Positions 1 through 64,000 of a stretch of 64,000 bases of DNA are shown piece after piece. The notes below the pieces were generated by a model, which saw only the letters and a program-made list of their open reading frames with translations, was not told the origin of the DNA and searched no databases. How positions within the stretch are numbered: the first letter of the stretch is position 1; the number at the start of each line of letters is the position of its first letter. The stretch comes from Bacteroidota bacterium (GTDB taxonomy: Bacteria; Bacteroidota; Bacteroidia; Bacteroidales; JAAUTT01). Location of the stretch: positions 19,879 to 83,878 of the forward strand of contig JAUZOO010000015.1 in assembly GCA_030706405.1 (NCBI GenBank). The letters run 5' to 3'. The translations under genes and the position numbers were made by a program.

Positions 1-323
1 GTCGAGCCGGGTGCTGTTCTTAGCTGAATCTTTTCATTTTCGTCCATGATTAGGGTCCCTACTCCCGTCAATTCGAATTGTTTGTGAAGCCCTAGCTGTA
101 AATGAATATCTTCCACCATTTTTATCACTTTTTGGGTGGCTTCGGTTTTGCTGATTCCTTCTTCAATGACAATATGGTCAATTAAAAGATTGTCGTTGTA
201 ACGGAGAAATTCGTTAAAACTAATGAGTGATGGGGTTTCGTCTTTTCGGATAAAAGCGCCAAGGTCGGGAACTATAACTTTTTTATTGTTGGCTAACAGG
301 GTGTTAATATACTTGCTGAGCAT
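1..323 (-). CDS. HU-CCDC81-type DNA-binding-like protein, N-terminal part
   Basis: The reverse strand from the ATG at 323 gives 107 residues that run off the left edge of the window. The start MLSKYINTLLANNKKVIVPD, followed by the segments GAFI and FNEFLRYND, and a second block containing GVGTL, match the paired bacterial HU-CCDC81 domains of Bacteroidota. In that family these domains precede a transmembrane segment and a peptidoglycan-binding SPOR domain, which would lie outside this window. The gene has its own promoter-like TACCTTTG at 387-394 and sits behind the terminator of the rnf operon, so it is probably a separate unit. Domain assignment comes from recognition of the sequence; the SPOR part is expected, not seen. 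Confidence 0.8.
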   Translation of the reverse strand, partial: MLSKYINTLLANNKKVIVPDLGAFIRKDETPSLISFNEFLRYNDNLLIDHIVIEEGISKTEATQKVIKMVEDIHLQLGLHKQFELTGVGTLIMDENEKIQLRTAPGS

Positions 324-386
324 GACGGTGTTTCTAATATTGGTATTGTTCTAAGCCGGAAAGTTACTACAATTCCGAGTATAATT

Positions 387-394
387 CAAAGGTA
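387..394 (-). promoter_or_regulatory. Candidate -7 element for the HU-CCDC81 gene
   Basis: On the minus strand this reads TACCTTTG, a full match to the Bacteroidota -7 consensus TAnnTTTG, 64 bases before the ATG at 323. No convincing TTTG -33 box is seen at 18-21 bases upstream, so support is partial. Confidence 0.35.
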
Positions 395-460
395 GATGAG
401 TATATACACGTCGTGATTTTATAAATTGCTGTGCAATAGTTTATTGTTTTGAATTTTGTG

Positions 461-490
461 CAAAAAAAAGGCAGCCTGTCAACGGCTGCC
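461..490 (-). terminator. Intrinsic terminator of the rnf operon
   Basis: GGCAGCC (470-476) and GGCTGCC (484-490) form a perfect 7-bp stem with a 7-base loop. Read on the minus strand the stem is followed by a run of T. It lies just after the rnfA stop. Confidence 0.85.
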
Positions 491-520
491 CTGTGTTGCT
501 ATTTAATTGAGATGGTCTGT

Positions 521-1093
521 TCAAACTAATCCGGCAAATCCCATGAATGCGAGGGAGATCATTCCTCCGATGATTAAGGTTTGTGGAAAACCTTTCATTC
601 CTTCAGGAGTGTCAACCAGTTCGAGTTGTTCGCGGATACCGGCCATAAGGATAAGGGCTACGGTAAAACCGGCTGCAATTGCGGCAGCATAATAGACACT
701 CATAATTACATTGTAATTTTTTTGAAGTGCCAGTATAGCGATACCAAGAACAGCGCAGTTGGTGGTAATCAACGGAAGGTAAATACCCAAAGCCTGATAA
801 AGCGGAGGGCTTACTTTCTTTAAAATGATTTCTACCATCTGTACCAATGCCGCAATTACCAGAATGAACGATATGGTTTGCAGGAACTCGATATGCAACG
901 GGTTCAGTACGTAAATCTGGATGAAATAGGTAATGAGGTTACAAAGTGCCATTACAAACATCATGGCAGCTCCCATACCTATGCAGGTGGTAATTTTATT
1001 GGTAATCCCTAAAAATGGGCAAATTCCCAAAAATTGCGATAAGATTACGTTATTTACAAAAAGCGCAAGTATAAGTATTTGAATGTATTCCAT
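521..1093 (-). CDS. rnfA: Electron transport complex subunit RnfA
   Basis: This is a 190-residue integral membrane subunit of the Rnf complex, which moves electrons between reduced ferredoxin and NAD and couples this to Na+ or H+ transport across the inner membrane. The sequence is almost wholly hydrophobic, with about six membrane spans. It has the family start MEYIQILILALFVNNVILSQ and the conserved TTNCAVLG segment, whose Cys belongs to the intramembrane FeS site that RnfA shares with RnfE. Its length is normal for the family. It is the last gene of rnfBCDGEA, 12 bases after rnfE, and is followed by a strong terminator. Assignment is secure. Confidence 0.96.
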   Translation of the reverse strand: MEYIQILILALFVNNVILSQFLGICPFLGITNKITTCIGMGAAMMFVMALCNLITYFIQIYVLNPLHIEFLQTISFILVIAALVQMVEIILKKVSPPLYQALGIYLPLITTNCAVLGIAILALQKNYNVIMSVYYAAAIAAGFTVALILMAGIREQLELVDTPEGMKGFPQTLIIGGMISLAFMGFAGLV

Positions 1094-1105
1094 TGTAATA
1101 AAGTT

Positions 1106-1693
1106 TTATTGTCCTTTTTTATAGCGGTTAACCATGGCAAACAAATAGCCGAAGGTGAAGAAGGCTCCCGGAGGCATGATGAATAACAGGATAGTACGGG
1201 CATCTTGGGCTACAAATTTGATGTCGAAGAGAGAGCCGCTACCAAGAATTTCGCGGACACAACCAATCGAAGTCAATGCCATGGTAAAGCCAAGTCCTAC
1301 GCCAAGTCCGTCGAGGGCAGAAGGAAATACCGAGAATTTCTGGGCGAATGATTCAGCACGGCCAAGAAGGATACAGTTGGCCACGATGAGCGGGATATAA
1401 ATACCCAGTTTACCATACAATCCGGGGGTGTAAGCTTTCATCAGCAAATCCACAACGGTTACGAAAGTGGCAATGATAACCACGAATGCACCAATACGGA
1501 CTTTATCGGGAATAAATCCTTTCAAAAGCGAAACGAAAATATTCGAGAACAAAAGTACAAAGGTGGTAGCAAGCCCCATACCCATTGCGTTGAATCCCGA
1601 AGTGGTGGTGGCCAGGGTAGGGCAGGTGCCGAGAACCAAAACGAAGGTTGGATTTTCTTTCCACAACCCGTTAGTGAAATATTTCAAATTCAT
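1106..1693 (-). CDS. rnfE: Electron transport complex subunit RnfE
   Basis: RnfE has 195 residues and about six membrane spans. It is homologous to RnfA and to NqrD and pairs with RnfA in the membrane. Diagnostic segments are NGLWKENPTFVLVLGTCPTLA near the start (GTCP holds one of the cluster cysteines) and VANCILLGRAE in the middle (the second Cys). The ATG at 1693 overlaps the rnfG stop by four bases, so the two are translationally coupled. No oddities were seen. Confidence 0.96.
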   Translation of the reverse strand: MNLKYFTNGLWKENPTFVLVLGTCPTLATTTSGFNAMGMGLATTFVLLFSNIFVSLLKGFIPDKVRIGAFVVIIATFVTVVDLLMKAYTPGLYGKLGIYIPLIVANCILLGRAESFAQKFSVFPSALDGLGVGLGFTMALTSIGCVREILGSGSLFDIKFVAQDARTILLFIMPPGAFFTFGYLFAMVNRYKKGQ

Positions 1694-2316
1694 TTTAAAC
1701 CTCCTTTCTGGATGGCTGAAGAGTCTGTTACAGCCGCGTTATTCGACGATAAAACCTTTTTATGTACAGCTTTAAAAGCATTGCCAAGAGCATCGCAAAA
1801 AGCCCTGGAGCTGATGGTTGCCGCTGTAATAGCATCAACATCGCCTCCGTCTTTCTTCACGCTTAGGTTATAGCTGTTGGGGTTCTTTCCTTTGAATTGG
1901 TTTTTGAACTTTGGATCGGTCATTTTGGTGCCAAGTCCCGGAGTTTCTTTATGTTCCAATACCGAAGTATTGTAGATGGTGCCATCGGGCAGGAAACCAA
2001 CCATGATGGAAATATGTCCGCCAAAACCTTTGTTGGTAAAGGTTTTAACAGCATAACCCACAACCTGGCTAGCCTTTTTGGCCGGATAACATACGAAAGT
2101 GTCGGTGCCATTGTTTACTTTGAACTGATCAGCAAACGGATCATTGTCGAAAGCTGGAACAACTTGTTGAATGGCAGTATTGATGTTTTTCCGTTCAACA
2201 TTGGCGATAGTGTCTTTGGTCAAAAGGTATGTTACCCCTAAAGCGGCGGCCATGATGGCACTGATCAGCGAAAGGCTGATGACCATATTTGTTAATGACG
2301 ATTCGAGCTTAGCCAT
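1690..2316 (-). CDS. rnfG: Electron transport complex subunit RnfG (FMN-binding)
   Basis: RnfG carries a covalently bound FMN on the outer face of the membrane. A single N-terminal membrane anchor (about residues 10-32) precedes the FMN-binding domain. The motif DAITAATISS near residue 165 supplies the threonine that takes FMN through a phosphoester bond. I choose the ATG at 2316 (MAKLESSLTN, 208 residues) because a strong GGAGG lies a few bases upstream; the reading frame stays open further upstream without support. The start overlaps the end of rnfD by eight bases and the stop overlaps rnfE by four. Confidence 0.95.
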   Translation of the reverse strand: MAKLESSLTNMVISLSLISAIMAAALGVTYLLTKDTIANVERKNINTAIQQVVPAFDNDPFADQFKVNNGTDTFVCYPAKKASQVVGYAVKTFTNKGFGGHISIMVGFLPDGTIYNTSVLEHKETPGLGTKMTDPKFKNQFKGKNPNSYNLSVKKDGGDVDAITAATISSRAFCDALGNAFKAVHKKVLSSNNAAVTDSSAIQKGGLK

Positions 2317-3304
2317 TGCGCACCTCCCCAAATTTTTTAGGTTTAAAACCAAGATTGATTAACGGGGTTGCGGCATTCATAATTAGGATGGCGAATGATA
2401 CGCCTTCAGGATATGCCCCCCAAACCCTGATGATGGTAGTGATAACTCCGCATCCGAGGCCGAAGATTATCATCCCTTTGGCCGACATTGGCGTGGTGAC
2501 CATATCGGTTGCCATAAAGAATGCCCCAAGCATCAAGCCGCCTGAAACCAAGTGAAATATAGGACTGGCAAAGCGCTCGGGATTAATCAGGAACAGAATT
2601 CCGGTGAATGTGAAAACTGTGGCCAGATAGGTGAACGGAATATGCCAGGTAATCACCTTACGGAGAAGCAAAAATAACCCGCCGATGATGATGGCAAGGG
2701 CCGAAATTTCACCCAAAGAACCTCCGTGATTTCCAAGGAACAACTGGATATTTGATGGAATGTGCTGGAATATAGCACTCAACGATTCGCCCTTTTTCAA
2801 TCCTTCTTTTAAGATACCGAGCGAAGTTGCACCGGTAACTGCATCGGGATGAGCCAGTTGTTCAAATCGGTTCAGCGGCCAGGTGGTCATGTCGGCAGGA
2901 AACGAAACCAAGAGGAACACACGGCCAATCAGTGCCGGGTTGAATGGGTTTTTGCCCAATCCACCAAACGACATCTTGGCGATACCTATCGATACGATAC
3001 AGCCAATCATAATAATCCACCAGGGAAGATTGCTGGGAACGTTAAATGCCAGCAGTAAGCCGGTGATGATGGCCGACCCGTCAGTGATGCAGACGTCGCC
3101 CTTTAACAGAAATTTTTGGATAGCCCATTCAATGGCTAGGCAAAATCCTACAGCCAAAATCGATACCCTCAGGGCATCGAAGCCGAAAAAGAATATCGAC
3201 ACCGCCAGTGCGGGGAGTAAAGCAAAAATCACGCTGTACATGATTTGCTTTACGGTCATTTCTCCATGCGCGTGCGGAGATGGTGATACTTTTAGTAAAC
3301 TCAT
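2309..3304 (-). CDS. rnfD: Electron transport complex subunit RnfD (FMN-binding)
   Basis: RnfD (331 residues) is a polytopic inner-membrane subunit related to NqrB. It has the start SPSPHAHGEMTVKQIMYSVI and the TGATSLG motif near residue 180, where the threonine carries covalent FMN. About nine membrane spans are visible. The gene overlaps rnfC by four bases (ATGA) and rnfG by eight, which argues for one translationally coupled operon. Length and motifs are normal. Confidence 0.96.
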   Translation of the reverse strand: MSLLKVSPSPHAHGEMTVKQIMYSVIFALLPALAVSIFFFGFDALRVSILAVGFCLAIEWAIQKFLLKGDVCITDGSAIITGLLLAFNVPSNLPWWIIMIGCIVSIGIAKMSFGGLGKNPFNPALIGRVFLLVSFPADMTTWPLNRFEQLAHPDAVTGATSLGILKEGLKKGESLSAIFQHIPSNIQLFLGNHGGSLGEISALAIIIGGLFLLLRKVITWHIPFTYLATVFTFTGILFLINPERFASPIFHLVSGGLMLGAFFMATDMVTTPMSAKGMIIFGLGCGVITTIIRVWGAYPEGVSFAILIMNAATPLINLGFKPKKFGEVRNG

Positions 3305-4632
3305 TTTTTTCTCGCTCTGATTATATTATTAACCGTTGATTTTCCTTGTCTTATGTAGTCGAGCAAAGGTCTCGACGACGGGCAGGTATAACTGCACGAA
3401 CCACATTCGATACAGTTCGTTACCTTCTCTTTTTCAAGCCGTTCCGTTAAGTTGCGCTCGGTGAGCGCCATCAACAGAAAAGGCTCAAGGCCCATGCAAC
3501 AGATAGAAACACATTTTCCGCAACGGATACATGACTCAACTGGTCGGCGTTTCGATTCAGTATCAGGTAATACTAAAATTCCTGAGCTCCCTTTAACGAT
3601 GGGAACATTGGTGTTTGTCAATGCTCTTCCCATCATTGGGCCTCCGCTGAGAATTTTACCAGCTTCTTCGGTAACACCACCTGCAGCTTCCAGAAGGTTA
3701 ATAACCGGAGTACCGATACGAACCTTGAAATTCGAAGGATTTGAAAGTGTTTTTCCGGTGACGGTAACTACCCGTTCAATGAGGGGTTTGTTTTTCTGAA
3801 CCGCTTCATACACGGCAAAAATGCTACCTACATTGAAGACAACAGCTCCCAGATCAATGGGCAGAGCACCCGCTGGTACTTCGCGGCCAAGTGTGGCACG
3901 GAGCAATTGTTTTTCACTTCCCTGTGGATATTTTTCCTTTAAAGGAACTACGCTCACGCCGGGATAATCCTTAGCCAATACCGATAATTTTTCGATAGCA
4001 TCGGGCTTGTTTTTTTCTATTCCGATGAAAGTTTTATCCACGTTCAGCGCTTCCATCAACAGGGCGATGCCTACCAATATCTCTTCGCTCTTTTCGAGCA
4101 TCAGGCGATGGTCACAGGTCAGGTACGGCTCACATTCAACACCGTTAATGACAAGGCATTCGGCCTTTTTTCCTTCGGGGATGCTTAGTTTTACATGTGC
4201 TGGAAAAGCTGCCCCGCCAAGACCAACCAAACCGGCGGCCTTAATTTTTTGAATGATTTCTTCGGGCGATGCTTTGATTTCGGTTATCAGTGTTTCGCTG
4301 CGGTCGATGGTTTCGAGCCATTCGTCGCCTTCTACATCGATAATAATAGCCGGTTTTTTAAATCCTGAACTGTCGGTTGCAGGTTCGATTTTTTTTACCG
4401 TTCCGGAAACGGACGAGTGAATGTTACCCGAGATAAACCCAGCGCTTTGGGCAAGCAGCTGTCCCACTTTAACCTTGTCGCCAACCTGCACCAGCACTTC
4501 GGCCGGAGCTCCGGCGTGTTGCGATACCGGGATGGTAACAGTTGGTGGAACCGGAAGATTATCAATGGGTTTGCCGGCGGTAATTTTGTTGTCGGTGAGA
4601 TGTACCCCGCCTTTAGGAAATGTTTTTAACAC
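3301..4632 (-). CDS. rnfC: Electron transport complex subunit RnfC
   Basis: RnfC (443 residues) is the peripheral subunit that binds FMN and NAD(H) and passes electrons into the complex. The start MLKTFPKGGVHLTDNK is typical. A nucleotide-binding region with GLGGAAFPAHVKL follows, and two ferredoxin-type clusters sit near the C-terminus (CIRCGKCVSIC and CIECGSCSYTCP). The start is a GTG at 4632, supported by GGGAGG about seven bases upstream. It is the compact Bacteroidota form without the long repeat tail of enterobacterial RnfC. It is coupled to rnfD by a four-base overlap. Confidence 0.96.
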   Translation of the reverse strand: MLKTFPKGGVHLTDNKITAGKPIDNLPVPPTVTIPVSQHAGAPAEVLVQVGDKVKVGQLLAQSAGFISGNIHSSVSGTVKKIEPATDSSGFKKPAIIIDVEGDEWLETIDRSETLITEIKASPEEIIQKIKAAGLVGLGGAAFPAHVKLSIPEGKKAECLVINGVECEPYLTCDHRLMLEKSEEILVGIALLMEALNVDKTFIGIEKNKPDAIEKLSVLAKDYPGVSVVPLKEKYPQGSEKQLLRATLGREVPAGALPIDLGAVVFNVGSIFAVYEAVQKNKPLIERVVTVTGKTLSNPSNFKVRIGTPVINLLEAAGGVTEEAGKILSGGPMMGRALTNTNVPIVKGSSGILVLPDTESKRRPVESCIRCGKCVSICCMGLEPFLLMALTERNLTERLEKEKVTNCIECGSCSYTCPSSRPLLDYIRQGKSTVNNIIRARKK

Positions 4633-4701
4633 GGTTTTCCTCCCTTATTAATTTAATAGTTAATGCTCATTTTTGTTGATGTTGTTCAACCCTTGATTTG
4701 A

Positions 4702-5568
4702 CTACGAAGCCAGGACTTCGTTTTCCGAAGTTACCGGCGTAGCCTTACGTACCGGGAAATTGATTTCCAGAATGGCACCGGTTGGGCATTCGCCAACACA
4801 TTTACGGCATAATTTACATTTTTCGGAGTCGATGTAAGCCAGATTGTTTTCTATAGATATGGCTTCGTGCGGGCAGTTTTTGGCGCATTTTCCGCACCCA
4901 ATGCAGGCTACAGTACAGCTTTTACGGGCAACAGTACCTTTTTCGCGGTTTACGCACGATACATATATTTTTCGGTCTTTTGCAGATTTTTTGCGAAGTT
5001 CGATAACGTTTCTCGGGCAGGCTTTAACACATGCACCGCAGGCTGCACAAGCATTGTCGTCAACAACGGGCAGGCTGGTTTCGGGGTTAATGCTGATAGC
5101 TCCGAAGTTACAAACCTTTACGCAGTCGCCTTCGCCCAGGCATCCGTGTGCGCACCCGGTATCTCCCGTATAAAGCGTATTTTTGATTTTACAGGAAGCA
5201 GCTCCATCGTATTGGTTGGTACGTGGTCGGTTTGAATGATGTCCGTTACAACGGATTACAGCTACCATCGGGTCTTTTTCAGGAATGGTTTTTCCCAGAA
5301 GTTCGGCGATTTCAGCCATTACGCTATTGCCGCCTACCGGACAATATAATTGGGAGATGTCGTCTCTTGAAACACAGGCTTCAGAAAGGGCCCGGCATCC
5401 GGCGAAACCGCATCCACCGCAGTTTGCCTGAGGTAGTATGGCAACTACTTCATCAATCATCGGGTCTTCGATAACTTTGAATTTTTGCGATACGATATAC
5501 AATACAATAGCCAATAGCCCCCCTATTCCGGCCATCGAAATGAACGAATAAGCAATAATTGAGTACAT
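4702..5568 (-). CDS. rnfB: Electron transport complex subunit RnfB (ferredoxin-like)
   Basis: RnfB (288 residues) takes electrons from soluble ferredoxin. One N-terminal membrane span (about residues 5-26) is followed by a four-Cys cluster site (C50, C53, C58, C76). Several 4Fe-4S motifs come next: CLGEGDCVKVC, CAACGACVKACP, CIGCGKCAKNCP and CKLCRKCVGECP. This is the long, multi-cluster RnfB of anaerobes. It lies between the rseC-like gene (15-base gap) and rnfC (69-base gap). Confidence 0.96.
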   Translation of the reverse strand: MYSIIAYSFISMAGIGGLLAIVLYIVSQKFKVIEDPMIDEVVAILPQANCGGCGFAGCRALSEACVSRDDISQLYCPVGGNSVMAEIAELLGKTIPEKDPMVAVIRCNGHHSNRPRTNQYDGAASCKIKNTLYTGDTGCAHGCLGEGDCVKVCNFGAISINPETSLPVVDDNACAACGACVKACPRNVIELRKKSAKDRKIYVSCVNREKGTVARKSCTVACIGCGKCAKNCPHEAISIENNLAYIDSEKCKLCRKCVGECPTGAILEINFPVRKATPVTSENEVLAS

Positions 5569-5583
5569 GATTTTTGATTAAGG

Positions 5584-6003
5584 TTAGACTTTCTCTACAT
5601 CAAAATGAAAGGTTTTTTCAAGTTGAACATGAAATAGTTTCAACGAAAAAAAATATATGGCAACTAAGAGAAGTGAGGCAATTCCTGCCGTAAGTTCTTT
5701 ACCCGTTAGTTTAACTCCTACAATCAACGTAGCGAATAAAATGACAAACGGATAAACATAACCAAGTAAAATCGCTCTGACTCCAAGCGACTGGTTTAAT
5801 TTAACAACAACCTTATCTCCAATATTATATGTTCCTAAATATGGAGATACCTCGATTGTTTTTTCCACCGATTCGGCGGAAGCACAAGCGCTTTTTGCAT
5901 TACAGGAAGAGCATGCCGGATTGGAGACAATACTAACCAATAGCTTCTTGGGAGTAATTTCCTGAATGATTCCTTCGTGTTCAATGCAATCGTTTGTGCT
6001 CAT
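5584..6003 (-). CDS. rseC: RseC/MucC-family positive regulator, first gene of the rnf operon
   Basis: The 139-residue protein has an N-terminal soluble part with a cysteine cluster (CSSCNAKSAC, about residues 32-41) and two membrane spans near residues 75-95 and 105-122. This is the layout of the RseC/MucC (SoxR-reducing system) family. In many Bacteroidota an rseC-like gene heads the rnf operon, as here. In gamma-proteobacteria the family acts with Rnf-like Rsx to reduce SoxR or modulates sigma-E. What it does in this organism is not known; a role in assembly or redox tuning of Rnf is inferred from position. Confidence 0.85.
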   Translation of the reverse strand: MSTNDCIEHEGIIQEITPKKLLVSIVSNPACSSCNAKSACASAESVEKTIEVSPYLGTYNIGDKVVVKLNQSLGVRAILLGYVYPFVILFATLIVGVKLTGKELTAGIASLLLVAIYFFSLKLFHVQLEKTFHFDVEKV

Positions 6004-6332
6004 ATTTTCTATAAATCGACTGATGCAAATTTATAGATCGAATATTAACAAAAAAGAGCGATTTGTTAATATTTTTAATTTAAAAAATGTCTAAATAAAT
6101 CATATAAGTTATTTTATATCAGTAATATTTGTGTTTAAAATTTAGTGTTTTTTGAATAACAAAATTGTTATTTTTATAACAAAATGATTAATTTCGTCAG
6201 ATTTTTCCAGAAGTGATAAAAAGTTAAAAGAAAGATACCCCAATTAAAGTTGATAAAATTTCGAGTCAGGATAGAAGATTTTTGTGATGATTTTTGTTGA
6301 GAAATGGATCTGAAAAATTAAGATATATTTTT
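6004..6332 (-). promoter_or_regulatory. AT-rich spacer with candidate rnf promoter
   Basis: This 329-bp spacer between recG and the rnf operon is very AT-rich and has no ORF of note. On the minus strand TAAATTTG (6026-6033) fits the TAnnTTTG -7 element 23 bases before the rseC ATG. A TTTTTTG stretch (6049-6055) could serve as the -33 box, but the 15-base spacing is shorter than usual. I see no terminator for recG and no other structure. Confidence 0.35.
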
Positions 6333-8438
6333 CTAACTTATCATTCCCCAATTAACCGGACGGTTTCGCAACGTGGTAAAGTATGATTTTAATACCTGAT
6401 TTTCAGGTCTCCCCAAAGTGGGATCATCCTCAAGGATTTCGGTGGCCAAGTCGCGGGCGTATTGGAGAATTTGTCCGTCCTGAGCAATGTTGGCTATTTT
6501 AAGGTCGAAAGCCATACCGCTTTGCTGGGTGCCTTCGAGGTCGCCAGGGCCGCGGAGTTTCATGTCGAGTTCGGCCAATTCAAAACCGTCGTTGGTACTA
6601 ACCATGGCTTGGATGCGTTTTCGGGCTTCAGAGCTTAGTTTATACGAAGTCATTAAAATACAATACGATTGCTCGCCGCCTCGGCCAACTCTTCCGCGTA
6701 GCTGATGTAGCTGCGAAAGTCCAAACCGTTCGGCATTTTCAATTACCATTACCGTGGCATTGGGAACGTCAACCCCAACTTCGATAACCGTTGTGGCAAT
6801 CATAATTTGGGCTTTGCCCGAAGCAAAATGGCGCATCGAAAAATCCTTTTCTTCGTTTTTCATCTTCCCATGAACCACGCTTATATTATATTGTGGTGGA
6901 GGAAATACGCGCGAAAAGCCTTCGTAACCATCTTCGAGATATTTAAGGTCGAGGTTTTCCGATTCCTTAATTAAAGGATATACGATATAAGCCTGTCTCC
7001 CGGCTTCAATTTGCTTCTTAAGGAACCCGAACATAGGTAAGCGCCGGGAATCGAAATAATGCATGGTCTGAATAGGCTTTCGCCCGGGCGGTAACTGGTC
7101 GATGACCGATACGTCGAGGTCGCCGTAAACGGTCATGGCGAGGGTGCGCGGTATGGGGGTGGCCGTCATCACCAGGATGTGTGGTGGTTTGGTGTTTTTT
7201 TGCCAGAGTTTGGCCCGCTGCGCAACGCCAAAACGGTGTTGTTCGTCGATTATAACCAGTCCGAGGTTGTTAAATTGCACTATATCTTCGAGTAGCGCAT
7301 GAGTTCCTACCAAAAGGTGCAACGAACCATCAGCAAGGCCTGTGTGGATTTTTTTGCGTGCTGCTTTGGTTGTAGAACCGGTAAGGAGCTGAATTTGAAT
7401 GTCTATCCCGTTAAGGTATTTGGATATGCTTTTAAAGTGCTGGTTCGCAAGAATTTCGGTAGGAACCATCAGGCAACTTTGATAGCCGTTTGCAGCGGCA
7501 ATGAGCATGGTCATTAGGGCTACGAGCGTTTTTCCGCTTCCCACATCTCCCTGTAACAAGCGGTTCATTTGTTTGCCGGAACCAAGATCGCGGCGGATTT
7601 CTTTCATCACGCGCTTTTGTGCATCGGTGAGCGGAAACGGAAGGTTTTGGCTGTAAAACGTATTGAGGTATTCGCCCGCAGTTTTAAAAATCAGCCCGTC
7701 AATATGCGATAGTCGCACGTGTTTTTGGAAGAGCAGGTCGAGCTGGATGAAGAAAAGCTCTTCGAATTTCAGTCTGAACTGTGCCCGTTTGAGCAAATCG
7801 TGGCTTTGCGGAAAATGGATATTAAGCAAAGCATCGTGTAATGGCAATAGTTTGGCTCGATGTATCAGCGATGCCGGTAATGTCTCCGGTATTCTTTCCT
7901 TGACATTTCTCCAAAGTGTAGCCATGATTTTTTCGATCGCTTTGGAATGCAGGAAATTACTTTTGAGCTTTTCGGTGGTGTTGTAAAATGGTTGTAACGA
8001 ATAGGATATGTTGCTATCAACCTTTGAGACATCTTCAAGCTCCGGATGCACAAAATTGATTTGTCCGTTAAACTGAGAAGGCTTGCCTAAAAGGAGGTAT
8101 TCCTGATTGATTTTCAGGTTTGTAAGCAGGTATTTTAGTCCTTTAAAGAATACCAGGTCAACCGTGCCGGTACCATCAGTAAACTTGGCCACAAGGCGTT
8201 CTTTGGGCTTGGCTCCTTCGCGTTGAAAACCAGTAATTTTGCCCCTAAGTTGAATATAGGCGGCCGAAGCATCAATTTCGCGGATGGAGTAAACTTTCGA
8301 GCGGTCGAGATATTTATAGGGGTAATAACGTAACAAATCGCCATAAGAGAAGATTTGCAACTCCTTGTTTAGTTGTTCGGCCTTTTTAGGGCCAACCCCG
8401 GTTAAAAATTTTATGTCTTGTTGTGGAAATTGACTCAT
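6333..8438 (-). CDS. recG: ATP-dependent DNA helicase RecG
   Basis: RecG regresses stalled replication forks and branch-migrates Holliday junctions. The sequence shows the N-terminal wedge/OB region (FLTGVGPKKAEQL, then RGKITGF), the helicase Walker A GDVGSGKT, the DEQH box, VMTATPIPRT, VVHGKMK, and the C-terminal QLRGRVGRG segment. I set the start at the ATG at 8438 (MSQFPQQDIKF, 701 residues) because a TAAATTTG promoter element sits at 8454-8461, which rules out a TTG start at 8456. It stands alone between the rnf operon and a divergent gene. Confidence 0.96.
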   Translation of the reverse strand: MSQFPQQDIKFLTGVGPKKAEQLNKELQIFSYGDLLRYYPYKYLDRSKVYSIREIDASAAYIQLRGKITGFQREGAKPKERLVAKFTDGTGTVDLVFFKGLKYLLTNLKINQEYLLLGKPSQFNGQINFVHPELEDVSKVDSNISYSLQPFYNTTEKLKSNFLHSKAIEKIMATLWRNVKERIPETLPASLIHRAKLLPLHDALLNIHFPQSHDLLKRAQFRLKFEELFFIQLDLLFQKHVRLSHIDGLIFKTAGEYLNTFYSQNLPFPLTDAQKRVMKEIRRDLGSGKQMNRLLQGDVGSGKTLVALMTMLIAAANGYQSCLMVPTEILANQHFKSISKYLNGIDIQIQLLTGSTTKAARKKIHTGLADGSLHLLVGTHALLEDIVQFNNLGLVIIDEQHRFGVAQRAKLWQKNTKPPHILVMTATPIPRTLAMTVYGDLDVSVIDQLPPGRKPIQTMHYFDSRRLPMFGFLKKQIEAGRQAYIVYPLIKESENLDLKYLEDGYEGFSRVFPPPQYNISVVHGKMKNEEKDFSMRHFASGKAQIMIATTVIEVGVDVPNATVMVIENAERFGLSQLHQLRGRVGRGGEQSYCILMTSYKLSSEARKRIQAMVSTNDGFELAELDMKLRGPGDLEGTQQSGMAFDLKIANIAQDGQILQYARDLATEILEDDPTLGRPENQVLKSYFTTLRNRPVNWGMIS

Positions 8439-8453
8439 AGCATTTACCCTGGC

Positions 8454-8461
8454 CAAATTTA
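8454..8461 (-). promoter_or_regulatory. Candidate -7 element of recG
   Basis: The minus strand reads TAAATTTG, matching TAnnTTTG, 16 bases before the recG ATG at 8438. A downstream AT-rich region separates it from the divergent gene at 8538. The -33 box is not clear. Confidence 0.4.
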
Positions 8462-8537
8462 TATAAAGAATGGTTACAGAAAGCAGGATTTTAGCATTTC
8501 GTTTTTTTAACGAACTTTGACGCTTTATTATATAGGT

Positions 8538-9158
8538 ATGAGTTTATTCAAGATTAAAACATTGGTCAATTGGTTGGTTTATAGATTAATTCGTCCTCAT
8601 CGTGGTGGGCATGGTATTCATTCGCCGTTTTTGTATCAGTTTGTAAATCAGGTTTTATATAATAAGTTGGTTAACAAGTCAGCCCGAAAAGAAACAAAGA
8701 ATCTTTCCGAAAGGTATAAAACCAAGTATGGTAGGTTATTTTATAAGATGTCCCGGTATTTTCGGCCCAAAACGATTGTTGTTGTCGGTACAAATTCTGC
8801 GGCAGCATATTTTAAAGCAGGAATTTCTAATACAAATATCATTGAAATAGAGGCTGATAATTTATACGGAAACCGTTTGCAATCCGCTTTGGATGAAGTG
8901 AAAACATTCGATTTCCTTTATGTTGATTGTAATGTTATGAATGATGACGTGATGTCTGTTTTCTTTCAATCTTCATTATATAGTGGTAACAGTTCTGTAA
9001 TTATCTTTGATAATATTTGTGCAAACGAAGGCGTATGGAAAGCATGGCAGGAAATTTGTAGTAGTGAGCAGGTAAGTGTTTCGTTAGATTTGTTTACGAT
9101 TGGTATCGTATTTTTTAACGAAAAACTAAAAAAACAACATTTCAGGCTTTATTATTAA
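8538..9158 (+). CDS. Class I SAM-dependent methyltransferase-like protein
   Basis: The 206-residue protein carries the segment RPHRGGHGIHSPFLYQFV near its N-terminus, typical of a Bacteroidota family annotated as class I SAM-dependent methyltransferases. A Rossmann-like strand IVVVGTNSAAAYF follows in place of the usual glycine-rich SAM loop, and then DFLYVDC and VIIFDNI. The glycine motif is degenerate (VVGTNSAA), so catalytic activity is not assured. The substrate is unknown. The ATG at 8538 is preferred to an upstream TTG. It is divergent from recG with a short shared promoter region. Confidence 0.65.
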   Translation: MSLFKIKTLVNWLVYRLIRPHRGGHGIHSPFLYQFVNQVLYNKLVNKSARKETKNLSERYKTKYGRLFYKMSRYFRPKTIVVVGTNSAAAYFKAGISNTNIIEIEADNLYGNRLQSALDEVKTFDFLYVDCNVMNDDVMSVFFQSSLYSGNSSVIIFDNICANEGVWKAWQEICSSEQVSVSLDLFTIGIVFFNEKLKKQHFRLYY

Positions 9159-9244
9159 TGATTTGGAATATTGAGGTTTCATAATTATTTTATAATATTA
9201 CAACTGTAACAATTTTAAGTTTAGCTCCAACTAACAACTGCACT

Positions 9245-9961
9245 ATGGAAGAAATTATCAAAATTAAAGATATAGTTAAAAATTATAAGATTGGAACTGT
9301 GGTTGTTAACGCACTGCGGTCTGTTTCACTTACCATTCACCGCAACGAATATGTGGCCATTATGGGGCCATCCGGATCTGGCAAGTCTACCATGATGAAT
9401 ATTATCGGGTGTCTCGATACGCCTACCTCCGGACAGTATTTTCTGAATAATCACGATGCAAGCAAGATGGCTGACGATAATCTGGCAGAAGTTCGAAATA
9501 AAGAGATTGGCTTTGTATTTCAGACATTCAACCTCTTGCCCCGTTATACGGCTATCGAAAATGTAATGCTTCCGCTTATCTATGCTGGGGTGCCTAAGCA
9601 CGAACGCGTGGAGCGGGCTACCAAAGCGCTTGAAAGTGTGGATTTGTTAGACCGTATGACGCATAAACCCAATGAATTATCGGGTGGACAACGTCAGCGA
9701 GTGGCCGTGGCCCGCGCTTTGGTGAGTAATCCCAGTATCATACTGGCCGACGAACCTACCGGTAACCTCGACACCAAGACATCTATCGACATTATGAACC
9801 TGTTTGCTGAAATTCATAGTAAGGGCAACACCATCGTGCTTGTTACCCATGAAGAAGACATTGCACGTCATGCTCACCGGATTATAAGACTTCGCGACGG
9901 GCACATTGAGTCCGACCATATGAACGAAAATATTGTTGTACCATCGGTGCAACTATCATAG
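9245..9961 (+). CDS. ABC transporter ATP-binding protein, MacB/LolD type
   Basis: This 238-residue ATPase has Walker [11 protein letters not shown]-loop [14 protein letters not shown], signature [15 protein letters not shown], Walker [13 protein letters not shown], and the switch His in VLVTHEE. The [15 protein letters not shown] segment places it with the MacB/LolD/FtsE group, which drives membrane-embedded permeases that extrude or move substrates by mechanotransmission. No permease gene is adjacent, so its partner must be encoded elsewhere. It is single-cistron and ends at a strong terminator. Confidence 0.9.
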
Positions 9962-9986
9962 ATAAAAACATTAGATTTAATTTAAG

Positions 9987-10010
9987 TCCCGCTTTTGCGG
10001 GATTTTTTTT
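9987..10010 (+). terminator. Intrinsic terminator after the ABC ATPase gene
   Basis: TCCCGC (9987-9992) pairs with GCGGGA (9997-10002) across a four-T loop and is followed by eight T. Confidence 0.9.
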
Positions 10011-10220
10011 GTTTAAAAAAGTCTATCAGGCTTTACAAAATAGCACAAGCAATAATATTGCAGTTTTCTGTTTAAAAAGTGTGATTTTGTCGTGATATTT
10101 ACTATTTTGAAAACCTAAACAAAGGGAGGATTTGAGTCGGGAAGATTTTGGGTTTTAGTATTAAATATAAAGAGTGTTTGTAATTAATAACTACCTAAAT
10201 ATTAATGCTGTAAAATTTTT

Positions 10221-10775
10221 ATGACAATGAAAATTTATACTAAAACAGGCGACAATGGAAGCACTTCGTTAATCGGAGGAAAACGGGTCCCTAAATATCA
10301 CCACCGGATTGAGGCTTATGGCACCATCGACGAATTGATGGCCTGCGTTGCCGTAATACGCGATCAGGATATTGATCCGGAAATTAAAGATACCCTCTTA
10401 AAGGTATTGGACAGGTTAATGACCTGCGCATCAATTTTAGCTGCCGATTGTGAAGATTGTAACGTTAAAATTCCGGAGATGAAAGACAGTGATATCGAAT
10501 TTCTGGAAACGGAAATGGATCACATGGATGCCGACCTTCCGTCGTTGCAGACTTTTATTCTTCCCGGAGGACATAAGATTGTTTCATTTTGCCATATCGC
10601 TCGTACGGTTTGCCGAAGGGCTGAGCGATTGGTGGTGCGCGTCTCAGAAGAACTTTATGTTCCTGAAAATGTGGAGAAATACATCAACCGATTAAGCGAT
10701 TACCTGTTTGTTCTTTCGCGTAAATTGGGAAAAGATTTAAGCATTAAAGAAATTCCATGGGTTCCGAAGTTGTAG
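10221..10775 (+). CDS. Cob(I)yrinic acid a,c-diamide adenosyltransferase, PduO type
   Basis: PduO-type ATP:cob(I)alamin adenosyltransferases make adenosylcobalamin. Family motifs are clear in this 184-residue protein: KIYTKTGDNGSTSLIGG (ATP-binding N-terminus), HHRIEAYGTIDEL, CRRAERLVV and YINRLSDYLFVLSRK. The last two hold the conserved Arg/Glu and Asn residues of the active site. The length is normal. A second ATG two codons in (10227) could be the true start. No cobalamin riboswitch is visible in the 210-base leader. Confidence 0.93.
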   Translation: MTMKIYTKTGDNGSTSLIGGKRVPKYHHRIEAYGTIDELMACVAVIRDQDIDPEIKDTLLKVLDRLMTCASILAADCEDCNVKIPEMKDSDIEFLETEMDHMDADLPSLQTFILPGGHKIVSFCHIARTVCRRAERLVVRVSEELYVPENVEKYINRLSDYLFVLSRKLGKDLSIKEIPWVPKL

Positions 10776-10847
10776 ATTCAAAAAAAATATATAATTTCAG
10801 GCAACCTTGCTAAAATATATGTTGTTTATTATTAAATCGTTAGCCCT

Positions 10848-11069
10848 ATGTATTGGACATTAGAACTTGCATCGAAGTTAGAAGATGCACCATGGCCAGC
10901 TTCTAAAGAAGAGTTGATTGACTTTGCAATCAGGTCGGGAGCTCCTATGGAAGTAATTGAAAACCTCCAGGAAATCGAAGATGAAGGAGAAATCTACGAG
11001 AGTATAGAGGACATTTGGCCGGATTATCCAAGTAAGGATGATTTCTTTTTTAATGAAGATGAATATTAA
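10848..11069 (+). CDS. DUF2795 domain protein
   Basis: This is an acidic 73-residue protein. MYWTLELASKLEDAPWPASK and the following LIDFAIRSGAP match the DUF2795 family, common in Bacteroidota and of unknown function. The C-terminal third is rich in Glu and Asp. It is a short monocistron between the PduO gene and a terminator shared with the convergent OstA gene. Confidence 0.85.
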   Translation: MYWTLELASKLEDAPWPASKEELIDFAIRSGAPMEVIENLQEIEDEGEIYESIEDIWPDYPSKDDFFFNEDEY

Positions 11070-11071
11070 AT

Positions 11072-11103
11072 AAAAAAGCCGGAATTAAAATTCCGGCTTT
11101 TTT
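11072..11103. terminator. Bidirectional terminator between DUF2795 and ostA-like genes
   Basis: The hairpin AAAAAAGCCGGAAT / ATTCCGGCTTTTTT has A and T runs on opposite sides, so it can stop transcripts from both convergent genes. Confidence 0.9.
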
Positions 11104-11104
11104 A

Positions 11105-12640
11105 TTATTTCCAAATGAACACATCGCGCCACGATCGCGGACGTAGATGGTCGAGCCATATAAAATCTTTTAACTGTAAATCAAAACCGGAAAGCTCGAA
11201 TGGCGGATGGAAAGCCCCGTTGACTTGCGAGAGATAGGTTAGCCGATCAAGCTTACGTTGTTTAAAAAACAGGATAATATCCGAGCTCTCGGCCTTTTGT
11301 ACTCCCACCAGGCTGCCTTGGTCTTTGGCAAAATAAATGGTTTGTCCGTTCCCTTTTACCAACATTTTGTAAAGTTCATTATCCTTATTAAAATAGCCAG
11401 TCATATCCCTTCCTTTAATCTGATTGAAACGAATTGAATCTTCCTGCGAAATGATAAATCCGGCATTGGTCATTTCCATTCGTTCCATCTTTTGGTTTTT
11501 GGTGAAGATGGTTACATGCTCGGCTTTTAGCTGAGTGCCATTATTCCATAATACAGGGTCGTTGATAAACTGTAGTGTCGAATCCTTAAACGAATAATAC
11601 AACGAGTCACATTTCCCCTGTAAATCGGTGCGAAAAAATTTTACACGATGGTAAGCTTTCACATATTTGAAGGTATCAACACGCGCTAATGTTTCGTTTT
11701 TTTCGGTGAATATGCCGGAATAGATGGTGTCGGCATGAAGGTACAGCGAGTCTTTTTTATCCACCTGTATCATCAGGGCTTTTTTGGTTATCAGGGCTTT
11801 TTGCCGGATGCGGTCGTAACTGGCAAAGTTTCCTCGCAGGATAATATTTTGAGTGGTATCGCGCATTTGGGCGTTACCAAAGACTTTGCCAAGTGAAGAG
11901 CGTTTTTCGTAATACAGCGTATCTCCTTTGATGATTTTACCAGAACCTTTAAGCCAAGCTTTTCGCTGGAACGAAGATATGTCGGTAGCGGTATTGTACC
12001 ATCCGCGTTCGCAATAAATTGAATCTTTGTCGTTGCTGACAATAGTAGTGGGGCCGAGGAAATCGACCACTTTCGATTCGGTGTTGTAATTCATGGTGTC
12101 AGTATGGATTACGTATTGAGGGTTGGTAACTACTACCTTGTGTTTAAAGTAAAATTGTTTGAGGTCTTTGTTGTATGATCCCTGTTGACTTACAAGTTTG
12201 TTTTTATCGCTCGTGATAATTCCCTGGGTGTTGTAATCGGCAATGCCGGTGATCATGTTATAGATAATCATATCGGTGACAAGCGTTGTGTTGTCATCGA
12301 CCAAAGTAACTCCGCCCGAGATTATAGCCTGTCGGCTATCGGCACTATAATGAAGCATCTTTCCCGAAAGGGACGTGTGACCCTTGTGAGGAACAATGCG
12401 GACCCTTCCGAAAGCATCAATGTCTTCATTTTTTTCGTAGAAATAAGCACTGTCGCAATACATATTGGCCGATTTTTCGCGAAACACCACGTTCCCGATA
12501 AGTCGTTGTACATTGGGGCCAATTCGTTTATCGTATTCCATGGAATTGGCCGAATATCCGATACGTTGGGCAAAAACCGGGGAAATGGACAACAGTAGGA
12601 CTGCGGATAGGACTATCTTGTACAATGGTTTTGTGTGCAT
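11105..12640 (-). CDS. OstA/LptA-like LPS-transport protein
   Basis: The 511-residue exported protein has a signal peptide (about residues 1-25, ending SPVFAQ). Several OstA-type beta repeats follow, such as GNVVFREKSANMYCDSAYFY and MLHYSADSRQAIISGGVTLVDD. In Bacteroidota such long OstA proteins are thought to replace or extend LptA in carrying lipopolysaccharide across the periplasm to LptD. The start is the ATG at 12640. It is the last gene of a minus-strand run with three foldase genes, 94 bases behind the nearest. The job in LPS transport is inferred from the family. Confidence 0.85.
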   Translation of the reverse strand: MHTKPLYKIVLSAVLLLSISPVFAQRIGYSANSMEYDKRIGPNVQRLIGNVVFREKSANMYCDSAYFYEKNEDIDAFGRVRIVPHKGHTSLSGKMLHYSADSRQAIISGGVTLVDDNTTLVTDMIIYNMITGIADYNTQGIITSDKNKLVSQQGSYNKDLKQFYFKHKVVVTNPQYVIHTDTMNYNTESKVVDFLGPTTIVSNDKDSIYCERGWYNTATDISSFQRKAWLKGSGKIIKGDTLYYEKRSSLGKVFGNAQMRDTTQNIILRGNFASYDRIRQKALITKKALMIQVDKKDSLYLHADTIYSGIFTEKNETLARVDTFKYVKAYHRVKFFRTDLQGKCDSLYYSFKDSTLQFINDPVLWNNGTQLKAEHVTIFTKNQKMERMEMTNAGFIISQEDSIRFNQIKGRDMTGYFNKDNELYKMLVKGNGQTIYFAKDQGSLVGVQKAESSDIILFFKQRKLDRLTYLSQVNGAFHPPFELSGFDLQLKDFIWLDHLRPRSWRDVFIWK

Positions 12641-12734
12641 ATCTTGAAACTTCACAGTTTTATGGTTCAAAAAAGATAAAAGTGCGAACCTGTATTGCAA
12701 GATTCACACTTTCAGTATTTTATTAGGGTGAATA

Positions 12735-14096
12735 TTACAAATCGGCTTTCACCCAGCCTTTTGACTTGAAATTGCAATTTTTGAATGAATCGTCAACATG
12801 AATATACGTGCTACGTTGTTTCTCTGTTATCCAATCCTGAAGTACCGACATTCGTTTATGATTTTTAGCGATATTCTGAATCAGGTCATAATCATCTTTC
12901 AGGTTGGCAGTATGGGGCTCAGTTTTTGATTTAAGCATTATTATTTTGAAGATGATCTTTCCGTTTTTATCGCGGGATTCAAAAGGATCAGAGATTTCAC
13001 CTACTTTAAGTTTTTTGATGTTGTAATAATCAGCCGGGGCAAGTTGTTCAATATCGAAGCGGGTACTTCCGGTTGCCTGGTTTACAACTACACCATTGTT
13101 AAAGCGGGTATCAACATCCATCGAATAATACATTACCGCTTTGTTAAAATCAATGGAGTCGTGACGGATTACACGGGCAAGGCTGTCGAGCACACCTTTA
13201 ACCTTGACAACAGCTTCCGGATCGGCCTTGGGCTTTAACAGAATGTGTCGTGTATTGATTTGGTCGCCGCGTTTTTCGATGAGCTGAATGAGATGGTATC
13301 CAAATGTTGATTCTACAATACGCGATATTTCACCGGGAGTATTCAGTGCAAAAGCTGCTTTGGCATATTCCTTGTCTAGTTGAGAACGGGGCAAAAAGTC
13401 GGTTTCGCCACCACGACGGGCAGTTCCTTCATCTTCCGAATAAACTCCGGCAAGGGCTGAAAAACTTTTTCCTTCAATAATCTGTTTTCGTAAATCGAGA
13501 AGTTTTTCTTTGGTTGCCAGTATCGATTTTTCGGTGTAAGGGGGATAGGCTGTGATTTGCGAATATTCAATTTGCGAATTTATTTTCGGAAGACTGTCTT
13601 TTGAAGTCTTGTTATAGAAATTTTCGACCTCGGTAGGAGTGATTTTCGTTTCGCCAACAATGGTACGTTGCATTTCCTGCGTCATCTGCTGTTCGCGGAA
13701 CGATTCGCGAAGGTCTTCCTTTATTTCCGACATACTTTTATTAAAGTATTTTTCTATTTTTTCTTGTGAACCAAGTTGGGCAATAAAGTTGCTTAACCGA
13801 TCGTTTAGTTGGGCTTCTACTTGTGTGTCCGAAATTTTAACACTATCGAGAATGGCTTGTACAGTCATAAGTTTTTGACCGAGAAGGTTTTCGTAAATTT
13901 CACATTTCTGACTTTCGTCGGTGGCTTCACCCTGTGCTTTTAGCCTTTGATATTCAGATTCGACATCTGATTGTTTAATCATTTTATTTCCTACAACACC
14001 AACAACCCGGTCGATGACTATCGGCTGTTGTTGGGCAAAAAGGCTAGCATGAATCAACAGTAATGCAATAAAGAATAGGGCGTGTTTTTTATTCAT
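12735..14096 (-). CDS. SurA-like periplasmic peptidyl-prolyl isomerase
   Basis: This 453-residue protein starts with a signal peptide (to about SLFAQ, residue 21). A SurA-type N-terminal chaperone region follows (VDRVVGVVGNKMIKQSDVESE), then a parvulin domain with SEDEGTARRGGETDFLP and STFGYHLIQL. A second block, RHILLKPK, looks like a degenerate parvulin start. It would escort outer-membrane proteins through the periplasm. The start overlaps the upstream gene stop by four bases. Called a SurA homologue by domain order; orthology is not proven. Confidence 0.88.
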   Translation of the reverse strand: MNKKHALFFIALLLIHASLFAQQQPIVIDRVVGVVGNKMIKQSDVESEYQRLKAQGEATDESQKCEIYENLLGQKLMTVQAILDSVKISDTQVEAQLNDRLSNFIAQLGSQEKIEKYFNKSMSEIKEDLRESFREQQMTQEMQRTIVGETKITPTEVENFYNKTSKDSLPKINSQIEYSQITAYPPYTEKSILATKEKLLDLRKQIIEGKSFSALAGVYSEDEGTARRGGETDFLPRSQLDKEYAKAAFALNTPGEISRIVESTFGYHLIQLIEKRGDQINTRHILLKPKADPEAVVKVKGVLDSLARVIRHDSIDFNKAVMYYSMDVDTRFNNGVVVNQATGSTRFDIEQLAPADYYNIKKLKVGEISDPFESRDKNGKIIFKIIMLKSKTEPHTANLKDDYDLIQNIAKNHKRMSVLQDWITEKQRSTYIHVDDSFKNCNFKSKGWVKADL

Positions 14097-14980
14097 TTTG
14101 ATTTTTTTTCGAGATTGTATATCACAAACTTGTTATGGTCTTGTGCGTCGTTATAAATTTTTGTTTCGTGGTCGCTCAGAAATTTAATTTTCCGTTTATT
14201 GATGATAATTTCCCTGATTTTAGTTTTTACAAAAGACAGGGGAGAGGCCGAACCTTTCAGGTTTTTGTCTTTAATATAAACAAAGTAAAAAGAAGCATTA
14301 TCTTCCTGCTCAATGGATTTATTTGATTGCAAAAAAACATCCTCATTTTCGATATTGCGAGGCAATAATTTCTGAATAGCCTCAAAACTAACCCACTCAT
14401 CTTTAAATGTGTCGTATTTCGTAGCAAAAGTATAGCAGTAGTTTTCCAGTTTTTTAATGTCGTCACTGTTTTCAGAACGGTACCATTTTCTGACGTTACT
14501 GATGTCTTTGGCTGTTTTGGGTATCACTATATACCGGGCTTTAACATAATTTTCGTCAAGAGTGAGGCTGGCGGCATTTTGCTTGAAATATTGTTCTATA
14601 TCGGCGTCGGATACAAGTGTATCGTGTTGCTCTTTAATAAGTTGCTCTTCGTATTTGTAAATTAGCAGCGACGAACGGTAATTTTCAATCTGTTCGTTAA
14701 TGTCGAGTTGTTCGGGAGTAAGCTTGTTTTCGGCCTGGTTTACCAACAGCTGGTTTTTTATCCAGGAGGTGATAAAGGCCTGGGCTAACGCGATGCTGTC
14801 TTTCTTGGTGACTTTTTCGGGAAAAATGTGCTTAATATCCGATAGGTACAGGTATTTATCCAGTACTTTGGCTATGATAACACGGTCTTTATGTTTTTTT
14901 CCACACGAAAAAAGCATGGAAACACCGAGTATCATTACTAAAATTTTTATCGATATGTTGCTACTGGCTTTCACCGGCAT
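14093..14980 (-). CDS. Parvulin-related lipoprotein of the foldase operon
   Basis: The ATG at 14980 gives 295 residues with a lipoprotein signal (lipobox LFSC, Cys26). The N-terminal region (YLYLSDIKHIFPEKVTKKDS, then AQAFITSWIKNQLLVNQAE) resembles the SurA/PpiC chaperone fold. The catalytic parvulin motifs (GGxLG, FGYHLI) are missing, so it is probably a chaperone without isomerase activity. It begins one base after the upstream gene ends and overlaps the next by four bases. In Bacteroidota this middle member commonly lies between two parvulins. Confidence 0.8.
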   Translation of the reverse strand: MPVKASSNISIKILVMILGVSMLFSCGKKHKDRVIIAKVLDKYLYLSDIKHIFPEKVTKKDSIALAQAFITSWIKNQLLVNQAENKLTPEQLDINEQIENYRSSLLIYKYEEQLIKEQHDTLVSDADIEQYFKQNAASLTLDENYVKARYIVIPKTAKDISNVRKWYRSENSDDIKKLENYCYTFATKYDTFKDEWVSFEAIQKLLPRNIENEDVFLQSNKSIEQEDNASFYFVYIKDKNLKGSASPLSFVKTKIREIIINKRKIKFLSDHETKIYNDAQDHNKFVIYNLEKKSK

Positions 14981-14981
14981 C

Positions 14982-16667
14982 TTAATGCGTATTTTTGTAT
15001 TTATCTGCAATTTTATGTAAAAGTTCCCTGTTAATAACTACTTTGTATTTATTTTTTAGTTCTTCGAGCCATTTTTCTTCGAGGTATTCCTGATAATCGG
15101 CTGTTATTGAACCTTTTATTTCGTCGAGTTTTTTGGGGTTATTTTTTCCTTTCACCCATACGTTGTTATAATATTCCTGAAGCTTGGAGGTATCGCGCGA
15201 AGCCTTCGACCAGATTTGTTTTTCCATGATGTCGAAAAGCAGCAATCCTTCATAATATTCTTTCATGAGGCTTCCGAAATCGGGGTATTTAGTTTCGAGC
15301 CTGCTATTTTCGAAGTTGTATAAAGCGAAATCGATGAAGTTTTTAAACGATAGCTCGATGTAATCTTTAACAGGAAAACGAGGACTCGAAATTGGATTTG
15401 CTTCCAGATATTGTTTGAAATTTTCTCCGGTAAGATTTTCTTTTTCGATGGTGAGGAGCGGTAATGCGAGAGCGGCTTTACCAATATTAATTTTTCCCTT
15501 ATAGATGCTGCTGTCGGCCGCGAGAAAGGGTTTTAAATTTTGAGGATAGGGTTGGGGCGAATATTCTTTTTTTAACGTAGAGATGAATGCCTGGGTGATG
15601 ATGGCCACTCTGTCGTTGTTTTGTAGTTTGGTTTTCAGGCTTGCTTTGGCTTGGTCAAAAGTTGGGACGCCTCGTTTATCGATTAATTTAAGAATATGCC
15701 ATCCCGCAGCACTTCGCACCGGTTGTGATATCTGTCCGGGCGTTTTGAGCTGAAACGCTACGTTTTCGAATTCGGGTACCATAACCCCTGAGCCGAACCA
15801 TTGCAGTTCGCCTTTTTGTTTGGCAGAGTTTTGGTCGTCAGAATAGTTCTCGGCAAGTTGCCCGAAATCTTCTCCATTTTTTATTCGTTGATACAAAGAG
15901 TCTATTCTGCTTTTGTTGTACTTCCATTCGCTTTCGGGGGCATCCTGCGGAACGGCAAGCATGATGTGGGCTACCTTTATCTCTCCGGGCGATGGGCGAC
16001 GGGCTTCTACTTTTATCAGGTGAAAGCCAAAAGTGGTGCGTACCGGTGTCGAAATTTCGCCTGTTTTGGTTGTGAAAGCTGCCGTTTCGAACGAGTATGG
16101 AAAATGAAATGCCCCGAAATATCCCAGGTTTCCGTGATTGGTTTTGGCAGAAGGGTCGTCGGAGATTTCTGTGGCAAGTTTGTCAAACGGCTCTCCGGCA
16201 TTAAGTCGCTCGCGGATTTTCATGATTTTTTGGTAAGCTGCCAGCGTGTCTGCCGGGGTGGGATTGGCCGGAATCCTAACCATGATGTGACTGACATTTG
16301 CTTCGTTTATGGTTCGCTCGTAAGCCTCGTGGATTAACTGGTTGGTGGTGGCGGAATCGGTGAGGTAGTTTCGAGCCAGTTGGTCGCGGTAGTTCCTAAA
16401 TTCCTGTTTGAATGTCGCTGCCGTATCCAACCGGGCATCGACAGCTGCACAAACTTTAAGTTTGAACTTCAAAAACATATCGAAATAGTCCTGTATGTTT
16501 TGCTGTACCGCAGGTTGGATGTTGTAGTTTTTATTAAAAATGCGTTCAAATTCGGCGGCTGTAACTTCTTGTTTATCAATAGTAAATAATTTATCGGAAG
16601 GGGAATATTGTGCAGAAATTGTAAGGCAAAGGAATGAGAAAAATAGCAACGCCAAAAAAAACCTCAT
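14982..16667 (-). CDS. Peptidyl-prolyl isomerase with two parvulin domains (PpiD/SurA-like)
   Basis: This 561-residue protein has a cleavable signal (ending ISAQ, residue 19) and two parvulin domains. The first has VSHIMVRIPANPTP, HGNLGYFGAFHFPYSFE and TTFGFHLIKV. The second has VAHIMLAVP, KGELQWFGSGVMVPEFE and SAAGWHILKL. The C-terminal 200 residues are helical and unassigned. It is the first gene of the four-gene envelope operon and is preceded by a 334-base spacer shared with divergent recQ. Confidence 0.88.
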   Translation of the reverse strand: MRFFLALLFFSFLCLTISAQYSPSDKLFTIDKQEVTAAEFERIFNKNYNIQPAVQQNIQDYFDMFLKFKLKVCAAVDARLDTAATFKQEFRNYRDQLARNYLTDSATTNQLIHEAYERTINEANVSHIMVRIPANPTPADTLAAYQKIMKIRERLNAGEPFDKLATEISDDPSAKTNHGNLGYFGAFHFPYSFETAAFTTKTGEISTPVRTTFGFHLIKVEARRPSPGEIKVAHIMLAVPQDAPESEWKYNKSRIDSLYQRIKNGEDFGQLAENYSDDQNSAKQKGELQWFGSGVMVPEFENVAFQLKTPGQISQPVRSAAGWHILKLIDKRGVPTFDQAKASLKTKLQNNDRVAIITQAFISTLKKEYSPQPYPQNLKPFLAADSSIYKGKINIGKAALALPLLTIEKENLTGENFKQYLEANPISSPRFPVKDYIELSFKNFIDFALYNFENSRLETKYPDFGSLMKEYYEGLLLFDIMEKQIWSKASRDTSKLQEYYNNVWVKGKNNPKKLDEIKGSITADYQEYLEEKWLEELKNKYKVVINRELLHKIADKYKNTH

Positions 16668-17001
16668 GATATTAACTGTTATACTTCAACCATTAAACGT
16701 AAAGATGTCTGCAATATTATCCATACCATCCTGTGGGGTTCAACTTTCGTCGATTTTATGGATAAAACTTCGCTAAAATACAAAATATGTGAATAGAGAA
16801 TTGTGTAATTATTAAAAAGACCGATATACCTCGTTATTGCTGCAAGGACGACGGAATTTTGATACCGGGCAGATATTATCCGATTGTTGCACCACGTTGT
16901 TTAATGCTTGCATTTTCAACCCTGCAGGTACTTGTGTTGTCAAACGCTTAAATGGTATATTTGATTAACTTTACCCGTCCAAAAAAAGTTATAACATACA
17001 C
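16668..17001. promoter_or_regulatory. Divergent promoter region between foldase operon and recQ
   Basis: The 334-base spacer holds a good plus-strand promoter for recQ: CTTG (16931-16934), 21 bases, then TATATTTG (16956-16963), a match to TAnnTTTG, about 40 bases before the GTG. No clear TAnnTTTG was found for the minus-strand foldase operon, and there is no ORF, repeat or RNA fold I could support in the rest. Confidence 0.5.
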
Positions 17002-18909
17002 GTGACTTCGATTATTCACGAAATACTTAAAAAATACTGGGGATATTCCGATTTTCGGCCATTGCAAGAAGAGATAATTCTTTCTGTACTTAATGGTAAC
17101 GACACCTTGGCCCTGATGCCCACCGGCGGCGGTAAATCCATCACTTTTCAGGTACCGGCATTGGCAAGGGAAGGGATATGTTTGGTGGTTACTCCCCTTA
17201 TTTCGTTGATGAAGGATCAGGTTGAGAACCTTAAAAAGCGCGATATCAAGGCTATGTCTATTCATTCGGGGATGACTCGCGATGAAATTGACGTGGCACT
17301 TAATAATTGCATATTTGGAGGATATAAGTTTTTGTACCTCTCGCCCGAGCGGTTGGGTACCGAAATATTCCGGGTACGCCTTCAAAGCATGAACGTATCG
17401 CTCATTGCTATCGACGAGGCACATTGTATCTCGCAATGGGGCTACGATTTTCGTCCGGCGTATCTTCGAATATCCGAATTACGCAAACAGTTGCCCGATG
17501 TACCTGTCCTTGCCCTTACAGCTACGGCAACTCCGCAGGTTGCCAACGATATTATGGATAAGCTGGACTTTGCCCGTCCCAATTTATTATCCAAAAGTTT
17601 CGAGCGGAACAACCTGGCCTACCTTGTGCGACAAACGGAAGACAAATTAAAATACCTGGTACGAATTATCAGTAATACTCCGGGCACGGGTATTGTTTAT
17701 GTTCGCAATCGGAAGAAAACAAAAGAGATTGCGTATTTCCTGAAAAAACAAGGAATTCCGGCCAATTATTACCATGCCGGCGTAAGCGACGAAGAACGGG
17801 CTGCCAGACAGGACGAATGGAAAAGTGGATTTTGCCGCGTGATGGTGGCTACCAATGCTTTTGGTATGGGTATTGATAAGCCCGACGTAAGGTTTGTGGT
17901 ACACCTCGAACCGCCCGATTCGCTCGAATCGTATTTTCAGGAAGCCGGCCGTGCCGGGCGCGACGAGAAAAAAGCCTATGCCGTGCTGCTCTGCGACAAC
18001 ACCGATCGGTCCAAACTTGAAAAGAATATTGGCCTTACTTTTCCCGAAATATCCGTGGTTAAAAGTGTGTACCAATCGTTGGGTAATTACCTTAAAATCC
18101 CGTACGGCGGGGGAAAGGACATGGTTTTTGACTTTGACCTTGCCGCTTTTTGCTCGGCCTACAATTTAAATATCGTAACTGCCTATAACTGTTTAAAAAT
18201 ACTTCAACGCGAAGGGTATATCGAATTCAGCGAAGAGGTTAATAATCCGTCTAAGCTGCTTTTTACTGTGGGGCGCGATGATCTTTACCGTTTTCAGGTA
18301 GCCAATGCTGCGTTCGATAGTTTTATCAAACTGTTGCTGCGTTCCTATACCGGATTGTTTACCGATTATACGGCTATTGACGAGCAAACGCTTGCCCGTC
18401 GCGCTAAGGTAAGCCTTGATGTGATTTTTCAGTTTCTCAACAAACTTAACTCCCTGCGACTGGTAAAATACATTCCACGTAAAAATACGCCGCTGATAGC
18501 TTATACCGAGGAACGTCTCGACGATAAAACCATTTACATTTCGCCCGAGGATTACCGTAATCGCAGGGATACATATAGTAAGCGGGTACACGAGGTTATT
18601 CGCTATACTTTTTCGGACGATAAATGTCGCAGTCGCATGTTGCTCGAATATTTTGGTCAGCACAATGCTCCAAACTGCGGTCAGTGCGATGTTTGTCTGC
18701 ATAAAACCGATACCGGGCTTACTTTTTATGAATTAGAGCAGATAAAAAAATTAATCACAGATAAGCTTAACGAAATGCCGCTTTCTGTTGAGAAATTGGT
18801 GGAATTTATTAATTTTAGTGAAGAAAAGGTAATAATGGTAATACGCTGGTTACTCGATAACAATTATCTTTATTACCGCAACGATCAAACGATAGCATTG
18901 AAAAATTAG
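17002..18909 (+). CDS. recQ: ATP-dependent DNA helicase RecQ (no HRDC domain)
   Basis: RecQ unwinds DNA 3'-5' in recombination and repair. Visible motifs are Walker A MPTGGGKS, DEAH (IAIDEAHCISQWGYDFRP), ATATP, GIVYVRNRKKT, and YFQEAGRAGRDEK. The zinc-binding RQC cysteines occur in CRSRMLLEYFGQ and CGQCDVC. At 635 residues it has the winged-helix region but no HRDC domain, a common short Bacteroidota form. The start is GTG at 17002, just after the promoter at 16931-16963. Two RecQ-like genes per genome are usual in this group, so the symbol marks the family. Confidence 0.93.
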   Translation: MTSIIHEILKKYWGYSDFRPLQEEIILSVLNGNDTLALMPTGGGKSITFQVPALAREGICLVVTPLISLMKDQVENLKKRDIKAMSIHSGMTRDEIDVALNNCIFGGYKFLYLSPERLGTEIFRVRLQSMNVSLIAIDEAHCISQWGYDFRPAYLRISELRKQLPDVPVLALTATATPQVANDIMDKLDFARPNLLSKSFERNNLAYLVRQTEDKLKYLVRIISNTPGTGIVYVRNRKKTKEIAYFLKKQGIPANYYHAGVSDEERAARQDEWKSGFCRVMVATNAFGMGIDKPDVRFVVHLEPPDSLESYFQEAGRAGRDEKKAYAVLLCDNTDRSKLEKNIGLTFPEISVVKSVYQSLGNYLKIPYGGGKDMVFDFDLAAFCSAYNLNIVTAYNCLKILQREGYIEFSEEVNNPSKLLFTVGRDDLYRFQVANAAFDSFIKLLLRSYTGLFTDYTAIDEQTLARRAKVSLDVIFQFLNKLNSLRLVKYIPRKNTPLIAYTEERLDDKTIYISPEDYRNRRDTYSKRVHEVIRYTFSDDKCRSRMLLEYFGQHNAPNCGQCDVCLHKTDTGLTFYELEQIKKLITDKLNEMPLSVEKLVEFINFSEEKVIMVIRWLLDNNYLYYRNDQTIALKN

Positions 18910-18927
18910 CGGTTTCAGATAGTTTTG
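18897..18927 (+). promoter_or_regulatory. Promoter of the DUF5063-exonuclease pair
   Basis: ATTG (18897-18900), a 19-base spacer and TAGTTTTG (18920-18927) fit the Bacteroidota -33/-7 consensus. The predicted start is about 28 bases before the ATG at 18963. It overlaps the end of recQ. Confidence 0.55.
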
Positions 18928-18962
18928 TACTATTTTTATCCCGAATTTATATCGAAAGACTT

Positions 18963-19601
18963 ATGGAAAAGACGAAAACCCACAAGAAAGACGAAGGCAT
19001 TGAATTCGTTAAACTATGTAACGAATATTGTAAGATTCTGGATAACGCCAAAAAGTATCCCCTCCACGAACTTTTTGATCGCATCTCGGAAAGCCTGATG
19101 AAGGTTTATCAGAAAACGTTTACCATTCCTCGTTTTCAAACCCGTTACGAAAGTGACGCCCAAAAATTTCTCTCCGAGAAACAATACGACACTGTACGCG
19201 GGGTACTTTTAGACCTTCTTGAAAAGCGCGACTCTTATACCGAAATACTTGACCCCAACCGTCCTGCATTACAGAATATTTTTAAGGCAAGCATTTCGGA
19301 GGATTTGACCGATATTTATCAGGACCTGTATGATTTTACAACCTGGTATTCGCAGGGAACCCTCGAAGCTGTAAACGATTCGCTCATCGAATGTCTTACT
19401 AATTTTGAGAAATACTGGGGCGTTAAATTGCTTAATGCACTGCGGGCCGTCCATGTTATTCGCTACCTGCAAAAGGATGCTACTCTTTTTCGTGATGTTA
19501 CGGGCGATGATGAAGAATTTCCGGCAGGAATTGACGAAGACGAGGAAGAAGACTTGGACTCCGATGAAGATATAAGTGAATTTTTGAAAGAGGAATTATA
19601 A
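18963..19601 (+). CDS. DUF5063 family protein
   Basis: This 212-residue protein is mostly helical and ends in a very acidic tail (about residues 178-205, many Asp and Glu). It matches the DUF5063 family, of unknown function. It sits three bases before a 3'-5' exonuclease gene and shares its promoter, an arrangement I recall from other Bacteroidota. This suggests that the two act together in nucleic-acid processing. No catalytic motif is visible; the acidic tail could be a protein-binding or DNA-mimic surface. Confidence 0.8.
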   Translation: MEKTKTHKKDEGIEFVKLCNEYCKILDNAKKYPLHELFDRISESLMKVYQKTFTIPRFQTRYESDAQKFLSEKQYDTVRGVLLDLLEKRDSYTEILDPNRPALQNIFKASISEDLTDIYQDLYDFTTWYSQGTLEAVNDSLIECLTNFEKYWGVKLLNALRAVHVIRYLQKDATLFRDVTGDDEEFPAGIDEDEEEDLDSDEDISEFLKEEL

Positions 19602-19603
19602 GA

Positions 19604-20173
19604 ATGTTTGCATCAAGCATAAGCAAAGAAGAACTAAGGGAATTACCCACTGGTCACTTTAAAGGACACATTCATCTTATTGATACGCCGGAACACGCCG
19701 AAAAGGCATGTCTCATGCTTCAGAATGTTCACATTATGGGGTTCGACACCGAAACCAAGCCATCTTTTACCAAGGGCAAAACTCATCGCGTTTCCCTGTT
19801 GCAACTTTCCACCGAAACGGATGCTTTCTTGTTTCGGCTAAATAAAATAGGGCTGCCTGCCAAGGTGGCCCATATTCTTTCCAACCCACGGCAGATAAAA
19901 CTTGGGGTTGCCATCCACGACGATATTCGCCACCTGAAAGTACTGCGTCCGTTTAAACCCGAAGGATTTATCGAGCTTCAGGAGTTTGTAAAGCAGTTTG
20001 GTATCGAAAATAGTGCTTTGTCGAAACTGGCAGGCATTGTTCTTAATTTTCGTATCTCCAAGTCGCAGCAATTAACCAACTGGGAAAGCGAAACCCTCAC
20101 CGAACCGCAGCAGCTGTATGCCGCCACCGATGCCTGGGCAGCTCTTGAAATCTACAAGGCGCTGCCTAAATAA
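19604..20173 (+). CDS. DEDDy 3'-5' exonuclease (RNase D-like)
   Basis: The 189-residue protein holds all DEDDy motifs: FDTE (D48, E50), AIHDD (D106/D107), and YAATDAW (Y172, D176), as in RNase D and WRN-type exonucleases. There is no HRDC domain, so it is a stand-alone nuclease core. The substrate (RNA or DNA) cannot be read from sequence. It is co-transcribed with the DUF5063 gene. Confidence 0.88.
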   Translation: MFASSISKEELRELPTGHFKGHIHLIDTPEHAEKACLMLQNVHIMGFDTETKPSFTKGKTHRVSLLQLSTETDAFLFRLNKIGLPAKVAHILSNPRQIKLGVAIHDDIRHLKVLRPFKPEGFIELQEFVKQFGIENSALSKLAGIVLNFRISKSQQLTNWESETLTEPQQLYAATDAWAALEIYKALPK

Positions 20174-20266
20174 TCCCGTTTTCGGAAGTATGAATTTTAG
20201 CATTGTTTAGCCTTACGGAATGACTTACTTTAGGACTTTGACTATTCCTCCAAATCCGGTTGGTTT

Positions 20267-21415
20267 ATGATTCGATTTCTTATTGTTAATGTTTTTATAG
20301 TTAGTTATTTATGTAACGGTGCTCTGGCTCAGGATAAAAAAAAGGGCTACCAGTTTACCAATGTCAATATATTAGCGGCTCCCCCTGTTAAAAATCAGGG
20401 AAGCACGAGCACTTGCTGGGTATTTTCTACCCTGGGCATGCTCGAATCTGAAATGATGAGAAACGGAAAAACGGCAACCGATCTTTCCGAAATGTTTATT
20501 GTACATGAGGCGTATAAACCCAAAGCCGAAAAATACGTCCAGCTGCATGGAAATCTTAGTTTCTCGGGTGGAGGGGAATATAATGATGTGATGAACGTGA
20601 TTAAAGAGTCGGGCATCGTTCCCAGAGAAGTTTATGCAAAGATGATAGTTAAAAACGGCCATCTCGACAATAACGATATGGATAATCTTCTGAAAAACTA
20701 TGTGGACAGTCTGGCTAAAACGCCTGACGAAAAGATCCTTTGCAAAGACTGGAAACCGGGGCTCGATAAAATTTTAGATACGTGTTTGGGCGAAATTCCT
20801 CAAAACTTTAACTATTCCGGAAAAGAGTTTACGCCCAAAAGTTTTGCCACTTATTTGGGCATTAATCCCGATGATTATATTCTGGTCACTTCCTATACTC
20901 ATCATCCTTTTTATGAAAAATTTGTTCTTGAAGTCCCGGATAACTGGTCGTGGGGCCAGTACTACAACGTACCTTTAGACGAACTGGAGACGATTATCGA
21001 CACTGCTTTATATAAGAATTACACCTTAACCTGGGCGGCCGATGTGAGCGAAAAAGGTTTTTCGTTTTCGAAAGGTATTGCCGTTGTGCCCGACCTTGCA
21101 GATCAGGATACATGTAAAGAGCATTGGGAAAGGGCACTTACCACTCCGGGTGCCGAAACAACAATAACCCAGAGCCTTCGTCAACTGCAATTTGATGATT
21201 ATGCCACAACCGACGACCATGGGATGCAAATTATAGGTACAGCCAAAGACCAAAATAATACCAAATATTATTATGTGCGAAATTCGTGGGGTACTGATAA
21301 TCCATATAATGGGTACATCTATGCCAGTGAGGCTTATGTACGGTTAAAGACAATGTCGGTAATGGTAAATAAACATGCTTTACCTCTTTATATTCAAACA
21401 AAATTAAAGATCTGA
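20267..21415 (+). CDS. Secreted C1 family cysteine peptidase (PepC/bleomycin hydrolase-like)
   Basis: A signal peptide (to about ALAQ, residue 22) precedes a papain-fold peptidase of the PepC/bleomycin-hydrolase type. Catalytic Cys50 lies in KNQGSTSTCWVFST, His318 in TDDHGMQIIG and Asn339 in VRNSWG. The long insertion between Cys and His is typical of aminopeptidase C. Export to the periplasm or surface is the Bacteroidota variant. It lies six bases before tag, but has its own upstream spacer. Confidence 0.88.
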   Translation: MIRFLIVNVFIVSYLCNGALAQDKKKGYQFTNVNILAAPPVKNQGSTSTCWVFSTLGMLESEMMRNGKTATDLSEMFIVHEAYKPKAEKYVQLHGNLSFSGGGEYNDVMNVIKESGIVPREVYAKMIVKNGHLDNNDMDNLLKNYVDSLAKTPDEKILCKDWKPGLDKILDTCLGEIPQNFNYSGKEFTPKSFATYLGINPDDYILVTSYTHHPFYEKFVLEVPDNWSWGQYYNVPLDELETIIDTALYKNYTLTWAADVSEKGFSFSKGIAVVPDLADQDTCKEHWERALTTPGAETTITQSLRQLQFDDYATTDDHGMQIIGTAKDQNNTKYYYVRNSWGTDNPYNGYIYASEAYVRLKTMSVMVNKHALPLYIQTKLKI

Positions 21416-21421
21416 ATTAGT

Positions 21422-21997
21422 ATGGAAACAGTACGCTGCGCATGGCCGGCAAACCATAAGCTTGCCATCGAATATCACGATAACGAATGGGGCGTTCCGG
21501 TGCACGATGACCATAAACATTTCGAATTTTTGGTACTCGATGCCTTTCAGGCTGGGTTGAGTTGGAACACGATTCTGAACAAACGCGAAAACTTTCGCCG
21601 CGCACTCGACAATTTCGATTTTGAAAAGATAGCTCTTTACGGAGAAGACAAAGTGCAGGAATTGATGAACGATGCCGGAATAATCCGCAACCAGCTTAAG
21701 ATACGAGCCACGATCAGTAATGCTGCGGCTTTTATTAAAATACGGGAAGAATTTGGTTCGTTCGATGCTTTCATCTGGCAGTTTACCGGTGGAAAACCTT
21801 TAGTAAATAACTACAACGTACTAGGTGAAATTCCGGCCAAAACCCCGCAGTCCGATGCCATGAGCAAAGCGCTTCTGAAGCGAGGTTTTCGTTTTGTTGG
21901 TTCTACTATTTGCTACGCGTACATGCAGGCCGCCGGAATGGTTAACGACCACGTAACGGGATGTTTTCGCCATAAATTGTTGAAGGAATTGGTTTAA
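21422..21997 (+). CDS. tag: DNA-3-methyladenine glycosylase I
   Basis: Tag removes 3-methyladenine from alkylated DNA. The 191-residue protein has the family start RCAWPANHKLAIEYHDNEWG, the FQAGLSWNTILNKRENFR segment, and zinc ligands Cys6, His19, His177 and Cys181 in DHVTGC. Glu35 occupies the place of the catalytic/recognition Glu. It follows the C1 peptidase gene by six bases and precedes a small membrane gene by two. Confidence 0.94.
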   Translation: METVRCAWPANHKLAIEYHDNEWGVPVHDDHKHFEFLVLDAFQAGLSWNTILNKRENFRRALDNFDFEKIALYGEDKVQELMNDAGIIRNQLKIRATISNAAAFIKIREEFGSFDAFIWQFTGGKPLVNNYNVLGEIPAKTPQSDAMSKALLKRGFRFVGSTICYAYMQAAGMVNDHVTGCFRHKLLKELV

Positions 21998-21999
21998 TC

Positions 22000-22221
22000 A
22001 TGCAATTTCTAGGTAAGATATTGATTGTTGCAGGAATTGTTGCCGTTATTGCGGGAATCATCCTCTACTATGCGGGCGACAAGCTTTCGTGGCTTGGTCA
22101 TTTGCCAGGCGACATTCGTATCGAGAGGGAAAACTTTAAGTTTTATTTTCCCATCACCACCATGATTATCATAAGTGTTTTACTTTCGTTGATATTGAAA
22201 TTGATTCAGAAGTTTTTTTAA
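22000..22221 (+). CDS. DUF2905 family small membrane protein
   Basis: This 73-residue protein has two membrane spans (about residues 5-26 and 51-68) around the conserved loop LSWLGHLPGDIRIERENFKFYFP, the signature of DUF2905. The function is unknown. It starts two bases after the tag stop, so it is probably in the same transcript. Confidence 0.85.
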   Translation: MQFLGKILIVAGIVAVIAGIILYYAGDKLSWLGHLPGDIRIERENFKFYFPITTMIIISVLLSLILKLIQKFF

Positions 22222-22505
22222 TAACCAATTAAAAGCATTGATGTAGTCTTCGTTAACATTAACGGAGACTTAATGAGTTGAATTTGCTGCGTAAACAAAT
22301 TCAACATTACCAACCTGTGTTTTGCCGTTTTTTGTAAAGAAGCTTAAATTGCTCATTGCAAAATTGAGCAAAATAAAAAACATTGAACATTACCGTATTG
22401 AAATTATCAATAAACAATATGTTTAAAGACCATTTTATGAAATTATACACATTGTCAGAAATTTAATTAAGTTTAACCATAAAAATTTACCAATCCAATT
22501 ATCCA

Positions 22506-23411
22506 ATGAAAACATTAATTTCCTTAGTTTTTGTAGCCCTTTTAGGCATCTCGTTAATGGCCCAAACTCCCGTTAACCTTAAGTTAAATCTCGAAAAAGG
22601 CAAGTTGTACACAATTAAGAGTACAAGTAAACAAGCCATTCAACAATCCGTTAATGGACAACAGTATGCTGTGAATATTTTTTCCAATACCGTTGTTAGT
22701 TATAAAGTTCTTCGGCAGGAGAATGATATTATGGACATTGAATTAAAATTTGATACCATTGCAACTAAAATTAGTTCGCCCATGTTTAATCGGGAAACCA
22801 ATTCAACAAAAGCAGGGAAAGAACCCATCGAGAAACTTATGAATAAATTTAGCAAGTATAAGTTAATCGCAAAAATTTCGACCAGCGGTAAGTTTGTTGA
22901 TTTTGTTAACTACCATAAGTTTAAAGACAGTGTTATGATGGTTCTCGATTCGGTTCCTGCCGCAAAAAAAGACCAGGCAAAAATGCAAGCCGAAGGACTG
23001 TTAAAGGAATCGGCTATTAAAAGTATGGTAGAACCATTCTTTGCTTATCTGCCCGAAAAAGCTGTAAAAATTGGCGACACCTGGGAAACTTCGTACTTCA
23101 GAAATGCAAACAATATTAGTATGCTGTCGGCTAATTCCTTTACGTTAAAAGGCGTGGAAAATAATGAGGCTTTAGTATCCGGTAAATCCGAAATCGAATC
23201 GATGCCTCCCGTTGATGCTTCTCCCCAAATGTCCTCCGATTTAAAAGGTACTATAACCTTTGATGCTACAATAGACTTAACAACAGGTTTAGCTTTGCAC
23301 AATACAGCAAAAGGACATATCGAGGGAACTAATACGATGAAGAATAATGGTAATGAGATGAAGATGCCAATGGTAGTTGATTCACAGTCGGAAACTATAA
23401 TGATTAAATAA
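22506..23411 (+). CDS. Exported DUF6263-like protein
   Basis: The 301-residue protein has a signal peptide (ending SLMAQ, residue 20) and a beta-rich body with GDTWETSYF and LTTGLALHNTAKGHIEGT. This resembles the DUF6263 family of Bacteroidota, periplasmic or outer-membrane proteins of unknown role. It is preceded by a 284-base AT-rich spacer and followed after 29 bases by a barrel protein gene, so the two may be co-expressed. Family assignment is by recognition and is tentative. Confidence 0.6.
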   Translation: MKTLISLVFVALLGISLMAQTPVNLKLNLEKGKLYTIKSTSKQAIQQSVNGQQYAVNIFSNTVVSYKVLRQENDIMDIELKFDTIATKISSPMFNRETNSTKAGKEPIEKLMNKFSKYKLIAKISTSGKFVDFVNYHKFKDSVMMVLDSVPAAKKDQAKMQAEGLLKESAIKSMVEPFFAYLPEKAVKIGDTWETSYFRNANNISMLSANSFTLKGVENNEALVSGKSEIESMPPVDASPQMSSDLKGTITFDATIDLTTGLALHNTAKGHIEGTNTMKNNGNEMKMPMVVDSQSETIMIK

Positions 23412-23440
23412 GCTTGGGTTAATTCGTTAATAAGTTAAAA

Positions 23441-25831
23441 ATGATTAAGAAATTTCTTTTCGTACTGTTGTGTTTTGTTGCTGTAAATGTAAATGCCCGC
23501 CAGGTAATAACAGGGAGCCTTACCGACAAGGAAACCACCAAACCGGTGGAAGGTGCTAACGTTGAGTTGTTGCAGTTGCCGGATAGCACCATCGTTGAAA
23601 TGTCAAAGACAAACTCCGAAGGGCTTTTTGTATTTTATAAAGCCGATACGATTAAAACGTATTGTTTAAGGGTAAAACACATTAGTTATAAAGCCATGTT
23701 GTTTCCTGTTGTTTCCAAAAAGAAAAGCATGATTAACAATGTTGGGGCTTTGGCACTTACGCCTTCTATGTATAGTTTCAAAGAGGTTGTAGTAAATGGC
23801 ACCAGAGTTAAAGTAACGGAATTGGGCGATCGTACTATTTACGGAATTCCCGACGGTATAAAAAAGACATCCACCGATGGTCTCGATGTGCTTCGTAAAG
23901 TTCCGTCGGTACAAGTCGACTATTTTAACGAGAACATCACCGTTAACGGAAAATCGAATATTAAAATTGAGGTGGATGGCATAACCCGCGATAAAGAATA
24001 TCTAAAGAAGTTGCATCCTTCGCAGGTTGATAAGATGGAAGTTATTACCAGCCCATCGGGTAAGTACGATGCCGATGTTGATGCTGTTATTAATATTGTT
24101 ACTAACCCGGCCATGCGTTTTGGGCTTAAAGGAATGGTAAATATTATGGCTTTGCCGGTCAATTCCCACACTTACATGGGACGGGCAAACGGAAGTCTGG
24201 ATTATGGCGTGGAAAAAATTTCGTATTACATTGCTGCCAATGGTATGGCCCAGGATTTTAATTTTATTACCGACATGAACCGTACCTCAGGTGTTACCAA
24301 TTTACAACGTAATAGCAGCCAAACAACCAAAGGTGGTAATGGAAATGTTAATCTGGGTTTAATCTACGATCCCAACGAATTAAATAACCTTAACCTAAAT
24401 GTTTCATATAACAATAACGCCTCCAATGGAAATAGTGAAGCGTGGAATTACAACCATCTTAATGGTGTGATGAACAGCATTTCCAAAACGATTTCTAATT
24501 CGAATAATAATAATGACGGATTTAGCTCATCAGTGTTTTATAAACATAAATTCGATAAGAAAACGCAGCACGGATACGAAGTAGAGTTAAATTATAACAC
24601 AAGCCTGAACAATACTTCAACCACAGATTTTCAGAATGTGAACTATAACCCTAACGATCCATCGTTAGAGACATCCCGTAGTCCGTGGCAAAAAGAGTAT
24701 AATAATATCCATCGGCAAACTGTTTCGGGACAAAGTAATTATACCCTGCCATTCGACAGTGTGTATTCGTTTAACATGGGGATAAGCGGTAACTTCAATA
24801 AATATTCTGTTGATAATACAAGCTCCGTTGCTCCGGTTCAGAACTTGGATTATACCGATTTTCGGTCTGGTGGTTATGCCGAATTGTCGAGAACGTTTAA
24901 AAAAGGAAGCATAAAGATTGGTTCAAGATTCGAGAACTCGCATGTGGAGATTAATTCATCGGGTAGTAGCAATTACTTTTCGCCGCTGCCTTATGCAAAC
25001 GGTTATTATAAAATTAATGGCGATAATAGTATTAAACTATCCTATTCCCGCAGAGTAATACGGCCCGGAGTTGGTCAGCTCAACCCTTTTGTAAGTGTAG
25101 TGGATAGCCAGACAATAAGTCGGGGTAATCCAAATCTTAAACCTGCTTACAGAGACAATTTTCAGTTAACCTACAATGTAAAAGTATCTGTAAAGAAGGT
25201 TACTGTAAACTTTTCTCCTCAGTTGTTTTACGAATATAAAACCGGCCTGATACAATCGATTTTAAGTTATAATCAGGATAGAAAAATATACGAAAGCGTA
25301 CCCGAAAATATCTCCGATGGTTACGAAGCTGGTGGCGGATTATCGGTTAATTCGCAAATAGCCATGGTAATGTTTAACTCCAATTTCAGGTATTCGTTTA
25401 ACCATGTAGATAAATACGGAACACAGATTGAAGCTACAAACCAGCGGAACTGGAATTGGAATTCGTTTGTGATGTGCCCGCTGCCAAAGAATTTGAAATT
25501 TATCTCCATTTTTAATATCAACGGGCCGGTATTAAACGGACAAACCGAAAGCAAGATGTCTCCTTTTTATATTGTAGGTATTATCAAACAATTTAAAAAC
25601 AACAGCACGCTCAACTTTATGGCATTTAATCCTTTTGCCAAAAGGTTTTTCGATAACACAGTCACCCTCCGAAATAATACAATTAACCAGAGAACAGAAT
25701 CGTATATGAATATGAAGAACGCTTTTGTGGTGATGTATAGTTACAATTTTAAAGTTGGTAAAAGCGTCGAAAAACAAAAACATAACGTAGAACAGCAGGG
25801 CGAAGATAATGGGTTTAAATTGCCTTTCTAG
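23441..25831 (+). CDS. TonB-dependent-receptor-like outer membrane beta-barrel protein
   Basis: This 796-residue protein starts with a signal peptide (about 20 residues). A carboxypeptidase-regulatory-like beta-sandwich follows (VITGSLTDKETTKPVEGANV, about residues 22-110), then a plug-like domain (GLDVLRKVPSVQVDYFNENI and later MEVITSPSGKYDADVDAVIN). A long beta-barrel rich in Asn, Ser and aromatic residues completes it. This is the OMP_b-brl_3 group, a TonB-receptor relative that often lacks a recognisable TonB box. The ligand is unknown and no SusD-like partner is adjacent. A good terminator follows. Confidence 0.85.
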   Translation: MIKKFLFVLLCFVAVNVNARQVITGSLTDKETTKPVEGANVELLQLPDSTIVEMSKTNSEGLFVFYKADTIKTYCLRVKHISYKAMLFPVVSKKKSMINNVGALALTPSMYSFKEVVVNGTRVKVTELGDRTIYGIPDGIKKTSTDGLDVLRKVPSVQVDYFNENITVNGKSNIKIEVDGITRDKEYLKKLHPSQVDKMEVITSPSGKYDADVDAVINIVTNPAMRFGLKGMVNIMALPVNSHTYMGRANGSLDYGVEKISYYIAANGMAQDFNFITDMNRTSGVTNLQRNSSQTTKGGNGNVNLGLIYDPNELNNLNLNVSYNNNASNGNSEAWNYNHLNGVMNSISKTISNSNNNNDGFSSSVFYKHKFDKKTQHGYEVELNYNTSLNNTSTTDFQNVNYNPNDPSLETSRSPWQKEYNNIHRQTVSGQSNYTLPFDSVYSFNMGISGNFNKYSVDNTSSVAPVQNLDYTDFRSGGYAELSRTFKKGSIKIGSRFENSHVEINSSGSSNYFSPLPYANGYYKINGDNSIKLSYSRRVIRPGVGQLNPFVSVVDSQTISRGNPNLKPAYRDNFQLTYNVKVSVKKVTVNFSPQLFYEYKTGLIQSILSYNQDRKIYESVPENISDGYEAGGGLSVNSQIAMVMFNSNFRYSFNHVDKYGTQIEATNQRNWNWNSFVMCPLPKNLKFISIFNINGPVLNGQTESKMSPFYIVGIIKQFKNNSTLNFMAFNPFAKRFFDNTVTLRNNTINQRTESYMNMKNAFVVMYSYNFKVGKSVEKQKHNVEQQGEDNGFKLPF

Positions 25832-25907
25832 GCTTTTGGTTACTTGCTAAATTGTCGGCTGTTCAGCTATTATTTCAATATTTAAGGAAATAAAACTGAT
25901 TTATATG

Positions 25908-25934
25908 GGCACGGATTTTTATCCGTGCCTTTTT
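25908..25934 (+). terminator. Intrinsic terminator after the beta-barrel gene
   Basis: GGCACGGAT and ATCCGTGCC form a perfect 9-bp stem with a four-T loop, followed by five T. Confidence 0.9.
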
Positions 25935-26035
25935 ATTTGGTTAAATAGATATAAGTATACTAACCCGTAAGGGTATGTTCGACGATGAGAGCCTTCTGTC
26001 GAACTCAGTTTATAGCCTTGCCTTATCATGGAAAT

Positions 26036-26068
26036 AACCCAGTCAGGGTTTAAAAATCTGACTGGGTT
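26036..26068 (-). terminator. Stem-loop after the DUF6261 gene, possible terminator
   Basis: AACCCAGTCAG (26036-26046) and CTGACTGGGTT (26058-26068) form a perfect 11-bp stem with an 11-base loop, 12 bases after the DUF6261 stop. There is no T run, so it may act as a 3' stabilising hairpin. Confidence 0.5.
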
Positions 26069-26079
26069 TACACTGTATT

Positions 26080-26844
26080 TTAATTTGTTTCCGTTTGTTT
26101 ATCCGTCTGCAAAGTGTCGGATTTCTTCTTTTTGTTTTCGGTACGGGTTTCAGTGGCGCGAGCGGTGGACATTGTAACCGAAATAAGTTCGTTCACAGCT
26201 TTCATATAATCCGCAAGCTTGGTGTTGGAGCTGTCGGCCGAATATTGCAGGTCGAGCAGCGTGAGCAACGACCGGATGGCATTAACCAGTAGCGGACGGG
26301 TTTCGTTGATGGTTGGGCCATCACTATCGGGTCGGCTAACACTCGCATTGAAGGTTTGTTCGAAATCGTCCTGGGCCGAAGCCAATTCGTTTAACCATTC
26401 GTTAGCAGCCAGCAGAGCCAGTTCGGCAGAACATTTGTTATTTATCTCAGCAATCATGCTGGTGATGGCAGCAGTACCGGTCTGGTAGCCGCGCGATGGT
26501 GCACTCCAACCATGTTTACGGATAATATCGGCCACACGCGTACCTGCTTCGTTCCAGCCTTTAGCAGGACGATGGCTGCAAGCTACAATGTAGTTGCGGA
26601 ACCCCAGGAACGAAGTGCCGCGCAGTGCATCCTTTTGGGCCAACAGCTCGGTATACGGGTTTTTAGATTCGCGTTCAAAAGCCTTGCAAAAGGTATCGTA
26701 TGCCGACGAATGCCGGGTGACGAACGGAGTAAAGATATGCTCTTCGGGTTCGTTAGCGATGGGCTCAAAAATTTTAACCAGGCGATGTCCAAATGTTTTT
26801 AATTGGTCGCTCGATAATAACGAGTAATTAAGGGAATCGATCAT
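26080..26844 (-). CDS. DUF6261 family helical protein
   Basis: From the ATG at 26844 the protein has 254 residues, no signal peptide and no membrane span. It is predominantly helical, with a Lys/Thr-rich disordered tail from about residue 230. The segments LSSDQLKTFGHRLVKIF and KNPYTELLAQKDALRGTSFLGFRNYI fit DUF6261, a Bacteroidota-only family of unknown function. An upstream TTG start would add a poorly conserved leader and is rejected. The 41-bp tandem array at 27027-27289 lies 182 bases upstream of this start, in the promoter-side spacer. Two other arrays in the window stand at similar distances from small genes. Confidence 0.72.
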   Translation of the reverse strand: MIDSLNYSLLSSDQLKTFGHRLVKIFEPIANEPEEHIFTPFVTRHSSAYDTFCKAFERESKNPYTELLAQKDALRGTSFLGFRNYIVACSHRPAKGWNEAGTRVADIIRKHGWSAPSRGYQTGTAAITSMIAEINNKCSAELALLAANEWLNELASAQDDFEQTFNASVSRPDSDGPTINETRPLLVNAIRSLLTLLDLQYSADSSNTKLADYMKAVNELISVTMSTARATETRTENKKKKSDTLQTDKQTETN

Positions 26845-27026
26845 AATTGTTGTTTTTAGAGTGAAAAAATAGTTAATGATTATTTTCGAAATTTTTTTTG
26901 GTTTGTTTTCAAGCATAAACATAACGGGTGATTATTGCTTATGCCCGGTATTTTTACAAAATGGCAGGCCGTTTGCCTATGGGTATTACTATTACAAGAT
27001 ATTGCGTGGCGAAAAATTTCTTCCTC

Positions 27027-27289
27027 GTTGAAATGCAGGAAGGTATTCGGCGGTCAATTTTTATCTCGTTGAAATGCGGAGATATAATTGACGGTCAATT
27101 TTTATCCCGTTGAAATGCAGAGACGAAATTGACGGTCAATTTTCATCCTGCAGAAATGCGGAGACATAATTGACGGCCAATTTTCATCTCGTTGAAATGC
27201 GGAGACGAAATTGACGGTCAGTTTTTATCCTGCAAAATTGCAGACACAAAATTGACGGCCGTTTTTCGCCCTGTCAAAATGCAGGAGCC
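27027..27289. repeat. 41-bp tandem array with palindromic core, 6.4 units
   Basis: Six consecutive 41-bp units begin at 27027, 27068, 27109, 27150, 27191 and 27232, and a partial seventh begins at 27273. Each opens with a form of GTTGAAATGCGGAGACG. Units 2 and 3 contain AATTGACGGTCAATT, a perfect palindrome about a central G (17 bp in unit 3). In units 4-6 one half has drifted, and unit 1 and the last units are the most diverged, as expected of an array ageing from its ends. The period is not a multiple of three and there is no conserved reading frame, so it is non-coding. Spacers of variable sequence are absent, so it is not a CRISPR. Confidence 0.9.
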
Positions 27290-27705
27290 CTAATCATTCG
27301 GTAAATAGTACTTAAAATATTAATCATACAATCCGGAAAACAGTATTGGTGGCATTAAAATAACCAATGTTGCATTGCACCAATTAATTAAACTTTTAAA
27401 ATTCCGACTTTGTTTATGGCGGATAATTTTTTGTTAATTGAAATTAAACATTTTTTTTCTTATAATAAACATCTCTATTTCAAATTTCTAAAACTTTTTG
27501 AAAAAAAAGACGATGTATACCGAATCCGTTATGTCTAAATTAATTATTAATTAATTACTCCCGTTTAGTTTTGTGCTATTAACAACTTCTTTTACTGGTT
27601 TTAACTATGTTTTGTTTATATGTTTTATCCAAAACAGTCATGTGAAAAATCGTCTTAGAATGTTGCTAACTAAACCTAATTAATAATTATAAAAATCATT
27701 AAAAA
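27290..27705 (+). promoter_or_regulatory. AT-rich leader of the GH71/99-like gene
   Basis: This 416-base spacer contains TAGTTTTG (27566-27573), a match to the TAnnTTTG -7 element, about 132 bases before the ATG at 27706. No clear -33 box is found. The remainder is AT-rich with no ORF or strong hairpin. Confidence 0.3.
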
Positions 27706-29400
27706 ATGAGAAGAATTGAAACATGGTTATTGGGAGTAATGCTCCTTGTAGCTGCCAGTTGTTCTAAAACCAATACTGTTGACAGTATGGAAAGTTCAGC
27801 AATGGGTAAAACAATGCTTAAATCATCGGCCGTAGGCGATGTAGTCGGAAAAGTAACGGTAGGTTACCAGGGATGGTGGGACTGTGCCGGCAGTGGCTCA
27901 CCTTTTAATTCGTGGCAGCACATGAACCTCGAATGTTGGCCCGATGTACGCGAATATACCAACACGTATGGAGGATGTACGTTTAACCAGGCAGGCGTTC
28001 TTCAACCGGCATTCAATGGTAATTTGGGCAATGGACAACCGGCAAAAATGTTCTCGTCGTGGAGTGACCAAACCGTTGACGTCCATTTTAAATGGATGAA
28101 ACTTTACGGCATCGATTGTGCCGCTCAGCAACGCTTTGGAAGTGCCATTGTAGCCGGAGCCAAAAAAGATTTCTTCGACCAGATTCTGACCAAAGTGAAA
28201 ACTTCGGCCGAAAAGTATGGTGTTAAATTTTACGTGATGTACGATTGCAGTGCAACCAACGCCATTGATACCGACTGGACAAATACGATTGTAAATACCT
28301 TGCACCTTACCTCGTCGTCGGCTTATGCCAAACAAAACGGCAAACCCGTTGTTGCCCTCTGGGGCGTTGGCAAAAGCGACCGCGGAAGTATTGCCGATTG
28401 GGTTGCCAAAATCAACTGGTTTAAGGCTCAGGGTTGTTATGTAATTGGTTGTCCGTTGCAGGGCTGGCGCAGCGGAACCGACATGTCGGCCTACAACGCT
28501 TGCGATATGATTATGCCCTGGATGGTCGGAAAAACCTCTACGGCGAACTTCCAGGGTTGGTATACCGACGACCTGACGTATTGTAATGCTCACGCGCTCG
28601 ATTACCAGGCCGATATCTATGCCGGTACATCTTTTTATAATACCGATGCTACCTGGGTGAAAAATAAAATTCCGCGTATGTACGGAAACTTTATGTGGCA
28701 GCAATTTTCGGCAGCCAAAAATGCAGGTGTAAACAGCGTTTATATTTCGATGTTCGACGAGGCTCAGGAGGCTACCCAAATTTTTAAAACTGCCGAAGAC
28801 GCTTCGATGATTCCTGCCGGGAACTATTTTCTCACGCTCGATGCCGACGGTGTTCCCTGTTCTTCCGATTTTTATCTGCGTTTAACCAACGAAGGCGGAA
28901 AAATGATCAAGGGGTTAATCCCATATCAGGAAACACACTCTACACCGTATACTAATTATCTGGACAGATGCGATGCCAATACCAGCTGGATTTCTGCAAA
29001 CACATTGTCGGTGAATACCAGCGACAAGAAAGAGGGAACAGGCTGCCTTCAATCGGTAGGAAGTGGCACCGACGAGTTTAAGAAAGTATTTACCGCGTTT
29101 AACAGCGGTGCAACTGTTGGCAATGGTTCGCTTCAGTTTTGGTATTATGTATCGGACGTTACCAAGTTAGGAACTTCCAACCAGGTGGAACTGGGTAGCG
29201 GCGGGGCTGCCGATACCAATGAGTACAACTGGAACATTGGTACGCTTGTTAATGGATGGAACCTTATTACCCTGAAGTTTAGCAATGCAGGTACAACTGG
29301 CGGAACTCCCAATCTGGGAGCAATTAACTGGTTTCGTATTTACCATGCCAAAACCGCCAGCATAACTACCAAGGTGGATGCTATCCAGATATTACCATAA
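27706..29400 (+). CDS. GH71/99-like glycoside hydrolase lipoprotein with C-terminal beta-sandwich
   Basis: The 564-residue lipoprotein (lipobox AASC, Cys19) has a TIM-barrel domain of the GH71/99-like group: VGKVTVGYQGWWDCAGSGSP, WQHMNLECWPD, FYVMYDCS, and MFDEAQEATQIFK, whose acidic residues correspond to the expected active site. GH99 members are endo-mannosyl hydrolases and GH71 members alpha-1,3-glucanases; this subgroup is uncharacterised. Residues about 400-564 form a second beta-sandwich domain (LQFWYYVSDV, NGWNLITLKF) like carbohydrate-binding or concanavalin-type modules. It is probably surface-anchored. There is no SusCD pair nearby. Confidence 0.82.
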   Translation: MRRIETWLLGVMLLVAASCSKTNTVDSMESSAMGKTMLKSSAVGDVVGKVTVGYQGWWDCAGSGSPFNSWQHMNLECWPDVREYTNTYGGCTFNQAGVLQPAFNGNLGNGQPAKMFSSWSDQTVDVHFKWMKLYGIDCAAQQRFGSAIVAGAKKDFFDQILTKVKTSAEKYGVKFYVMYDCSATNAIDTDWTNTIVNTLHLTSSSAYAKQNGKPVVALWGVGKSDRGSIADWVAKINWFKAQGCYVIGCPLQGWRSGTDMSAYNACDMIMPWMVGKTSTANFQGWYTDDLTYCNAHALDYQADIYAGTSFYNTDATWVKNKIPRMYGNFMWQQFSAAKNAGVNSVYISMFDEAQEATQIFKTAEDASMIPAGNYFLTLDADGVPCSSDFYLRLTNEGGKMIKGLIPYQETHSTPYTNYLDRCDANTSWISANTLSVNTSDKKEGTGCLQSVGSGTDEFKKVFTAFNSGATVGNGSLQFWYYVSDVTKLGTSNQVELGSGGAADTNEYNWNIGTLVNGWNLITLKFSNAGTTGGTPNLGAINWFRIYHAKTASITTKVDAIQILP

Positions 29401-29409
29401 CCTTAAATT

Positions 29410-29470
29410 ACCAACGAGAAAAATTGCCGGATTGACCGTTTCTCAAAATTGAGCAGTTTTTCTCGTTGGT
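29410..29470. terminator. Long hairpin between convergent genes
   Basis: ACCAACGAGAAAAA (29410-29423) and TTTTTCTCGTTGGT (29457-29470) are perfect 14-bp inverted repeats, with a 33-base loop, between two convergent stops. A/T runs lie inside the arms, so it may work for either strand. Confidence 0.65.
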
Positions 29471-29518
29471 AAGATTATTTCTGAACTTTTTGTCAGAGAT
29501 ATTTAACATCATAAGATA

Positions 29519-31486
29519 TTACCGAATTTTGATAACCCGTTGCGATTTTAACTGCCCCCTGGCATTTTGAACGGTAAGCAGGTACATTCCGGCATTGATA
29601 TCCGACGCCGGATAGGAAAACCGGTATTGCCCGGACTGCAATTCGGTGAATGGCATTAAGGTTTGTATTTTCCGGCCTGTCATCGAGAATAGCGAAATGG
29701 TTAGTTTTTCATTTTGTTGCAGTTGCAATTCAATATTCAGGTTATCGGTAAACGGGTTAGGCATTAACACGATGTTTACATCGAACAACGTGGCTTTGCA
29801 TTCTTCGAAATACGTACACGACGAACTTAGTTTCGATTTTACTTCGAGTGGAACGGCCGGGTCGCGCCTCATCATAATTGTTTTGTATTCCTGTTTGAGC
29901 TGGTTTCCAATGCGCGGAGGCAGGGAATCGAAAAAAGCTTCGGTTGGGGCGTACCAAAAGATTAAGTCATCCTCGAGTTGGTACCCATCAGGTAAATCTT
30001 TTTTTATCCTGACAGGAATTAATTCATTCATCTTTAAAGAATCTCCATTTGGTTCCTTTAGGCCTAATTTACGTAATATTTTTTCTTTAAAGTTTGAAAT
30101 AAATAGTGCGTAAACATCTAACTTAACAGGATTCCGTCTACCACCGCTAGTGCTAAAATCGGGATTTTTACTCAAAAATAGATGGTTGTTTATATTTCGA
30201 TAATCTATCCCTGCATCAAATTCTGTTTCGCCATTAAGAAAACGAATGCCAATTTTTTTTAATTCTTCTTTCGAGAGGTCTATATAATGAATATTTTCCA
30301 TGTAATCGTAGAATTCGTAATGCTTGTTGTAATCTACAAGGTTTGCATCCGGATATTTTTTCTTCAAAAGCTTTTTGTTTTCATAAAATTCTCTGACGTT
30401 TTGATACCTCGCGGGTAAAGCATTGTAAAAATCGTTGTTGGATACAAACCACAAAATTCTTGTTTTATAAACGATGTCGGTATAGTATTTCTGGCGGATA
30501 AGCACAGGAACCAGCGTATCGTCCATGCTCTTCAGCGGAAGTTTTAACATACTGAAAAGAAAATTCCGGTCGGTATTTTCGTTGAGCGAATCGAGGGTCG
30601 AAAAAAATCTCCTGGTAAAATTTGTAGAGTCCCAACGGTTATAAAATAGCGGGGAGGCAGTTTGGGGATAAAAGGGCAACAGTTCCTTATAATACGAAAC
30701 AGATACATTGTTAAAACTGTTGATGATTTGTTCGTTGGTGGAATAACAAAGATAAAACGGAAGGAACGATACGGTTTTCTCAATATCTTTTTGATATCTC
30801 GTTTTTCGTTTAAAGCCCGGGATTTGCCGGGATTCATAAGAAGCCCAGAAATAGGGCCGGTTGTACCCCGAAATGATTCCGTTGGGAGTGACGTTTAAAT
30901 AATACAGTCCGGAATCGTTTAATAAAACGCCAAGGTTTTTAAGCTCGTCGCTGGTCAGTTCCATAATATAATCGTCGCCCGAAGCCGGTTTCCCGTCCCA
31001 TTCGGGTAACGGTTCGGTTTTAGAAAAAGTTTCCGGTTGCTTATTGCTAATGGTTGTAGCAACAGTATTTGTTTTTGCCGGAATTACTGAGTCGGGAGCA
31101 ATGATAAGATGTGCTCCTTCTTTTATTGTTTTAGCCGTTAAATGCCCGTTCTTGCCATTGGAGGCTGTTGTTTGGCGGTTATTGTTTAGGCTATACGTTT
31201 TTTTCGCGATAAAATTCTGCGCATTGTTTTTAATAGTCGGCGATTTGTGTTGACCGGCTGGCATCAGCAATGTCACCCCAACAAATATGGACGAAATAAT
31301 TGTGCTCATGATGATAAGATTTAGGTACTTTTTAAAAAAATGTTTGACAGAGTGTCCCGAACTGGCCGGTTGCGGGGCGTGATATAATAAAAAGTGCACT
31401 TTTTCGTCATCGATGATGGGCGGTTGGTTCGCGGCCTTTTCAAATAACCGCTCGATATCTTTGTCTGAAAATTTTAGATTTTTCAT
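29519..31486 (-). CDS. Anti-sigma-like membrane protein with a C-terminal T9SS sorting tail
   Basis: The 655-residue protein begins with a cytosolic stretch (residues 1-50, KFSDKDIERLFEKAANQPPI), then one membrane span (about 53-76), as in anti-sigma factors. It overlaps the ECF sigma gene by four bases. A large extracytoplasmic part of about 500 residues follows, with no family I recognise. The last 80 residues (MPNPFTDNLNIELQLQQNE through GMYLLTVQNARGQLKSQRVI) are a classic type A sorting tail of the type IX secretion system. This combination is odd: T9SS cargo normally has a cleavable signal peptide, not an internal anchor after a cytosolic domain. It may be a surface-to-cytosol regulator. 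Confidence 0.78.
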   Translation of the reverse strand: MKNLKFSDKDIERLFEKAANQPPIIDDEKVHFLLYHAPQPASSGHSVKHFFKKYLNLIIMSTIISSIFVGVTLLMPAGQHKSPTIKNNAQNFIAKKTYSLNNNRQTTASNGKNGHLTAKTIKEGAHLIIAPDSVIPAKTNTVATTISNKQPETFSKTEPLPEWDGKPASGDDYIMELTSDELKNLGVLLNDSGLYYLNVTPNGIISGYNRPYFWASYESRQIPGFKRKTRYQKDIEKTVSFLPFYLCYSTNEQIINSFNNVSVSYYKELLPFYPQTASPLFYNRWDSTNFTRRFFSTLDSLNENTDRNFLFSMLKLPLKSMDDTLVPVLIRQKYYTDIVYKTRILWFVSNNDFYNALPARYQNVREFYENKKLLKKKYPDANLVDYNKHYEFYDYMENIHYIDLSKEELKKIGIRFLNGETEFDAGIDYRNINNHLFLSKNPDFSTSGGRRNPVKLDVYALFISNFKEKILRKLGLKEPNGDSLKMNELIPVRIKKDLPDGYQLEDDLIFWYAPTEAFFDSLPPRIGNQLKQEYKTIMMRRDPAVPLEVKSKLSSSCTYFEECKATLFDVNIVLMPNPFTDNLNIELQLQQNEKLTISLFSMTGRKIQTLMPFTELQSGQYRFSYPASDINAGMYLLTVQNARGQLKSQRVIKIR

Positions 31487-32037
31487 ATCAATTCGGTTTT
31501 AGAAAGGTTTGAAGATTGGTTCTGCAGCGCATTACTTTCGCTGTCGGAGAGTAATTGCCTGAGCCTGTATCGTGCGCGTTGAAGCCTGTTCTTTACGGCG
31601 GCTTCGGAAAGGTTGAGTTGCTGTTGAATCTCGAGCAACGAAAACCCCAAAATGTGGAACATGGTTAAAACCTCGCGTTGGTCGGTATTGAGTTTGGCAA
31701 TGGCATTATGGAGCAACGCAATGTCGGGCTGTATTTCGATGGCGTCGGGAGTAATGGCTACGCTTTGTTTTTCGGTTTCGGACTGGCTGCTCCAGAATTT
31801 CCAGCGGCGTTTTTGTTTAAGATGTCTGTTGCGGGCGATGCTGCACAGGTAATAAATGAAGGATTCGGTTTTGCGAAGCTCATCAAATTTCTCGAAAGCC
31901 GTCAGCAAGGTATCCTGCAATAAATCGAAGGCCGCATCTTCGTCCGCAGTCAAAGCCCTGCAATAAGCCGATAGCTGTCGCTGTACAGGCTTATACAGTA
32001 ACATGAAAGCGGATATTTTTTGATCTTTATCGTTCAA
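31483..32037 (-). CDS. ECF-type RNA polymerase sigma factor
   Basis: The 184-residue protein has region 2 (FDLLQDTLLTAFEKFDELR, then YYLCSIARNRHLKQKRR) and region 4 (LNTDQREVLTMFHILGFSLLEI and LSEAAVKNRLQRARYRLRQLL), joined by a short linker. This is the ECF sigma-70 layout. The C-terminal tail beyond region 4 is Ser/Asn-rich. It is the first gene of a two-gene operon with the membrane protein downstream, which would hold it inactive until signalled, by analogy with sigma/anti-sigma pairs. Confidence 0.9.
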   Translation of the reverse strand: MNDKDQKISAFMLLYKPVQRQLSAYCRALTADEDAAFDLLQDTLLTAFEKFDELRKTESFIYYLCSIARNRHLKQKRRWKFWSSQSETEKQSVAITPDAIEIQPDIALLHNAIAKLNTDQREVLTMFHILGFSLLEIQQQLNLSEAAVKNRLQRARYRLRQLLSDSESNALQNQSSNLSKTELI

Positions 32038-32189
32038 GGTTGTTATGTTTATTATAAAAGTACCGCAACGGATAAAAAAGTATCGGTAAAATGAGAAAAT
32101 ATATTGAATTTATGTTTCATAATTATGTTTAATTCAATTTGTATTTTTTTATACATTTATCCCATTCAATAAACCAACTAAATTTAAAT

Positions 32190-32912
32190 ATGAAAAAGAG
32201 TGCAATCGTTTTTACAATGTTTTTGGCATTTATTGTCGTATCAAAAAGTTATGGACAGGATTCAATAAAAGCAAATTATCGGGATTTTTTAACAGAGTTG
32301 AATGTTAATCTGTTTCAGGGAGAATTGTCGTTAAGTAATGCATTAAAAGAGGTTAAGGGTAGATATATGTTCGAAAAAGACAAGGCATTGAGAGGTGGAC
32401 TTATTATCGATAGCAAGAGAGAAACGGGTGAAGAGCTTACTATGTCAAAAAAAAAATATACCCGGACCAGTACTTTGATTGGTTTTAGTGTGGGAATTGA
32501 AAAACATTTTCCAGGCACCAAGCGGTTGTCTCCGTATATAGGCTGTGATCTTTTTGTAGCCAATAAGTGGACAAAAGAGAAAGATACTTTTTATGGGTCA
32601 ACAGCTGCTACTATAAATGGAGCCTGGGAAGAAACACAAATAGTGTCAACTACAGGGATGCTTTCGACAACAACGACAACATACGCGGAAAGAGGTTATT
32701 TTTCATGGGGCGTTAATTTTATATCCGGATTTGATTTTTACATAGCAAAACATCTGTTTGTGGGTTATGAAGTGGAATTTGGATTAACAGGTAAACAATA
32801 TTCTAAAATCGAGGAGTCCGGAAGTTATAAAAACACTATAAGTCCCGAAAGTAACGAATTTTCTATTGGCCCAAGGATAGTCAATGGAATTCGTATTGGT
32901 TATGTTTTTTAA
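32190..32912 (+). CDS. Outer membrane beta-barrel protein, unknown function
   Basis: From the ATG at 32190 the protein has 240 residues. It has a signal peptide (ending SYGQ, residue 23) and alternating hydrophobic strands, such as STLIGFSVGIEKHF, LSPYIGCDLFVANKW, YFSWGVNFISGFDFYI and IVNGIRIGYVF. A terminal aromatic residue follows, as expected of a small barrel. No family can be named with confidence. It is divergent from the ECF sigma gene, so it is a possible target. Confidence 0.7.
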   Translation: MKKSAIVFTMFLAFIVVSKSYGQDSIKANYRDFLTELNVNLFQGELSLSNALKEVKGRYMFEKDKALRGGLIIDSKRETGEELTMSKKKYTRTSTLIGFSVGIEKHFPGTKRLSPYIGCDLFVANKWTKEKDTFYGSTAATINGAWEETQIVSTTGMLSTTTTTYAERGYFSWGVNFISGFDFYIAKHLFVGYEVEFGLTGKQYSKIEESGSYKNTISPESNEFSIGPRIVNGIRIGYVF

Positions 32913-32977
32913 ATCACTACCTGTAATATAAATGGATATTTGCCAAATTATTAACATTTACAATACCTTAAAAAGCT

Positions 32978-33823
32978 ATGATTACATTTTTGAAAATTAA
33001 AAAGTTATCCATATGGGCAATCATGCTTTGTGTGGTGCTTTTTTGCTGTTTGAATATCAATGCGCAAAGTCGTTCTCCAAAATTCAGGGTAATCGCATTT
33101 TATACGGGTAAAAACGACCAGGCACACATCAGCTATGTACATGAGGCCAACCGCAGGTTTCCGAAGATGGCTGCAAAATATGGGTTTGCATACGATTCAA
33201 CCAATAACTGGAACAATCTTAATGCACAGTTTCTTTCCAAATATCAGGTTGTATTGTTTTTGGATACCCGGCCCGATGCACCCGAACAAAGAGCAGCCTT
33301 CCAAAAATACATGGAAAACGGTGGGGCCTGGATGGGGTTTCATTTTGCAGCCTTTGCTTTAACGCCTTCTACTTATCCTCAAAACTGGGACTGGTATCAT
33401 AACCAATTTCTGGGTTCAGGTTCGTATGCAGGTAACACATGGAAACCAACTTCTGCTATTTTACGTGTGGAAACCTCGCATCCGGCTACTAAAAATCTCC
33501 CTAAAACATTTAAAGCCTCACCTAACGAATGGTATAAATGGACCAATGATTTGCGCACCAATCCGGATATTCAGATTCTTTTGGCAGTCGATTCAACGAG
33601 TTTTCCATTGGGTACAGGTCCTAAACCTCATGAAATATGGCACAGCGGTTATTATCCGATGGTATGGACCAATAAAAAATACCGGATGATTTACGTAAAC
33701 ATGGGACATAATGACATCGATTATGAGCATAATTCCAATAAAGAACTCTCGTTTACGTTTGATAACGAAATTCAGAATAAATTAATCATTGATGGTCTGC
33801 TATGGCTGGGAAAAAGAAGGTAA
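32978..33823 (+). CDS. Exported ThuA domain protein
   Basis: The 281-residue protein has a signal peptide (about 29 residues, ending NINAQ) and a ThuA-like, GATase-fold domain: FRVIAFYTGKNDQAHISYVHE, YQVVLFLDTRPD, GGAWMGFHFAAF, WYHNQFLGSG, and PMVWTNKKYRMIYVNMGHND. ThuA proteins occur in sugar metabolism (trehalose utilisation, 3-keto-glycoside processing); the precise reaction here is unknown. It is separated from the barrel gene by 65 bases. Confidence 0.88.
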   Translation: MITFLKIKKLSIWAIMLCVVLFCCLNINAQSRSPKFRVIAFYTGKNDQAHISYVHEANRRFPKMAAKYGFAYDSTNNWNNLNAQFLSKYQVVLFLDTRPDAPEQRAAFQKYMENGGAWMGFHFAAFALTPSTYPQNWDWYHNQFLGSGSYAGNTWKPTSAILRVETSHPATKNLPKTFKASPNEWYKWTNDLRTNPDIQILLAVDSTSFPLGTGPKPHEIWHSGYYPMVWTNKKYRMIYVNMGHNDIDYEHNSNKELSFTFDNEIQNKLIIDGLLWLGKRR

Positions 33824-34122
33824 TTTTTTTGTATGATATTTTTAGGTTTCCGAGCCATATTTTTTCATTTCATACAGTATTTATAATGAGTTTGTTGGAA
33901 TGGAAAAATGAAAAAGATTAAAAAAAATTAAAAACCGAGGGTTACTTTTTGCCTCCCAATGGTATTAATACATGAAACAAGTCAGTTAAGCGTTTTAAAG
34001 AAGCAATCAGTAGCCAACAGAAGCAAGTTAAAAGATAGGCGATATACAGAAGCAAGTTTCGACAAACCTCTCCTGCCTCCGAAAAGGAGGACTGTTAAGT
34101 ATAATTTGACCGAACAGCACTG
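33824..34122. other. Non-coding spacer with short repeated motif
   Basis: This spacer is AT-rich up to about 33950. AGAAGCAA then recurs three times (near 33999, 34019 and 34048). A small stem CCTCC-GAAAA-GGAGG lies at about 34076-34090. I cannot assign a function. Confidence 0.4.
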
Positions 34123-34157
34123 GCCTCTCTAAGTGATTAGAGAGGCTTTATTTTTTT
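34123..34157 (+). terminator. Intrinsic terminator following the thuA-like region
   Basis: GCCTCTCT (34123-34130) pairs with AGAGAGGC (34139-34146), followed by TTTATTTTTTT. It overlaps the stop of the convergent gene. Confidence 0.8.
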
Positions 34158-34960
34158 GATGGATTACCCAATGATTCCATAAACTTATCGTAACATTGAT
34201 AAATATACCGATACAGTTCATATTCTGTAGCTCCCACTACAAAAGTGTCGTCGGGCTGGCAAAATTTCATAAATTGTTCGAGCATCTCGCCTGTTAATCC
34301 GGTAACATAAGTAACCACGTTCCGGTTATATTTCCCGGATACGGCATTTAACAGTTTATCACGTTCCTTAGCCTTTTCCAGTCGCCGCAGTTGCCGGCCT
34401 TCCTTGCTGAAAAACATATAGAGAGCAGTTACCGGGCTTCCAAGAGGAATTGAGGCCTGCTCCTGCAAAGCATGTTTGGGAATCATTCCCAGTTCTTTGT
34501 TAATTTGGGTTATAACACTTTGGGTTTTGTTTTCGGGCAAAGGAGCCGTCAATACTTTGTGTTTAAATTCCTGATAAGTACCTAATGAATAAATCTCCAC
34601 ATCGGCCAGGTTATAAACTCGTGCTTTCAGTTTAATTTTGGGTATCCGTATCAACTGACTTAACGAATCGACCACAGCAAGTGTTAAGGGGAAATAACCG
34701 ATGGTGGAAATGAATAGTGAATCACGGGGGAAAGCCCTGAGTGTAAAAATTCCGAGGGTGTCGGATGACGTTCCGGTATGTCTGGTTTTATTAATAATGT
34801 GGGCAAAAGCTACCGGACGCAGTGTTTGCTGGTCTACAAGTTGAGCCCTGACGTTTAGCGGAGCCTGTGCATTTTCCTGTCCGTTGGCATTGCGGGTAAA
34901 CGCCATAAGTGAAATAAATGTAACCGCTGGAAAAAGCCATTGGGCAGTCCGTAATATCAT
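34148..34960 (-). CDS. Exported carboxypeptidase-regulatory-like domain protein
   Basis: The ATG at 34960 gives 270 residues with a signal peptide (to about NANGQ, residue 28). One beta-sandwich of the CarboxypepD_reg-like type follows (VRAQLVDQQTLRPVAFAHII, then SSDTLGIFTLRAFPRDSLFI, about residues 38-110). The C-terminal half is helical, with LMEQ-like and RRLEKAKERDKL segments. Such proteins are common at the Bacteroidota envelope; the function is unknown. It follows a small lipoprotein gene by 16 bases and is probably co-transcribed. Confidence 0.7.
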   Translation of the reverse strand: MILRTAQWLFPAVTFISLMAFTRNANGQENAQAPLNVRAQLVDQQTLRPVAFAHIINKTRHTGTSSDTLGIFTLRAFPRDSLFISTIGYFPLTLAVVDSLSQLIRIPKIKLKARVYNLADVEIYSLGTYQEFKHKVLTAPLPENKTQSVITQINKELGMIPKHALQEQASIPLGSPVTALYMFFSKEGRQLRRLEKAKERDKLLNAVSGKYNRNVVTYVTGLTGEMLEQFMKFCQPDDTFVVGATEYELYRYIYQCYDKFMESLGNPSKK

Positions 34961-34976
34961 TAGCAAGAGGTTAAGT

Positions 34977-35186
34977 TTATGTGCGGCTGTCAGCTTTGAC
35001 CGGGTCGCAATATATCATTCCTAATTTGGGGCAATTGCAGGATTTGCCAGTTTTCTTCCAGTTCCTTGCGCCTTCGTTGTATTTGTTTCCCGAGGCACAC
35101 GATGAAACTCCGGAAATCAATAAAACAGCTAACAGGATTCCGAAAATTTTAACTATCGTTTTGGGCGTGTTTGTTTTTGTTCTCAT
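34977..35186 (-). CDS. Small cysteine-rich lipoprotein
   Basis: This 69-residue protein has a lipoprotein signal (lipobox VSSC, Cys30) and a short mature part with ARNWKKTGKSCNCPKLGMIYC. I recall very similar small lipoproteins in other Bacteroidota, so the frame is likely real. Their role is unknown. It is the first gene of a pair with the regulatory-domain protein and is divergent from DUF4924. Confidence 0.75.
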   Translation of the reverse strand: MRTKTNTPKTIVKIFGILLAVLLISGVSSCASGNKYNEGARNWKKTGKSCNCPKLGMIYCDPVKADSRT

Positions 35187-35230
35187 TTGTTGCGAAAATT
35201 AAAGATTTATTCAGTTAGGAGATATTAAAA

Positions 35231-35260
35231 TTTGTTAAAGTATAAATACTCGTATTTTTG
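35231..35260 (+). promoter_or_regulatory. Promoter of the DUF4924 gene
   Basis: TTTG (35231-35234), 18 bases, then TATTTTTG (35253-35260) is an excellent match to the Bacteroidota -33/-7 consensus. It puts the transcript start about 19 bases before the ATG. Confidence 0.7.
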
Positions 35261-35285
35261 CAAATTGTTTTAAAATTATCCAATT

Positions 35286-35822
35286 ATGTTGATTGCCCGC
35301 GAAAAATATCAGACTAATATTGTTGAGTATATTCTTTATATGTTTCATATCGAGGATCTTATTAGGTTAAATCATTTTAATATGGAAGAACTGGAGAAGA
35401 CTGTTATCTCCAAATATCATCTTCCTGAAAATCAGTTAAACGAAGTCAGAGAGTGGTATGCCGACTTAGTAAGGAAAATGGAAAAAGAATCCGTTCAGGA
35501 GTCGGGACACATCTCGTCGGTAAAAGAATTGATTTTTAAGCTGAACGACTTACATCTTCAATTAATTAATTCGTTGGAAGAAGAACGTTATCTTGAGCAT
35601 TACAAATGGGCTTCGGGGTATATAAAGGAGCTGAAAGCGAAGATGAACAACCCGGAACTTACCGAAGTGGAAGTTTGCCTGGATGGCTTGTATGCTTTTA
35701 TGTTGTTAAAAATGCGGGGCGATGAGGTTACAGACGAAACTACCCAAGCTATGAGTATATTCAGCCAGATGCTTCGGTACGTATCCAAAAGATATAACGA
35801 AATGTTTAGGCCGAACGTTTAG
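35286..35822 (+). CDS. DUF4924 family protein
   Basis: The 178-residue soluble, helical protein has the family start MLIAREKYQTNIVEYILYMF followed by HIEDLIRLN, and the C-terminal SIFSQMLRYVSKRYN. This identifies DUF4924, restricted to Bacteroidota and of unknown function. Its stop overlaps the end of the convergent DUF3078 gene by four bases. Confidence 0.85.
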   Translation: MLIAREKYQTNIVEYILYMFHIEDLIRLNHFNMEELEKTVISKYHLPENQLNEVREWYADLVRKMEKESVQESGHISSVKELIFKLNDLHLQLINSLEEERYLEHYKWASGYIKELKAKMNNPELTEVEVCLDGLYAFMLLKMRGDEVTDETTQAMSIFSQMLRYVSKRYNEMFRPNV

Positions 35823-36757
35823 ATTTTATAAGAAAACCCGATTCCAAAAAATTCTTTTATCTGTACCTCCGAAGAGTTAATATCTTCGTATAATAAATTG
35901 GTTTTCAGGTTTGCCGAAATAAGTTTGTTAACTTTCATGCTAACCAGCATTTCCATGTTCCAGTCCAGTTTGCTGGGATCTTTCTGGAAATTGGAAAACC
36001 CGTTGAATGTGGTTTGGTAGTTAAACCGTTTCAGGAAATCGCCTTTGGCCGAAATTGCTACCGAACCGCCCATTTCGTAGCGTGCGTGCCTGTCTCTCGA
36101 AACCCCATATGCTCCGCTGATGCCGTCGTAGTGCAGAATATGGTCGCTGTTTACAATGGTAATTTTGCCTGCAACCGGCGATAGCATTACGGTAAATTTT
36201 TCGCTTGGTCTGTAATCCATACCCACCGATGTTACGATATAGGCCGGCGATAGAAAATCGGAACGTTTAATAGTATCCCTCTTGTCTTTATACCCGGGGA
36301 AAAATTGGGTAACAAAATTACAACTTGCCGAGTAGTTCCATTTTTTGCTGAACTTTCGTCCGTATTTGGAATTGAACTCAATGCGGTCGTCGGTTTTTAT
36401 TGTTTTTATATCTTTTTGTTTCATTAAGCCATACGAATATTTCAGCGAGTTTTCCCACGTGGCATTCTCCGATTTGTAGTTCAGGTTTAAATTTTCGTAT
36501 GTATTACCGGCAATGGCATTGTCGCCGCCCGATGACCAGTTGCTGAAAGCTATCTGAGAGAAGTTCAGTAACAAATTGCCGTCAAATTTCCAAGACTTGA
36601 TTTTTTCTTTTTTAACTTTTTGAACAGTATCCGACTTAACTGTCATAACTACGTCGATATCGGAAAGTGCCTTGGCTGATGGTTGAATGCCCCAAAGCAT
36701 AAAAAAAGAAATAATGGTAAAATTTTTGAAATACGGCGTCTTGTTCCCGATAATCAT
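35819..36757 (-). CDS. DUF3078 family outer membrane protein
   Basis: The ATG at 36757 gives 312 residues with a hydrophobic signal (about residues 10-30). The DUF3078 hallmark follows: WKFDGNLLLNFSQIAFSNWS, then SGGDNAIAGN. The rest alternates amphipathic beta strands and ends in FGIGFSYKI with a terminal strand, consistent with a barrel in the outer membrane. The function is unknown. An upstream TTG at 36787 is possible but not needed. Confidence 0.85.
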   Translation of the reverse strand: MIIGNKTPYFKNFTIISFFMLWGIQPSAKALSDIDVVMTVKSDTVQKVKKEKIKSWKFDGNLLLNFSQIAFSNWSSGGDNAIAGNTYENLNLNYKSENATWENSLKYSYGLMKQKDIKTIKTDDRIEFNSKYGRKFSKKWNYSASCNFVTQFFPGYKDKRDTIKRSDFLSPAYIVTSVGMDYRPSEKFTVMLSPVAGKITIVNSDHILHYDGISGAYGVSRDRHARYEMGGSVAISAKGDFLKRFNYQTTFNGFSNFQKDPSKLDWNMEMLVSMKVNKLISANLKTNLLYEDINSSEVQIKEFFGIGFSYKI

Positions 36758-36919
36758 AAGTCGTGCAATTAATAAATCAATTTTCAATGTTGTTTCGGAA
36801 CTGCAACTAACTATTTATTAATTAGAAAGCAATTATATAAGTAAGTTATTGTTAGCTCCATCATTGATAAGAGTGTGTAAATTTTTAGTTTTTCTTATCA
36901 AATAACGTGCCTTTCCGGA

Positions 36920-37441
36920 TTATCTTATGTTGGAACTTAAACAATTTGTAATTTCTCCTATAAAGAAATGGTGAAAATCGTTTTGCGGATAAAATTCCTT
37001 GATAAGATTGGTGGCAAAAAAGTTTTCGGGTTTAAGTTCGTCAACATAAAGTTTTTTGCATTCGAGCACCAAACGGGCTTCCGAAAAATGGACTCCGCTA
37101 TTTTCTGAAAATACAGGAGTTATGCCGGTTTGAGCAATCTTGTCGACTTCGCGGCCCGAATGACTTCCGCAGAAATTAAGCACTTTGCGGTAATCGTGGC
37201 TGAAGAATGATAAGGTGAAATGCTCAGTTTGATTGGCAATGTCGAATGTATATCGTTGCGGCCTGATAAACCCGATAGCAATGGGCTTATTCCAAAGCAT
37301 ACCGAATGCTCCCCAGCTGGCGGTCATGGTATTGAACAACTCGCGGGTTCCTGCAGTAAGCAGCATCCAATCGTCTTTCAGAAGCGAAAAAACATTATCG
37401 TTGAGGTTTTTAATGTCGAGCGGTTTTAATTTTGATTCCAT
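36920..37441 (-). CDS. Flavin reductase family protein
   Basis: This 173-residue protein has the flavin-reductase split-barrel: DDWMLLTAGTRELFNTMTAS, IGFIRPQRYTFDIANQTEHF, FCGSHSGREVDK, and LECKKLY. Members bind FMN and reduce it with NAD(P)H or act as flavoredoxins. The physiological partner is not evident. Monocistronic and divergent from a transporter gene. Confidence 0.88.
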   Translation of the reverse strand: MESKLKPLDIKNLNDNVFSLLKDDWMLLTAGTRELFNTMTASWGAFGMLWNKPIAIGFIRPQRYTFDIANQTEHFTLSFFSHDYRKVLNFCGSHSGREVDKIAQTGITPVFSENSGVHFSEARLVLECKKLYVDELKPENFFATNLIKEFYPQNDFHHFFIGEITNCLSSNIR

Positions 37442-37561
37442 TTTTTGATAAATATGTTGGTTTTATTGGTGATGGTTACGTTTCTTTGTTCTCGAACTGA
37501 CAAATTTCGATAAAATTTGTTGCTTTGCATCATAAAAAATACCGGCTGAGCAATTTGTAGC

Positions 37562-38482
37562 ATGACAGAATCGTTGAATGTACTTGATAATATACGGCTT
37601 AACTTTAGTGAAGGCGGGCTGCATTTTTTAAATGTTACGCTCGCTTTGATTATGTTTGGAGTTGCCCTCGAAATCAAACTATCGAATTTTAAAAAGATTG
37701 TTCATAACCCCAAGCCTGTATTGGTTGGGCTATTGTCGCAATACATTGTGATGCCTGCTGTTTCGTTTTTGTGCGTATTGCTGCTGCACCCCTCACCATC
37801 GGTAGCTTTGGGCATGATTTTGGTAGCAGCCTGTCCCGGCGGAAATATCTCCAACTTTCTGTCGTTAATGGCAAAAGGAAATATTGAACTTTCAGTCTCA
37901 CTTACCGCCATCATTACCATTGCAGCAGTCTTTTTTACGCCTTTTAATTTTGCTTTTTACGGAAACCTGTATTCGGAAGCTGCGCATATTATGATGCCCA
38001 TTAGCATTGATCCCTGGGAGATGGTACGGGCTGTTGTGCTCCTGCTTGGCATTCCGCTTATCTTGGGAATGCTTTTTGCATGGCGTTTCCCCGACCTTAC
38101 AAAGCGGATATCCAAGCCCATGAAAATCTTTTCGCTGTTGGTTTTTGCCGGATTTATTGTTGTGGCATTGTATGCTAATATTCAATTTTTTTTAAAGTAT
38201 ATCCATTTAATAATTCTGATTGTTTTTGTTCAGAATTCAATGGCTTTTTTATCGGGATACTTTACAGCCCGTTCGTTTAAACTCGCCCGTAACGATGTGA
38301 AAACCATCTCTATCGAAAGCGGCATTCATAATACCGGGTTGGGTCTCGTTCTTATTTTTAATCCGCGGCTATTTAACGGATTGGGAGGCATGGCCTTTAT
38401 CGCTGCATGGTGGGGTATATGGCATATTGTGGCAGGCATGGGCGTTGCCTGGCTTTATTCACGAAAAAGTAACAGACATTAA
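37562..38482 (+). CDS. Bile acid:sodium symporter family transporter
   Basis: The 306-residue protein has about nine or ten membrane spans and BASS-family segments: MFGVALEIKLSNFKKI, LVAACPGGNISNFLSLMAKGN (sodium-site region) and ISIESGIHNTGLGLVLIF. Bacterial members carry organic anions with sodium; the substrate is unknown. It is 13 bases ahead of an acyltransferase gene and probably co-transcribed. Confidence 0.88.
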   Translation: MTESLNVLDNIRLNFSEGGLHFLNVTLALIMFGVALEIKLSNFKKIVHNPKPVLVGLLSQYIVMPAVSFLCVLLLHPSPSVALGMILVAACPGGNISNFLSLMAKGNIELSVSLTAIITIAAVFFTPFNFAFYGNLYSEAAHIMMPISIDPWEMVRAVVLLLGIPLILGMLFAWRFPDLTKRISKPMKIFSLLVFAGFIVVALYANIQFFLKYIHLIILIVFVQNSMAFLSGYFTARSFKLARNDVKTISIESGIHNTGLGLVLIFNPRLFNGLGGMAFIAAWWGIWHIVAGMGVAWLYSRKSNRH

Positions 38483-38495
38483 ACTTTATATAGAA

Positions 38496-39833
38496 ATGGA
38501 TCAGCAACATCTTTTTAGATACTCAAAATCCTACGCGTGGGTTAAAAAATATGTAAAATTTGCCCATTCGTTATTTTATAAAGAGGTATGTGTGGTGAAT
38601 GCCGAACGGGTTCCGGATAACGAACCGGTTATTTTTGTTCCTAACCATCAGAATGCTTTGATGGATGCCTTGGCTATTCTTCTTACGGTTGATAAACAGC
38701 CGGTTTTTATGGCTCGCGCTGATATCTTTAAAAAACCAACGGTAGCAAAAATCCTTCATTTTCTTAAGATTATTCCTGTTTACCGCATCCGCGACGGTGT
38801 TAACTCTCTTTCCAATAACGACCAAACCTTTGATATTGCATTTAAAGCTCTTGCCAGTGGCCAGTCGGTAGGCATTATGCCCGAAGGCAACCATGGCGAT
38901 CAGCATTTGTTGCGCCCTCTGAAAAAAGGGGTGATTCGTTTGGCTTTTAACGCCCAGGAGCAGTTGGGGTCTGACGTTCGGGTAAAAATTGTTCCCGTTG
39001 GACTCGAGTATAGCCATTACAGTAATTTTCGGAGCAGACTTTTGGTTAATTACGGAGTTCCTATTGAGGTTAATGAATTTCTTAACGATTACAAGACCGA
39101 CCCGCAGAAAACCATCAACGAATTCAGGGACAAGCTGGCCGGGGAAATGAAGAAATACATGCTTAATGTCGATAATCAGGAATATTATAACCTGATTCTG
39201 GATATTAAAAATGTGTATGCTCCCCGTTTGCAGAAACACCAAAAGCTGCGGGATAATTATTACGGTCGTTTTTGTGCCGAAAAGGAATTAACGGACAAAC
39301 TTGTGGCTATTGCAGAAAACAACCCAGCCATACTCGATAACCTGAAACCATTGGTACAGGAATATAATACCGGGTTGAAAAAGCTCAAACTACGTAACTG
39401 GCTGTTCAATATGCCTCAATCCGAAAAGAATTCCTTTACGTTCGACGTTATTAAAAGCATTGCCTTCTTTCCAATCTTTTTAATAGCCTTTGTATTCAAC
39501 GCATTGCCTTATTACCTTACACAATATTTTTCTGGTAAAACCGACGATACGCAATTTCGCAGTTCGTTTAAATTTGCGGTGGGACTCATACTGTTTACGC
39601 TGTATTACCTGTCTGTTCTTATATGGCCGTTGCCTTTAATATCGAGGTTTTTACTTATTATAACCATGCCGGTATTAGGGATATTGTCGTTCGTATTTGC
39701 AATCTCGATTAAAAAAATATTAGGCAAACGCCGATACTTTAAAATGATACAGCGAAACGACCCTGAATTGGCACAACTTTGGCATGTCCGCCAAAAGATT
39801 TTCAGTACCTTGGACGGCCTTTTTGTAGTGTAA
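38496..39833 (+). CDS. PlsC-family 1-acyl-glycerol-3-phosphate acyltransferase
   Basis: I place the start at the ATG at 38496 (445 residues); the frame extends upstream only into the transporter gene. The acyltransferase motif NHQNALMD (His51, Asp56) and the glycerophosphate-binding EGNHG (130-134) are present. After the catalytic domain come a helical region and three membrane spans (about residues 325-420), an extension seen in Bacteroidota PlsC relatives. It transfers acyl chains to lysophospholipid or a similar acceptor at the inner membrane; the exact acceptor is unknown. Confidence 0.87.
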   Translation: MDQQHLFRYSKSYAWVKKYVKFAHSLFYKEVCVVNAERVPDNEPVIFVPNHQNALMDALAILLTVDKQPVFMARADIFKKPTVAKILHFLKIIPVYRIRDGVNSLSNNDQTFDIAFKALASGQSVGIMPEGNHGDQHLLRPLKKGVIRLAFNAQEQLGSDVRVKIVPVGLEYSHYSNFRSRLLVNYGVPIEVNEFLNDYKTDPQKTINEFRDKLAGEMKKYMLNVDNQEYYNLILDIKNVYAPRLQKHQKLRDNYYGRFCAEKELTDKLVAIAENNPAILDNLKPLVQEYNTGLKKLKLRNWLFNMPQSEKNSFTFDVIKSIAFFPIFLIAFVFNALPYYLTQYFSGKTDDTQFRSSFKFAVGLILFTLYYLSVLIWPLPLISRFLLIITMPVLGILSFVFAISIKKILGKRRYFKMIQRNDPELAQLWHVRQKIFSTLDGLFVV

Positions 39834-39837
39834 TTTT

Positions 39838-40644
39838 ATGTGCATGAAAGTTTCGTATAAAGATAAAAATGTTTGGATAACAGGAGCTTCGTCGGGTATT
39901 GGCGAGGCGTTGGCGTATGCGTTTGCTCGTGAGGGGGCAAGGCTTATCCTTTCGTCGCGACGCACGGATGAGCTGGAACGGGTTGCTGCCCGTTGTCGCG
40001 AATTGGGAAGCGAAGCATCTATCGTGTTGCTCGACCTTGCTGTTTCATCGCAACTGGAAAAAGCCGCCGACGAAGTATTGGCAACATTTGGTCATGTTGA
40101 TGTATTGGTAAATAACGGAGGAATAAGCCAACGTTCCATTGTCGCCGAAACACCTATCGATGTGGACCGTCGCATTATGGAAGTCGATTATTTCAGCGGC
40201 GTTGTCCTTACCAAAAAAGTATTACCGGCCATGCTTCAACGTGGCAAAGGACACATAGTAGCAGTAAGCAGCATCACCGGAAAATTCGGATTTTCATACC
40301 GTTCGGCTTATGCGGCTGCCAAACACGCTATTCATGGGTTTTACGAATCGCTTTGGGCCGAAGAACATCGCAACGGCATTGATGTTACCATTATTTGTCC
40401 GGGTCGGGTGCATACCAATGTTAGTCTGAACGCTATCACTAAAACTGGCGAAGCTTATGGCATCATGGACCACGGGCAGGACGGGGGCATATCGTCCGAA
40501 CAATGTGCACGGGAAATAATTAAAGCCATGAACGCTAAAAAGGTGGAAGCCTATATTGGCGGAAGGGAAATACTAATGGTTTACTTTAAACGTTATATTC
40601 CGTGGTTGTTTTATAAACTGGTTACCAAAGTAAAGCCAACGTAA
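39838..40644 (+). CDS. Short-chain dehydrogenase/reductase
   Basis: The 268-residue SDR has the cofactor loop TGASSGIG (15-22), NNGG (92-95), Ser144/145 and the active-site Tyr158 and Lys162 in YAAAK. RR in SSRRTDEL after strand 2 favours NADP(H). The C-terminal hydrophobic stretch (YIPWLFYKLV) is like membrane-associated DHRS7-type members. It begins four bases after the acyltransferase stop, so a lipid-related substrate is plausible but inferred only from position. Confidence 0.9.
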   Translation: MCMKVSYKDKNVWITGASSGIGEALAYAFAREGARLILSSRRTDELERVAARCRELGSEASIVLLDLAVSSQLEKAADEVLATFGHVDVLVNNGGISQRSIVAETPIDVDRRIMEVDYFSGVVLTKKVLPAMLQRGKGHIVAVSSITGKFGFSYRSAYAAAKHAIHGFYESLWAEEHRNGIDVTIICPGRVHTNVSLNAITKTGEAYGIMDHGQDGGISSEQCAREIIKAMNAKKVEAYIGGREILMVYFKRYIPWLFYKLVTKVKPT

Positions 40645-40716
40645 CAAAAAATTTAGGTTTCTGGGAATTAAGAACCTAGACAAAGACAGTATATTTACAA
40701 AATATTATTTGAGATA

Positions 40717-41775
40717 ATGGATAACATCGTCATAAGCGGGATTCAACAAGTAGGAGTAGGGGTTGCCAACATGCCCGAAGCATGGAAATGGTACCGTCGT
40801 TATTTTGGAATGGACATCTGTATTTTCGAAGAAGAAGCCCAGGCCAAGCTCATGCTCCCTTATACGGGTGGTGAGCCCCGAAGCCGTCACGCCGCACTTG
40901 CACTGAACATGCAGGGTGGGGGAGGCTTCGAAATATGGCAGTACAAAGGCCGCACTCCCGAAGCTCCGGAACATCCTATAAAGTTGGGAGATTACGGAAT
41001 TTTTGCCGCCAAAATAAAGTGCCGCAATGTTAAGCAAATTTATGATTATTATATTTCCGAAGGCTTGAAGGTTACCACATTGACCAAAGACCCGCAGGGA
41101 ATGGATACCTTCTTTGTTATTGACCCGTACAATAATTATTTCCAGCTTGTATCTGCCAACGATTGGTTTAAAGATGAAAATAAACTCACCGGAGCAGCTT
41201 ACGGTGCATTGATTGGCGTTTCCAACATCGAAAAATCAAAAACCTTTTATAAAGAAATTTTAGGATACGATGAAGTGGTTTATGATACCACTGACGTATT
41301 TTCTGATTTGACCGATATCCCCGGAGGTAAACATTTGTTTCGCCGGATATTGTTAAAACACAGCAAACCGCGTATTGGCGCATTCAGTCCGATTTTGGGA
41401 AACAGCCAGGTCGAACTATTTGAAGTGGCCGATCGCGATGCAAACAGCGTTTTTGAAAACCGATTTTGGGGCGACTTAGGCTTTATTCATTTATGCTTTG
41501 ACATTAACGGCATGAGCGAACTTCGCGAGAAATGTAAAACCTTTGGTTGTCCGTTTACCGTTGATAGCAGCAATGTTTTTGATATGGGCGAAGCAGCAGG
41601 GCATTTTTCGTACATCGAAGATCCTGACGGGACACTCATCGAATTTGTGGAAACTCACAAGGTGCCAATCATGAAGAAATTTGGCTGGTATCTGAACCTT
41701 CAAAAGCGCGACCCCCGAAAAGCCCTTCCTCGTTGGATGTTGAAAGCATTAAGCTTTAACAGGGTGAAAGATTAA
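40717..41775 (+). CDS. Protein with two vicinal-oxygen-chelate (VOC) domains
   Basis: The 352-residue soluble protein consists of two glyoxalase/dioxygenase-fold halves. The first (about 6-155) starts GIQQVGVGVANMPEAWKWYR and ends FFVIDPYNNYFQLV. The second (about 165-315) runs from GVSNIEKSKTFYKEILGYDE to SYIEDPDGTLIEFVETHKVP. His and Glu residues at the usual metal positions are present in the second half (FIHLCF, LIEFVE). The layout recalls extradiol dioxygenases, but the substrate is unknown. A terminator follows. Confidence 0.8.
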   Translation: MDNIVISGIQQVGVGVANMPEAWKWYRRYFGMDICIFEEEAQAKLMLPYTGGEPRSRHAALALNMQGGGGFEIWQYKGRTPEAPEHPIKLGDYGIFAAKIKCRNVKQIYDYYISEGLKVTTLTKDPQGMDTFFVIDPYNNYFQLVSANDWFKDENKLTGAAYGALIGVSNIEKSKTFYKEILGYDEVVYDTTDVFSDLTDIPGGKHLFRRILLKHSKPRIGAFSPILGNSQVELFEVADRDANSVFENRFWGDLGFIHLCFDINGMSELREKCKTFGCPFTVDSSNVFDMGEAAGHFSYIEDPDGTLIEFVETHKVPIMKKFGWYLNLQKRDPRKALPRWMLKALSFNRVKD

Positions 41776-41787
41776 TGAATAACTCAA

Positions 41788-41818
41788 AGAGGCGTAGCAT
41801 TTGTTACGCCTCTTTTTT
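41788..41818 (+). terminator. Intrinsic terminator after the VOC gene
   Basis: AGAGGCGTA (41788-41796) pairs with TACGCCTCT (41805-41813), followed by a T run; it reaches the stop of the convergent SRPBCC gene. Confidence 0.85.
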
Positions 41819-42254
41819 ATGCCTTCTCGCCTTTTAAATAATTAAATAAGGCAATATTTACAATGTAAGTCCAGCCTTCTGCAAAATTTTCGCTTGCAAA
41901 ATCAGGGACGGAAGAGTCAAAGGTTTCGATTCCGGTGTGTGTTAGTTTCAGTTTTGTTTTTTCGCCCTCTTCAATGAGCTCAAAAGTTACCAATGAATTG
42001 CCGATATATCCGTCATACCTCCAGCTATAGGTTAGTTTTTTGCCTTTTATCACCTCAGTAACTTTACATACGTGTAAATACTGCTTGCCCTCCGGTTTAC
42101 CGCCATAAAACTGAAATTCAAATCCAGCTTCGGCTTTAAACTCCGCTAAATTAAAATACCATTGTTTCATTTGTGCATTCTCGGTAAGGGCATCCCATAC
42201 TTTCTGAACAGAAGCATCAAATATTTTTTCGATGATTATGGCTTGGTTGCTCAT
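41817..42254 (-). CDS. SRPBCC/AHSA1-type ligand-binding protein
   Basis: The 145-residue protein has the AHSA1-like start IIIEKIFDASVQKVWDALTE with QMKQWYF and the closing helix FAEGWTYIVNIALFNYLKGE. This START-like helix-grip fold binds hydrophobic ligands or helps chaperones; the ligand is unknown. Minus-strand, separated by about 150 bases from the DUF2007 gene. Confidence 0.85.
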   Translation of the reverse strand: MSNQAIIIEKIFDASVQKVWDALTENAQMKQWYFNLAEFKAEAGFEFQFYGGKPEGKQYLHVCKVTEVIKGKKLTYSWRYDGYIGNSLVTFELIEEGEKTKLKLTHTGIETFDSSVPDFASENFAEGWTYIVNIALFNYLKGEKA

Positions 42255-42401
42255 GGCACAATGATTTTGAATGATTTTACATTGATGTGTTAACCATTAA
42301 ACGCATTCCCGAGGTGGAATAACCTGCATTAAAACGCAGAACATTGTGGCAATGTTCAACGCGTGTTACCATAATCACAATAGCATTTGGTGCCAACAGC
42401 T

Positions 42402-42656
42402 TTAATTATCTTCTTTTGAGTTTTTCTCGTATTCTTCAACAATTAACCTTGCTTTATCATAATCCTGGTTTGAAACAAATACACTTACGGCACCGGCACC
42501 ACCGGGAGCAGTCCACCATGGATTTAATGTTCCCATGATTTCATCTTTCAAAAATGCTTCAATTTCGGCATCCTCCAATAAACTTTTAACCATTCCGGCT
42601 TGCCATGTTGTTCCCGAAAAGACTTCAACCGGTTCAATTTCTTCGTTAGTTTTCAT
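42402..42656 (-). CDS. DUF2007-type putative signal-transducing protein
   Basis: The 84-residue protein reads EVFSGTTWQAGMVKSLLEDA, EIEAFLKDE, and VFVSNQDYDKARLIVEEYE, the typical DUF2007 fold of about 70 residues. The function is unknown. It lies 39 bases downstream of the SIMPL gene and is probably co-transcribed with it. Confidence 0.82.
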   Translation of the reverse strand: MKTNEEIEPVEVFSGTTWQAGMVKSLLEDAEIEAFLKDEIMGTLNPWWTAPGGAGAVSVFVSNQDYDKARLIVEEYEKNSKEDN

Positions 42657-42695
42657 GAGTTATTATTGTTAAGCATGGTTGTTAAATGAGGTTAA

Positions 42696-43454
42696 TTATT
42701 TTACCGCGTAATTGATACGAATGGTGATGGTTGCTTTTTTGGTTTTTGAAGAAGTGTTGAACGTACCTCCAAAACTGAAGCTCTCGTTACTATTGGGTGC
42801 CGTAATTTGAAAAACACCCATATCGGCTTTGAGTATTTTGCCTAATGAACTGCCGGAGTTTTCGGCAATGGTTTCCGCTCTCTTTTTGGCATCGGCACTC
42901 GCTTTTGCTAATAAATCAATTTTAAGTTCCGACAGTTTTGTGTAAAAATAAGACGGTTCCAACGAACTGATTTCTATACCGCTTTCGATAAGCTTAGTAA
43001 CTTCGCGTGAAACAAGTTCAACCTTGTCAATATTCTTAGATTCAACGGTGACATGCTGCGACAACTTGAAACCTGTGAATACCGAACTGACGGTATGCCC
43101 GTTCTCATCTCTTTTTTGGGTGTATTCCTTTTGAATAGTGATTGATGAAAATACAATTTCGTTGTCGTTTATTTTATTTGATTTTAGGTATTGCCTTACT
43201 GTAGCTTCATCATTTTTGATTAAACGGTACGCATCCTTTAGTTCGAGCGATTTACGTTGATATTCGCCACTCCATGTAATTAAATCGCTAACAAATTCTT
43301 TCTCGGCAAGTCCGGTTACAGTAATGGTTTCCGTTGTTTTGAACTTGTACTTGTAAGCGCCAGCAAAAATTGAGGCTGTAATGATAATGGCTATTGCAAT
43401 AATAACCGAAGGAATAAAATTTTTGGAGAGCAAGGATTGATTTGTGGATTTCAT
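42696..43454 (-). CDS. SIMPL (DUF541) domain membrane-anchored protein
   Basis: An N-terminal membrane anchor (about residues 13-35) is followed by a SIMPL domain: ETITVTGLAEKEFVSDLITW, KSNKINDNEIVFSSI, SADAKKRAETIAENSGSSLG and KATITIRINYAVK. The family forms periplasmic oligomers of unknown role, linked to stress and outer-membrane integrity. 252 residues, normal length. Confidence 0.9.
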   Translation of the reverse strand: MKSTNQSLLSKNFIPSVIIAIAIIITASIFAGAYKYKFKTTETITVTGLAEKEFVSDLITWSGEYQRKSLELKDAYRLIKNDEATVRQYLKSNKINDNEIVFSSITIQKEYTQKRDENGHTVSSVFTGFKLSQHVTVESKNIDKVELVSREVTKLIESGIEISSLEPSYFYTKLSELKIDLLAKASADAKKRAETIAENSGSSLGKILKADMGVFQITAPNSNESFSFGGTFNTSSKTKKATITIRINYAVK

Positions 43455-43590
43455 AATTAAACAGGGATTAAAGGTTGATTTTGTTTATTTAATTGATGAC
43501 TAAAGTTAAAAAATATTTTATAATTAGCATAACTTCCTGCTTCGTTAAGAATTAGAATTCAATGGATTTTTTGCCGACCGAACCCATTCC

Positions 43591-44511
43591 TCAGCATTTC
43601 AGCATGGTCATTTTATCATTATTCCTAATTTTAAAGATTGCATGCCGTAATTTATTATTAGCCCCTCCATTATTATATTCGAGTATGTAGCCCAATTCAA
43701 AATATTTTAAGAATACGCCGGATACTACGAAACAATATTTTTTAAGTGAGTTGTCGACAATTAAACCAGTTAATAATTTATCATTAAAAGATAAAGAGCC
43801 TTTTAATCGTAATTCTGTTTTATGAGAATCATTAAAAATGATTATTTCAGGCAAAATCTTCGTTTTTTTGGATAGTTTATAACAGGCAAAATAGTTAACC
43901 AGTAATGTCTTTTTAGTAATATCATAAGTTGTAAAGCCCTCTTTCGTGGAACTGTTTATCATTTCAAGATAAGATATTCCAATGTTCTGATTTGATCTGC
44001 GATAGACCAATCCTATATCCAGATTAGGATAATAAGACCATTTAACATTGGATGATGTAAGGCCTGAAAAACTATTATAATATGGATCAAATTTGAATCT
44101 TGAAAACCCTAAATTCATCCCCGCTTTTAAATCTGATATTGGATTAATAATTAGGCGATAACTATAATTAAGACGTAGTTTTTGATTTTTAAAAATGCCG
44201 GAATTGATATAACCAAAGTCTAATCCAATAGCGCTTTTTGAGTTTGGTAATTTACCTGCTATTGAAAATAAATTTCTTGGAGATTCACTTCCTGCAACAG
44301 CGGATGTATGGACCCTGCTAACTTTAAATTTAATTGTATCATTCGAAAGTGCAGGATTTATTGCCTGCCTGTTAAATAAGATATGTTCATTATTGACAGC
44401 ATCAAGGGGCATGCTTTTTTGAATAGTTGGAAGTTGTTGCGAAAAAATATTCAATGTTAACGAGCCTGAAAACAATAAAGTTCCTAATCGTTTATTCATA
44501 AATTTATTCAT
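43591..44511 (-). CDS. PorP/SprF family type IX secretion membrane protein
   Basis: The 306-residue protein has a signal peptide (ending NIFSQ, about residue 25; an alternative start at 44499 would fit better). The family opening FNRQAINPALS follows, then barrel strands (AIGLDFGYINSGI, LRLNYSYRLIINPISDLKAGMNLGF, NIGISYLEMI, LRHAIFKI). PorP/SprF proteins form barrels that pair with T9SS cargo. No PorK/L/M/N genes are nearby, so this is a stand-alone paralogue. Moderately diverged. Confidence 0.75.
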   Translation of the reverse strand: MNKFMNKRLGTLLFSGSLTLNIFSQQLPTIQKSMPLDAVNNEHILFNRQAINPALSNDTIKFKVSRVHTSAVAGSESPRNLFSIAGKLPNSKSAIGLDFGYINSGIFKNQKLRLNYSYRLIINPISDLKAGMNLGFSRFKFDPYYNSFSGLTSSNVKWSYYPNLDIGLVYRRSNQNIGISYLEMINSSTKEGFTTYDITKKTLLVNYFACYKLSKKTKILPEIIIFNDSHKTELRLKGSLSFNDKLLTGLIVDNSLKKYCFVVSGVFLKYFELGYILEYNNGGANNKLRHAIFKIRNNDKMTMLKC

Positions 44512-44836
44512 GTTATTCTTTTTCTATTTTCAACTAACCAATATGTACTGTAGTTGCTGACATTCTATTATAAAACTATTCGATATTTGAGCTTGCGTCT
44601 ATGTTTTACATAATACCTTATTACGTCATACTAAATTATATCAGATGTTCTAACTGACATTTATCCCTTATTTTTTTACGATATTTTGCATTTGGCAGTC
44701 CAAATGTGACCGTGTTTGCATCTAAATTTTAACAAAAATGCAAAATAAATCCTCATTTCACAGTTTATCTGCTCAAAAGTTTATAAAAATCCTTAATTTT
44801 TATAATTTACCCTAATATTAATCCATTTTTGACAAA
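44512..44836. other. AT-rich spacer upstream of the PorP/SprF gene
   Basis: This 325-base spacer is strongly AT-rich. One degenerate unit like those of the next array (about 44816-44836) closes it. I see no convincing promoter, ORF or RNA fold. Confidence 0.4.
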
Positions 44837-45046
44837 ACCAATATCAATTATGCCAAAATGAACTTCATAATGGCATATTAAACGTTGGTTTTGGCATTAT
44901 GAACATTGAAAATGCCGAAATGAATCTTCATTATGCCAAAATGAATGTTCATAAAGGCAAAATGAATATTGAAACTGGCATTCTCAACGTTGATTTTGGT
45001 ATATCCAACATTCATTGTGCCGATATTGATTTTTATAATGCTATTA
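44837..45046. repeat. 21-bp tandem array of near-palindromic units, 10 copies
   Basis: Ten 21-bp units run without gaps from 44837. They vary around TGAACATTCATTATGCCAAA plus one A. The 19-bp core TTCATTATGCCAAAATGAA is nearly palindromic: 9-base arms with one mispair about a central C, so both strands look alike. From 44899 a plus-strand frame of 60 codons is open. In it the array reads as seven-residue repeats of the type M-N-I/V/L-x-x-A/G-x. The same frame is stopped in the second and third units and there is no ribosome-binding site, so I treat the sequence as DNA or RNA structure first. It lies 166 bases upstream of the gene at 45213. Confidence 0.88.
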
Positions 45047-45212
45047 TGAAATTTAGTTTATCCTTCCGGAAGTTTGTTTGATGAAAGTATATATCAGACA
45101 ATAATATTATTGGTAGTTGATTTATTGATAGTGTATTGGAATTGTCAAAAAATACATTTACTTTTAGTTAAACATTATTAAATAGTTATTAATCATTTTT
45201 AAAATTTACAAC

Positions 45213-45593
45213 ATGGCAAACACTAAAATGAGGGTTGAAATACCCCAAAATTCGGAAGATTTACTCTCCCTGGCTACTTCCATTTACAACAAACATGCAA
45301 ATGATCCGGGATCATCTCCCCTTAATTTGATTGCAGATTATAAATGGGAGGAAGAAGGCCCCAAGCTTGCTTTGGCCAAGGCTAAACATGAAGAAGCTAT
45401 AATGCATAAAAAGAAAATGGAAGAGGCTTACCGCGAACGCGACCTCATTATGGCCAATACCCCAAACATTGTGCGTGCCACACGCGACCTGTTGGCTGGT
45501 ATTAATCGCGAAAATATGAAACGTTTGGGCGATTGGGGTTTTAGCGTTCAGGCATCGGCAGCTGCCAAAGTTAAACCTACCGACGAAAAATAG
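45213..45593 (+). CDS. Small helical cytosolic protein of a Bacteroidota family
   Basis: The 126-residue protein has no signal or membrane segment. It has a short N-terminal part (IPQNSEDLLSLATSIYNKHA), a long charged helix with coiled-coil character (about residues 52-85, KLALAKAKHEEAIMHKKKM, then EEAYRERDLI), and the C-terminal block ATRDLLAGIN with LGDWGFSV. I have seen close relatives across Bacteroidota, annotated only as hypothetical. It stands alone downstream of the 21-bp array and is followed by a terminator. Its all-helical build resembles DUF6261, which also sits beside an array; a family link is not shown. Confidence 0.75.
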   Translation: MANTKMRVEIPQNSEDLLSLATSIYNKHANDPGSSPLNLIADYKWEEEGPKLALAKAKHEEAIMHKKKMEEAYRERDLIMANTPNIVRATRDLLAGINRENMKRLGDWGFSVQASAAAKVKPTDEK

Positions 45594-45644
45594 ACTTGTG
45601 ATAAAGAAATAAGCCCTACTAATTAAGGCTTTCTCAAATGCAAT

Positions 45645-45687
45645 AATGCCGTTTCTCAATTTCGATTGTGAAACGGCATTTCATTTT
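45645..45687 (+). terminator. Intrinsic terminator after the helical protein gene
   Basis: AATGCCGTTTCTCAA (45645-45659) and TTGTGAAACGGCATT (45666-45680) form a 15-bp stem with one mismatch, followed by a T-rich tract. Confidence 0.8.
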
Positions 45688-45847
45688 ATAGTATCAAATA
45701 AGCTTAATTTATATACGATGATTAAGAACCTTATATCAATAATCTAATGGTTATCTGCTTGAAAAGTAAAAAAATAGTACTCGAATACAAACCCGATGTT
45801 TATTGAATTAAAAAAAACCTTTAAGTTTTCGTTTTGAATAAAAATAG

Positions 45848-47614
45848 TTAAAACATGGCCGTTGATCGTCGTAGTTTTTGACGGTAAAAAGTGAGGATAT
45901 TCGAGCGTGAGATAAAACCAACATATTTTTTATCCTTTAGCACGGGGATGCTCCAGAGGTTGTACTTTTCGAATTTCGACATGGCTGAGGTCATATCCTC
46001 CGAAATGTCGATGGTGATGACATCCTGCACCAGCTCGCCGAGTTTGATTTTGTCGTAAAGTTCCGTCTGAAAAAGCATATCCTTGATGTTGTCCAAAAGG
46101 ATGACCCCTGCAAATTCCCCTTCTTTGTTGGTCACCGGAAACATATTACGGTTACTTTTGGTAAATGCTTTAATGAAATTTTTAAGATAATCATCGGATT
46201 TGAGGATGATAAAATCTTTCTCGATTAAATCCTTAATATTAAGCTGATTTAACAGGTTACTATCCTTGTCGTCCGAGATATGTCCGCGTTGGGCAAGGTG
46301 TTTTGTGTAAACCGAATAGGGCTCGAAATAACGGGTAATGAAAAATGATAGCGCAGAAACAATCATCAACGGAACAAACAATACATATCCACCGGTAATT
46401 TCGGCAATAAGGAAGATGGCCGTTAATGGCGCATGTACCACGCCGCTTAATATCCCGGCCATTCCCACCACAATGAAGTTTGGGACATTAAGACTGCTGA
46501 TGCCTGTAGCATTTACAAAGTAAGCCAGTCCAAAACCAGTAAAGGCGCCGGTAAACAGAGAAGGGGCAAAGATTCCGCCGTTTCCGCCACTTCCAACAGT
46601 CAGCGAGGTGGCAATAACTTTTATAAGGATAATGGCAATGGTGAATGTCAATATGAACCAGACATTATCAGCAAAACCGCCAAAGAGACTGTTGTTTAAA
46701 ATATCGTTGTATGAACCTTTCAGAAGGCTTTCGATGGAATCATATCCTTCGCCAAACAGGGGCGGAATCAGATAAATAAGTAACCCTAAGAAAAGCATCC
46801 CTAGTACCGAACGGATTATTTTCTTTTTGACCGAAACAAAATAGCCTTCGATTGAAAGCGTAATCCGTTTCATATAAGCCGACAATAAACCGCAAATTAG
46901 CCCCAACAGAATGTAGAAAGGAATAGCGTGGAAGTACCAGTCGTTCGAGATAAGATAAAACAGCTGGCCTTTGTAAAGAAGTTTAGAGATGATGGTGGCC
47001 GTAGCCGTTGAAATAAGCAACGGGATGAACGATGGTATCGAGAAATTGGTAAGCAGCACTTCGAGGGCAAAAATAACCCCGGCAATGGGGCAGTTAAACA
47101 CCGCAGCTATGCCCGAAGCTGCACCACAAGCAAGCAGAAGTGTACGTTCGCGGTATCCGAAGTTGAGCAAATCGGCAATATTGGCGCCAATGGCCGATCC
47201 GGTAATGGCAATGGGCGCTTCCAATCCGGCCGAACCTCCCAGTCCCACGGTAATACCACTGGTAACAATATGGGAGTACATCTTATTCTTATCCACTTTT
47301 GACGATTTGCGAATAATGGAATAAAGGATGCTTCCTAAACCTTTTTCGAGATGATTACGAAACAGAAATTTAACAACCAGGATGGTGATTACAATTCCCA
47401 GTAGTGGCATGGTAAATAGCCAATAATGATTGGCCGAAAAATTATCAAAGTATGCCGGTATCTTGTGAAGCAGATGAACCAGTCTTTTCAGGACAATGGC
47501 GGCTAAAGCTGCAACAGCTCCTACCAATATGCTTGCAATAATCAGGAATGTACGGTTTCCGATGTATTGCAAACGCCAATATAAAAGACGGTTGAATAGT
47601 TTTTGTAAAAACAT
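45848..47614 (-). CDS. ClC-type chloride channel/antiporter with CBS domains
   Basis: The 588-residue protein has a ClC membrane domain (about residues 20-420) and a C-terminal CBS pair (about 450-575). Selectivity-filter motifs are GLGGSAGLEAPI and GSGGNGGIFAPSL. The first corresponds to the usual GREGP; Arg and the second Gly are replaced, but the gating Glu is kept, which suits an H+/Cl- exchanger or a channel. It starts right where the dehydrogenase gene ends, so the two are coupled. Confidence 0.93.
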   Translation of the reverse strand: MFLQKLFNRLLYWRLQYIGNRTFLIIASILVGAVAALAAIVLKRLVHLLHKIPAYFDNFSANHYWLFTMPLLGIVITILVVKFLFRNHLEKGLGSILYSIIRKSSKVDKNKMYSHIVTSGITVGLGGSAGLEAPIAITGSAIGANIADLLNFGYRERTLLLACGAASGIAAVFNCPIAGVIFALEVLLTNFSIPSFIPLLISTATATIISKLLYKGQLFYLISNDWYFHAIPFYILLGLICGLLSAYMKRITLSIEGYFVSVKKKIIRSVLGMLFLGLLIYLIPPLFGEGYDSIESLLKGSYNDILNNSLFGGFADNVWFILTFTIAIILIKVIATSLTVGSGGNGGIFAPSLFTGAFTGFGLAYFVNATGISSLNVPNFIVVGMAGILSGVVHAPLTAIFLIAEITGGYVLFVPLMIVSALSFFITRYFEPYSVYTKHLAQRGHISDDKDSNLLNQLNIKDLIEKDFIILKSDDYLKNFIKAFTKSNRNMFPVTNKEGEFAGVILLDNIKDMLFQTELYDKIKLGELVQDVITIDISEDMTSAMSKFEKYNLWSIPVLKDKKYVGFISRSNILTFYRQKLRRSTAMF

Positions 47615-48556
47615 CTATGCGTTTTGGTTCAGAAAATCGGCAATGTTTTCGGCAATGCGGTTGATGAGTGTGGTGCGAGCTTCAATGCTGGTCCAGGCGG
47701 CATGAGGGGTGAGGATAAGTCGTTCGGGACAGGTAACTTTTAAAATAGGACTGTCACAACTCATGGGTTCGCGTTCGTAAACGTCGAGCCCAGCACCGGC
47801 AATGTAATGATGATTAAGCGCTTCCACCAGGTCGTGTTCGTTAATAATTCCACCGCGTCCGGCATTGACAAGAAAAGCGGTGGGTTTCATAAGCCGTAAC
47901 CGGGGTAGGGTAATAAGATTTGTCGTTTGGTCGTTGAGTGCGGAATGAATGGAAACAATATCGCTGGTTGCGAGAAGTTCTTCGAGCTCAACGCGCAGGT
48001 AATCGTTGTTGTTATTTTTGCCCGAAGCCGAATAATAAACGATCTCCATGCCAAAAGCTTCGAGCAGACGGGCTACACGTTTGCCAATATTCCCAAGTCC
48101 GATAATCCCGGCGCGTTTGCCGTTAAGCTCATAAAATTCCGGGCCATAGTGCGTGAACATGTCGCTTTGTGTATAAGCTCCTGTTTTAACATAACGGTCG
48201 AAATAATTAAGCCGGTTAACCAGCGAGAGGATGATGCCGAGCGTTATTTGGGCAACGCTTTCGGTGGAATAGTTTGCCACGTTTTTAACTGGTATATCTT
48301 TCGACAGCGCGTATTCCACATCAACGTTATTAGTGCCTGTGGCGGCAACGCAAATGAGCTTGAGGTTGGGGCAGGCATCGATAATGCTTCGGTCGATGAC
48401 GACCTTACAGGTGATGGCTACATCGGCATCTTTGAGATGAGCGAGCCGTTCTTCGGGTTTAGTAATGGGGTAAGAAACGAAATCCCCAAACTTTTCAAAT
48501 ACATGAAAGTTGGGGACTTGTCCCATAGTTTTAGCATCGAGAAATGCGATTTTCAT
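47615..48556 (-). CDS. D-2-hydroxyacid dehydrogenase
   Basis: The 313-residue NAD-dependent dehydrogenase has the Rossmann motif GLGNIGKRVARLLEAFG, then FLVNAGRGGIINE (the substrate Arg), GLDVYEREP (the Glu), and LTPHAAW (the catalytic His). It is closest in look to glycerate/hydroxypyruvate reductases, but substrate cannot be fixed by sequence. First gene of a pair with the ClC gene. Confidence 0.9.
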   Translation of the reverse strand: MKIAFLDAKTMGQVPNFHVFEKFGDFVSYPITKPEERLAHLKDADVAITCKVVIDRSIIDACPNLKLICVAATGTNNVDVEYALSKDIPVKNVANYSTESVAQITLGIILSLVNRLNYFDRYVKTGAYTQSDMFTHYGPEFYELNGKRAGIIGLGNIGKRVARLLEAFGMEIVYYSASGKNNNNDYLRVELEELLATSDIVSIHSALNDQTTNLITLPRLRLMKPTAFLVNAGRGGIINEHDLVEALNHHYIAGAGLDVYEREPMSCDSPILKVTCPERLILTPHAAWTSIEARTTLINRIAENIADFLNQNA

Positions 48557-48663
48557 CTGTTCAAAGGTTGAAGGTTTATCAAAATATAAAAGTATAAAGA
48601 TGTTTAGACTTTTTGAAATTATTTTGAAGCCTTTGATTATGCCCTTATAACATTAAAATGAAA

Positions 48664-48711
48664 AGAGGCTGTCGGAAAAACAACCGGAAGATTGTCATTC
48701 CAACAGCCTCT
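48664..48711 (-). terminator. Terminator of the arabinose operon
   Basis: AGAGGCTGTCGGA (48664-48676) and TCCAACAGCCTCT (48699-48711) pair with one mismatch; on the minus strand a T run follows. It lies 24 bases after the araB stop. Confidence 0.8.
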
Positions 48712-48734
48712 ATAAAGACTATATCGAAAAGAAA

Positions 48735-50408
48735 TTAATTTTTTGTTTCGCTTTCGATTACTTCGCCAATACGGGTGTATTTTTCGTACAGCGCTTTATA
48801 TTTTTCGGCGTTTTCCTTGTTGGGTTTGTACTCGGTTTCGAAGCCGTTACCCATTGCTTTTTGAGCGTCGAGAACGGTTGGGTACAATCCTGCAACAGTA
48901 GCGGCAGCCATGGCTGTACCAAGGGCACAGGCTTGTTCGCTGCGGGCAACGAGGATAGGCATGTCAAGAACATCGGATACGGTTTGCATCACAAAGGTCG
49001 ATTTCTTGGCAACACCACCCAGGGCAATGATACCTTCGATCTTCACACCTTCGGTGATGAAACGGTCAACGATTTTTTTGGCGCCGAAAGCGGTAGCTTC
49101 AACCAAAGCGCGGAAAATACGGGGAGCATCGGAACCAAGATTGATACCGGTAATGGCACCTTTGAGCAATTGGTTGGCATCGGGGGTACGACGACCGTTC
49201 ATCCAGTCGAGGGCAACGATACCTGATTCTCCGATTGGAATCTCAGCGGCTTGTTTGGTAAGCTCGGGAATCATCTTATCGGCAATTTCTTTGATGAGTT
49301 TTTCTTTGGTAGCTTCGTCAATCAACGATGAGTTTGCCAACAGGTTTTGAACCGGCCATGAAAGAAGGCGGTTGAACCAGGCATAAACATCACCGAAAGC
49401 CGACTGACCGGCTTCGAGGCCGAGCATACCGGGAACGATAGAACCATCAACCTGTCCGCAGATACCTTTTACCAGTTTATTGCCCACTTCTTCCATTGGA
49501 GCGATGAGCATATCACAGGTAGAAGTACCCATAACCTTGCTGAGGTAATACGGTTTGATTTCGCCACCAATAGCACCAAGGTGAGCATCGAAAGCACCAA
49601 CACCAACGGCTACCGATTCGCTTAAACCAAGACGTTTTGCCCATTCGGCGGTAAGGTTTCCAACTTTAACTTCGCAGGTATAGGTTTCGGAGAAAAGACG
49701 GTCGCGGAGGCCTTTGAGCAGCGGATCGAGTTTTACGAGAAACTCTTCGGAAGGCAAACCATTGAAATCGGGATGCCACATTGCTTTGTGACCGGCAGCG
49801 CAACGACTGCGTTTTAAGGTCAACGGATTGGTTTCGCCGGTTAAAAGGGCAGGGATCCAGTCGCAATGTTCAACCCATGAGAAAGCAGCTTCACGAACTT
49901 TGGCATCTTCGCGGATTACGTGAAGAAGTTTAGCCCAGAACCATTCCGAAGAATAGATTCCGCCTTCGTATTTAGTGTAATCAACGCCTCCCCAGGTACG
50001 GGCAAGCTCATTAATTTGATCGGCTTCGAGGGTTGCTGTATGGTCTTTCCACAACACGAACATAGCGTTGGGATTCTCGGCAAATTCGGGGGTCAACGAT
50101 AGGGGAGTACCTTCCTTGTTCACAGCTACGGGAGTAGAACCGGTAGTGTCAACCGAAATAGCCACTACGTTGGCAGCAACATCGGCAGGAGCTTTAGCCA
50201 GTGCATTTTTGATGGTGGTTTCCAGCCCTTCAACATAATCAAGCGGATGCTGACGGAATTGATTTTGCGAAGGAACACAGTATTGACCTGCTTTCCAGCG
50301 AGGATAATAAAATACTTCGGTAGCAATTTCCTTACCGTTGGAAGCATCTACAATAATCGAGCGAACTGAATCAGAACCGTAATCGAGTCCTATGGTATAT
50401 TTTGACAT
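48735..50408 (-). CDS. araB: Ribulokinase
   Basis: This FGGY-family kinase phosphorylates L-ribulose to L-ribulose-5-phosphate. The 557-residue sequence shows the ATP-site start YTIGLDYGSDSVRSIIVD, ISVDTTGSTPV, VEHCDWIPALLTG, GVGAFDAHLGAIGG and LSKVMGTSTCDML. A typical ribulokinase length and these motifs make it secure. It is the last gene of the operon, 117 bases after araD, with a perfect stem-loop in the gap. araA, the isomerase that makes L-ribulose, is not in this window. Confidence 0.96.
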   Translation of the reverse strand: MSKYTIGLDYGSDSVRSIIVDASNGKEIATEVFYYPRWKAGQYCVPSQNQFRQHPLDYVEGLETTIKNALAKAPADVAANVVAISVDTTGSTPVAVNKEGTPLSLTPEFAENPNAMFVLWKDHTATLEADQINELARTWGGVDYTKYEGGIYSSEWFWAKLLHVIREDAKVREAAFSWVEHCDWIPALLTGETNPLTLKRSRCAAGHKAMWHPDFNGLPSEEFLVKLDPLLKGLRDRLFSETYTCEVKVGNLTAEWAKRLGLSESVAVGVGAFDAHLGAIGGEIKPYYLSKVMGTSTCDMLIAPMEEVGNKLVKGICGQVDGSIVPGMLGLEAGQSAFGDVYAWFNRLLSWPVQNLLANSSLIDEATKEKLIKEIADKMIPELTKQAAEIPIGESGIVALDWMNGRRTPDANQLLKGAITGINLGSDAPRIFRALVEATAFGAKKIVDRFITEGVKIEGIIALGGVAKKSTFVMQTVSDVLDMPILVARSEQACALGTAMAAATVAGLYPTVLDAQKAMGNGFETEYKPNKENAEKYKALYEKYTRIGEVIESETKN

Positions 50409-50454
50409 TTTTCTAAATTGTTTAATGAGTTAATTGTGTTAATGTGCCAATAAT

Positions 50455-50498
50455 TCAATATGCCAATGTGCTAATGTCTTTACCAATTGGCATATTGA
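50455..50498 (-). promoter_or_regulatory. Stem-loop between araD and araB
   Basis: TCAATATGCCAAT (50455-50467) and ATTGGCATATTGA (50486-50498) are perfect 13-bp inverted repeats with an 18-base loop. There is no T run, so it is more likely an RNA-processing or stability element than a terminator. Direct copies of AATGTGCCAAT-like sequence lie beside it. Confidence 0.55.
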
Positions 50499-50525
50499 CA
50501 TATTGATTATAATTGACAAATTGAA

Positions 50526-51212
50526 TTATTTCTGTCCGTAATAAGCGTTGGGGCCGTGTTTACGGAGGTAATGTTTGTCGAGAAGGAACTGGTCGATGGT
50601 AGCCTCTTTGTTGAGGTTTAAAGTACGAAGGGCCATCTTGGCAACTTCGTCCATCACAACGGCGTTATGAACGGCATTGTGCGCATCGGTTCCCCAGCTG
50701 AAAGGCCCGTGGTTATTGACAATGACAGCCGGAACAGCCATCGGGTCAATGTCGCGGAAGGTTTCGACGATTACATTACCGGTTTCCACTTCGTAAGCCC
50801 TTTCAATTTCTTCCTGGGTAAGTTTACGGGTGCAAGGGATGGGACCATAGAAATAATCGGCGTGGGTAGTTCCCAAGGCAGGGATGGAAAGTCCGGCCTG
50901 AGCCCAGCTTGTAGCCCATTCGGAATGGGTATGAACAACTCCGCCAATTTTCGGGAACTGTTTGTATAAAACCAAATGGGTGGCGGTGTCGGACGAAGGT
51001 TTCCAGTTACCTTCAACCACGTTTCCGAGCAAATCAACCACTACCATATCTTCGGGAGTCATAACGTCATAATCAACGCCACTGGGTTTGATTACCACCA
51101 AGCCTTTTTCGCGGTCGATACCCGATACATTTCCCCAGGTATAAATAACGAGTCCTTTTTTAACCAATTCGAGGTTAGCATCAAAGACTTCTTTTTTTAA
51201 TTTTTTCAACAT
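50526..51212 (-). CDS. araD: L-ribulose-5-phosphate 4-epimerase
   Basis: AraD is the class II aldolase-fold, zinc-dependent epimerase that makes D-xylulose-5-phosphate. The 228-residue protein has [31 protein letters not shown], the metal-binding [13 protein letters not shown] and [10 protein letters not shown], and the C-terminal [14 protein letters not shown]. All three zinc-ligand His positions are visible. It sits between the symporter and araB. Confidence 0.96.
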
Positions 51213-51235
51213 AATAGGAAGTATTTAAAAGATTA

Positions 51236-51278
51236 AAGGTTCAAAAGCTCAGAAAAAAGCGCTGAACCTTTGAACCTT
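51236..51278 (-). promoter_or_regulatory. Stem-loop between symporter and araD
   Basis: AAGGTTCAAAAGCTCAG (51236-51252) and CTGAACCTTTGAACCTT (51262-51278) pair at 15 of 17 positions with a 9-base A-rich loop. It lies in the 79-base intergenic gap; no T run follows. Confidence 0.55.
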
Positions 51279-51291
51279 CGAACGAAATTAT

Positions 51292-53037
51292 CTACCAGAA
51301 ATAGATGTAGAATAAAGAACAGAGCAGTACTACTCCCAATGAAGCGATTACATCCCACTTGTTCCAGCTCTTCCATATTTCAGTTTTGTAGTCGCCGGTG
51401 AAAGTGATAGCGTCAATCTGTCGGGCGGTTGGCTTCGGAGTGAAAAACGACACTACGACCATAAACAACATGATGAAGACGAGTAACCATATTTCAAAGA
51501 TAAGCCAGTTGGTATGCCAGAACCAATGAGTGGATTCCCAGAACCCACCAGTCATCACATTTTTACCTGTATTTGTAAAGATGTTGGTGAGCAAACGTGC
51601 CATACCGATGAAAAAGCCTACAATTAAGCCTAGTTCACCAGCTTTAGGAGTAATTCTCTTGGAAAAGATTCCCAATACGAATACGGCTACCATTGCAGGA
51701 GCGAGCAGCGATTGAATGCCTTGCAGATAAGAATAAAGACTACCGAGACTCATCATAACTGGTATCCATATAATACCAAGTATTACTACAACAACTGTAG
51801 CAATACGACCTACCAAAACGTATCTGGCTTCGGTTTTACCTTTGAACATTGGCTTGTAAAAGTCTTCGGTGTACAGTGTAGCACAGGAGTTGAAGAAAGC
51901 TGCCAATGAAGCAACAAGAGCCGAGATAAAACCAATCGTTACAATCCCTTTTACACCGGCAGGCAATACAAATTTAACCATTGAACCAAAAGCGGTATCC
52001 GGATTTTCCAGTGTGAAACCACTGTCAGGACGAGCTGCTAATGCTGCAGCTATCATACCGGGTATTAAGAACATAAATACAGGCAGAATTTTAAAATAAC
52101 CGGCAGCGATGGTACCACGGCGGGCACGTTTCATAACGATGTCGTTAGCTTCACCTTTTGATTGTCCGAGCACCCTCTGAACAATGTGCTGGTCGGTAGC
52201 CCAATACCAAAAACCGATAATGGTTGCTCCAATGAATACCCAAAAGCCGGGATAATCGTCATACATCGGGTCACCTGTTTCGAAGTGAAACATGTGGTTT
52301 GTGCCATAAGCAATACCATCTTTACCTTTATTTAATGTGTGAGCATAGTCAATCATTGCAGACCAACCTTCAGCAAAATTGCCATGTCCGAGAGCTGACA
52401 ATCCGAGAAAAAGTACAAGGAATGAACCAAAGATAAGGATAGGCGTTTGAATGGCCGAAAGAGTCATTACACCTTTCATACCACCAAAAATGGTAAAGAG
52501 ACCTGTTAAGACAATTAAGCCGATGGCTCCGTACCAGAAAGGCAAGCCAAGAAGGCTCTCCATGAAGATACCACCGGTAAACGCAGTTACACTCACTTTT
52601 GTTAACACGTAGGCTACAAGAGTAATGATGGACAGCCACGAACCTGTAGCAGGTGTGTAGCGGTTTTTTAAGAAGTCGGGCATGGTGATGATTTTACCCA
52701 GCTTATTGTTCATTAATTGATAGAAAGGAACAAAGAGCCATCCTAAAATAAGGATCATCCAGCCCTGCATTTCCCAGTGCGCCATTCCAACGCCGGATTT
52801 AGCACCGGTTCCGGCAAGTCCTACCAAGTGTTCGGAGCCGATGTTTGCAGCAAAAATAGCCGCACCTATAATATACCAGGGTTCACCTTTACCAAACAAA
52901 TAGTCCTGACTGTTGGCGCCCTGCATTGAGCGATTGTGTTTTTCTATTGAACGCCAAACGGCCCACGCCACCGCTAAAATCCCGACCACGATGATTACCC
53001 AGTCGAGCCAAATAAATTCATGAGATGTCCAATTCAT
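51292..53037 (-). CDS. Sodium:solute symporter, likely for arabinose
   Basis: The 581-residue protein has about 14 membrane spans and SSS-family motifs: FAANIGSEHLVGLAGTGA (sodium-binding region), FYWATDQHIVQRVLGQS-like (WYWATDQHIVQRVLGQSKGE), and VASLAAFFNSCATLYTEDFY. It belongs to the sodium/glucose-galactose subgroup. The position between the arabinofuranosidase and araD makes L-arabinose the likely substrate (inference). A candidate AraR operator lies 47 bases upstream. Confidence 0.92.
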   Translation of the reverse strand: MNWTSHEFIWLDWVIIVVGILAVAWAVWRSIEKHNRSMQGANSQDYLFGKGEPWYIIGAAIFAANIGSEHLVGLAGTGAKSGVGMAHWEMQGWMILILGWLFVPFYQLMNNKLGKIITMPDFLKNRYTPATGSWLSIITLVAYVLTKVSVTAFTGGIFMESLLGLPFWYGAIGLIVLTGLFTIFGGMKGVMTLSAIQTPILIFGSFLVLFLGLSALGHGNFAEGWSAMIDYAHTLNKGKDGIAYGTNHMFHFETGDPMYDDYPGFWVFIGATIIGFWYWATDQHIVQRVLGQSKGEANDIVMKRARRGTIAAGYFKILPVFMFLIPGMIAAALAARPDSGFTLENPDTAFGSMVKFVLPAGVKGIVTIGFISALVASLAAFFNSCATLYTEDFYKPMFKGKTEARYVLVGRIATVVVVILGIIWIPVMMSLGSLYSYLQGIQSLLAPAMVAVFVLGIFSKRITPKAGELGLIVGFFIGMARLLTNIFTNTGKNVMTGGFWESTHWFWHTNWLIFEIWLLVFIMLFMVVVSFFTPKPTARQIDAITFTGDYKTEIWKSWNKWDVIASLGVVLLCSLFYIYFW

Positions 53038-53083
53038 CGATTTTAATTTTTTAATAAATTAGATGTTAGTTTAAATTATTTTT

Positions 53084-53102
53084 AAGTGTAAAAAATATAC
53101 TT
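53084..53102 (-). promoter_or_regulatory. Candidate AraR operator upstream of the symporter
   Basis: AAGTGT-N7-ATACTT, 19 bp, imperfectly palindromic. It shares length and both half-sites with the sequence at 55527-55545 upstream of araR. The match of two sites in one operon suggests a regulator target. Confidence 0.5.
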
Positions 53103-53180
53103 AATAATGGCCAAAGATATTAATATTTTCAAATAATAAACGATTGGCCACGATTTATTCGTTGCTAATTTAAGTTAAGG

Positions 53181-54734
53181 TTATTTGGTTGAAATTTCGA
53201 CACTTACAACCGATTTTGAAGGCATGATAACTTGCAATGTACTTCCGCTGATTTTTATTTTGTCAAATTTGGCAGGAATGATTTTAGCTGCTTTGCCAAA
53301 ATCGTTATAATCGTTCATTGCCTTGGAGGTTAAGACTTCGCTGGTAACGTTTCCTGCTTTAATGCTGCCTAAATCGAGGGTTACGGGATTCTCTGCATTA
53401 GGGTCAAGATTAGCAAGCGTTACGTGAATTTTACCATTTGCATCTTTGGAAGCCGAAACGCTAATAGCTGGGATAGATTCTTTATCCAACGTGTAGTTAC
53501 GACTGATTACACTAACAGGAATAAGCGTGGCATTCTGGTGAACTTTATACATACGGAAAACATAATACGAAGGAGTGAGCACCATTTTTTCTTTGTCGGT
53601 GAGAATCATCGATTGTAGTACATTGATTACCTGTGCAATGTTGGTCATTTTAATGCGGTCGGCATGGTTGTTGAAAATGTTCAGGTTGATGGCTGCAACC
53701 AGAGCGTCGCGCATAGTATTTTGCTGATAAAGGAATCCGGGATTTGTGCCAGGCTCAACATCATACCATGTTCCCCATTCGTCAACAATAAGGCCTACTC
53801 TTTTGGCTTTGTCGTATTTGTCCATCACCTTTAAATGTGTTTTAACAAGAGAGTCCATCATCGAGGTTTTTTTCATTACAGTAAACCATTCTTTTTCGGT
53901 AAATTCTGTTGAAGACCCCTTCTTGTCCCAGTCGCCGGGCAGGGTGTAATAATGAACACCAATTCCTTGGATATGTGAACCTGCGTTTTTCATCACAACA
54001 TCTGTCCAGTTGTAGTTAAAATCGCTGGCACCTGAAGCTACTTTGTTCACACCTCTTCCGGCATAGTTGATGTAAGTTCCGTATTGTTTGCACATGTCGG
54101 AATAATGTTCGGGAGTCATGTTTCCACCGCAGCCCCACGCTTCGTTACCAATACCGAAGTATTTCACTTTCCAGGGTTTTTCGCGTCCGTTTTGTTTGCG
54201 GAGTTTGGTCATGGGCGATTCGGCATCGGAAGTCATATACTCGGCCCATTCGGCCATTTCTTGTACCGTGCCGCTTCCTACATTGCCCGATATGTAAGCA
54301 TCGCAGCCCAATATTTCGCAAAGGTTGAGAAATTCATGAGTGCCAAAGCTGTTATCTTCAGTTGTCCGTCCCCAGTTTACGTTTACGATGGAGGCTCGTT
54401 TGTCACGAGGACCAATACCGTCTTTCCAATGATAGGTGTCGGCAAAACAGCCTCCGGGCCAGCGTAATACAGGGATGCTTAGATCTTTAAGGGCAGCCAC
54501 CACATCATTACGGTAACCTTTAGTATTAGGTATGGACGAATTTTCCCCAACCCATATACCTTCGTAAACACAGCGGCCAAGATGCTCGGCAAAATGACCA
54601 TAAATGTCCTTACTGATGGTAACCTTGGCATTCTCGGGTTGCAGGGTTATCGCATTTTTTTCCTGAGCATTTAAAGGTAAGTAACCTGCAATCAGGAACG
54701 ATAAAGTGAATAGAAAGTTGTTTGTTTTTTTCAT
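53181..54734 (-). CDS. Secreted alpha-L-arabinofuranosidase, GH51
   Basis: The 517-residue enzyme has a signal peptide (ending LNAQ, residue 24) and a GH51 catalytic domain: [33 protein letters not shown], the acid/base Glu198 in [11 protein letters not shown], and the nucleophile Glu319 in [12 protein letters not shown]-terminal beta-sandwich closes it. It releases terminal arabinose from arabinan or arabinoxylan, probably in the periplasm. It follows araR by 27 bases and feeds the araD/araB steps downstream. Confidence 0.95.
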
Positions 54735-54761
54735 AAGTTAAATTATAATTAATAGACTGTA

Positions 54762-55487
54762 TTAAGTGGTAATTTTAATAAGTGGCGATTTTTTTACTTT
54801 CATCTGGAAATGAAAGCCCATTTCGGCATACATGAGGTATTTCTCTTTATTAAACATGTAGTAATAAGCTCCTTTTTTGGAAGCTCCTTTTTCTTTTTCG
54901 TCGAGTTTTTCCAATAATCCGGTTTCGAGTATGCGTTTGCGGAAATTGCGTTTGTCGAGTTGTTCCTGGTTTATGGCTTCGTAAAGGCTTTGGAGTTGCG
55001 GAAGGGTGAACTTTTCGGGAAGAAGCTCAAAACCGATGGGTTTTCGTTCGGTACGGCTGCGAAGGGTACGCAGGGCTTTATCAACCATTTGGTTATGGTC
55101 AAAAATGAGCTGAGGAATCTGGTTTACCGAAACCCAATGAGCTCCGTGAGTTTCGGCCAGTTTACGGTCGTTTTCATCAACTTTGATGAGGGCGTAAAAT
55201 GCGATGGAAATGGTGCGTTCGCCGGGGTCGCGGTTTAATTCGCCAAAAACATGAAGTTGTTCCATGTAAATGTCCGAAAGCCCTGTTAATTGGTGTAGTA
55301 CCCTGCGGGCTCCTTCGTCTAAGCTTTCATCACTTTTTAAGAATCCACCCATTAAGGACCATTCGCCTTTGGCGGGCTCAAATTTTCGTTTTAATAATAA
55401 TAATTTGAGTTCTCCTTCGTCAAAACCGAAGATAATGCAGTCTAAAGCAACTAAGTGCTTGTCGTATTCTTTATAAAATTTAGCCAT
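54762..55487 (-). CDS. araR: Nudix-type arabinose regulator (AraR/NrtR family)
   Basis: An N-terminal Nudix domain (about residues 10-150) is followed by a winged helix (about 160-235, FTLPQLQSLYEAINQEQLDK and RKRILETGLL). The Nudix box reads GGFLKSDESLDEGARRVLHQ: the catalytic Glu pair is lost, as in Nudix regulators that bind sugars instead of cutting nucleotides. Bacteroides AraR, an arabinose-responsive repressor of this type, is the known precedent. It is the first gene of the operon and has a palindromic operator-like site 40 bases upstream, suggesting self-control. Confidence 0.9.
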   Translation of the reverse strand: MAKFYKEYDKHLVALDCIIFGFDEGELKLLLLKRKFEPAKGEWSLMGGFLKSDESLDEGARRVLHQLTGLSDIYMEQLHVFGELNRDPGERTISIAFYALIKVDENDRKLAETHGAHWVSVNQIPQLIFDHNQMVDKALRTLRSRTERKPIGFELLPEKFTLPQLQSLYEAINQEQLDKRNFRKRILETGLLEKLDEKEKGASKKGAYYYMFNKEKYLMYAEMGFHFQMKVKKSPLIKITT

Positions 55488-55526
55488 AAAGTATTGTCTG
55501 ATAAGATTATCAGTTGTTAGTTATGT

Positions 55527-55545
55527 AAGTGTTCAATATACACTT
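55527..55545 (-). promoter_or_regulatory. Candidate AraR operator upstream of araR
   Basis: AAGTGT-TCAATAT-ACACTT is a perfect 6-bp inverted repeat with a 7-base centre. A -7-like TATTTTTG (minus strand, 55572-55579) lies just upstream in the direction of transcription, so binding here would block early elongation. Confidence 0.55.
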
Positions 55546-55596
55546 TATAGCACGAAGGTAATTATATTTTACAAAAATAAAAGAGGTTAATAAGTC

Positions 55597-56709
55597 TTAT
55601 AGTAAGTTGATTAATTTTTGTGCGTTGATGAGGTTATTGTAGCTTTGGAAAAGAAGGGCCTTGCGCGCTGCAACTATTTCATCAGTAAATGGTAGCTTCA
55701 TTAAAGAATGTATTTTTTTGATCCATTCATCTGGGGTTTCGGCTATGAAACACAGAGGTCCAAGATAAGTTCCTTCTGTCATGGACCGATTTACCAGGCA
55801 ATGTCTGCCCGTATAAAGCGCCAGAAGAAGTTTAAGTTTAAGTCCGTTATTTTTAAGAACAGGAAGCACATGGATATGGGCATTAGTCAGTAGTTCCTGC
55901 ATTTCGGCAGGGTTCGGATTTGCAATTAACCGGATATTAGTGTTTTGAGAGATTAGTTTAGCCAGCTGAGCCGGTGGATTTTTCCCGGCAATAATGCACG
56001 GATACTTAATTTTTGAAAAAACTTTTTGAATAAGAAATATTGCAATACGTTGATTTTCATTTACCGACAAATCGCCGTGATACAGCAGGAAATCACCGTA
56101 TCCGGGAAGTCCTTCTACGGAATTGTAAGGGTGAGATGACGGAATGAATGTTGAATTGTGATAACGATTGTTAAAATATTCATGTTCGGTATGCGAAACG
56201 CATGCGATATGAGTGGCGTGTATAAGAATTTTTTCATATCGTTTTAACTTTATTGATTCTGCCAGCAGATATACTTTTTTGAATGGGTTGGTTTCCAATT
56301 TTGCCAGAGTTCTGTAGTATTGATGTTCAATATTGTGCATCCGTACCATTTTTATCCGGTTCTGAAATTGAGGAAAGTTAAGGCAAAATGTAGTGTGCAA
56401 CCCGTCGAAAAAAATAGGGTATGGGTTAGCCGATAGATTTTTGACAAGCTCTTCGGACGTACGGGTAGCTATAATATAAGGTAATGTCGAAAATTGGTAG
56501 CGCAAGCCTTGTTTTCGTTTATAGTAGTGGACCGTGTGACAAAGGGAATCCAGTTCGGGAGAAGTTTTTCGTCCGTATTGGAAGCAATGAAGATGAATTT
56601 TAACGCCTGCCTGATGAAGCGCCTTTATCCGGTAATATACGTCGATAACCCCTCCATAATCGGGAGGGTAGGGGATATTAAATGCAACGATATTTAAGTG
56701 GGCGTTCAA
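55597..56709 (-). CDS. Glycosyltransferase, GT4-like
   Basis: No in-frame ATG precedes the conserved part, so the start is uncertain. I chose the TTG at 56709 (LNAHLNIVAFNIPYPPDYGG, 370 residues); a TTG at 56769 is also open. The N-terminal GG motif after NIPYPPDYGG, MVRMHNIEHQYYRTLA, and the second-domain segments GDFLLYHGDLSVNENQRIAI and ANPNPAEMQELL fit GT-B glycosyltransferases of family 4. The expected EXE-type glutamates are not clear, so donor and acceptor are unknown. Confidence 0.78.
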   Translation of the reverse strand: MNAHLNIVAFNIPYPPDYGGVIDVYYRIKALHQAGVKIHLHCFQYGRKTSPELDSLCHTVHYYKRKQGLRYQFSTLPYIIATRTSEELVKNLSANPYPIFFDGLHTTFCLNFPQFQNRIKMVRMHNIEHQYYRTLAKLETNPFKKVYLLAESIKLKRYEKILIHATHIACVSHTEHEYFNNRYHNSTFIPSSHPYNSVEGLPGYGDFLLYHGDLSVNENQRIAIFLIQKVFSKIKYPCIIAGKNPPAQLAKLISQNTNIRLIANPNPAEMQELLTNAHIHVLPVLKNNGLKLKLLLALYTGRHCLVNRSMTEGTYLGPLCFIAETPDEWIKKIHSLMKLPFTDEIVAARKALLFQSYNNLINAQKLINLL

Positions 56710-56879
56710 ACTATTTTTTAATATGAAATTTATTTTTTGGCATAATATTTGTTTTGTCTTTAGCAACAACGGCTAATCCAAATATCATAAAGGTATTAGT
56801 TGTTTAAAGAGCGCATAAAAATATTTAAATTTTCATAATAAAATAGTTAGTTTTAGTTGGTAGTTAGTTTTGTGTTAGG

Positions 56880-56910
56880 GTGTCATCCATTTAGGGTGAC
56901 ACTTTTTTTG
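56880..56910 (+). terminator. Orphan plus-strand terminator-like hairpin
   Basis: GTGTCATCC and GGGTGACAC form a stem followed by seven T (56903-56909). The nearest upstream gene runs the other way. A TAGTTTTG -7-like box lies at 56865-56872. The pair could be a remnant argS leader or a tiny RNA. Confidence 0.6.
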
Positions 56911-56941
56911 TTTATCCCCCCTGGTAACGGATTTTGGTTGA

Positions 56942-57349
56942 GGTAATAACCCGGGGTAAACGCATTTAAACACATAAGTTGTATTTATTTAATGTCTTGT
57001 GACTTTTTTGTCGAAAAAAGTAACCAAAAACTCTGACTGCAAAAACTCGTTCCGCCTATCGGCTTCACTCGAACAGCTTGCAGCCATCATTGGTATTCTT
57101 TATTTTAGCCTTCGGCAGCTCCTAATTCAATCTTCCTGACAATCATCAGATCGAAGCCCCCGAAGGATAAACAAAAATTCCATATAATGACTGCGGGCTG
57201 TTTGAATGAAGTCGAGGCACGAGACGAAATGAGTTTCCGCAGTCAGACTTTTTCTTTGTTTCGTTTCTTTTTGGGGGCAAAAAGAAATGAAAAGCTTATA
57301 TACTGTCAGGCTTTAATATTTCTAAATGCGTTTGCTTTGGGTAATAACC
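56942..57349. mobile_element. 408-bp inverted-repeat (MITE-like) element
   Basis: The ends are 27-bp inverted repeats matching at 21 positions (GGTAATAACCC...AAACGCATTTA at left, its complement at right). Inner arms also pair: TCTGACTGC at 57032-57040 with GCAGTCAGA at 57239-57247, next to matching A-rich and CTCATTTCG-like blocks. The whole folds on itself as an imperfect cruciform. No transposase is encoded. A 60-codon frame at 57187-57369 runs along one arm and out of the element; I reject it as a gene. I recall similar palindromic blocks between genes in other Bacteroidota. No clear target duplication was found. Confidence 0.75.
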
Positions 57350-57356
57350 GCATTCC

Positions 57357-57388
57357 TTTGTGCTTTTAGAAAAAAACGTGTAGGTTTG
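57357..57388 (+). promoter_or_regulatory. Promoter of argS
   Basis: TTTG (57357-57360), 20 bases, then TAGGTTTG (57381-57388) is a full consensus promoter. It starts the transcript about 24 bases before the ATG at 57419 and fixes that start. The -33 box lies eight bases from the element edge. Confidence 0.75.
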
Positions 57389-57418
57389 CGTTTCATTTTA
57401 CGAAGTAATCAACAACAC

Positions 57419-59212
57419 ATGAGTGTCGAATCAATAGTTCAAAAAGGCGTTAGCGATGCCATTAAAGCCTTATATGGTGCCGATGTTAATGAAGATCAGG
57501 TGCAACTTCAGGAAACACGCAAGGATTTTACCGGCGATATTACCGTGGTAACTTTCCCGTTTCTGAAAATATCGAAGAAAAAACCAGTTGAGACAGGTGA
57601 GGAGATAGGTGCATATCTTAAAGAAAATGTAACGTATGTTGATAATGTTTCGGTAGTACAAGGTTTTTTGAACATCGAAATAAGCCGCGACTACTGGCTG
57701 TCCTCTTTGTCTTCCATTATCCGCGATGAAAATTACGGCTATGCAAAGCCCGAATCTACGGGACATACCATTATGGTCGAATATTCGTCGCCTAATACCA
57801 ATAAACCGCTTCACTTGGGGCACGTTCGCAACAACCTGTTGGGATATTCGGTGTCAAACCTCCTAAAAGCCTGTGGACATAGAGTAATCATGGTAAATTT
57901 GGTGAACGACAGGGGGATTCATATTTGTAAATCGATGCTTGCCTGGCAGAAATTCGGCGAAGGTATTACTCCCGAAAGTTCCGGAAAGAAAGGCGACCAT
58001 CTGGTAGGCGACTTCTATGTTATTTTCGATAAAGAGTACAAAAAACAGATTAAAGAACTGATAGCTGAAGGTAAAACCGAGGAAGAAGCTACTAAAACGG
58101 CTCCTCTTATCCTTGAGGCTCAGGAAATGCTCCGTAAATGGGAAGCCAAAGATGCCGAAGTGGTTGCCCTCTGGGAAATGATGAACAGTTGGGTTTATGG
58201 AGGTTTCGACGAAACTTATAAAAAGATGGGCGTCGGTTTCGATCGTATTTATCACGAATCGCAAACATATCTCTCAGGAAAGGCCATCGTTCAGAAAGGA
58301 CTTGAAGATAAGATACTCTACCAGCGTCCTGATAATTCCGTTTGGGCTGATTTAACCGGCGACGGTCTTGATGAAAAACTTTTGCTCCGTTCCGACGGAA
58401 CATCGGTATATATGACCCAGGATTTAGGAACAGCTTGTCAGCGCGTTGAGGAATATAAAGCCGACCAGATGATTTACGTGGTTGGTAACGAACAAAACTA
58501 CCATTTTCAGGTATTGTCGCTTGTTCTTCAAAAATTGGGCTATTCGTGGGCGTCTCAAATCAAACACATGTCGTACGGAATGGTTGAGCTGCCCAGCGGA
58601 AAAATGAAAAGCCGCGAAGGAACCGTTGTTGATGCCGACGATTTGATGGACGAGATGATCGGTACAGCCGAAGCCATGTCCAACGAACTTGGAAAACTTG
58701 ATGGGTATACCGAGGAAGAAAAGAAAAATATCTTCCGCATCATCGGTCTTGGCGCTTTAAAATATTTTATCCTTAAAGTCGATCCAAAAAAGAACATGCT
58801 TTTCGACCCTAAGGAATCGGTTGACTTTAATGGAAACACCGGCCCGTTCATTCAATACACTTATACCCGCATCCGTTCAATCATGCGTAAGGCAGACGAG
58901 ATGGGCATTGTTGTTACTGACGAAGTTAGTTCTGATGTACAGGTTGATAATAAGGAGAAACAACTCATTAAGCTTATTTATCGTTATCCGTCGGTGATAC
59001 AAGATGCCGGCGATACGCTTAGTCCTGCGTTGGTTGCCAATTATGTTTATGAACTTGCCAAAGAATTTAATCAGTTCTATCACGATTTTACCATCCTGAA
59101 AGAAGAAAATACCGACATCCGTAATTTAAGGTTGATACTTGCTAAAGTAACTGGCTCAATTATTCAATCGGGCATGGCGTTGCTTGGAATTGAGGTGCCG
59201 GAAAGAATGTAA
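57419..59212 (+). CDS. argS: Arginyl-tRNA synthetase
   Basis: The 597-residue class I synthetase charges tRNA-Arg. It shows the N-terminal Add1 domain (to about residue 110), the HIGH-like SSPNTNKPLHLGHVRNNLLG, the middle catalytic region with VNDRGIHICKSMLAWQ and VVGNEQNYHFQVL, the KMSK-like KMKSREGTVV, and a DALR anticodon-binding domain (YVYELAKEFNQFYHDFTIL). I start at the ATG 57419; the longer open frame from 57326 would read through the promoter and the inverted-repeat element. Confidence 0.97.
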   Translation: MSVESIVQKGVSDAIKALYGADVNEDQVQLQETRKDFTGDITVVTFPFLKISKKKPVETGEEIGAYLKENVTYVDNVSVVQGFLNIEISRDYWLSSLSSIIRDENYGYAKPESTGHTIMVEYSSPNTNKPLHLGHVRNNLLGYSVSNLLKACGHRVIMVNLVNDRGIHICKSMLAWQKFGEGITPESSGKKGDHLVGDFYVIFDKEYKKQIKELIAEGKTEEEATKTAPLILEAQEMLRKWEAKDAEVVALWEMMNSWVYGGFDETYKKMGVGFDRIYHESQTYLSGKAIVQKGLEDKILYQRPDNSVWADLTGDGLDEKLLLRSDGTSVYMTQDLGTACQRVEEYKADQMIYVVGNEQNYHFQVLSLVLQKLGYSWASQIKHMSYGMVELPSGKMKSREGTVVDADDLMDEMIGTAEAMSNELGKLDGYTEEEKKNIFRIIGLGALKYFILKVDPKKNMLFDPKESVDFNGNTGPFIQYTYTRIRSIMRKADEMGIVVTDEVSSDVQVDNKEKQLIKLIYRYPSVIQDAGDTLSPALVANYVYELAKEFNQFYHDFTILKEENTDIRNLRLILAKVTGSIIQSGMALLGIEVPERM

Positions 59213-59374
59213 TTGTTTCCTTGTACAGGATTTCTACAATCCCGATAACCTGATAAACATTGTTTATTGATGGTTATCGGGATTTTGTTTGAAAAAACCT
59301 TTTGTCATCAAAAATTAAAAGACCAGTTATACACTTTTGGGGACATTTCTTACAAAATAAATTTATTTAGAAGC
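59213..59374. other. argS 3' spacer with stem-loop
   Basis: Just after the argS stop, ATCCCGATAACC and GGTTATCGGGAT (about 59237-59285) form a long inverted repeat followed by TTTG TTT, a likely terminator. The rest is AT-rich without a gene. Confidence 0.6.
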
Positions 59375-59731
59375 TTTTGTTACTCAATCAGAAACTTTTG
59401 TCACTCAATTAGTAGATTTTATGCGACAAGTTGTCTGTTTTGTACGGCAATCAGTTAATTTTATGCGACATGTTGTCGTGTTTAGCACTCCTTTTGATGA
59501 TTTTATGCGACAAGTAGATAATTCAGTGCGACGAGTAGACGATTTGTTACGGCAAGTAAATAGTTTGATGCGACGTTTGAATAGTTTTGTGTGGCAAGTA
59601 GAACATTTTGTGTGACGAGTAAATACTTTGGATTGAAAAGTAGATACCTGAAAAGTATTTTGAAACATCTGTTGGCTCATTTCAATAGATTTAGCTGCCC
59701 ATTGATGGCTTTTTCTGTCGATTAGCTGTTC
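59375..59731. repeat. 21-bp tandem array, about 17 units, open on both strands
   Basis: Units of exactly 21 bp from 59375 vary around TTTTATGCGACAAGTAGATA plus one purine. Divergence grows toward both ends. On the minus strand 111 codons are open from the ATG at 59740: a start of about 30 residues (MGSEQLIDRKSHQWAAKSIE) and then seven-residue repeats like STCRIKS and FTRHTKC. On the plus strand 64 codons (59421-59615) give the heptads MRQVVCF, VRQSVNF, MRRLNSF. Both cannot easily be under selection, so either one frame is a true repeat protein or the period of 21 keeps both open by chance. It ends 236 bases upstream of the gene at 59968. Confidence 0.85.
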
Positions 59732-59967
59732 CGAACCCATTGTTAGTGCCTTCTACTGCTCAAACAAGGTTTATGGTTACCCATTGCTAACAAACAGAAT
59801 GTTTTTAAACCAATCGCTAAACAATGGGAATAATTAATGTTTATCTTGGACAAGTTTTATTGCTACATAATACCTAATTATGAAAATTGCTGTGGATATA
59901 ATCCAATTACAATCGTAAATGAGTTAGCTGACAAACTTAAAAGCACGCACATAAGATAATTTAAAAA

Positions 59968-60681
59968 ATGAATAAAATTCCAATAATACGAAAAGGTAGC
60001 TATAAGGATTATTTGAATAGTAGTGTAGGCGGTGGATTTATACTGGGATTATTGTTTTTTTTGATTTCATTACCTAGTAATTCAGCAATTAATTCCATGT
60101 GGATAGGATTGTTACTTTGGATTGGTGTGATTATTCTATTTATTGGTGTGGGATTTACAAGTGAGGAGTATTTTAAGAGAAAACAAAAGATAAAAAGATT
60201 ATATTCTGATAGGTATGCTTTTCTTGATAAAAATGCTTTTGTATTGCATCAAGATTTATATTTCGAAGGTATCTATCGGGATTACCATTTTCGTGTTTTA
60301 CCAATGACCAAATGGCAAGAGCGTAAAAAGAATATTGAATATGTCATAATTGAAGCGTTTTATACATTTGATAATGGACAAATTGATAGTGAAAGAGAAA
60401 AGAATTTAAGTGGAGATTATTTTCTTGGACAATTATATTTTGCAAATCATTGTGTCGGATTTGTTCCAAAGGATTGGAAATTGCCGAATTTTAAGGAAAA
60501 CTTTGATGGATTAATTGATATATTAAAGCGGGAGAGATTAATGCCTTTTCCCAAATTAGAATGGGAGGGTATATTTGGGAAAAAACTTAAAGAAGAAGAA
60601 CTTAAAGAAGAAAAATCAAGGACTAAACAGATTTTAAAGATTGGGAAACTTGACTTAAAATATGTAAAACCAAAAAAATAA
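59968..60681 (+). CDS. Two-span membrane protein of unknown function
   Basis: This 237-residue protein has two membrane spans (about residues 22-38 and 44-64) after a short N-terminus, then a basic-rich cytosolic domain (RKQKIKRLYSDRYAFL, WQERKKNIEYVIIEAF) and a Lys/Glu-rich tail. I do not recognise a family. Codon use is more AT-rich than in argS, suggesting an accessory gene. The 21-bp array lies upstream and a structured spacer downstream. Confidence 0.65.
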   Translation: MNKIPIIRKGSYKDYLNSSVGGGFILGLLFFLISLPSNSAINSMWIGLLLWIGVIILFIGVGFTSEEYFKRKQKIKRLYSDRYAFLDKNAFVLHQDLYFEGIYRDYHFRVLPMTKWQERKKNIEYVIIEAFYTFDNGQIDSEREKNLSGDYFLGQLYFANHCVGFVPKDWKLPNFKENFDGLIDILKRERLMPFPKLEWEGIFGKKLKEEELKEEKSRTKQILKIGKLDLKYVKPKK

Positions 60682-60688
60682 AATCAGT

Positions 60689-61017
60689 CGCTAACACGGC
60701 ATATAAGTAATGGTTCCCGATGTTTGTAGAATGTATTAATAAATAATACGGAGCACCGTTCGGCAAAGCATTTTTTGCTATCGCTCAAGAGAACGCTAAC
60801 GCTAAGTTCGCTTTGTCGGACTATCATTTGCAGCATATGCTGCTTATTGCCGTAAGGTAAATTGAATTTAAGAAATGCGGGATCACTTGAAGCGGTAAAG
60901 TAGCAAATGCTACCGGGGATAGCTCGACGTTGCAGATGCAACGCCGAACCACTGTAAATTATATAATAGGATTGATTACATTTGGTTTTATGCTTTGGCT
61001 TCTGTTCTATGTTAGCG
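60689..61017. repeat. Structured spacer bounded by CGCTAACA inverted ends
   Basis: CGCTAACA (60689-60696) and TGTTAGCG (61010-61017) bound a 329-bp spacer between two orphan genes. Inside are three hairpins that share a GCAnnTGC core: GCAGCATATGCTGC (60830-60843), GTAGCAAATGCTAC (60900-60913) and CGTTGCAGATGCAACG (60928-60943). Direct copies of CGCTAA also occur (60795-60805). The frame on the minus strand here is rejected as a gene. It resembles a REP-like or attC-like spacer; which, I cannot say. Confidence 0.6.
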
Positions 61018-61060
61018 TTTAATAAAAAAGCAATTTTAAAAATGGTTAATTATAAAATAT

Positions 61061-61861
61061 ATGTTAAAGAGACAAAATGTGAAATTGATACTAATCTCTC
61101 TATTGATTAGTTATTCGTTGGATGTTTTGGGGCAAAATGTTGACTGCTTGGGTGTCAATAATAAAATAGTATTAAATTCAACAGAAGCCACATGGTTTAA
61201 TAACTGGTTTAAAACCGATATGCAGAAGGAACATTATTTTGATTTTAATGGGGCCAGGACAGGTTTTATCTATATTGACCAATTTAAATTAACAACAAAG
61301 AAAAATTTCTTTGACAGGGTTCTTTATAAAAATAGTATTTCGAAAGATCATCATGTAGTTTTCTGTAGCATGATTTTAGATTCTATCGGAGCTCACAAAA
61401 CCGGATTAGATGTGGTTATTATGATTGCTGAAAAGCCTTTATCGATCAATACTCAACGATATAATGATAACTGCCTTAAATTAACAAAGCTTTTTCAAAG
61501 CAGAAACCAGATAAAGCCTCAAAATATTGATGAATTAGGGAACGACACCTTGCCATTATTAACAAACGATGAGGCTAGATACTTTAATGAGAAATTCAGA
61601 TTACAGAACTTTAATTTTGGAAATAAACGGGTCGCATTTTTGAAAGGAAATAAAGGAAAGTACCAAAGTAATAAATGTAACTATTTTGCTGAATTACGTG
61701 ACAGATGGACCAAAGGTCTAAAGGAATATGAAATTTCCGATCAGTTAATTGTATTGAATGAGCTGGAAAGGCAACAAACCAAAGAATATGATGCTATCAT
61801 TGTCTCATGGAGTAAAATAATGACTATTAAGAATATCGATTTGATGAATAAAATAAACTAG
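61061..61861 (+). CDS. Exported protein with an internal duplication, unknown function
   Basis: The 266-residue protein has a signal peptide (ending VLGQ, residue 25). Two similar halves follow: LNSTEATWFNNWFK...TGLDVVIMIAEK (about 38-130) and LLTNDEARYFNEKF...EYDAIIVSWSK (about 165-253). Each begins with E-A-x-aromatic-F-N and ends with an acidic residue before a hydrophobic strand. I recognise no family. AT-rich codons and the structured spacer upstream suggest an accessory gene. A strong terminator follows. Confidence 0.65.
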   Translation: MLKRQNVKLILISLLISYSLDVLGQNVDCLGVNNKIVLNSTEATWFNNWFKTDMQKEHYFDFNGARTGFIYIDQFKLTTKKNFFDRVLYKNSISKDHHVVFCSMILDSIGAHKTGLDVVIMIAEKPLSINTQRYNDNCLKLTKLFQSRNQIKPQNIDELGNDTLPLLTNDEARYFNEKFRLQNFNFGNKRVAFLKGNKGKYQSNKCNYFAELRDRWTKGLKEYEISDQLIVLNELERQQTKEYDAIIVSWSKIMTIKNIDLMNKIN

Positions 61862-61929
61862 GAAAGTTTGCAAACATTCGTTACGCTATTGCGAACGCCA
61901 ACATGCGGCAGTATCTAATTAAATAAAGT

Positions 61930-61967
61930 AAAAAGAGCTTCCGGTTTAGTTGCCGGAAGCTCTTTTT
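61930..61967. terminator. Bidirectional terminator
   Basis: AAAAAGAGCTTCCGG and CCGGAAGCTCTTTTT form a near-perfect 15-bp stem around a TTTAGTTG loop, with A and T runs at the ends. It serves both convergent neighbours. Confidence 0.9.
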
Positions 61968-62007
61968 ACTATTCATAGAAACAAAGACAATATCTATATG
62001 TTTTGGC

Positions 62008-63540
62008 TTAAAAGCTTATGGTATCGTTGTTGTTGGCAAGGTTACGGTAATTGATTTTTTCGTTCGGGTTGGTGCCATTGAGGTATTCTTCAACATTGGT
62101 ATAACCATCGCCGTCGGTGTCGATTGAACCATCTGCCGGATTTTTTGGGTCAAGTTTGTTTTTGAGTTCCCATTCATCAGCCATGCCATCACCATCTTTG
62201 TCAACAATTACTTTGGCAGGGTCGTATGTTAAGGCTGGGTAGCCGCCAACTTCCGAAATATCCTTGATAATGCCGGTTTCGGTTATGGTTTTTCCGGTAC
62301 GTACCATTTCAGTAACCCGCTTATCAACAGCATCGCGTTTGGGCAATGTGGCACCAACTTTTGCCAACACAGATTCGAAAGCATCACTTGCGGTTTCGTG
62401 GGGCACTACAGGCCATCCTTCAAAAGGAGTGTTAACACGGGCCAGTTTTTCGGGGCCATCCATCCCTAACCAGTTGTTTTCGGTTACTTCTTTACTGCCA
62501 TCCATAATGTTACCGGCAACATACCATTTGCCCGGGCGGTTTTGAGCCTTGGGGTACCAGCCACCTTCGGCCCATGCATTGCCGGGTGAATACATGCTGC
62601 GTTGTTCGATGCGGGCAAAAGTAGCACGCATATTGGGAATTGTGCCAGGGCCTGGTTTATAGTAATTGTTTATATAGTTGACCAAAGACGTTTCGTCGCC
62701 TCCGTCCACGGTACGATGGCGCCAGTTAAAAACTACATTATTACGGAAATCGAACGCACCCGACATGCCGATGGATGGATTACGGGCGGTATTACAGGCA
62801 AAAAGGTTATGATGAAATGTTGAAGGGTTTCCTCCCCAGGTGCCACCGAAAGCATGATGACGGGCATCCAAGGCTTCGCTGGATATTGACCATTGGATGG
62901 TAATGTTTTGGGCTGGGTCTTTAATTTGAGTGGTTCCGTCCAAAGAAGGCCTCATGTGCCTGTAAAGTGAAATGTTTTCGTCCATACCCCAACTGGCCGA
63001 ACAATGGTCAATGATGATATGATGGAAGGGATTACCTCCAATGTTGTCATCCCCTTGTCCACCTGTAGGAATTCCACGGCGCACACGGATATGCCGTACA
63101 ATGACATTGTATGTGTTAATATTCAGTGTCCCGGCTATGCAAATACCGTCACCGGGAGCTGACTGACCGGCAATGGTAATGTCGGGATTGTTAATATTCA
63201 GGTCGTCGTTAATTTTGATTGTACCTGCAACCCTGAACACGACGATGCGGGGGCCATCAGCTTCGAGTGCTGAGCGCAGGCTGCCAGGGCCGCTGTCGTT
63301 GAGGTTTGTAACTGCAATTACTTTACCACCACGTCCACCGGAGGTAAACATACCAGCACCCCATGCGCCGGGAAAAGCAGGAATTACGCCTTCGGGCAAT
63401 CGTGGCGGATGCGGGGGGATTTGACCGGTTTCGATGGGTTGGGCAGCGTTAGTAACATTCTGCGCATTGACGTTCGCTATCAAGCATAGAAAAGCGAAAA
63501 ACAGTAAACTAGTTTTGAAGATTCGATAGTTTGTAATCAT
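62008..63540 (-). CDS. Secreted pectate lyase-like protein (PL1 type)
   Basis: The 510-residue protein has a signal peptide (ending NVNAQ, residue 27) and a right-handed beta-helix of the pectate lyase type: AFPGAWGAGMFTSGGRGGKV, LNDSGPGSLRSALEADGPRI, TIAGQSAPGDGI, HIRVRRGIP, IIIDHCSASWGMDENISLYR, and HHNLFACNTARNPSIG with basic residues near the active groove. The C-terminus has two calcium-binding-like loops, DKDGDGMADEWEL and DTDGDGYTNVEEYLNGTNP. It would cleave polygalacturonate outside the inner membrane. It fits with the arabinose genes as part of pectin use. Confidence 0.9.
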   Translation of the reverse strand: MITNYRIFKTSLLFFAFLCLIANVNAQNVTNAAQPIETGQIPPHPPRLPEGVIPAFPGAWGAGMFTSGGRGGKVIAVTNLNDSGPGSLRSALEADGPRIVVFRVAGTIKINDDLNINNPDITIAGQSAPGDGICIAGTLNINTYNVIVRHIRVRRGIPTGGQGDDNIGGNPFHHIIIDHCSASWGMDENISLYRHMRPSLDGTTQIKDPAQNITIQWSISSEALDARHHAFGGTWGGNPSTFHHNLFACNTARNPSIGMSGAFDFRNNVVFNWRHRTVDGGDETSLVNYINNYYKPGPGTIPNMRATFARIEQRSMYSPGNAWAEGGWYPKAQNRPGKWYVAGNIMDGSKEVTENNWLGMDGPEKLARVNTPFEGWPVVPHETASDAFESVLAKVGATLPKRDAVDKRVTEMVRTGKTITETGIIKDISEVGGYPALTYDPAKVIVDKDGDGMADEWELKNKLDPKNPADGSIDTDGDGYTNVEEYLNGTNPNEKINYRNLANNNDTISF

Positions 63541-63643
63541 AGTGATATTGGTTAGAAATTATAAAAAAATAGTGTTTAAATATTGCACATGTAGTGAGGA
63601 CGGTTTAGTGTAGTTATGGCATCTCAAATTCTGTACCAAGTTT

Positions 63644-63865
63644 TTGTTTATCCAATCGAACATGATGTTTTATATAATAAGCTATCTTGCCGCATTATTC
63701 ATTATACTTAATAATCGGTTAAACAGAATTGCAACAAACATGAAGCTTATTATTAATAAGGTAACAGAAGGGATTTATAAGTACCGTAATATATTGCTCC
63801 TCATTATTATTTCTTTGTTTATTTTCTTTGTTAATTTTTTTCTGAAATTCAGGAACATATTTTAG
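63644..63865 (+). CDS. Possible small hydrophobic protein in an AT-rich spacer
   Basis: This 73-codon frame has two hydrophobic stretches (about residues 8-22 and 49-67) separated by a basic loop. Base composition is very AT-rich, no ribosome-binding site is evident, and no family is recognised. The rest of the 342-base spacer 63541-63882 shows nothing else. It may be chance. Confidence 0.2.
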   Translation: MFIQSNMMFYIISYLAALFIILNNRLNRIATNMKLIINKVTEGIYKYRNILLLIIISLFIFFVNFFLKFRNIF

Positions 63866-63882
63866 TAATAAGAGAGATACCC

Positions 63883-64000
63883 ATGAAAACGACATACGCT
63901 CCTAAACAGACAACCACTCGCGGGCATATCGTTCAAATCAAAAACATTGAGATGTACTACGAGGAGTACGGAGTCGGAAAGCCGCTGGTACTCTTGCATG
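63883..64000 (+). CDS. Alpha/beta hydrolase, N-terminal fragment
   Basis: From the ATG at 63883 the first 39 residues run off the right edge. IKNIEMYYEEYGVGKPLVLL followed by H is the usual opening strand pair and oxyanion turn (LLHG) of an alpha/beta-hydrolase. AGAGAG about eight bases upstream is a good ribosome-binding site. The codons are richer in G and C than in the spacer before it. Confidence 0.75.
   Translation, partial: MKTTYAPKQTTTRGHIVQIKNIEMYYEEYGVGKPLVLLH

What the first reader, a model, noticed from the sequence alone, without database searches (positions are those of the whole stretch)
26080..60681. Three short-period tandem arrays each stand 165-240 bp upstream of a small gene of unknown function
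Seen: arrays at 27027-27289 (41 bp), 44837-45046 (21 bp) and 59375-59731 (21 bp). Each lies on the start-codon side of a gene: DUF6261 (182 bp), the 126-residue helical protein (166 bp) and the 237-residue membrane protein (236 bp). The unit sequences differ, while period class, palindromic tendency, spacing and orientation are alike. Inference: array and gene form a module in which the array is a structured DNA or RNA ligand for the helical protein, a regulatory region, or a source of repeat peptide. Two of the proteins are all-helical, Bacteroidota-only and without known function. This is my main candidate for an undescribed system.
Basis: partly seen in the sequence, partly recalled or inferred. 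Interest (0 to 1): 0.75.

Follow-up and report, generated by a model that had tools for sequence, protein, structure and literature searches.

The report
Paired DNA arrays beside helical-protein genes
In this bacterium and in relatives across its phylum, genes for unstudied, likely helical proteins sit beside arrays of short DNA repeats spaced two turns of the double helix apart, and most arrays examined in this genome have one matching array elsewhere, so each protein and its array pair likely form an undescribed system that would link, or jointly control, two places on the chromosome.

Summary
The three arrays are real; one order-3 shuffle of 2.81 Mb gives none. In the fetched 57% of the genome, 13 of 14 genes of four likely helical families have a 21/42-bp array within 700 bp upstream, against 31 of 2131 other genes; in 22 named Bacteroidota loci of the 126-residue family 15 have one within 1 kb, against 4 of 118 other windows. 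New: 22 of 31 arrays form 11 reciprocal pairs, while 0 of 31 match any of 29 foreign arrays as well. Ten pairs join a gene-side array to a remote one; units differ between pairs. Window array 3 is the remote partner of an array beside a gene on contig C9, so the membrane protein is not its partner. The 20.5-21-bp phase, palindromes (23 of 40 arrays), 41-bp periods and lack of within-copy compensation favour duplex DNA sites over hairpins or peptides. Likeliest: iteron-like docking arrays that the cognate protein would bind and bridge. Against: most of the proteins are not basic, none has a known DNA-binding domain, and units differ between 70%-identical proteins. Function is untested.

The parts
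27008..27284 (.). Array 1, 41-bp period, gene-side array of DUF6261; its one remote partner is G000:C1:450680-451006
   Evidence: lag 41 score 138.8; whole-genome search finds exactly one other array, E 3.6e-45; reciprocal best pair, 209 bits
26080..26922 (-). DUF6261 gene (likelier start codon at 26844); gene-side partner of array 1
   Evidence: PF19775 E 2.2e-18, 67.1 bits against a cut-off of 27; one of 5 in the genome
44824..45082 (.). Array 2, 21-bp period, gene-side array of the 126-residue gene; remote partner G000:C2:97553-97720 (the weakest of the 11 pairs)
   Evidence: lag 21 score 54.4; reciprocal best pair at 72 bits, best foreign array 68 bits
45213..45593 (+). Gene of the 126-residue protein, AlphaFold2 model of three long helices plus short ones; gene-side partner of array 2
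   Evidence: 32 homologues listed, query itself included; model pLDDT 80.9, pTM 0.51; array upstream in 15 of 22 named homologous loci
59361..59711 (.). Array 3, 21/42-bp period, REMOTE member of a pair whose gene-side member is G000:C9:15911-16184, next to the 3' end of a 245-residue gene (C9:16283-17020 minus); 59650-59711 is my extension from the match beyond the scored array
   Evidence: scored 59361-59649; reciprocal best pair, 209 bits; 62-bp extension at 81% identity

Best explanation
Arrays of DNA units phased at two helical turns stand beside genes for likely helical proteins, most of those examined in this genome have one matching array elsewhere, and each pair is likely a set of double-stranded docking sites that the cognate protein would bind and bridge. 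Shown here: the association of arrays with four protein families, the 20.5-21-bp phase, the palindromes in many of them, the pairing, and the private sequence of each pair. Inferred: that the sites are protein-bound duplex DNA (from phase, palindromes and lack of hairpin compensation), that the binder is the protein encoded next door (from one pair per gene), that the gene-side array also controls that gene, and that the protein holds both arrays together, much as iteron initiators handcuff two sets of sites. The result would be many mutually independent two-site bridges in one chromosome.
For: Arrays at 13 of 14 genes of four families against 31 of 2131 other genes, p 2e-22; 15 of 22 named 126-family loci against 4 of 118 other 1-kb windows, p 1e-11. 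22 of 31 arrays in 11 reciprocal best pairs of at least 70 bits; 0 of 31 reach 70 bits against 29 foreign arrays. Ten pairs are one gene-side plus one remote array; probability of ten mixed pairs if pairing ignored this is 0.0055. An eleventh gene-side array (DUF6261 L002) has one partner on C16, so 11 of 14 gene-side arrays have one found. Whole-genome search with window array 1 gives exactly one partner. Period 41, 42 or 83 in all 16 DUF6261 arrays found by score; second palindrome 20.5 or 21 bp from the first in 11 of 24 long-period arrays; palindromy p at most 0.005 in 23 of 40 arrays; conservation highest 2-7 bp from the centre. Arms no more complementary within a copy than between copies: 33 centres, mean difference -0.013 (s.e. 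0.010), 14 positive. Array lengths within ten pairs correlate (Pearson 0.83, Spearman 0.64). Remote arrays lie in tandem, divergent and convergent gaps (8, 6, 2) much like other gaps (235, 117, 43), so a promoter role is not general.
Against: Only 3 of 14 proteins have pI above 8 and none shows a known DNA-binding domain. Units are unrelated between some proteins 70-71% identical (L191-L195, L190-L198). In some pairs the copies match in order (identity 0.74 against 0.60 in the next register; 0.71 against 0.62), which suggests array copying rather than only a shared binding consensus. Palindromy is not significant in 17 of 40 arrays at p 0.005, window array 3 among them. One array (remote FN3b) does show more pairing within copies, +0.177. 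Three gene-side arrays have no partner array by whole-genome search, four remote arrays have none among those fetched, one weak pair has no such gene at either end that I could see, and of two arrays tested in other genomes one had a partner, one had none. One gene has its array downstream. Bridging rests on pairing alone.
Confidence: 0.4

Rival explanations
1. Each protein is, or controls, a very specific regulator: the gene-side array is its own operator and the remote array is the operator of one target gene; no bridging is needed.
For: 13 of 14 gene-side arrays lie upstream; one remote array per gene; several remote arrays lie in divergent gaps (6 of 16).
Against: Remote arrays show no preference for promoter-side gaps (8 tandem, 6 divergent, 2 convergent against 235, 117, 43). 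No full Bacteroidota-type promoter match lies between array and start codon in 13 gene-side loci (the consensus is recalled). No known DNA-binding domain.
Confidence: 0.25
2. The array is a mobile or copied element, like REP doublets, and the helical protein helps to copy or maintain it; the remote array is a copy without a function of its own.
For: Copy order is shared in some pairs; flanks of the two arrays are unrelated in 9 of 10 pairs and no gene relic lies at ten remote arrays, as if the array alone moved.
Against: No transposase or nuclease domain in the proteins; one partner rather than many copies; pairs keep their units while units differ between pairs.
Confidence: 0.15
3. The arrays are transcribed and act as RNA, as hairpin arrays in a leader or as a structured ligand of the protein.
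For: Many palindromes have 3-4-base loops by eye. In 3 of 13 loci the only full promoter-like match lies upstream of the array. One array shows more pairing within copies.
Against: Overall no compensation within copies; no Rfam family in the window; remote arrays in every gap orientation.
Confidence: 0.1
4. Neutral satellites, or coding repeats of seven residues.
For: 21 bp is seven codons, and several arrays leave a reading frame open.
Against: Periods 41 and 83 break the frame; enrichment at four families and in many genomes; pairing; none in a shuffle.
Confidence: 0.04

Closest known systems
Iteron arrays with their initiators (plasmid Rep; RctB of Vibrio cholerae chromosome 2)
   Same: Arrays of protein sites phased to the helix next to the gene of the binding protein, further sites elsewhere, and handcuffing between sets of sites: 12-mers head to tail with 10-11-bp spacing, a 29-mer site in the rctB promoter, a remote titrating locus (PMC6090056, passages read)
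   Different: No initiator domain in these proteins; many independent pairs in one genome; not tied to an origin as far as seen
REP/BIME repeats with RAYT transposases
   Same: Palindromic repeats tied to, and changing together with, one gene per repeat family (PMC2817692, abstract and passages read)
   Different: RAYTs are transposases of the IS200/IS605 type and REPs usually exceed 100 copies per genome (same passages); here no transposase domain and one remote array per family tested
CRISPR arrays
   Same: Regularly spaced, partly palindromic repeats
   Different: Contiguous degenerate units without unique spacers; this genome's CRISPR-like arrays look quite different (47-bp repeats, 30-bp variable parts)
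parC/ParR- and parS/ParB-type centromeres
   Same: Arrays or clusters of sites bound by a protein encoded next to them (recalled)
   Different: No Par domain in the proteins by Pfam; many different arrays on the contigs of one genome

Membership tests
Iteron/initiator system | Helix-phased repeat array beside the gene of its binder, plus a remote array of the same unit | tested here: met
   20.5-21-bp phase; gene-side and remote pairs. That the neighbour is the binder is inferred.
Iteron/initiator system | Replication-initiator (Rep) domain in the protein | tested here: not met
   No such domain in DUF6261, the 126-residue protein or 7 further proteins
Iteron/initiator system | Protein binds the repeats and handcuffs arrays | not testable with these tools
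   Needs purified protein
REP/RAYT | Transposase_17-type transposase gene flanked by the repeats | tested here: not met
   No transposase domain
REP/RAYT | High copy number of dispersed repeats | tested here: not met
   Window array 1: one partner array in the whole genome
CRISPR | Near-identical repeats separated by unique spacers | tested here: not met
   Contiguous degenerate units
DUF6261 (PF19775) | Profile match over the cut-off | tested here: met
   67.1 bits against 27 for the window gene; all 19 matches over the cut-off
One superfamily for the four protein families | Profile-profile homology | tested here: inconclusive
   DUF6261 against FN3 type P 0.00015 in one run and 0.0029 in the other, N-terminus on N-terminus; other pairs P 0.014 or worse
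Two-bundle sensor (McpS/TorS-like) fold | Same fold as the DUF6261 model | tested here: inconclusive

The most novel reading that the evidence does not exclude
Bacteroidota chromosomes carry a set of mutually independent pairwise addresses: each helical protein, with its own private repeat code, ties the control region of its own gene to one other place in the genome, so that many specific locus-to-locus contacts are written in DNA as matching array pairs.
Probability: 0.25. Interest if true: 0.93.

Novelty: categorically new. Interest (0 to 1): 0.8.

Why it matters
DUF6261 and its companions have no known function, and the FN3-like family alone is in 62 of 295 sampled genomes of the class. 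Tying them to a private, paired DNA code turns 'function unknown' into a directly testable protein-DNA question. If bridging holds, it would be a new way to organise or co-regulate a bacterial chromosome through many specific contacts, and a source of orthogonal DNA-tethering parts for the laboratory.

Tried and rejected
Considered and set aside: coding repeats (41 and 83 bp); RNA hairpins; Rfam RNAs (window only); CRISPR; REP/RAYT; defence systems (PADLOC, five proteins: best hits E 0.0024 and 0.021, chance-like); phage or plasmid origin (PHROGs; FN3a no match in plasmids or phages; the 126-residue protein none in plasmids; DUF6261 one hit, Prevotella nigrescens; FN3 family none confirmed in viral contigs). 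The idea that protein size sets unit size (DUF6261 41/42 bp, 126 family mostly 21 bp) fails for the 240-, 245- and 307-residue proteins (21 bp) and one FN3-type gene (42 bp). An early reading that the 245-residue gene has its array upstream was wrong: it lies past the stop codon. Foldseek found no PDB match for either model. The FN3-type and 240-307-residue proteins were not folded; 'likely helical' is my reading of their sequences. Rows dropped: C15:61166 (inside an ORF) and C12:259293 (84-bp lag, another repeat type), so 33 became 31. The 40 arrays were a hand-made list; only arrays with a palindrome score of at least 1.8 entered.

Literature (listings only unless said): DUF6261 gave one unrelated paper; six searches for such arrays gave nothing on point; two searches for analogues led to PMC6090056 and PMC2817692, of which passages were read. 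Only an open-licence library was searched.
Full report
OBSERVATION. The window lies at C7:19879-83878 of a 4.93-Mb genome in 21 contigs. In 2.81 Mb of the genome the scan (lags 12-90) finds 48 arrays; one order-3 shuffle of the same bases gives none. 33 of the 48 have a period of the 21-bp class (20, 21, 41, 42, 82-84) among their two best lags, and 30 of those 33 are outside any longer ORF.

THE MODULE IS GENERAL. The genome has five DUF6261 genes and two genes of the 126-residue family. All seven, and the one 126-family gene of genome G003, have such an array directly upstream, above every one of 40 resampled controls each, all with different units. Scanning for arrays without regard to genes then led to two more families: a 204-207-residue family with an FN3-like C-terminal part (four genes in the fetched part, six in the genome), and a 240-307-residue family (three genes in the fetched part, related to each other). 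Of these 14 genes 13 have an array within 700 bp upstream, against 31 of 2131 other genes (Fisher p 2e-22); those 31 include neighbours of the same arrays. The fourteenth has its array just past its stop codon. In other genomes: of 14 DUF6261 loci from four genomes (5 of 295 genomes of the class have the family, the own genome included), 10 have an array by score, an eleventh by eye (L056), one is masked there (L061) and two have none (L052, L055). Prevotella nigrescens has a 41-bp array at its DUF6261 gene; the annotated start lies inside the array. For the 126 family 15 of 22 named loci have one, against 4 of 118 other 1-kb windows of the same loci (p 1e-11); they come from Marinilabiliales, Chitinophagaceae, Mariniphaga, Prolixibacteraceae, Lacihabitans, Spirosoma, Flavobacterium, Jiulongibacter and less defined Bacteroidota. 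In three of the 15 (L191, L195, L197) the array lies 450-940 bp away; one of the seven misses (L188) has a sub-threshold 42-bp signal. The FN3-like family is in 62 of 295 genomes of the class, but its loci there could not be fetched.

PAIRS. All-against-all comparison of 31 arrays of the genome gives 11 reciprocal best pairs of at least 70 bits (22 arrays); against 29 arrays of other genomes none of the 31 reaches 70 bits. The weakest pair (window array 2, 72 bits) is close to the foreign maximum of 69 and should be held loosely. In ten pairs one array lies at a gene of the four families and the other does not; in the eleventh (C14, C4) a contig end lies beside one array and no such gene was seen. 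If pairing ignored that status, ten mixed pairs would arise with probability 0.0055. Window array 1 has exactly one partner in the whole genome; the array of the DUF6261 gene L002 has one on an unfetched contig. Three gene-side arrays have no partner array by the same search (one gave a single 37-bp hit at E 0.009). A remote array, C12:179510, pairs weakly (E 2e-5) with one on C9, neither beside such a gene that I could see. Four further remote arrays have no partner among the arrays fetched and were not searched genome-wide. For pairs other than those, a second partner in the unfetched 43% is not excluded. In another genome of the order the one array tested has a partner (E 2e-34) and a weaker third relative; in a further genome the one array tested has none. 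The flanks of paired arrays are unrelated in 9 of 10 pairs; in the tenth, that of window array 3, a 62-bp stretch adjoining the array matches, which I read as more array. No gene relic lies within 2.5 kb of the ten remote arrays tested. Lengths within pairs correlate. Window array 3 is the remote member of the pair whose gene-side member lies on C9 beside the 245-residue gene.

WHAT THE ARRAYS ARE. The basic step is 20.5-21 bp, two turns of B-DNA. In the 16 DUF6261 arrays found by score the best lag is 41, 42 or 83, and in 11 of 24 long-period arrays the two best palindromes sit 20.5 or 21 bp apart. Palindromy is significant (p at most 0.005) in 23 of 40 arrays and not in the rest, window array 3 included. 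Conservation is highest 2-7 bp from the centre (the centres were chosen for palindromy, which favours this). Arms are not more complementary within a copy than between copies (33 centres, mean difference -0.013, Wilcoxon p 0.10; one array is a clear exception at +0.177). This speaks against hairpins and for two-fold symmetric protein sites on duplex DNA. Remote arrays lie in tandem, divergent and convergent gaps (8, 6, 2) like other gaps (235, 117, 43) (short spurious ORFs affect some of these calls), so a promoter role is not general. A recalled Bacteroidota promoter pattern was found upstream of the array in 3 of 13 gene-side loci and between array and gene in none, which leaves transcription of some arrays open.

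THE PROTEINS. AlphaFold2 predicts DUF6261 (L001) as eight long helices, which I read as two bundles (pLDDT 88.2, pTM 0.53), and the 126-residue protein as three long helices plus short ones (pLDDT 80.9, pTM 0.51). No PDB relative was found by Foldseek; the second look was within noise. Weak profile similarity joins DUF6261 and the FN3 type. Three of 14 have a pI above 8; the last 30 residues of the five DUF6261 proteins are net positive (+2 to +8). The lack of basic surface overall is the main argument against direct DNA binding. A second is that array units differ between some proteins 70-71% identical; related arrays were seen in 4 of 6 protein pairs at 70% identity or more, 4 of 16 at 55-70, 6 of 40 at 45-55 and 6 of 109 below. 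Either specificity changes fast, or the unit is set by something else, for instance by copying between the two arrays, for which the shared copy order in some pairs speaks.

MECHANISM. Best supported, at 0.4: phased duplex sites bound by the cognate protein, with bridging of the gene-side and the remote array, similar in working to iteron handcuffing but not a member of that family (no initiator domain found). Shown: association, phase, palindromes in many arrays, pairing. Inferred: binder, autoregulation, bridging. Rivals: one-target regulators (0.25), array-copying elements (0.15), RNA (0.1), neutral or coding repeats (0.04).

NOVELTY. Nothing on DUF6261 function or on such arrays turned up in seven searches of an open-licence library. 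I rate the system as categorically new, with the mechanism open.

Noticed in passing
G000:C8:17-3066 (L116) and G000:C3:194060-196035 (L163): 77-bp period arrays of a 47-bp repeat with 30-bp variable parts at two contig ends, most likely CRISPR arrays.
   Followed up: partly
L213:2730-2932 (Prevotella nigrescens NZ_CP082843.1): The annotated start of the DUF6261 gene (locus 2845) lies inside the 41-bp array; an in-frame ATG at 2983 looks likelier.
   Followed up: partly
L001, L003 and G000:C15:240799-240934: Arrays of two DUF6261 genes 45% identical, and a third array, share one half-unit (AAAAAGTCAGGCA-like) while the other half differs, as if half-units evolve separately.
   Followed up: no
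G000:C12:179510-179756 and G000:C9:63406-63494: A weak pair of arrays (E 2e-5) with none of the four kinds of gene seen at either end.
   Followed up: partly
G000:C6:89173-89395: A 23-bp period array of palindromes whose units change in steps along the array; not paired with the others.
   Followed up: no
G033:C2:67567-67676 (L178): A third array sharing the TTTTGCACGC half-unit of the L053 pair, with a different second half.
   Followed up: no
L173:6988-7911 minus (G000:C17): The 307-residue member carries a C-terminal carboxypeptidase-regulatory-like domain (PF13620, E 4.4e-8) on the otherwise likely helical protein.
   Followed up: no
window 60584-60612: An exact 15-bp tandem duplication inside the 237-residue membrane-protein gene, probably unrelated.
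   Followed up: no
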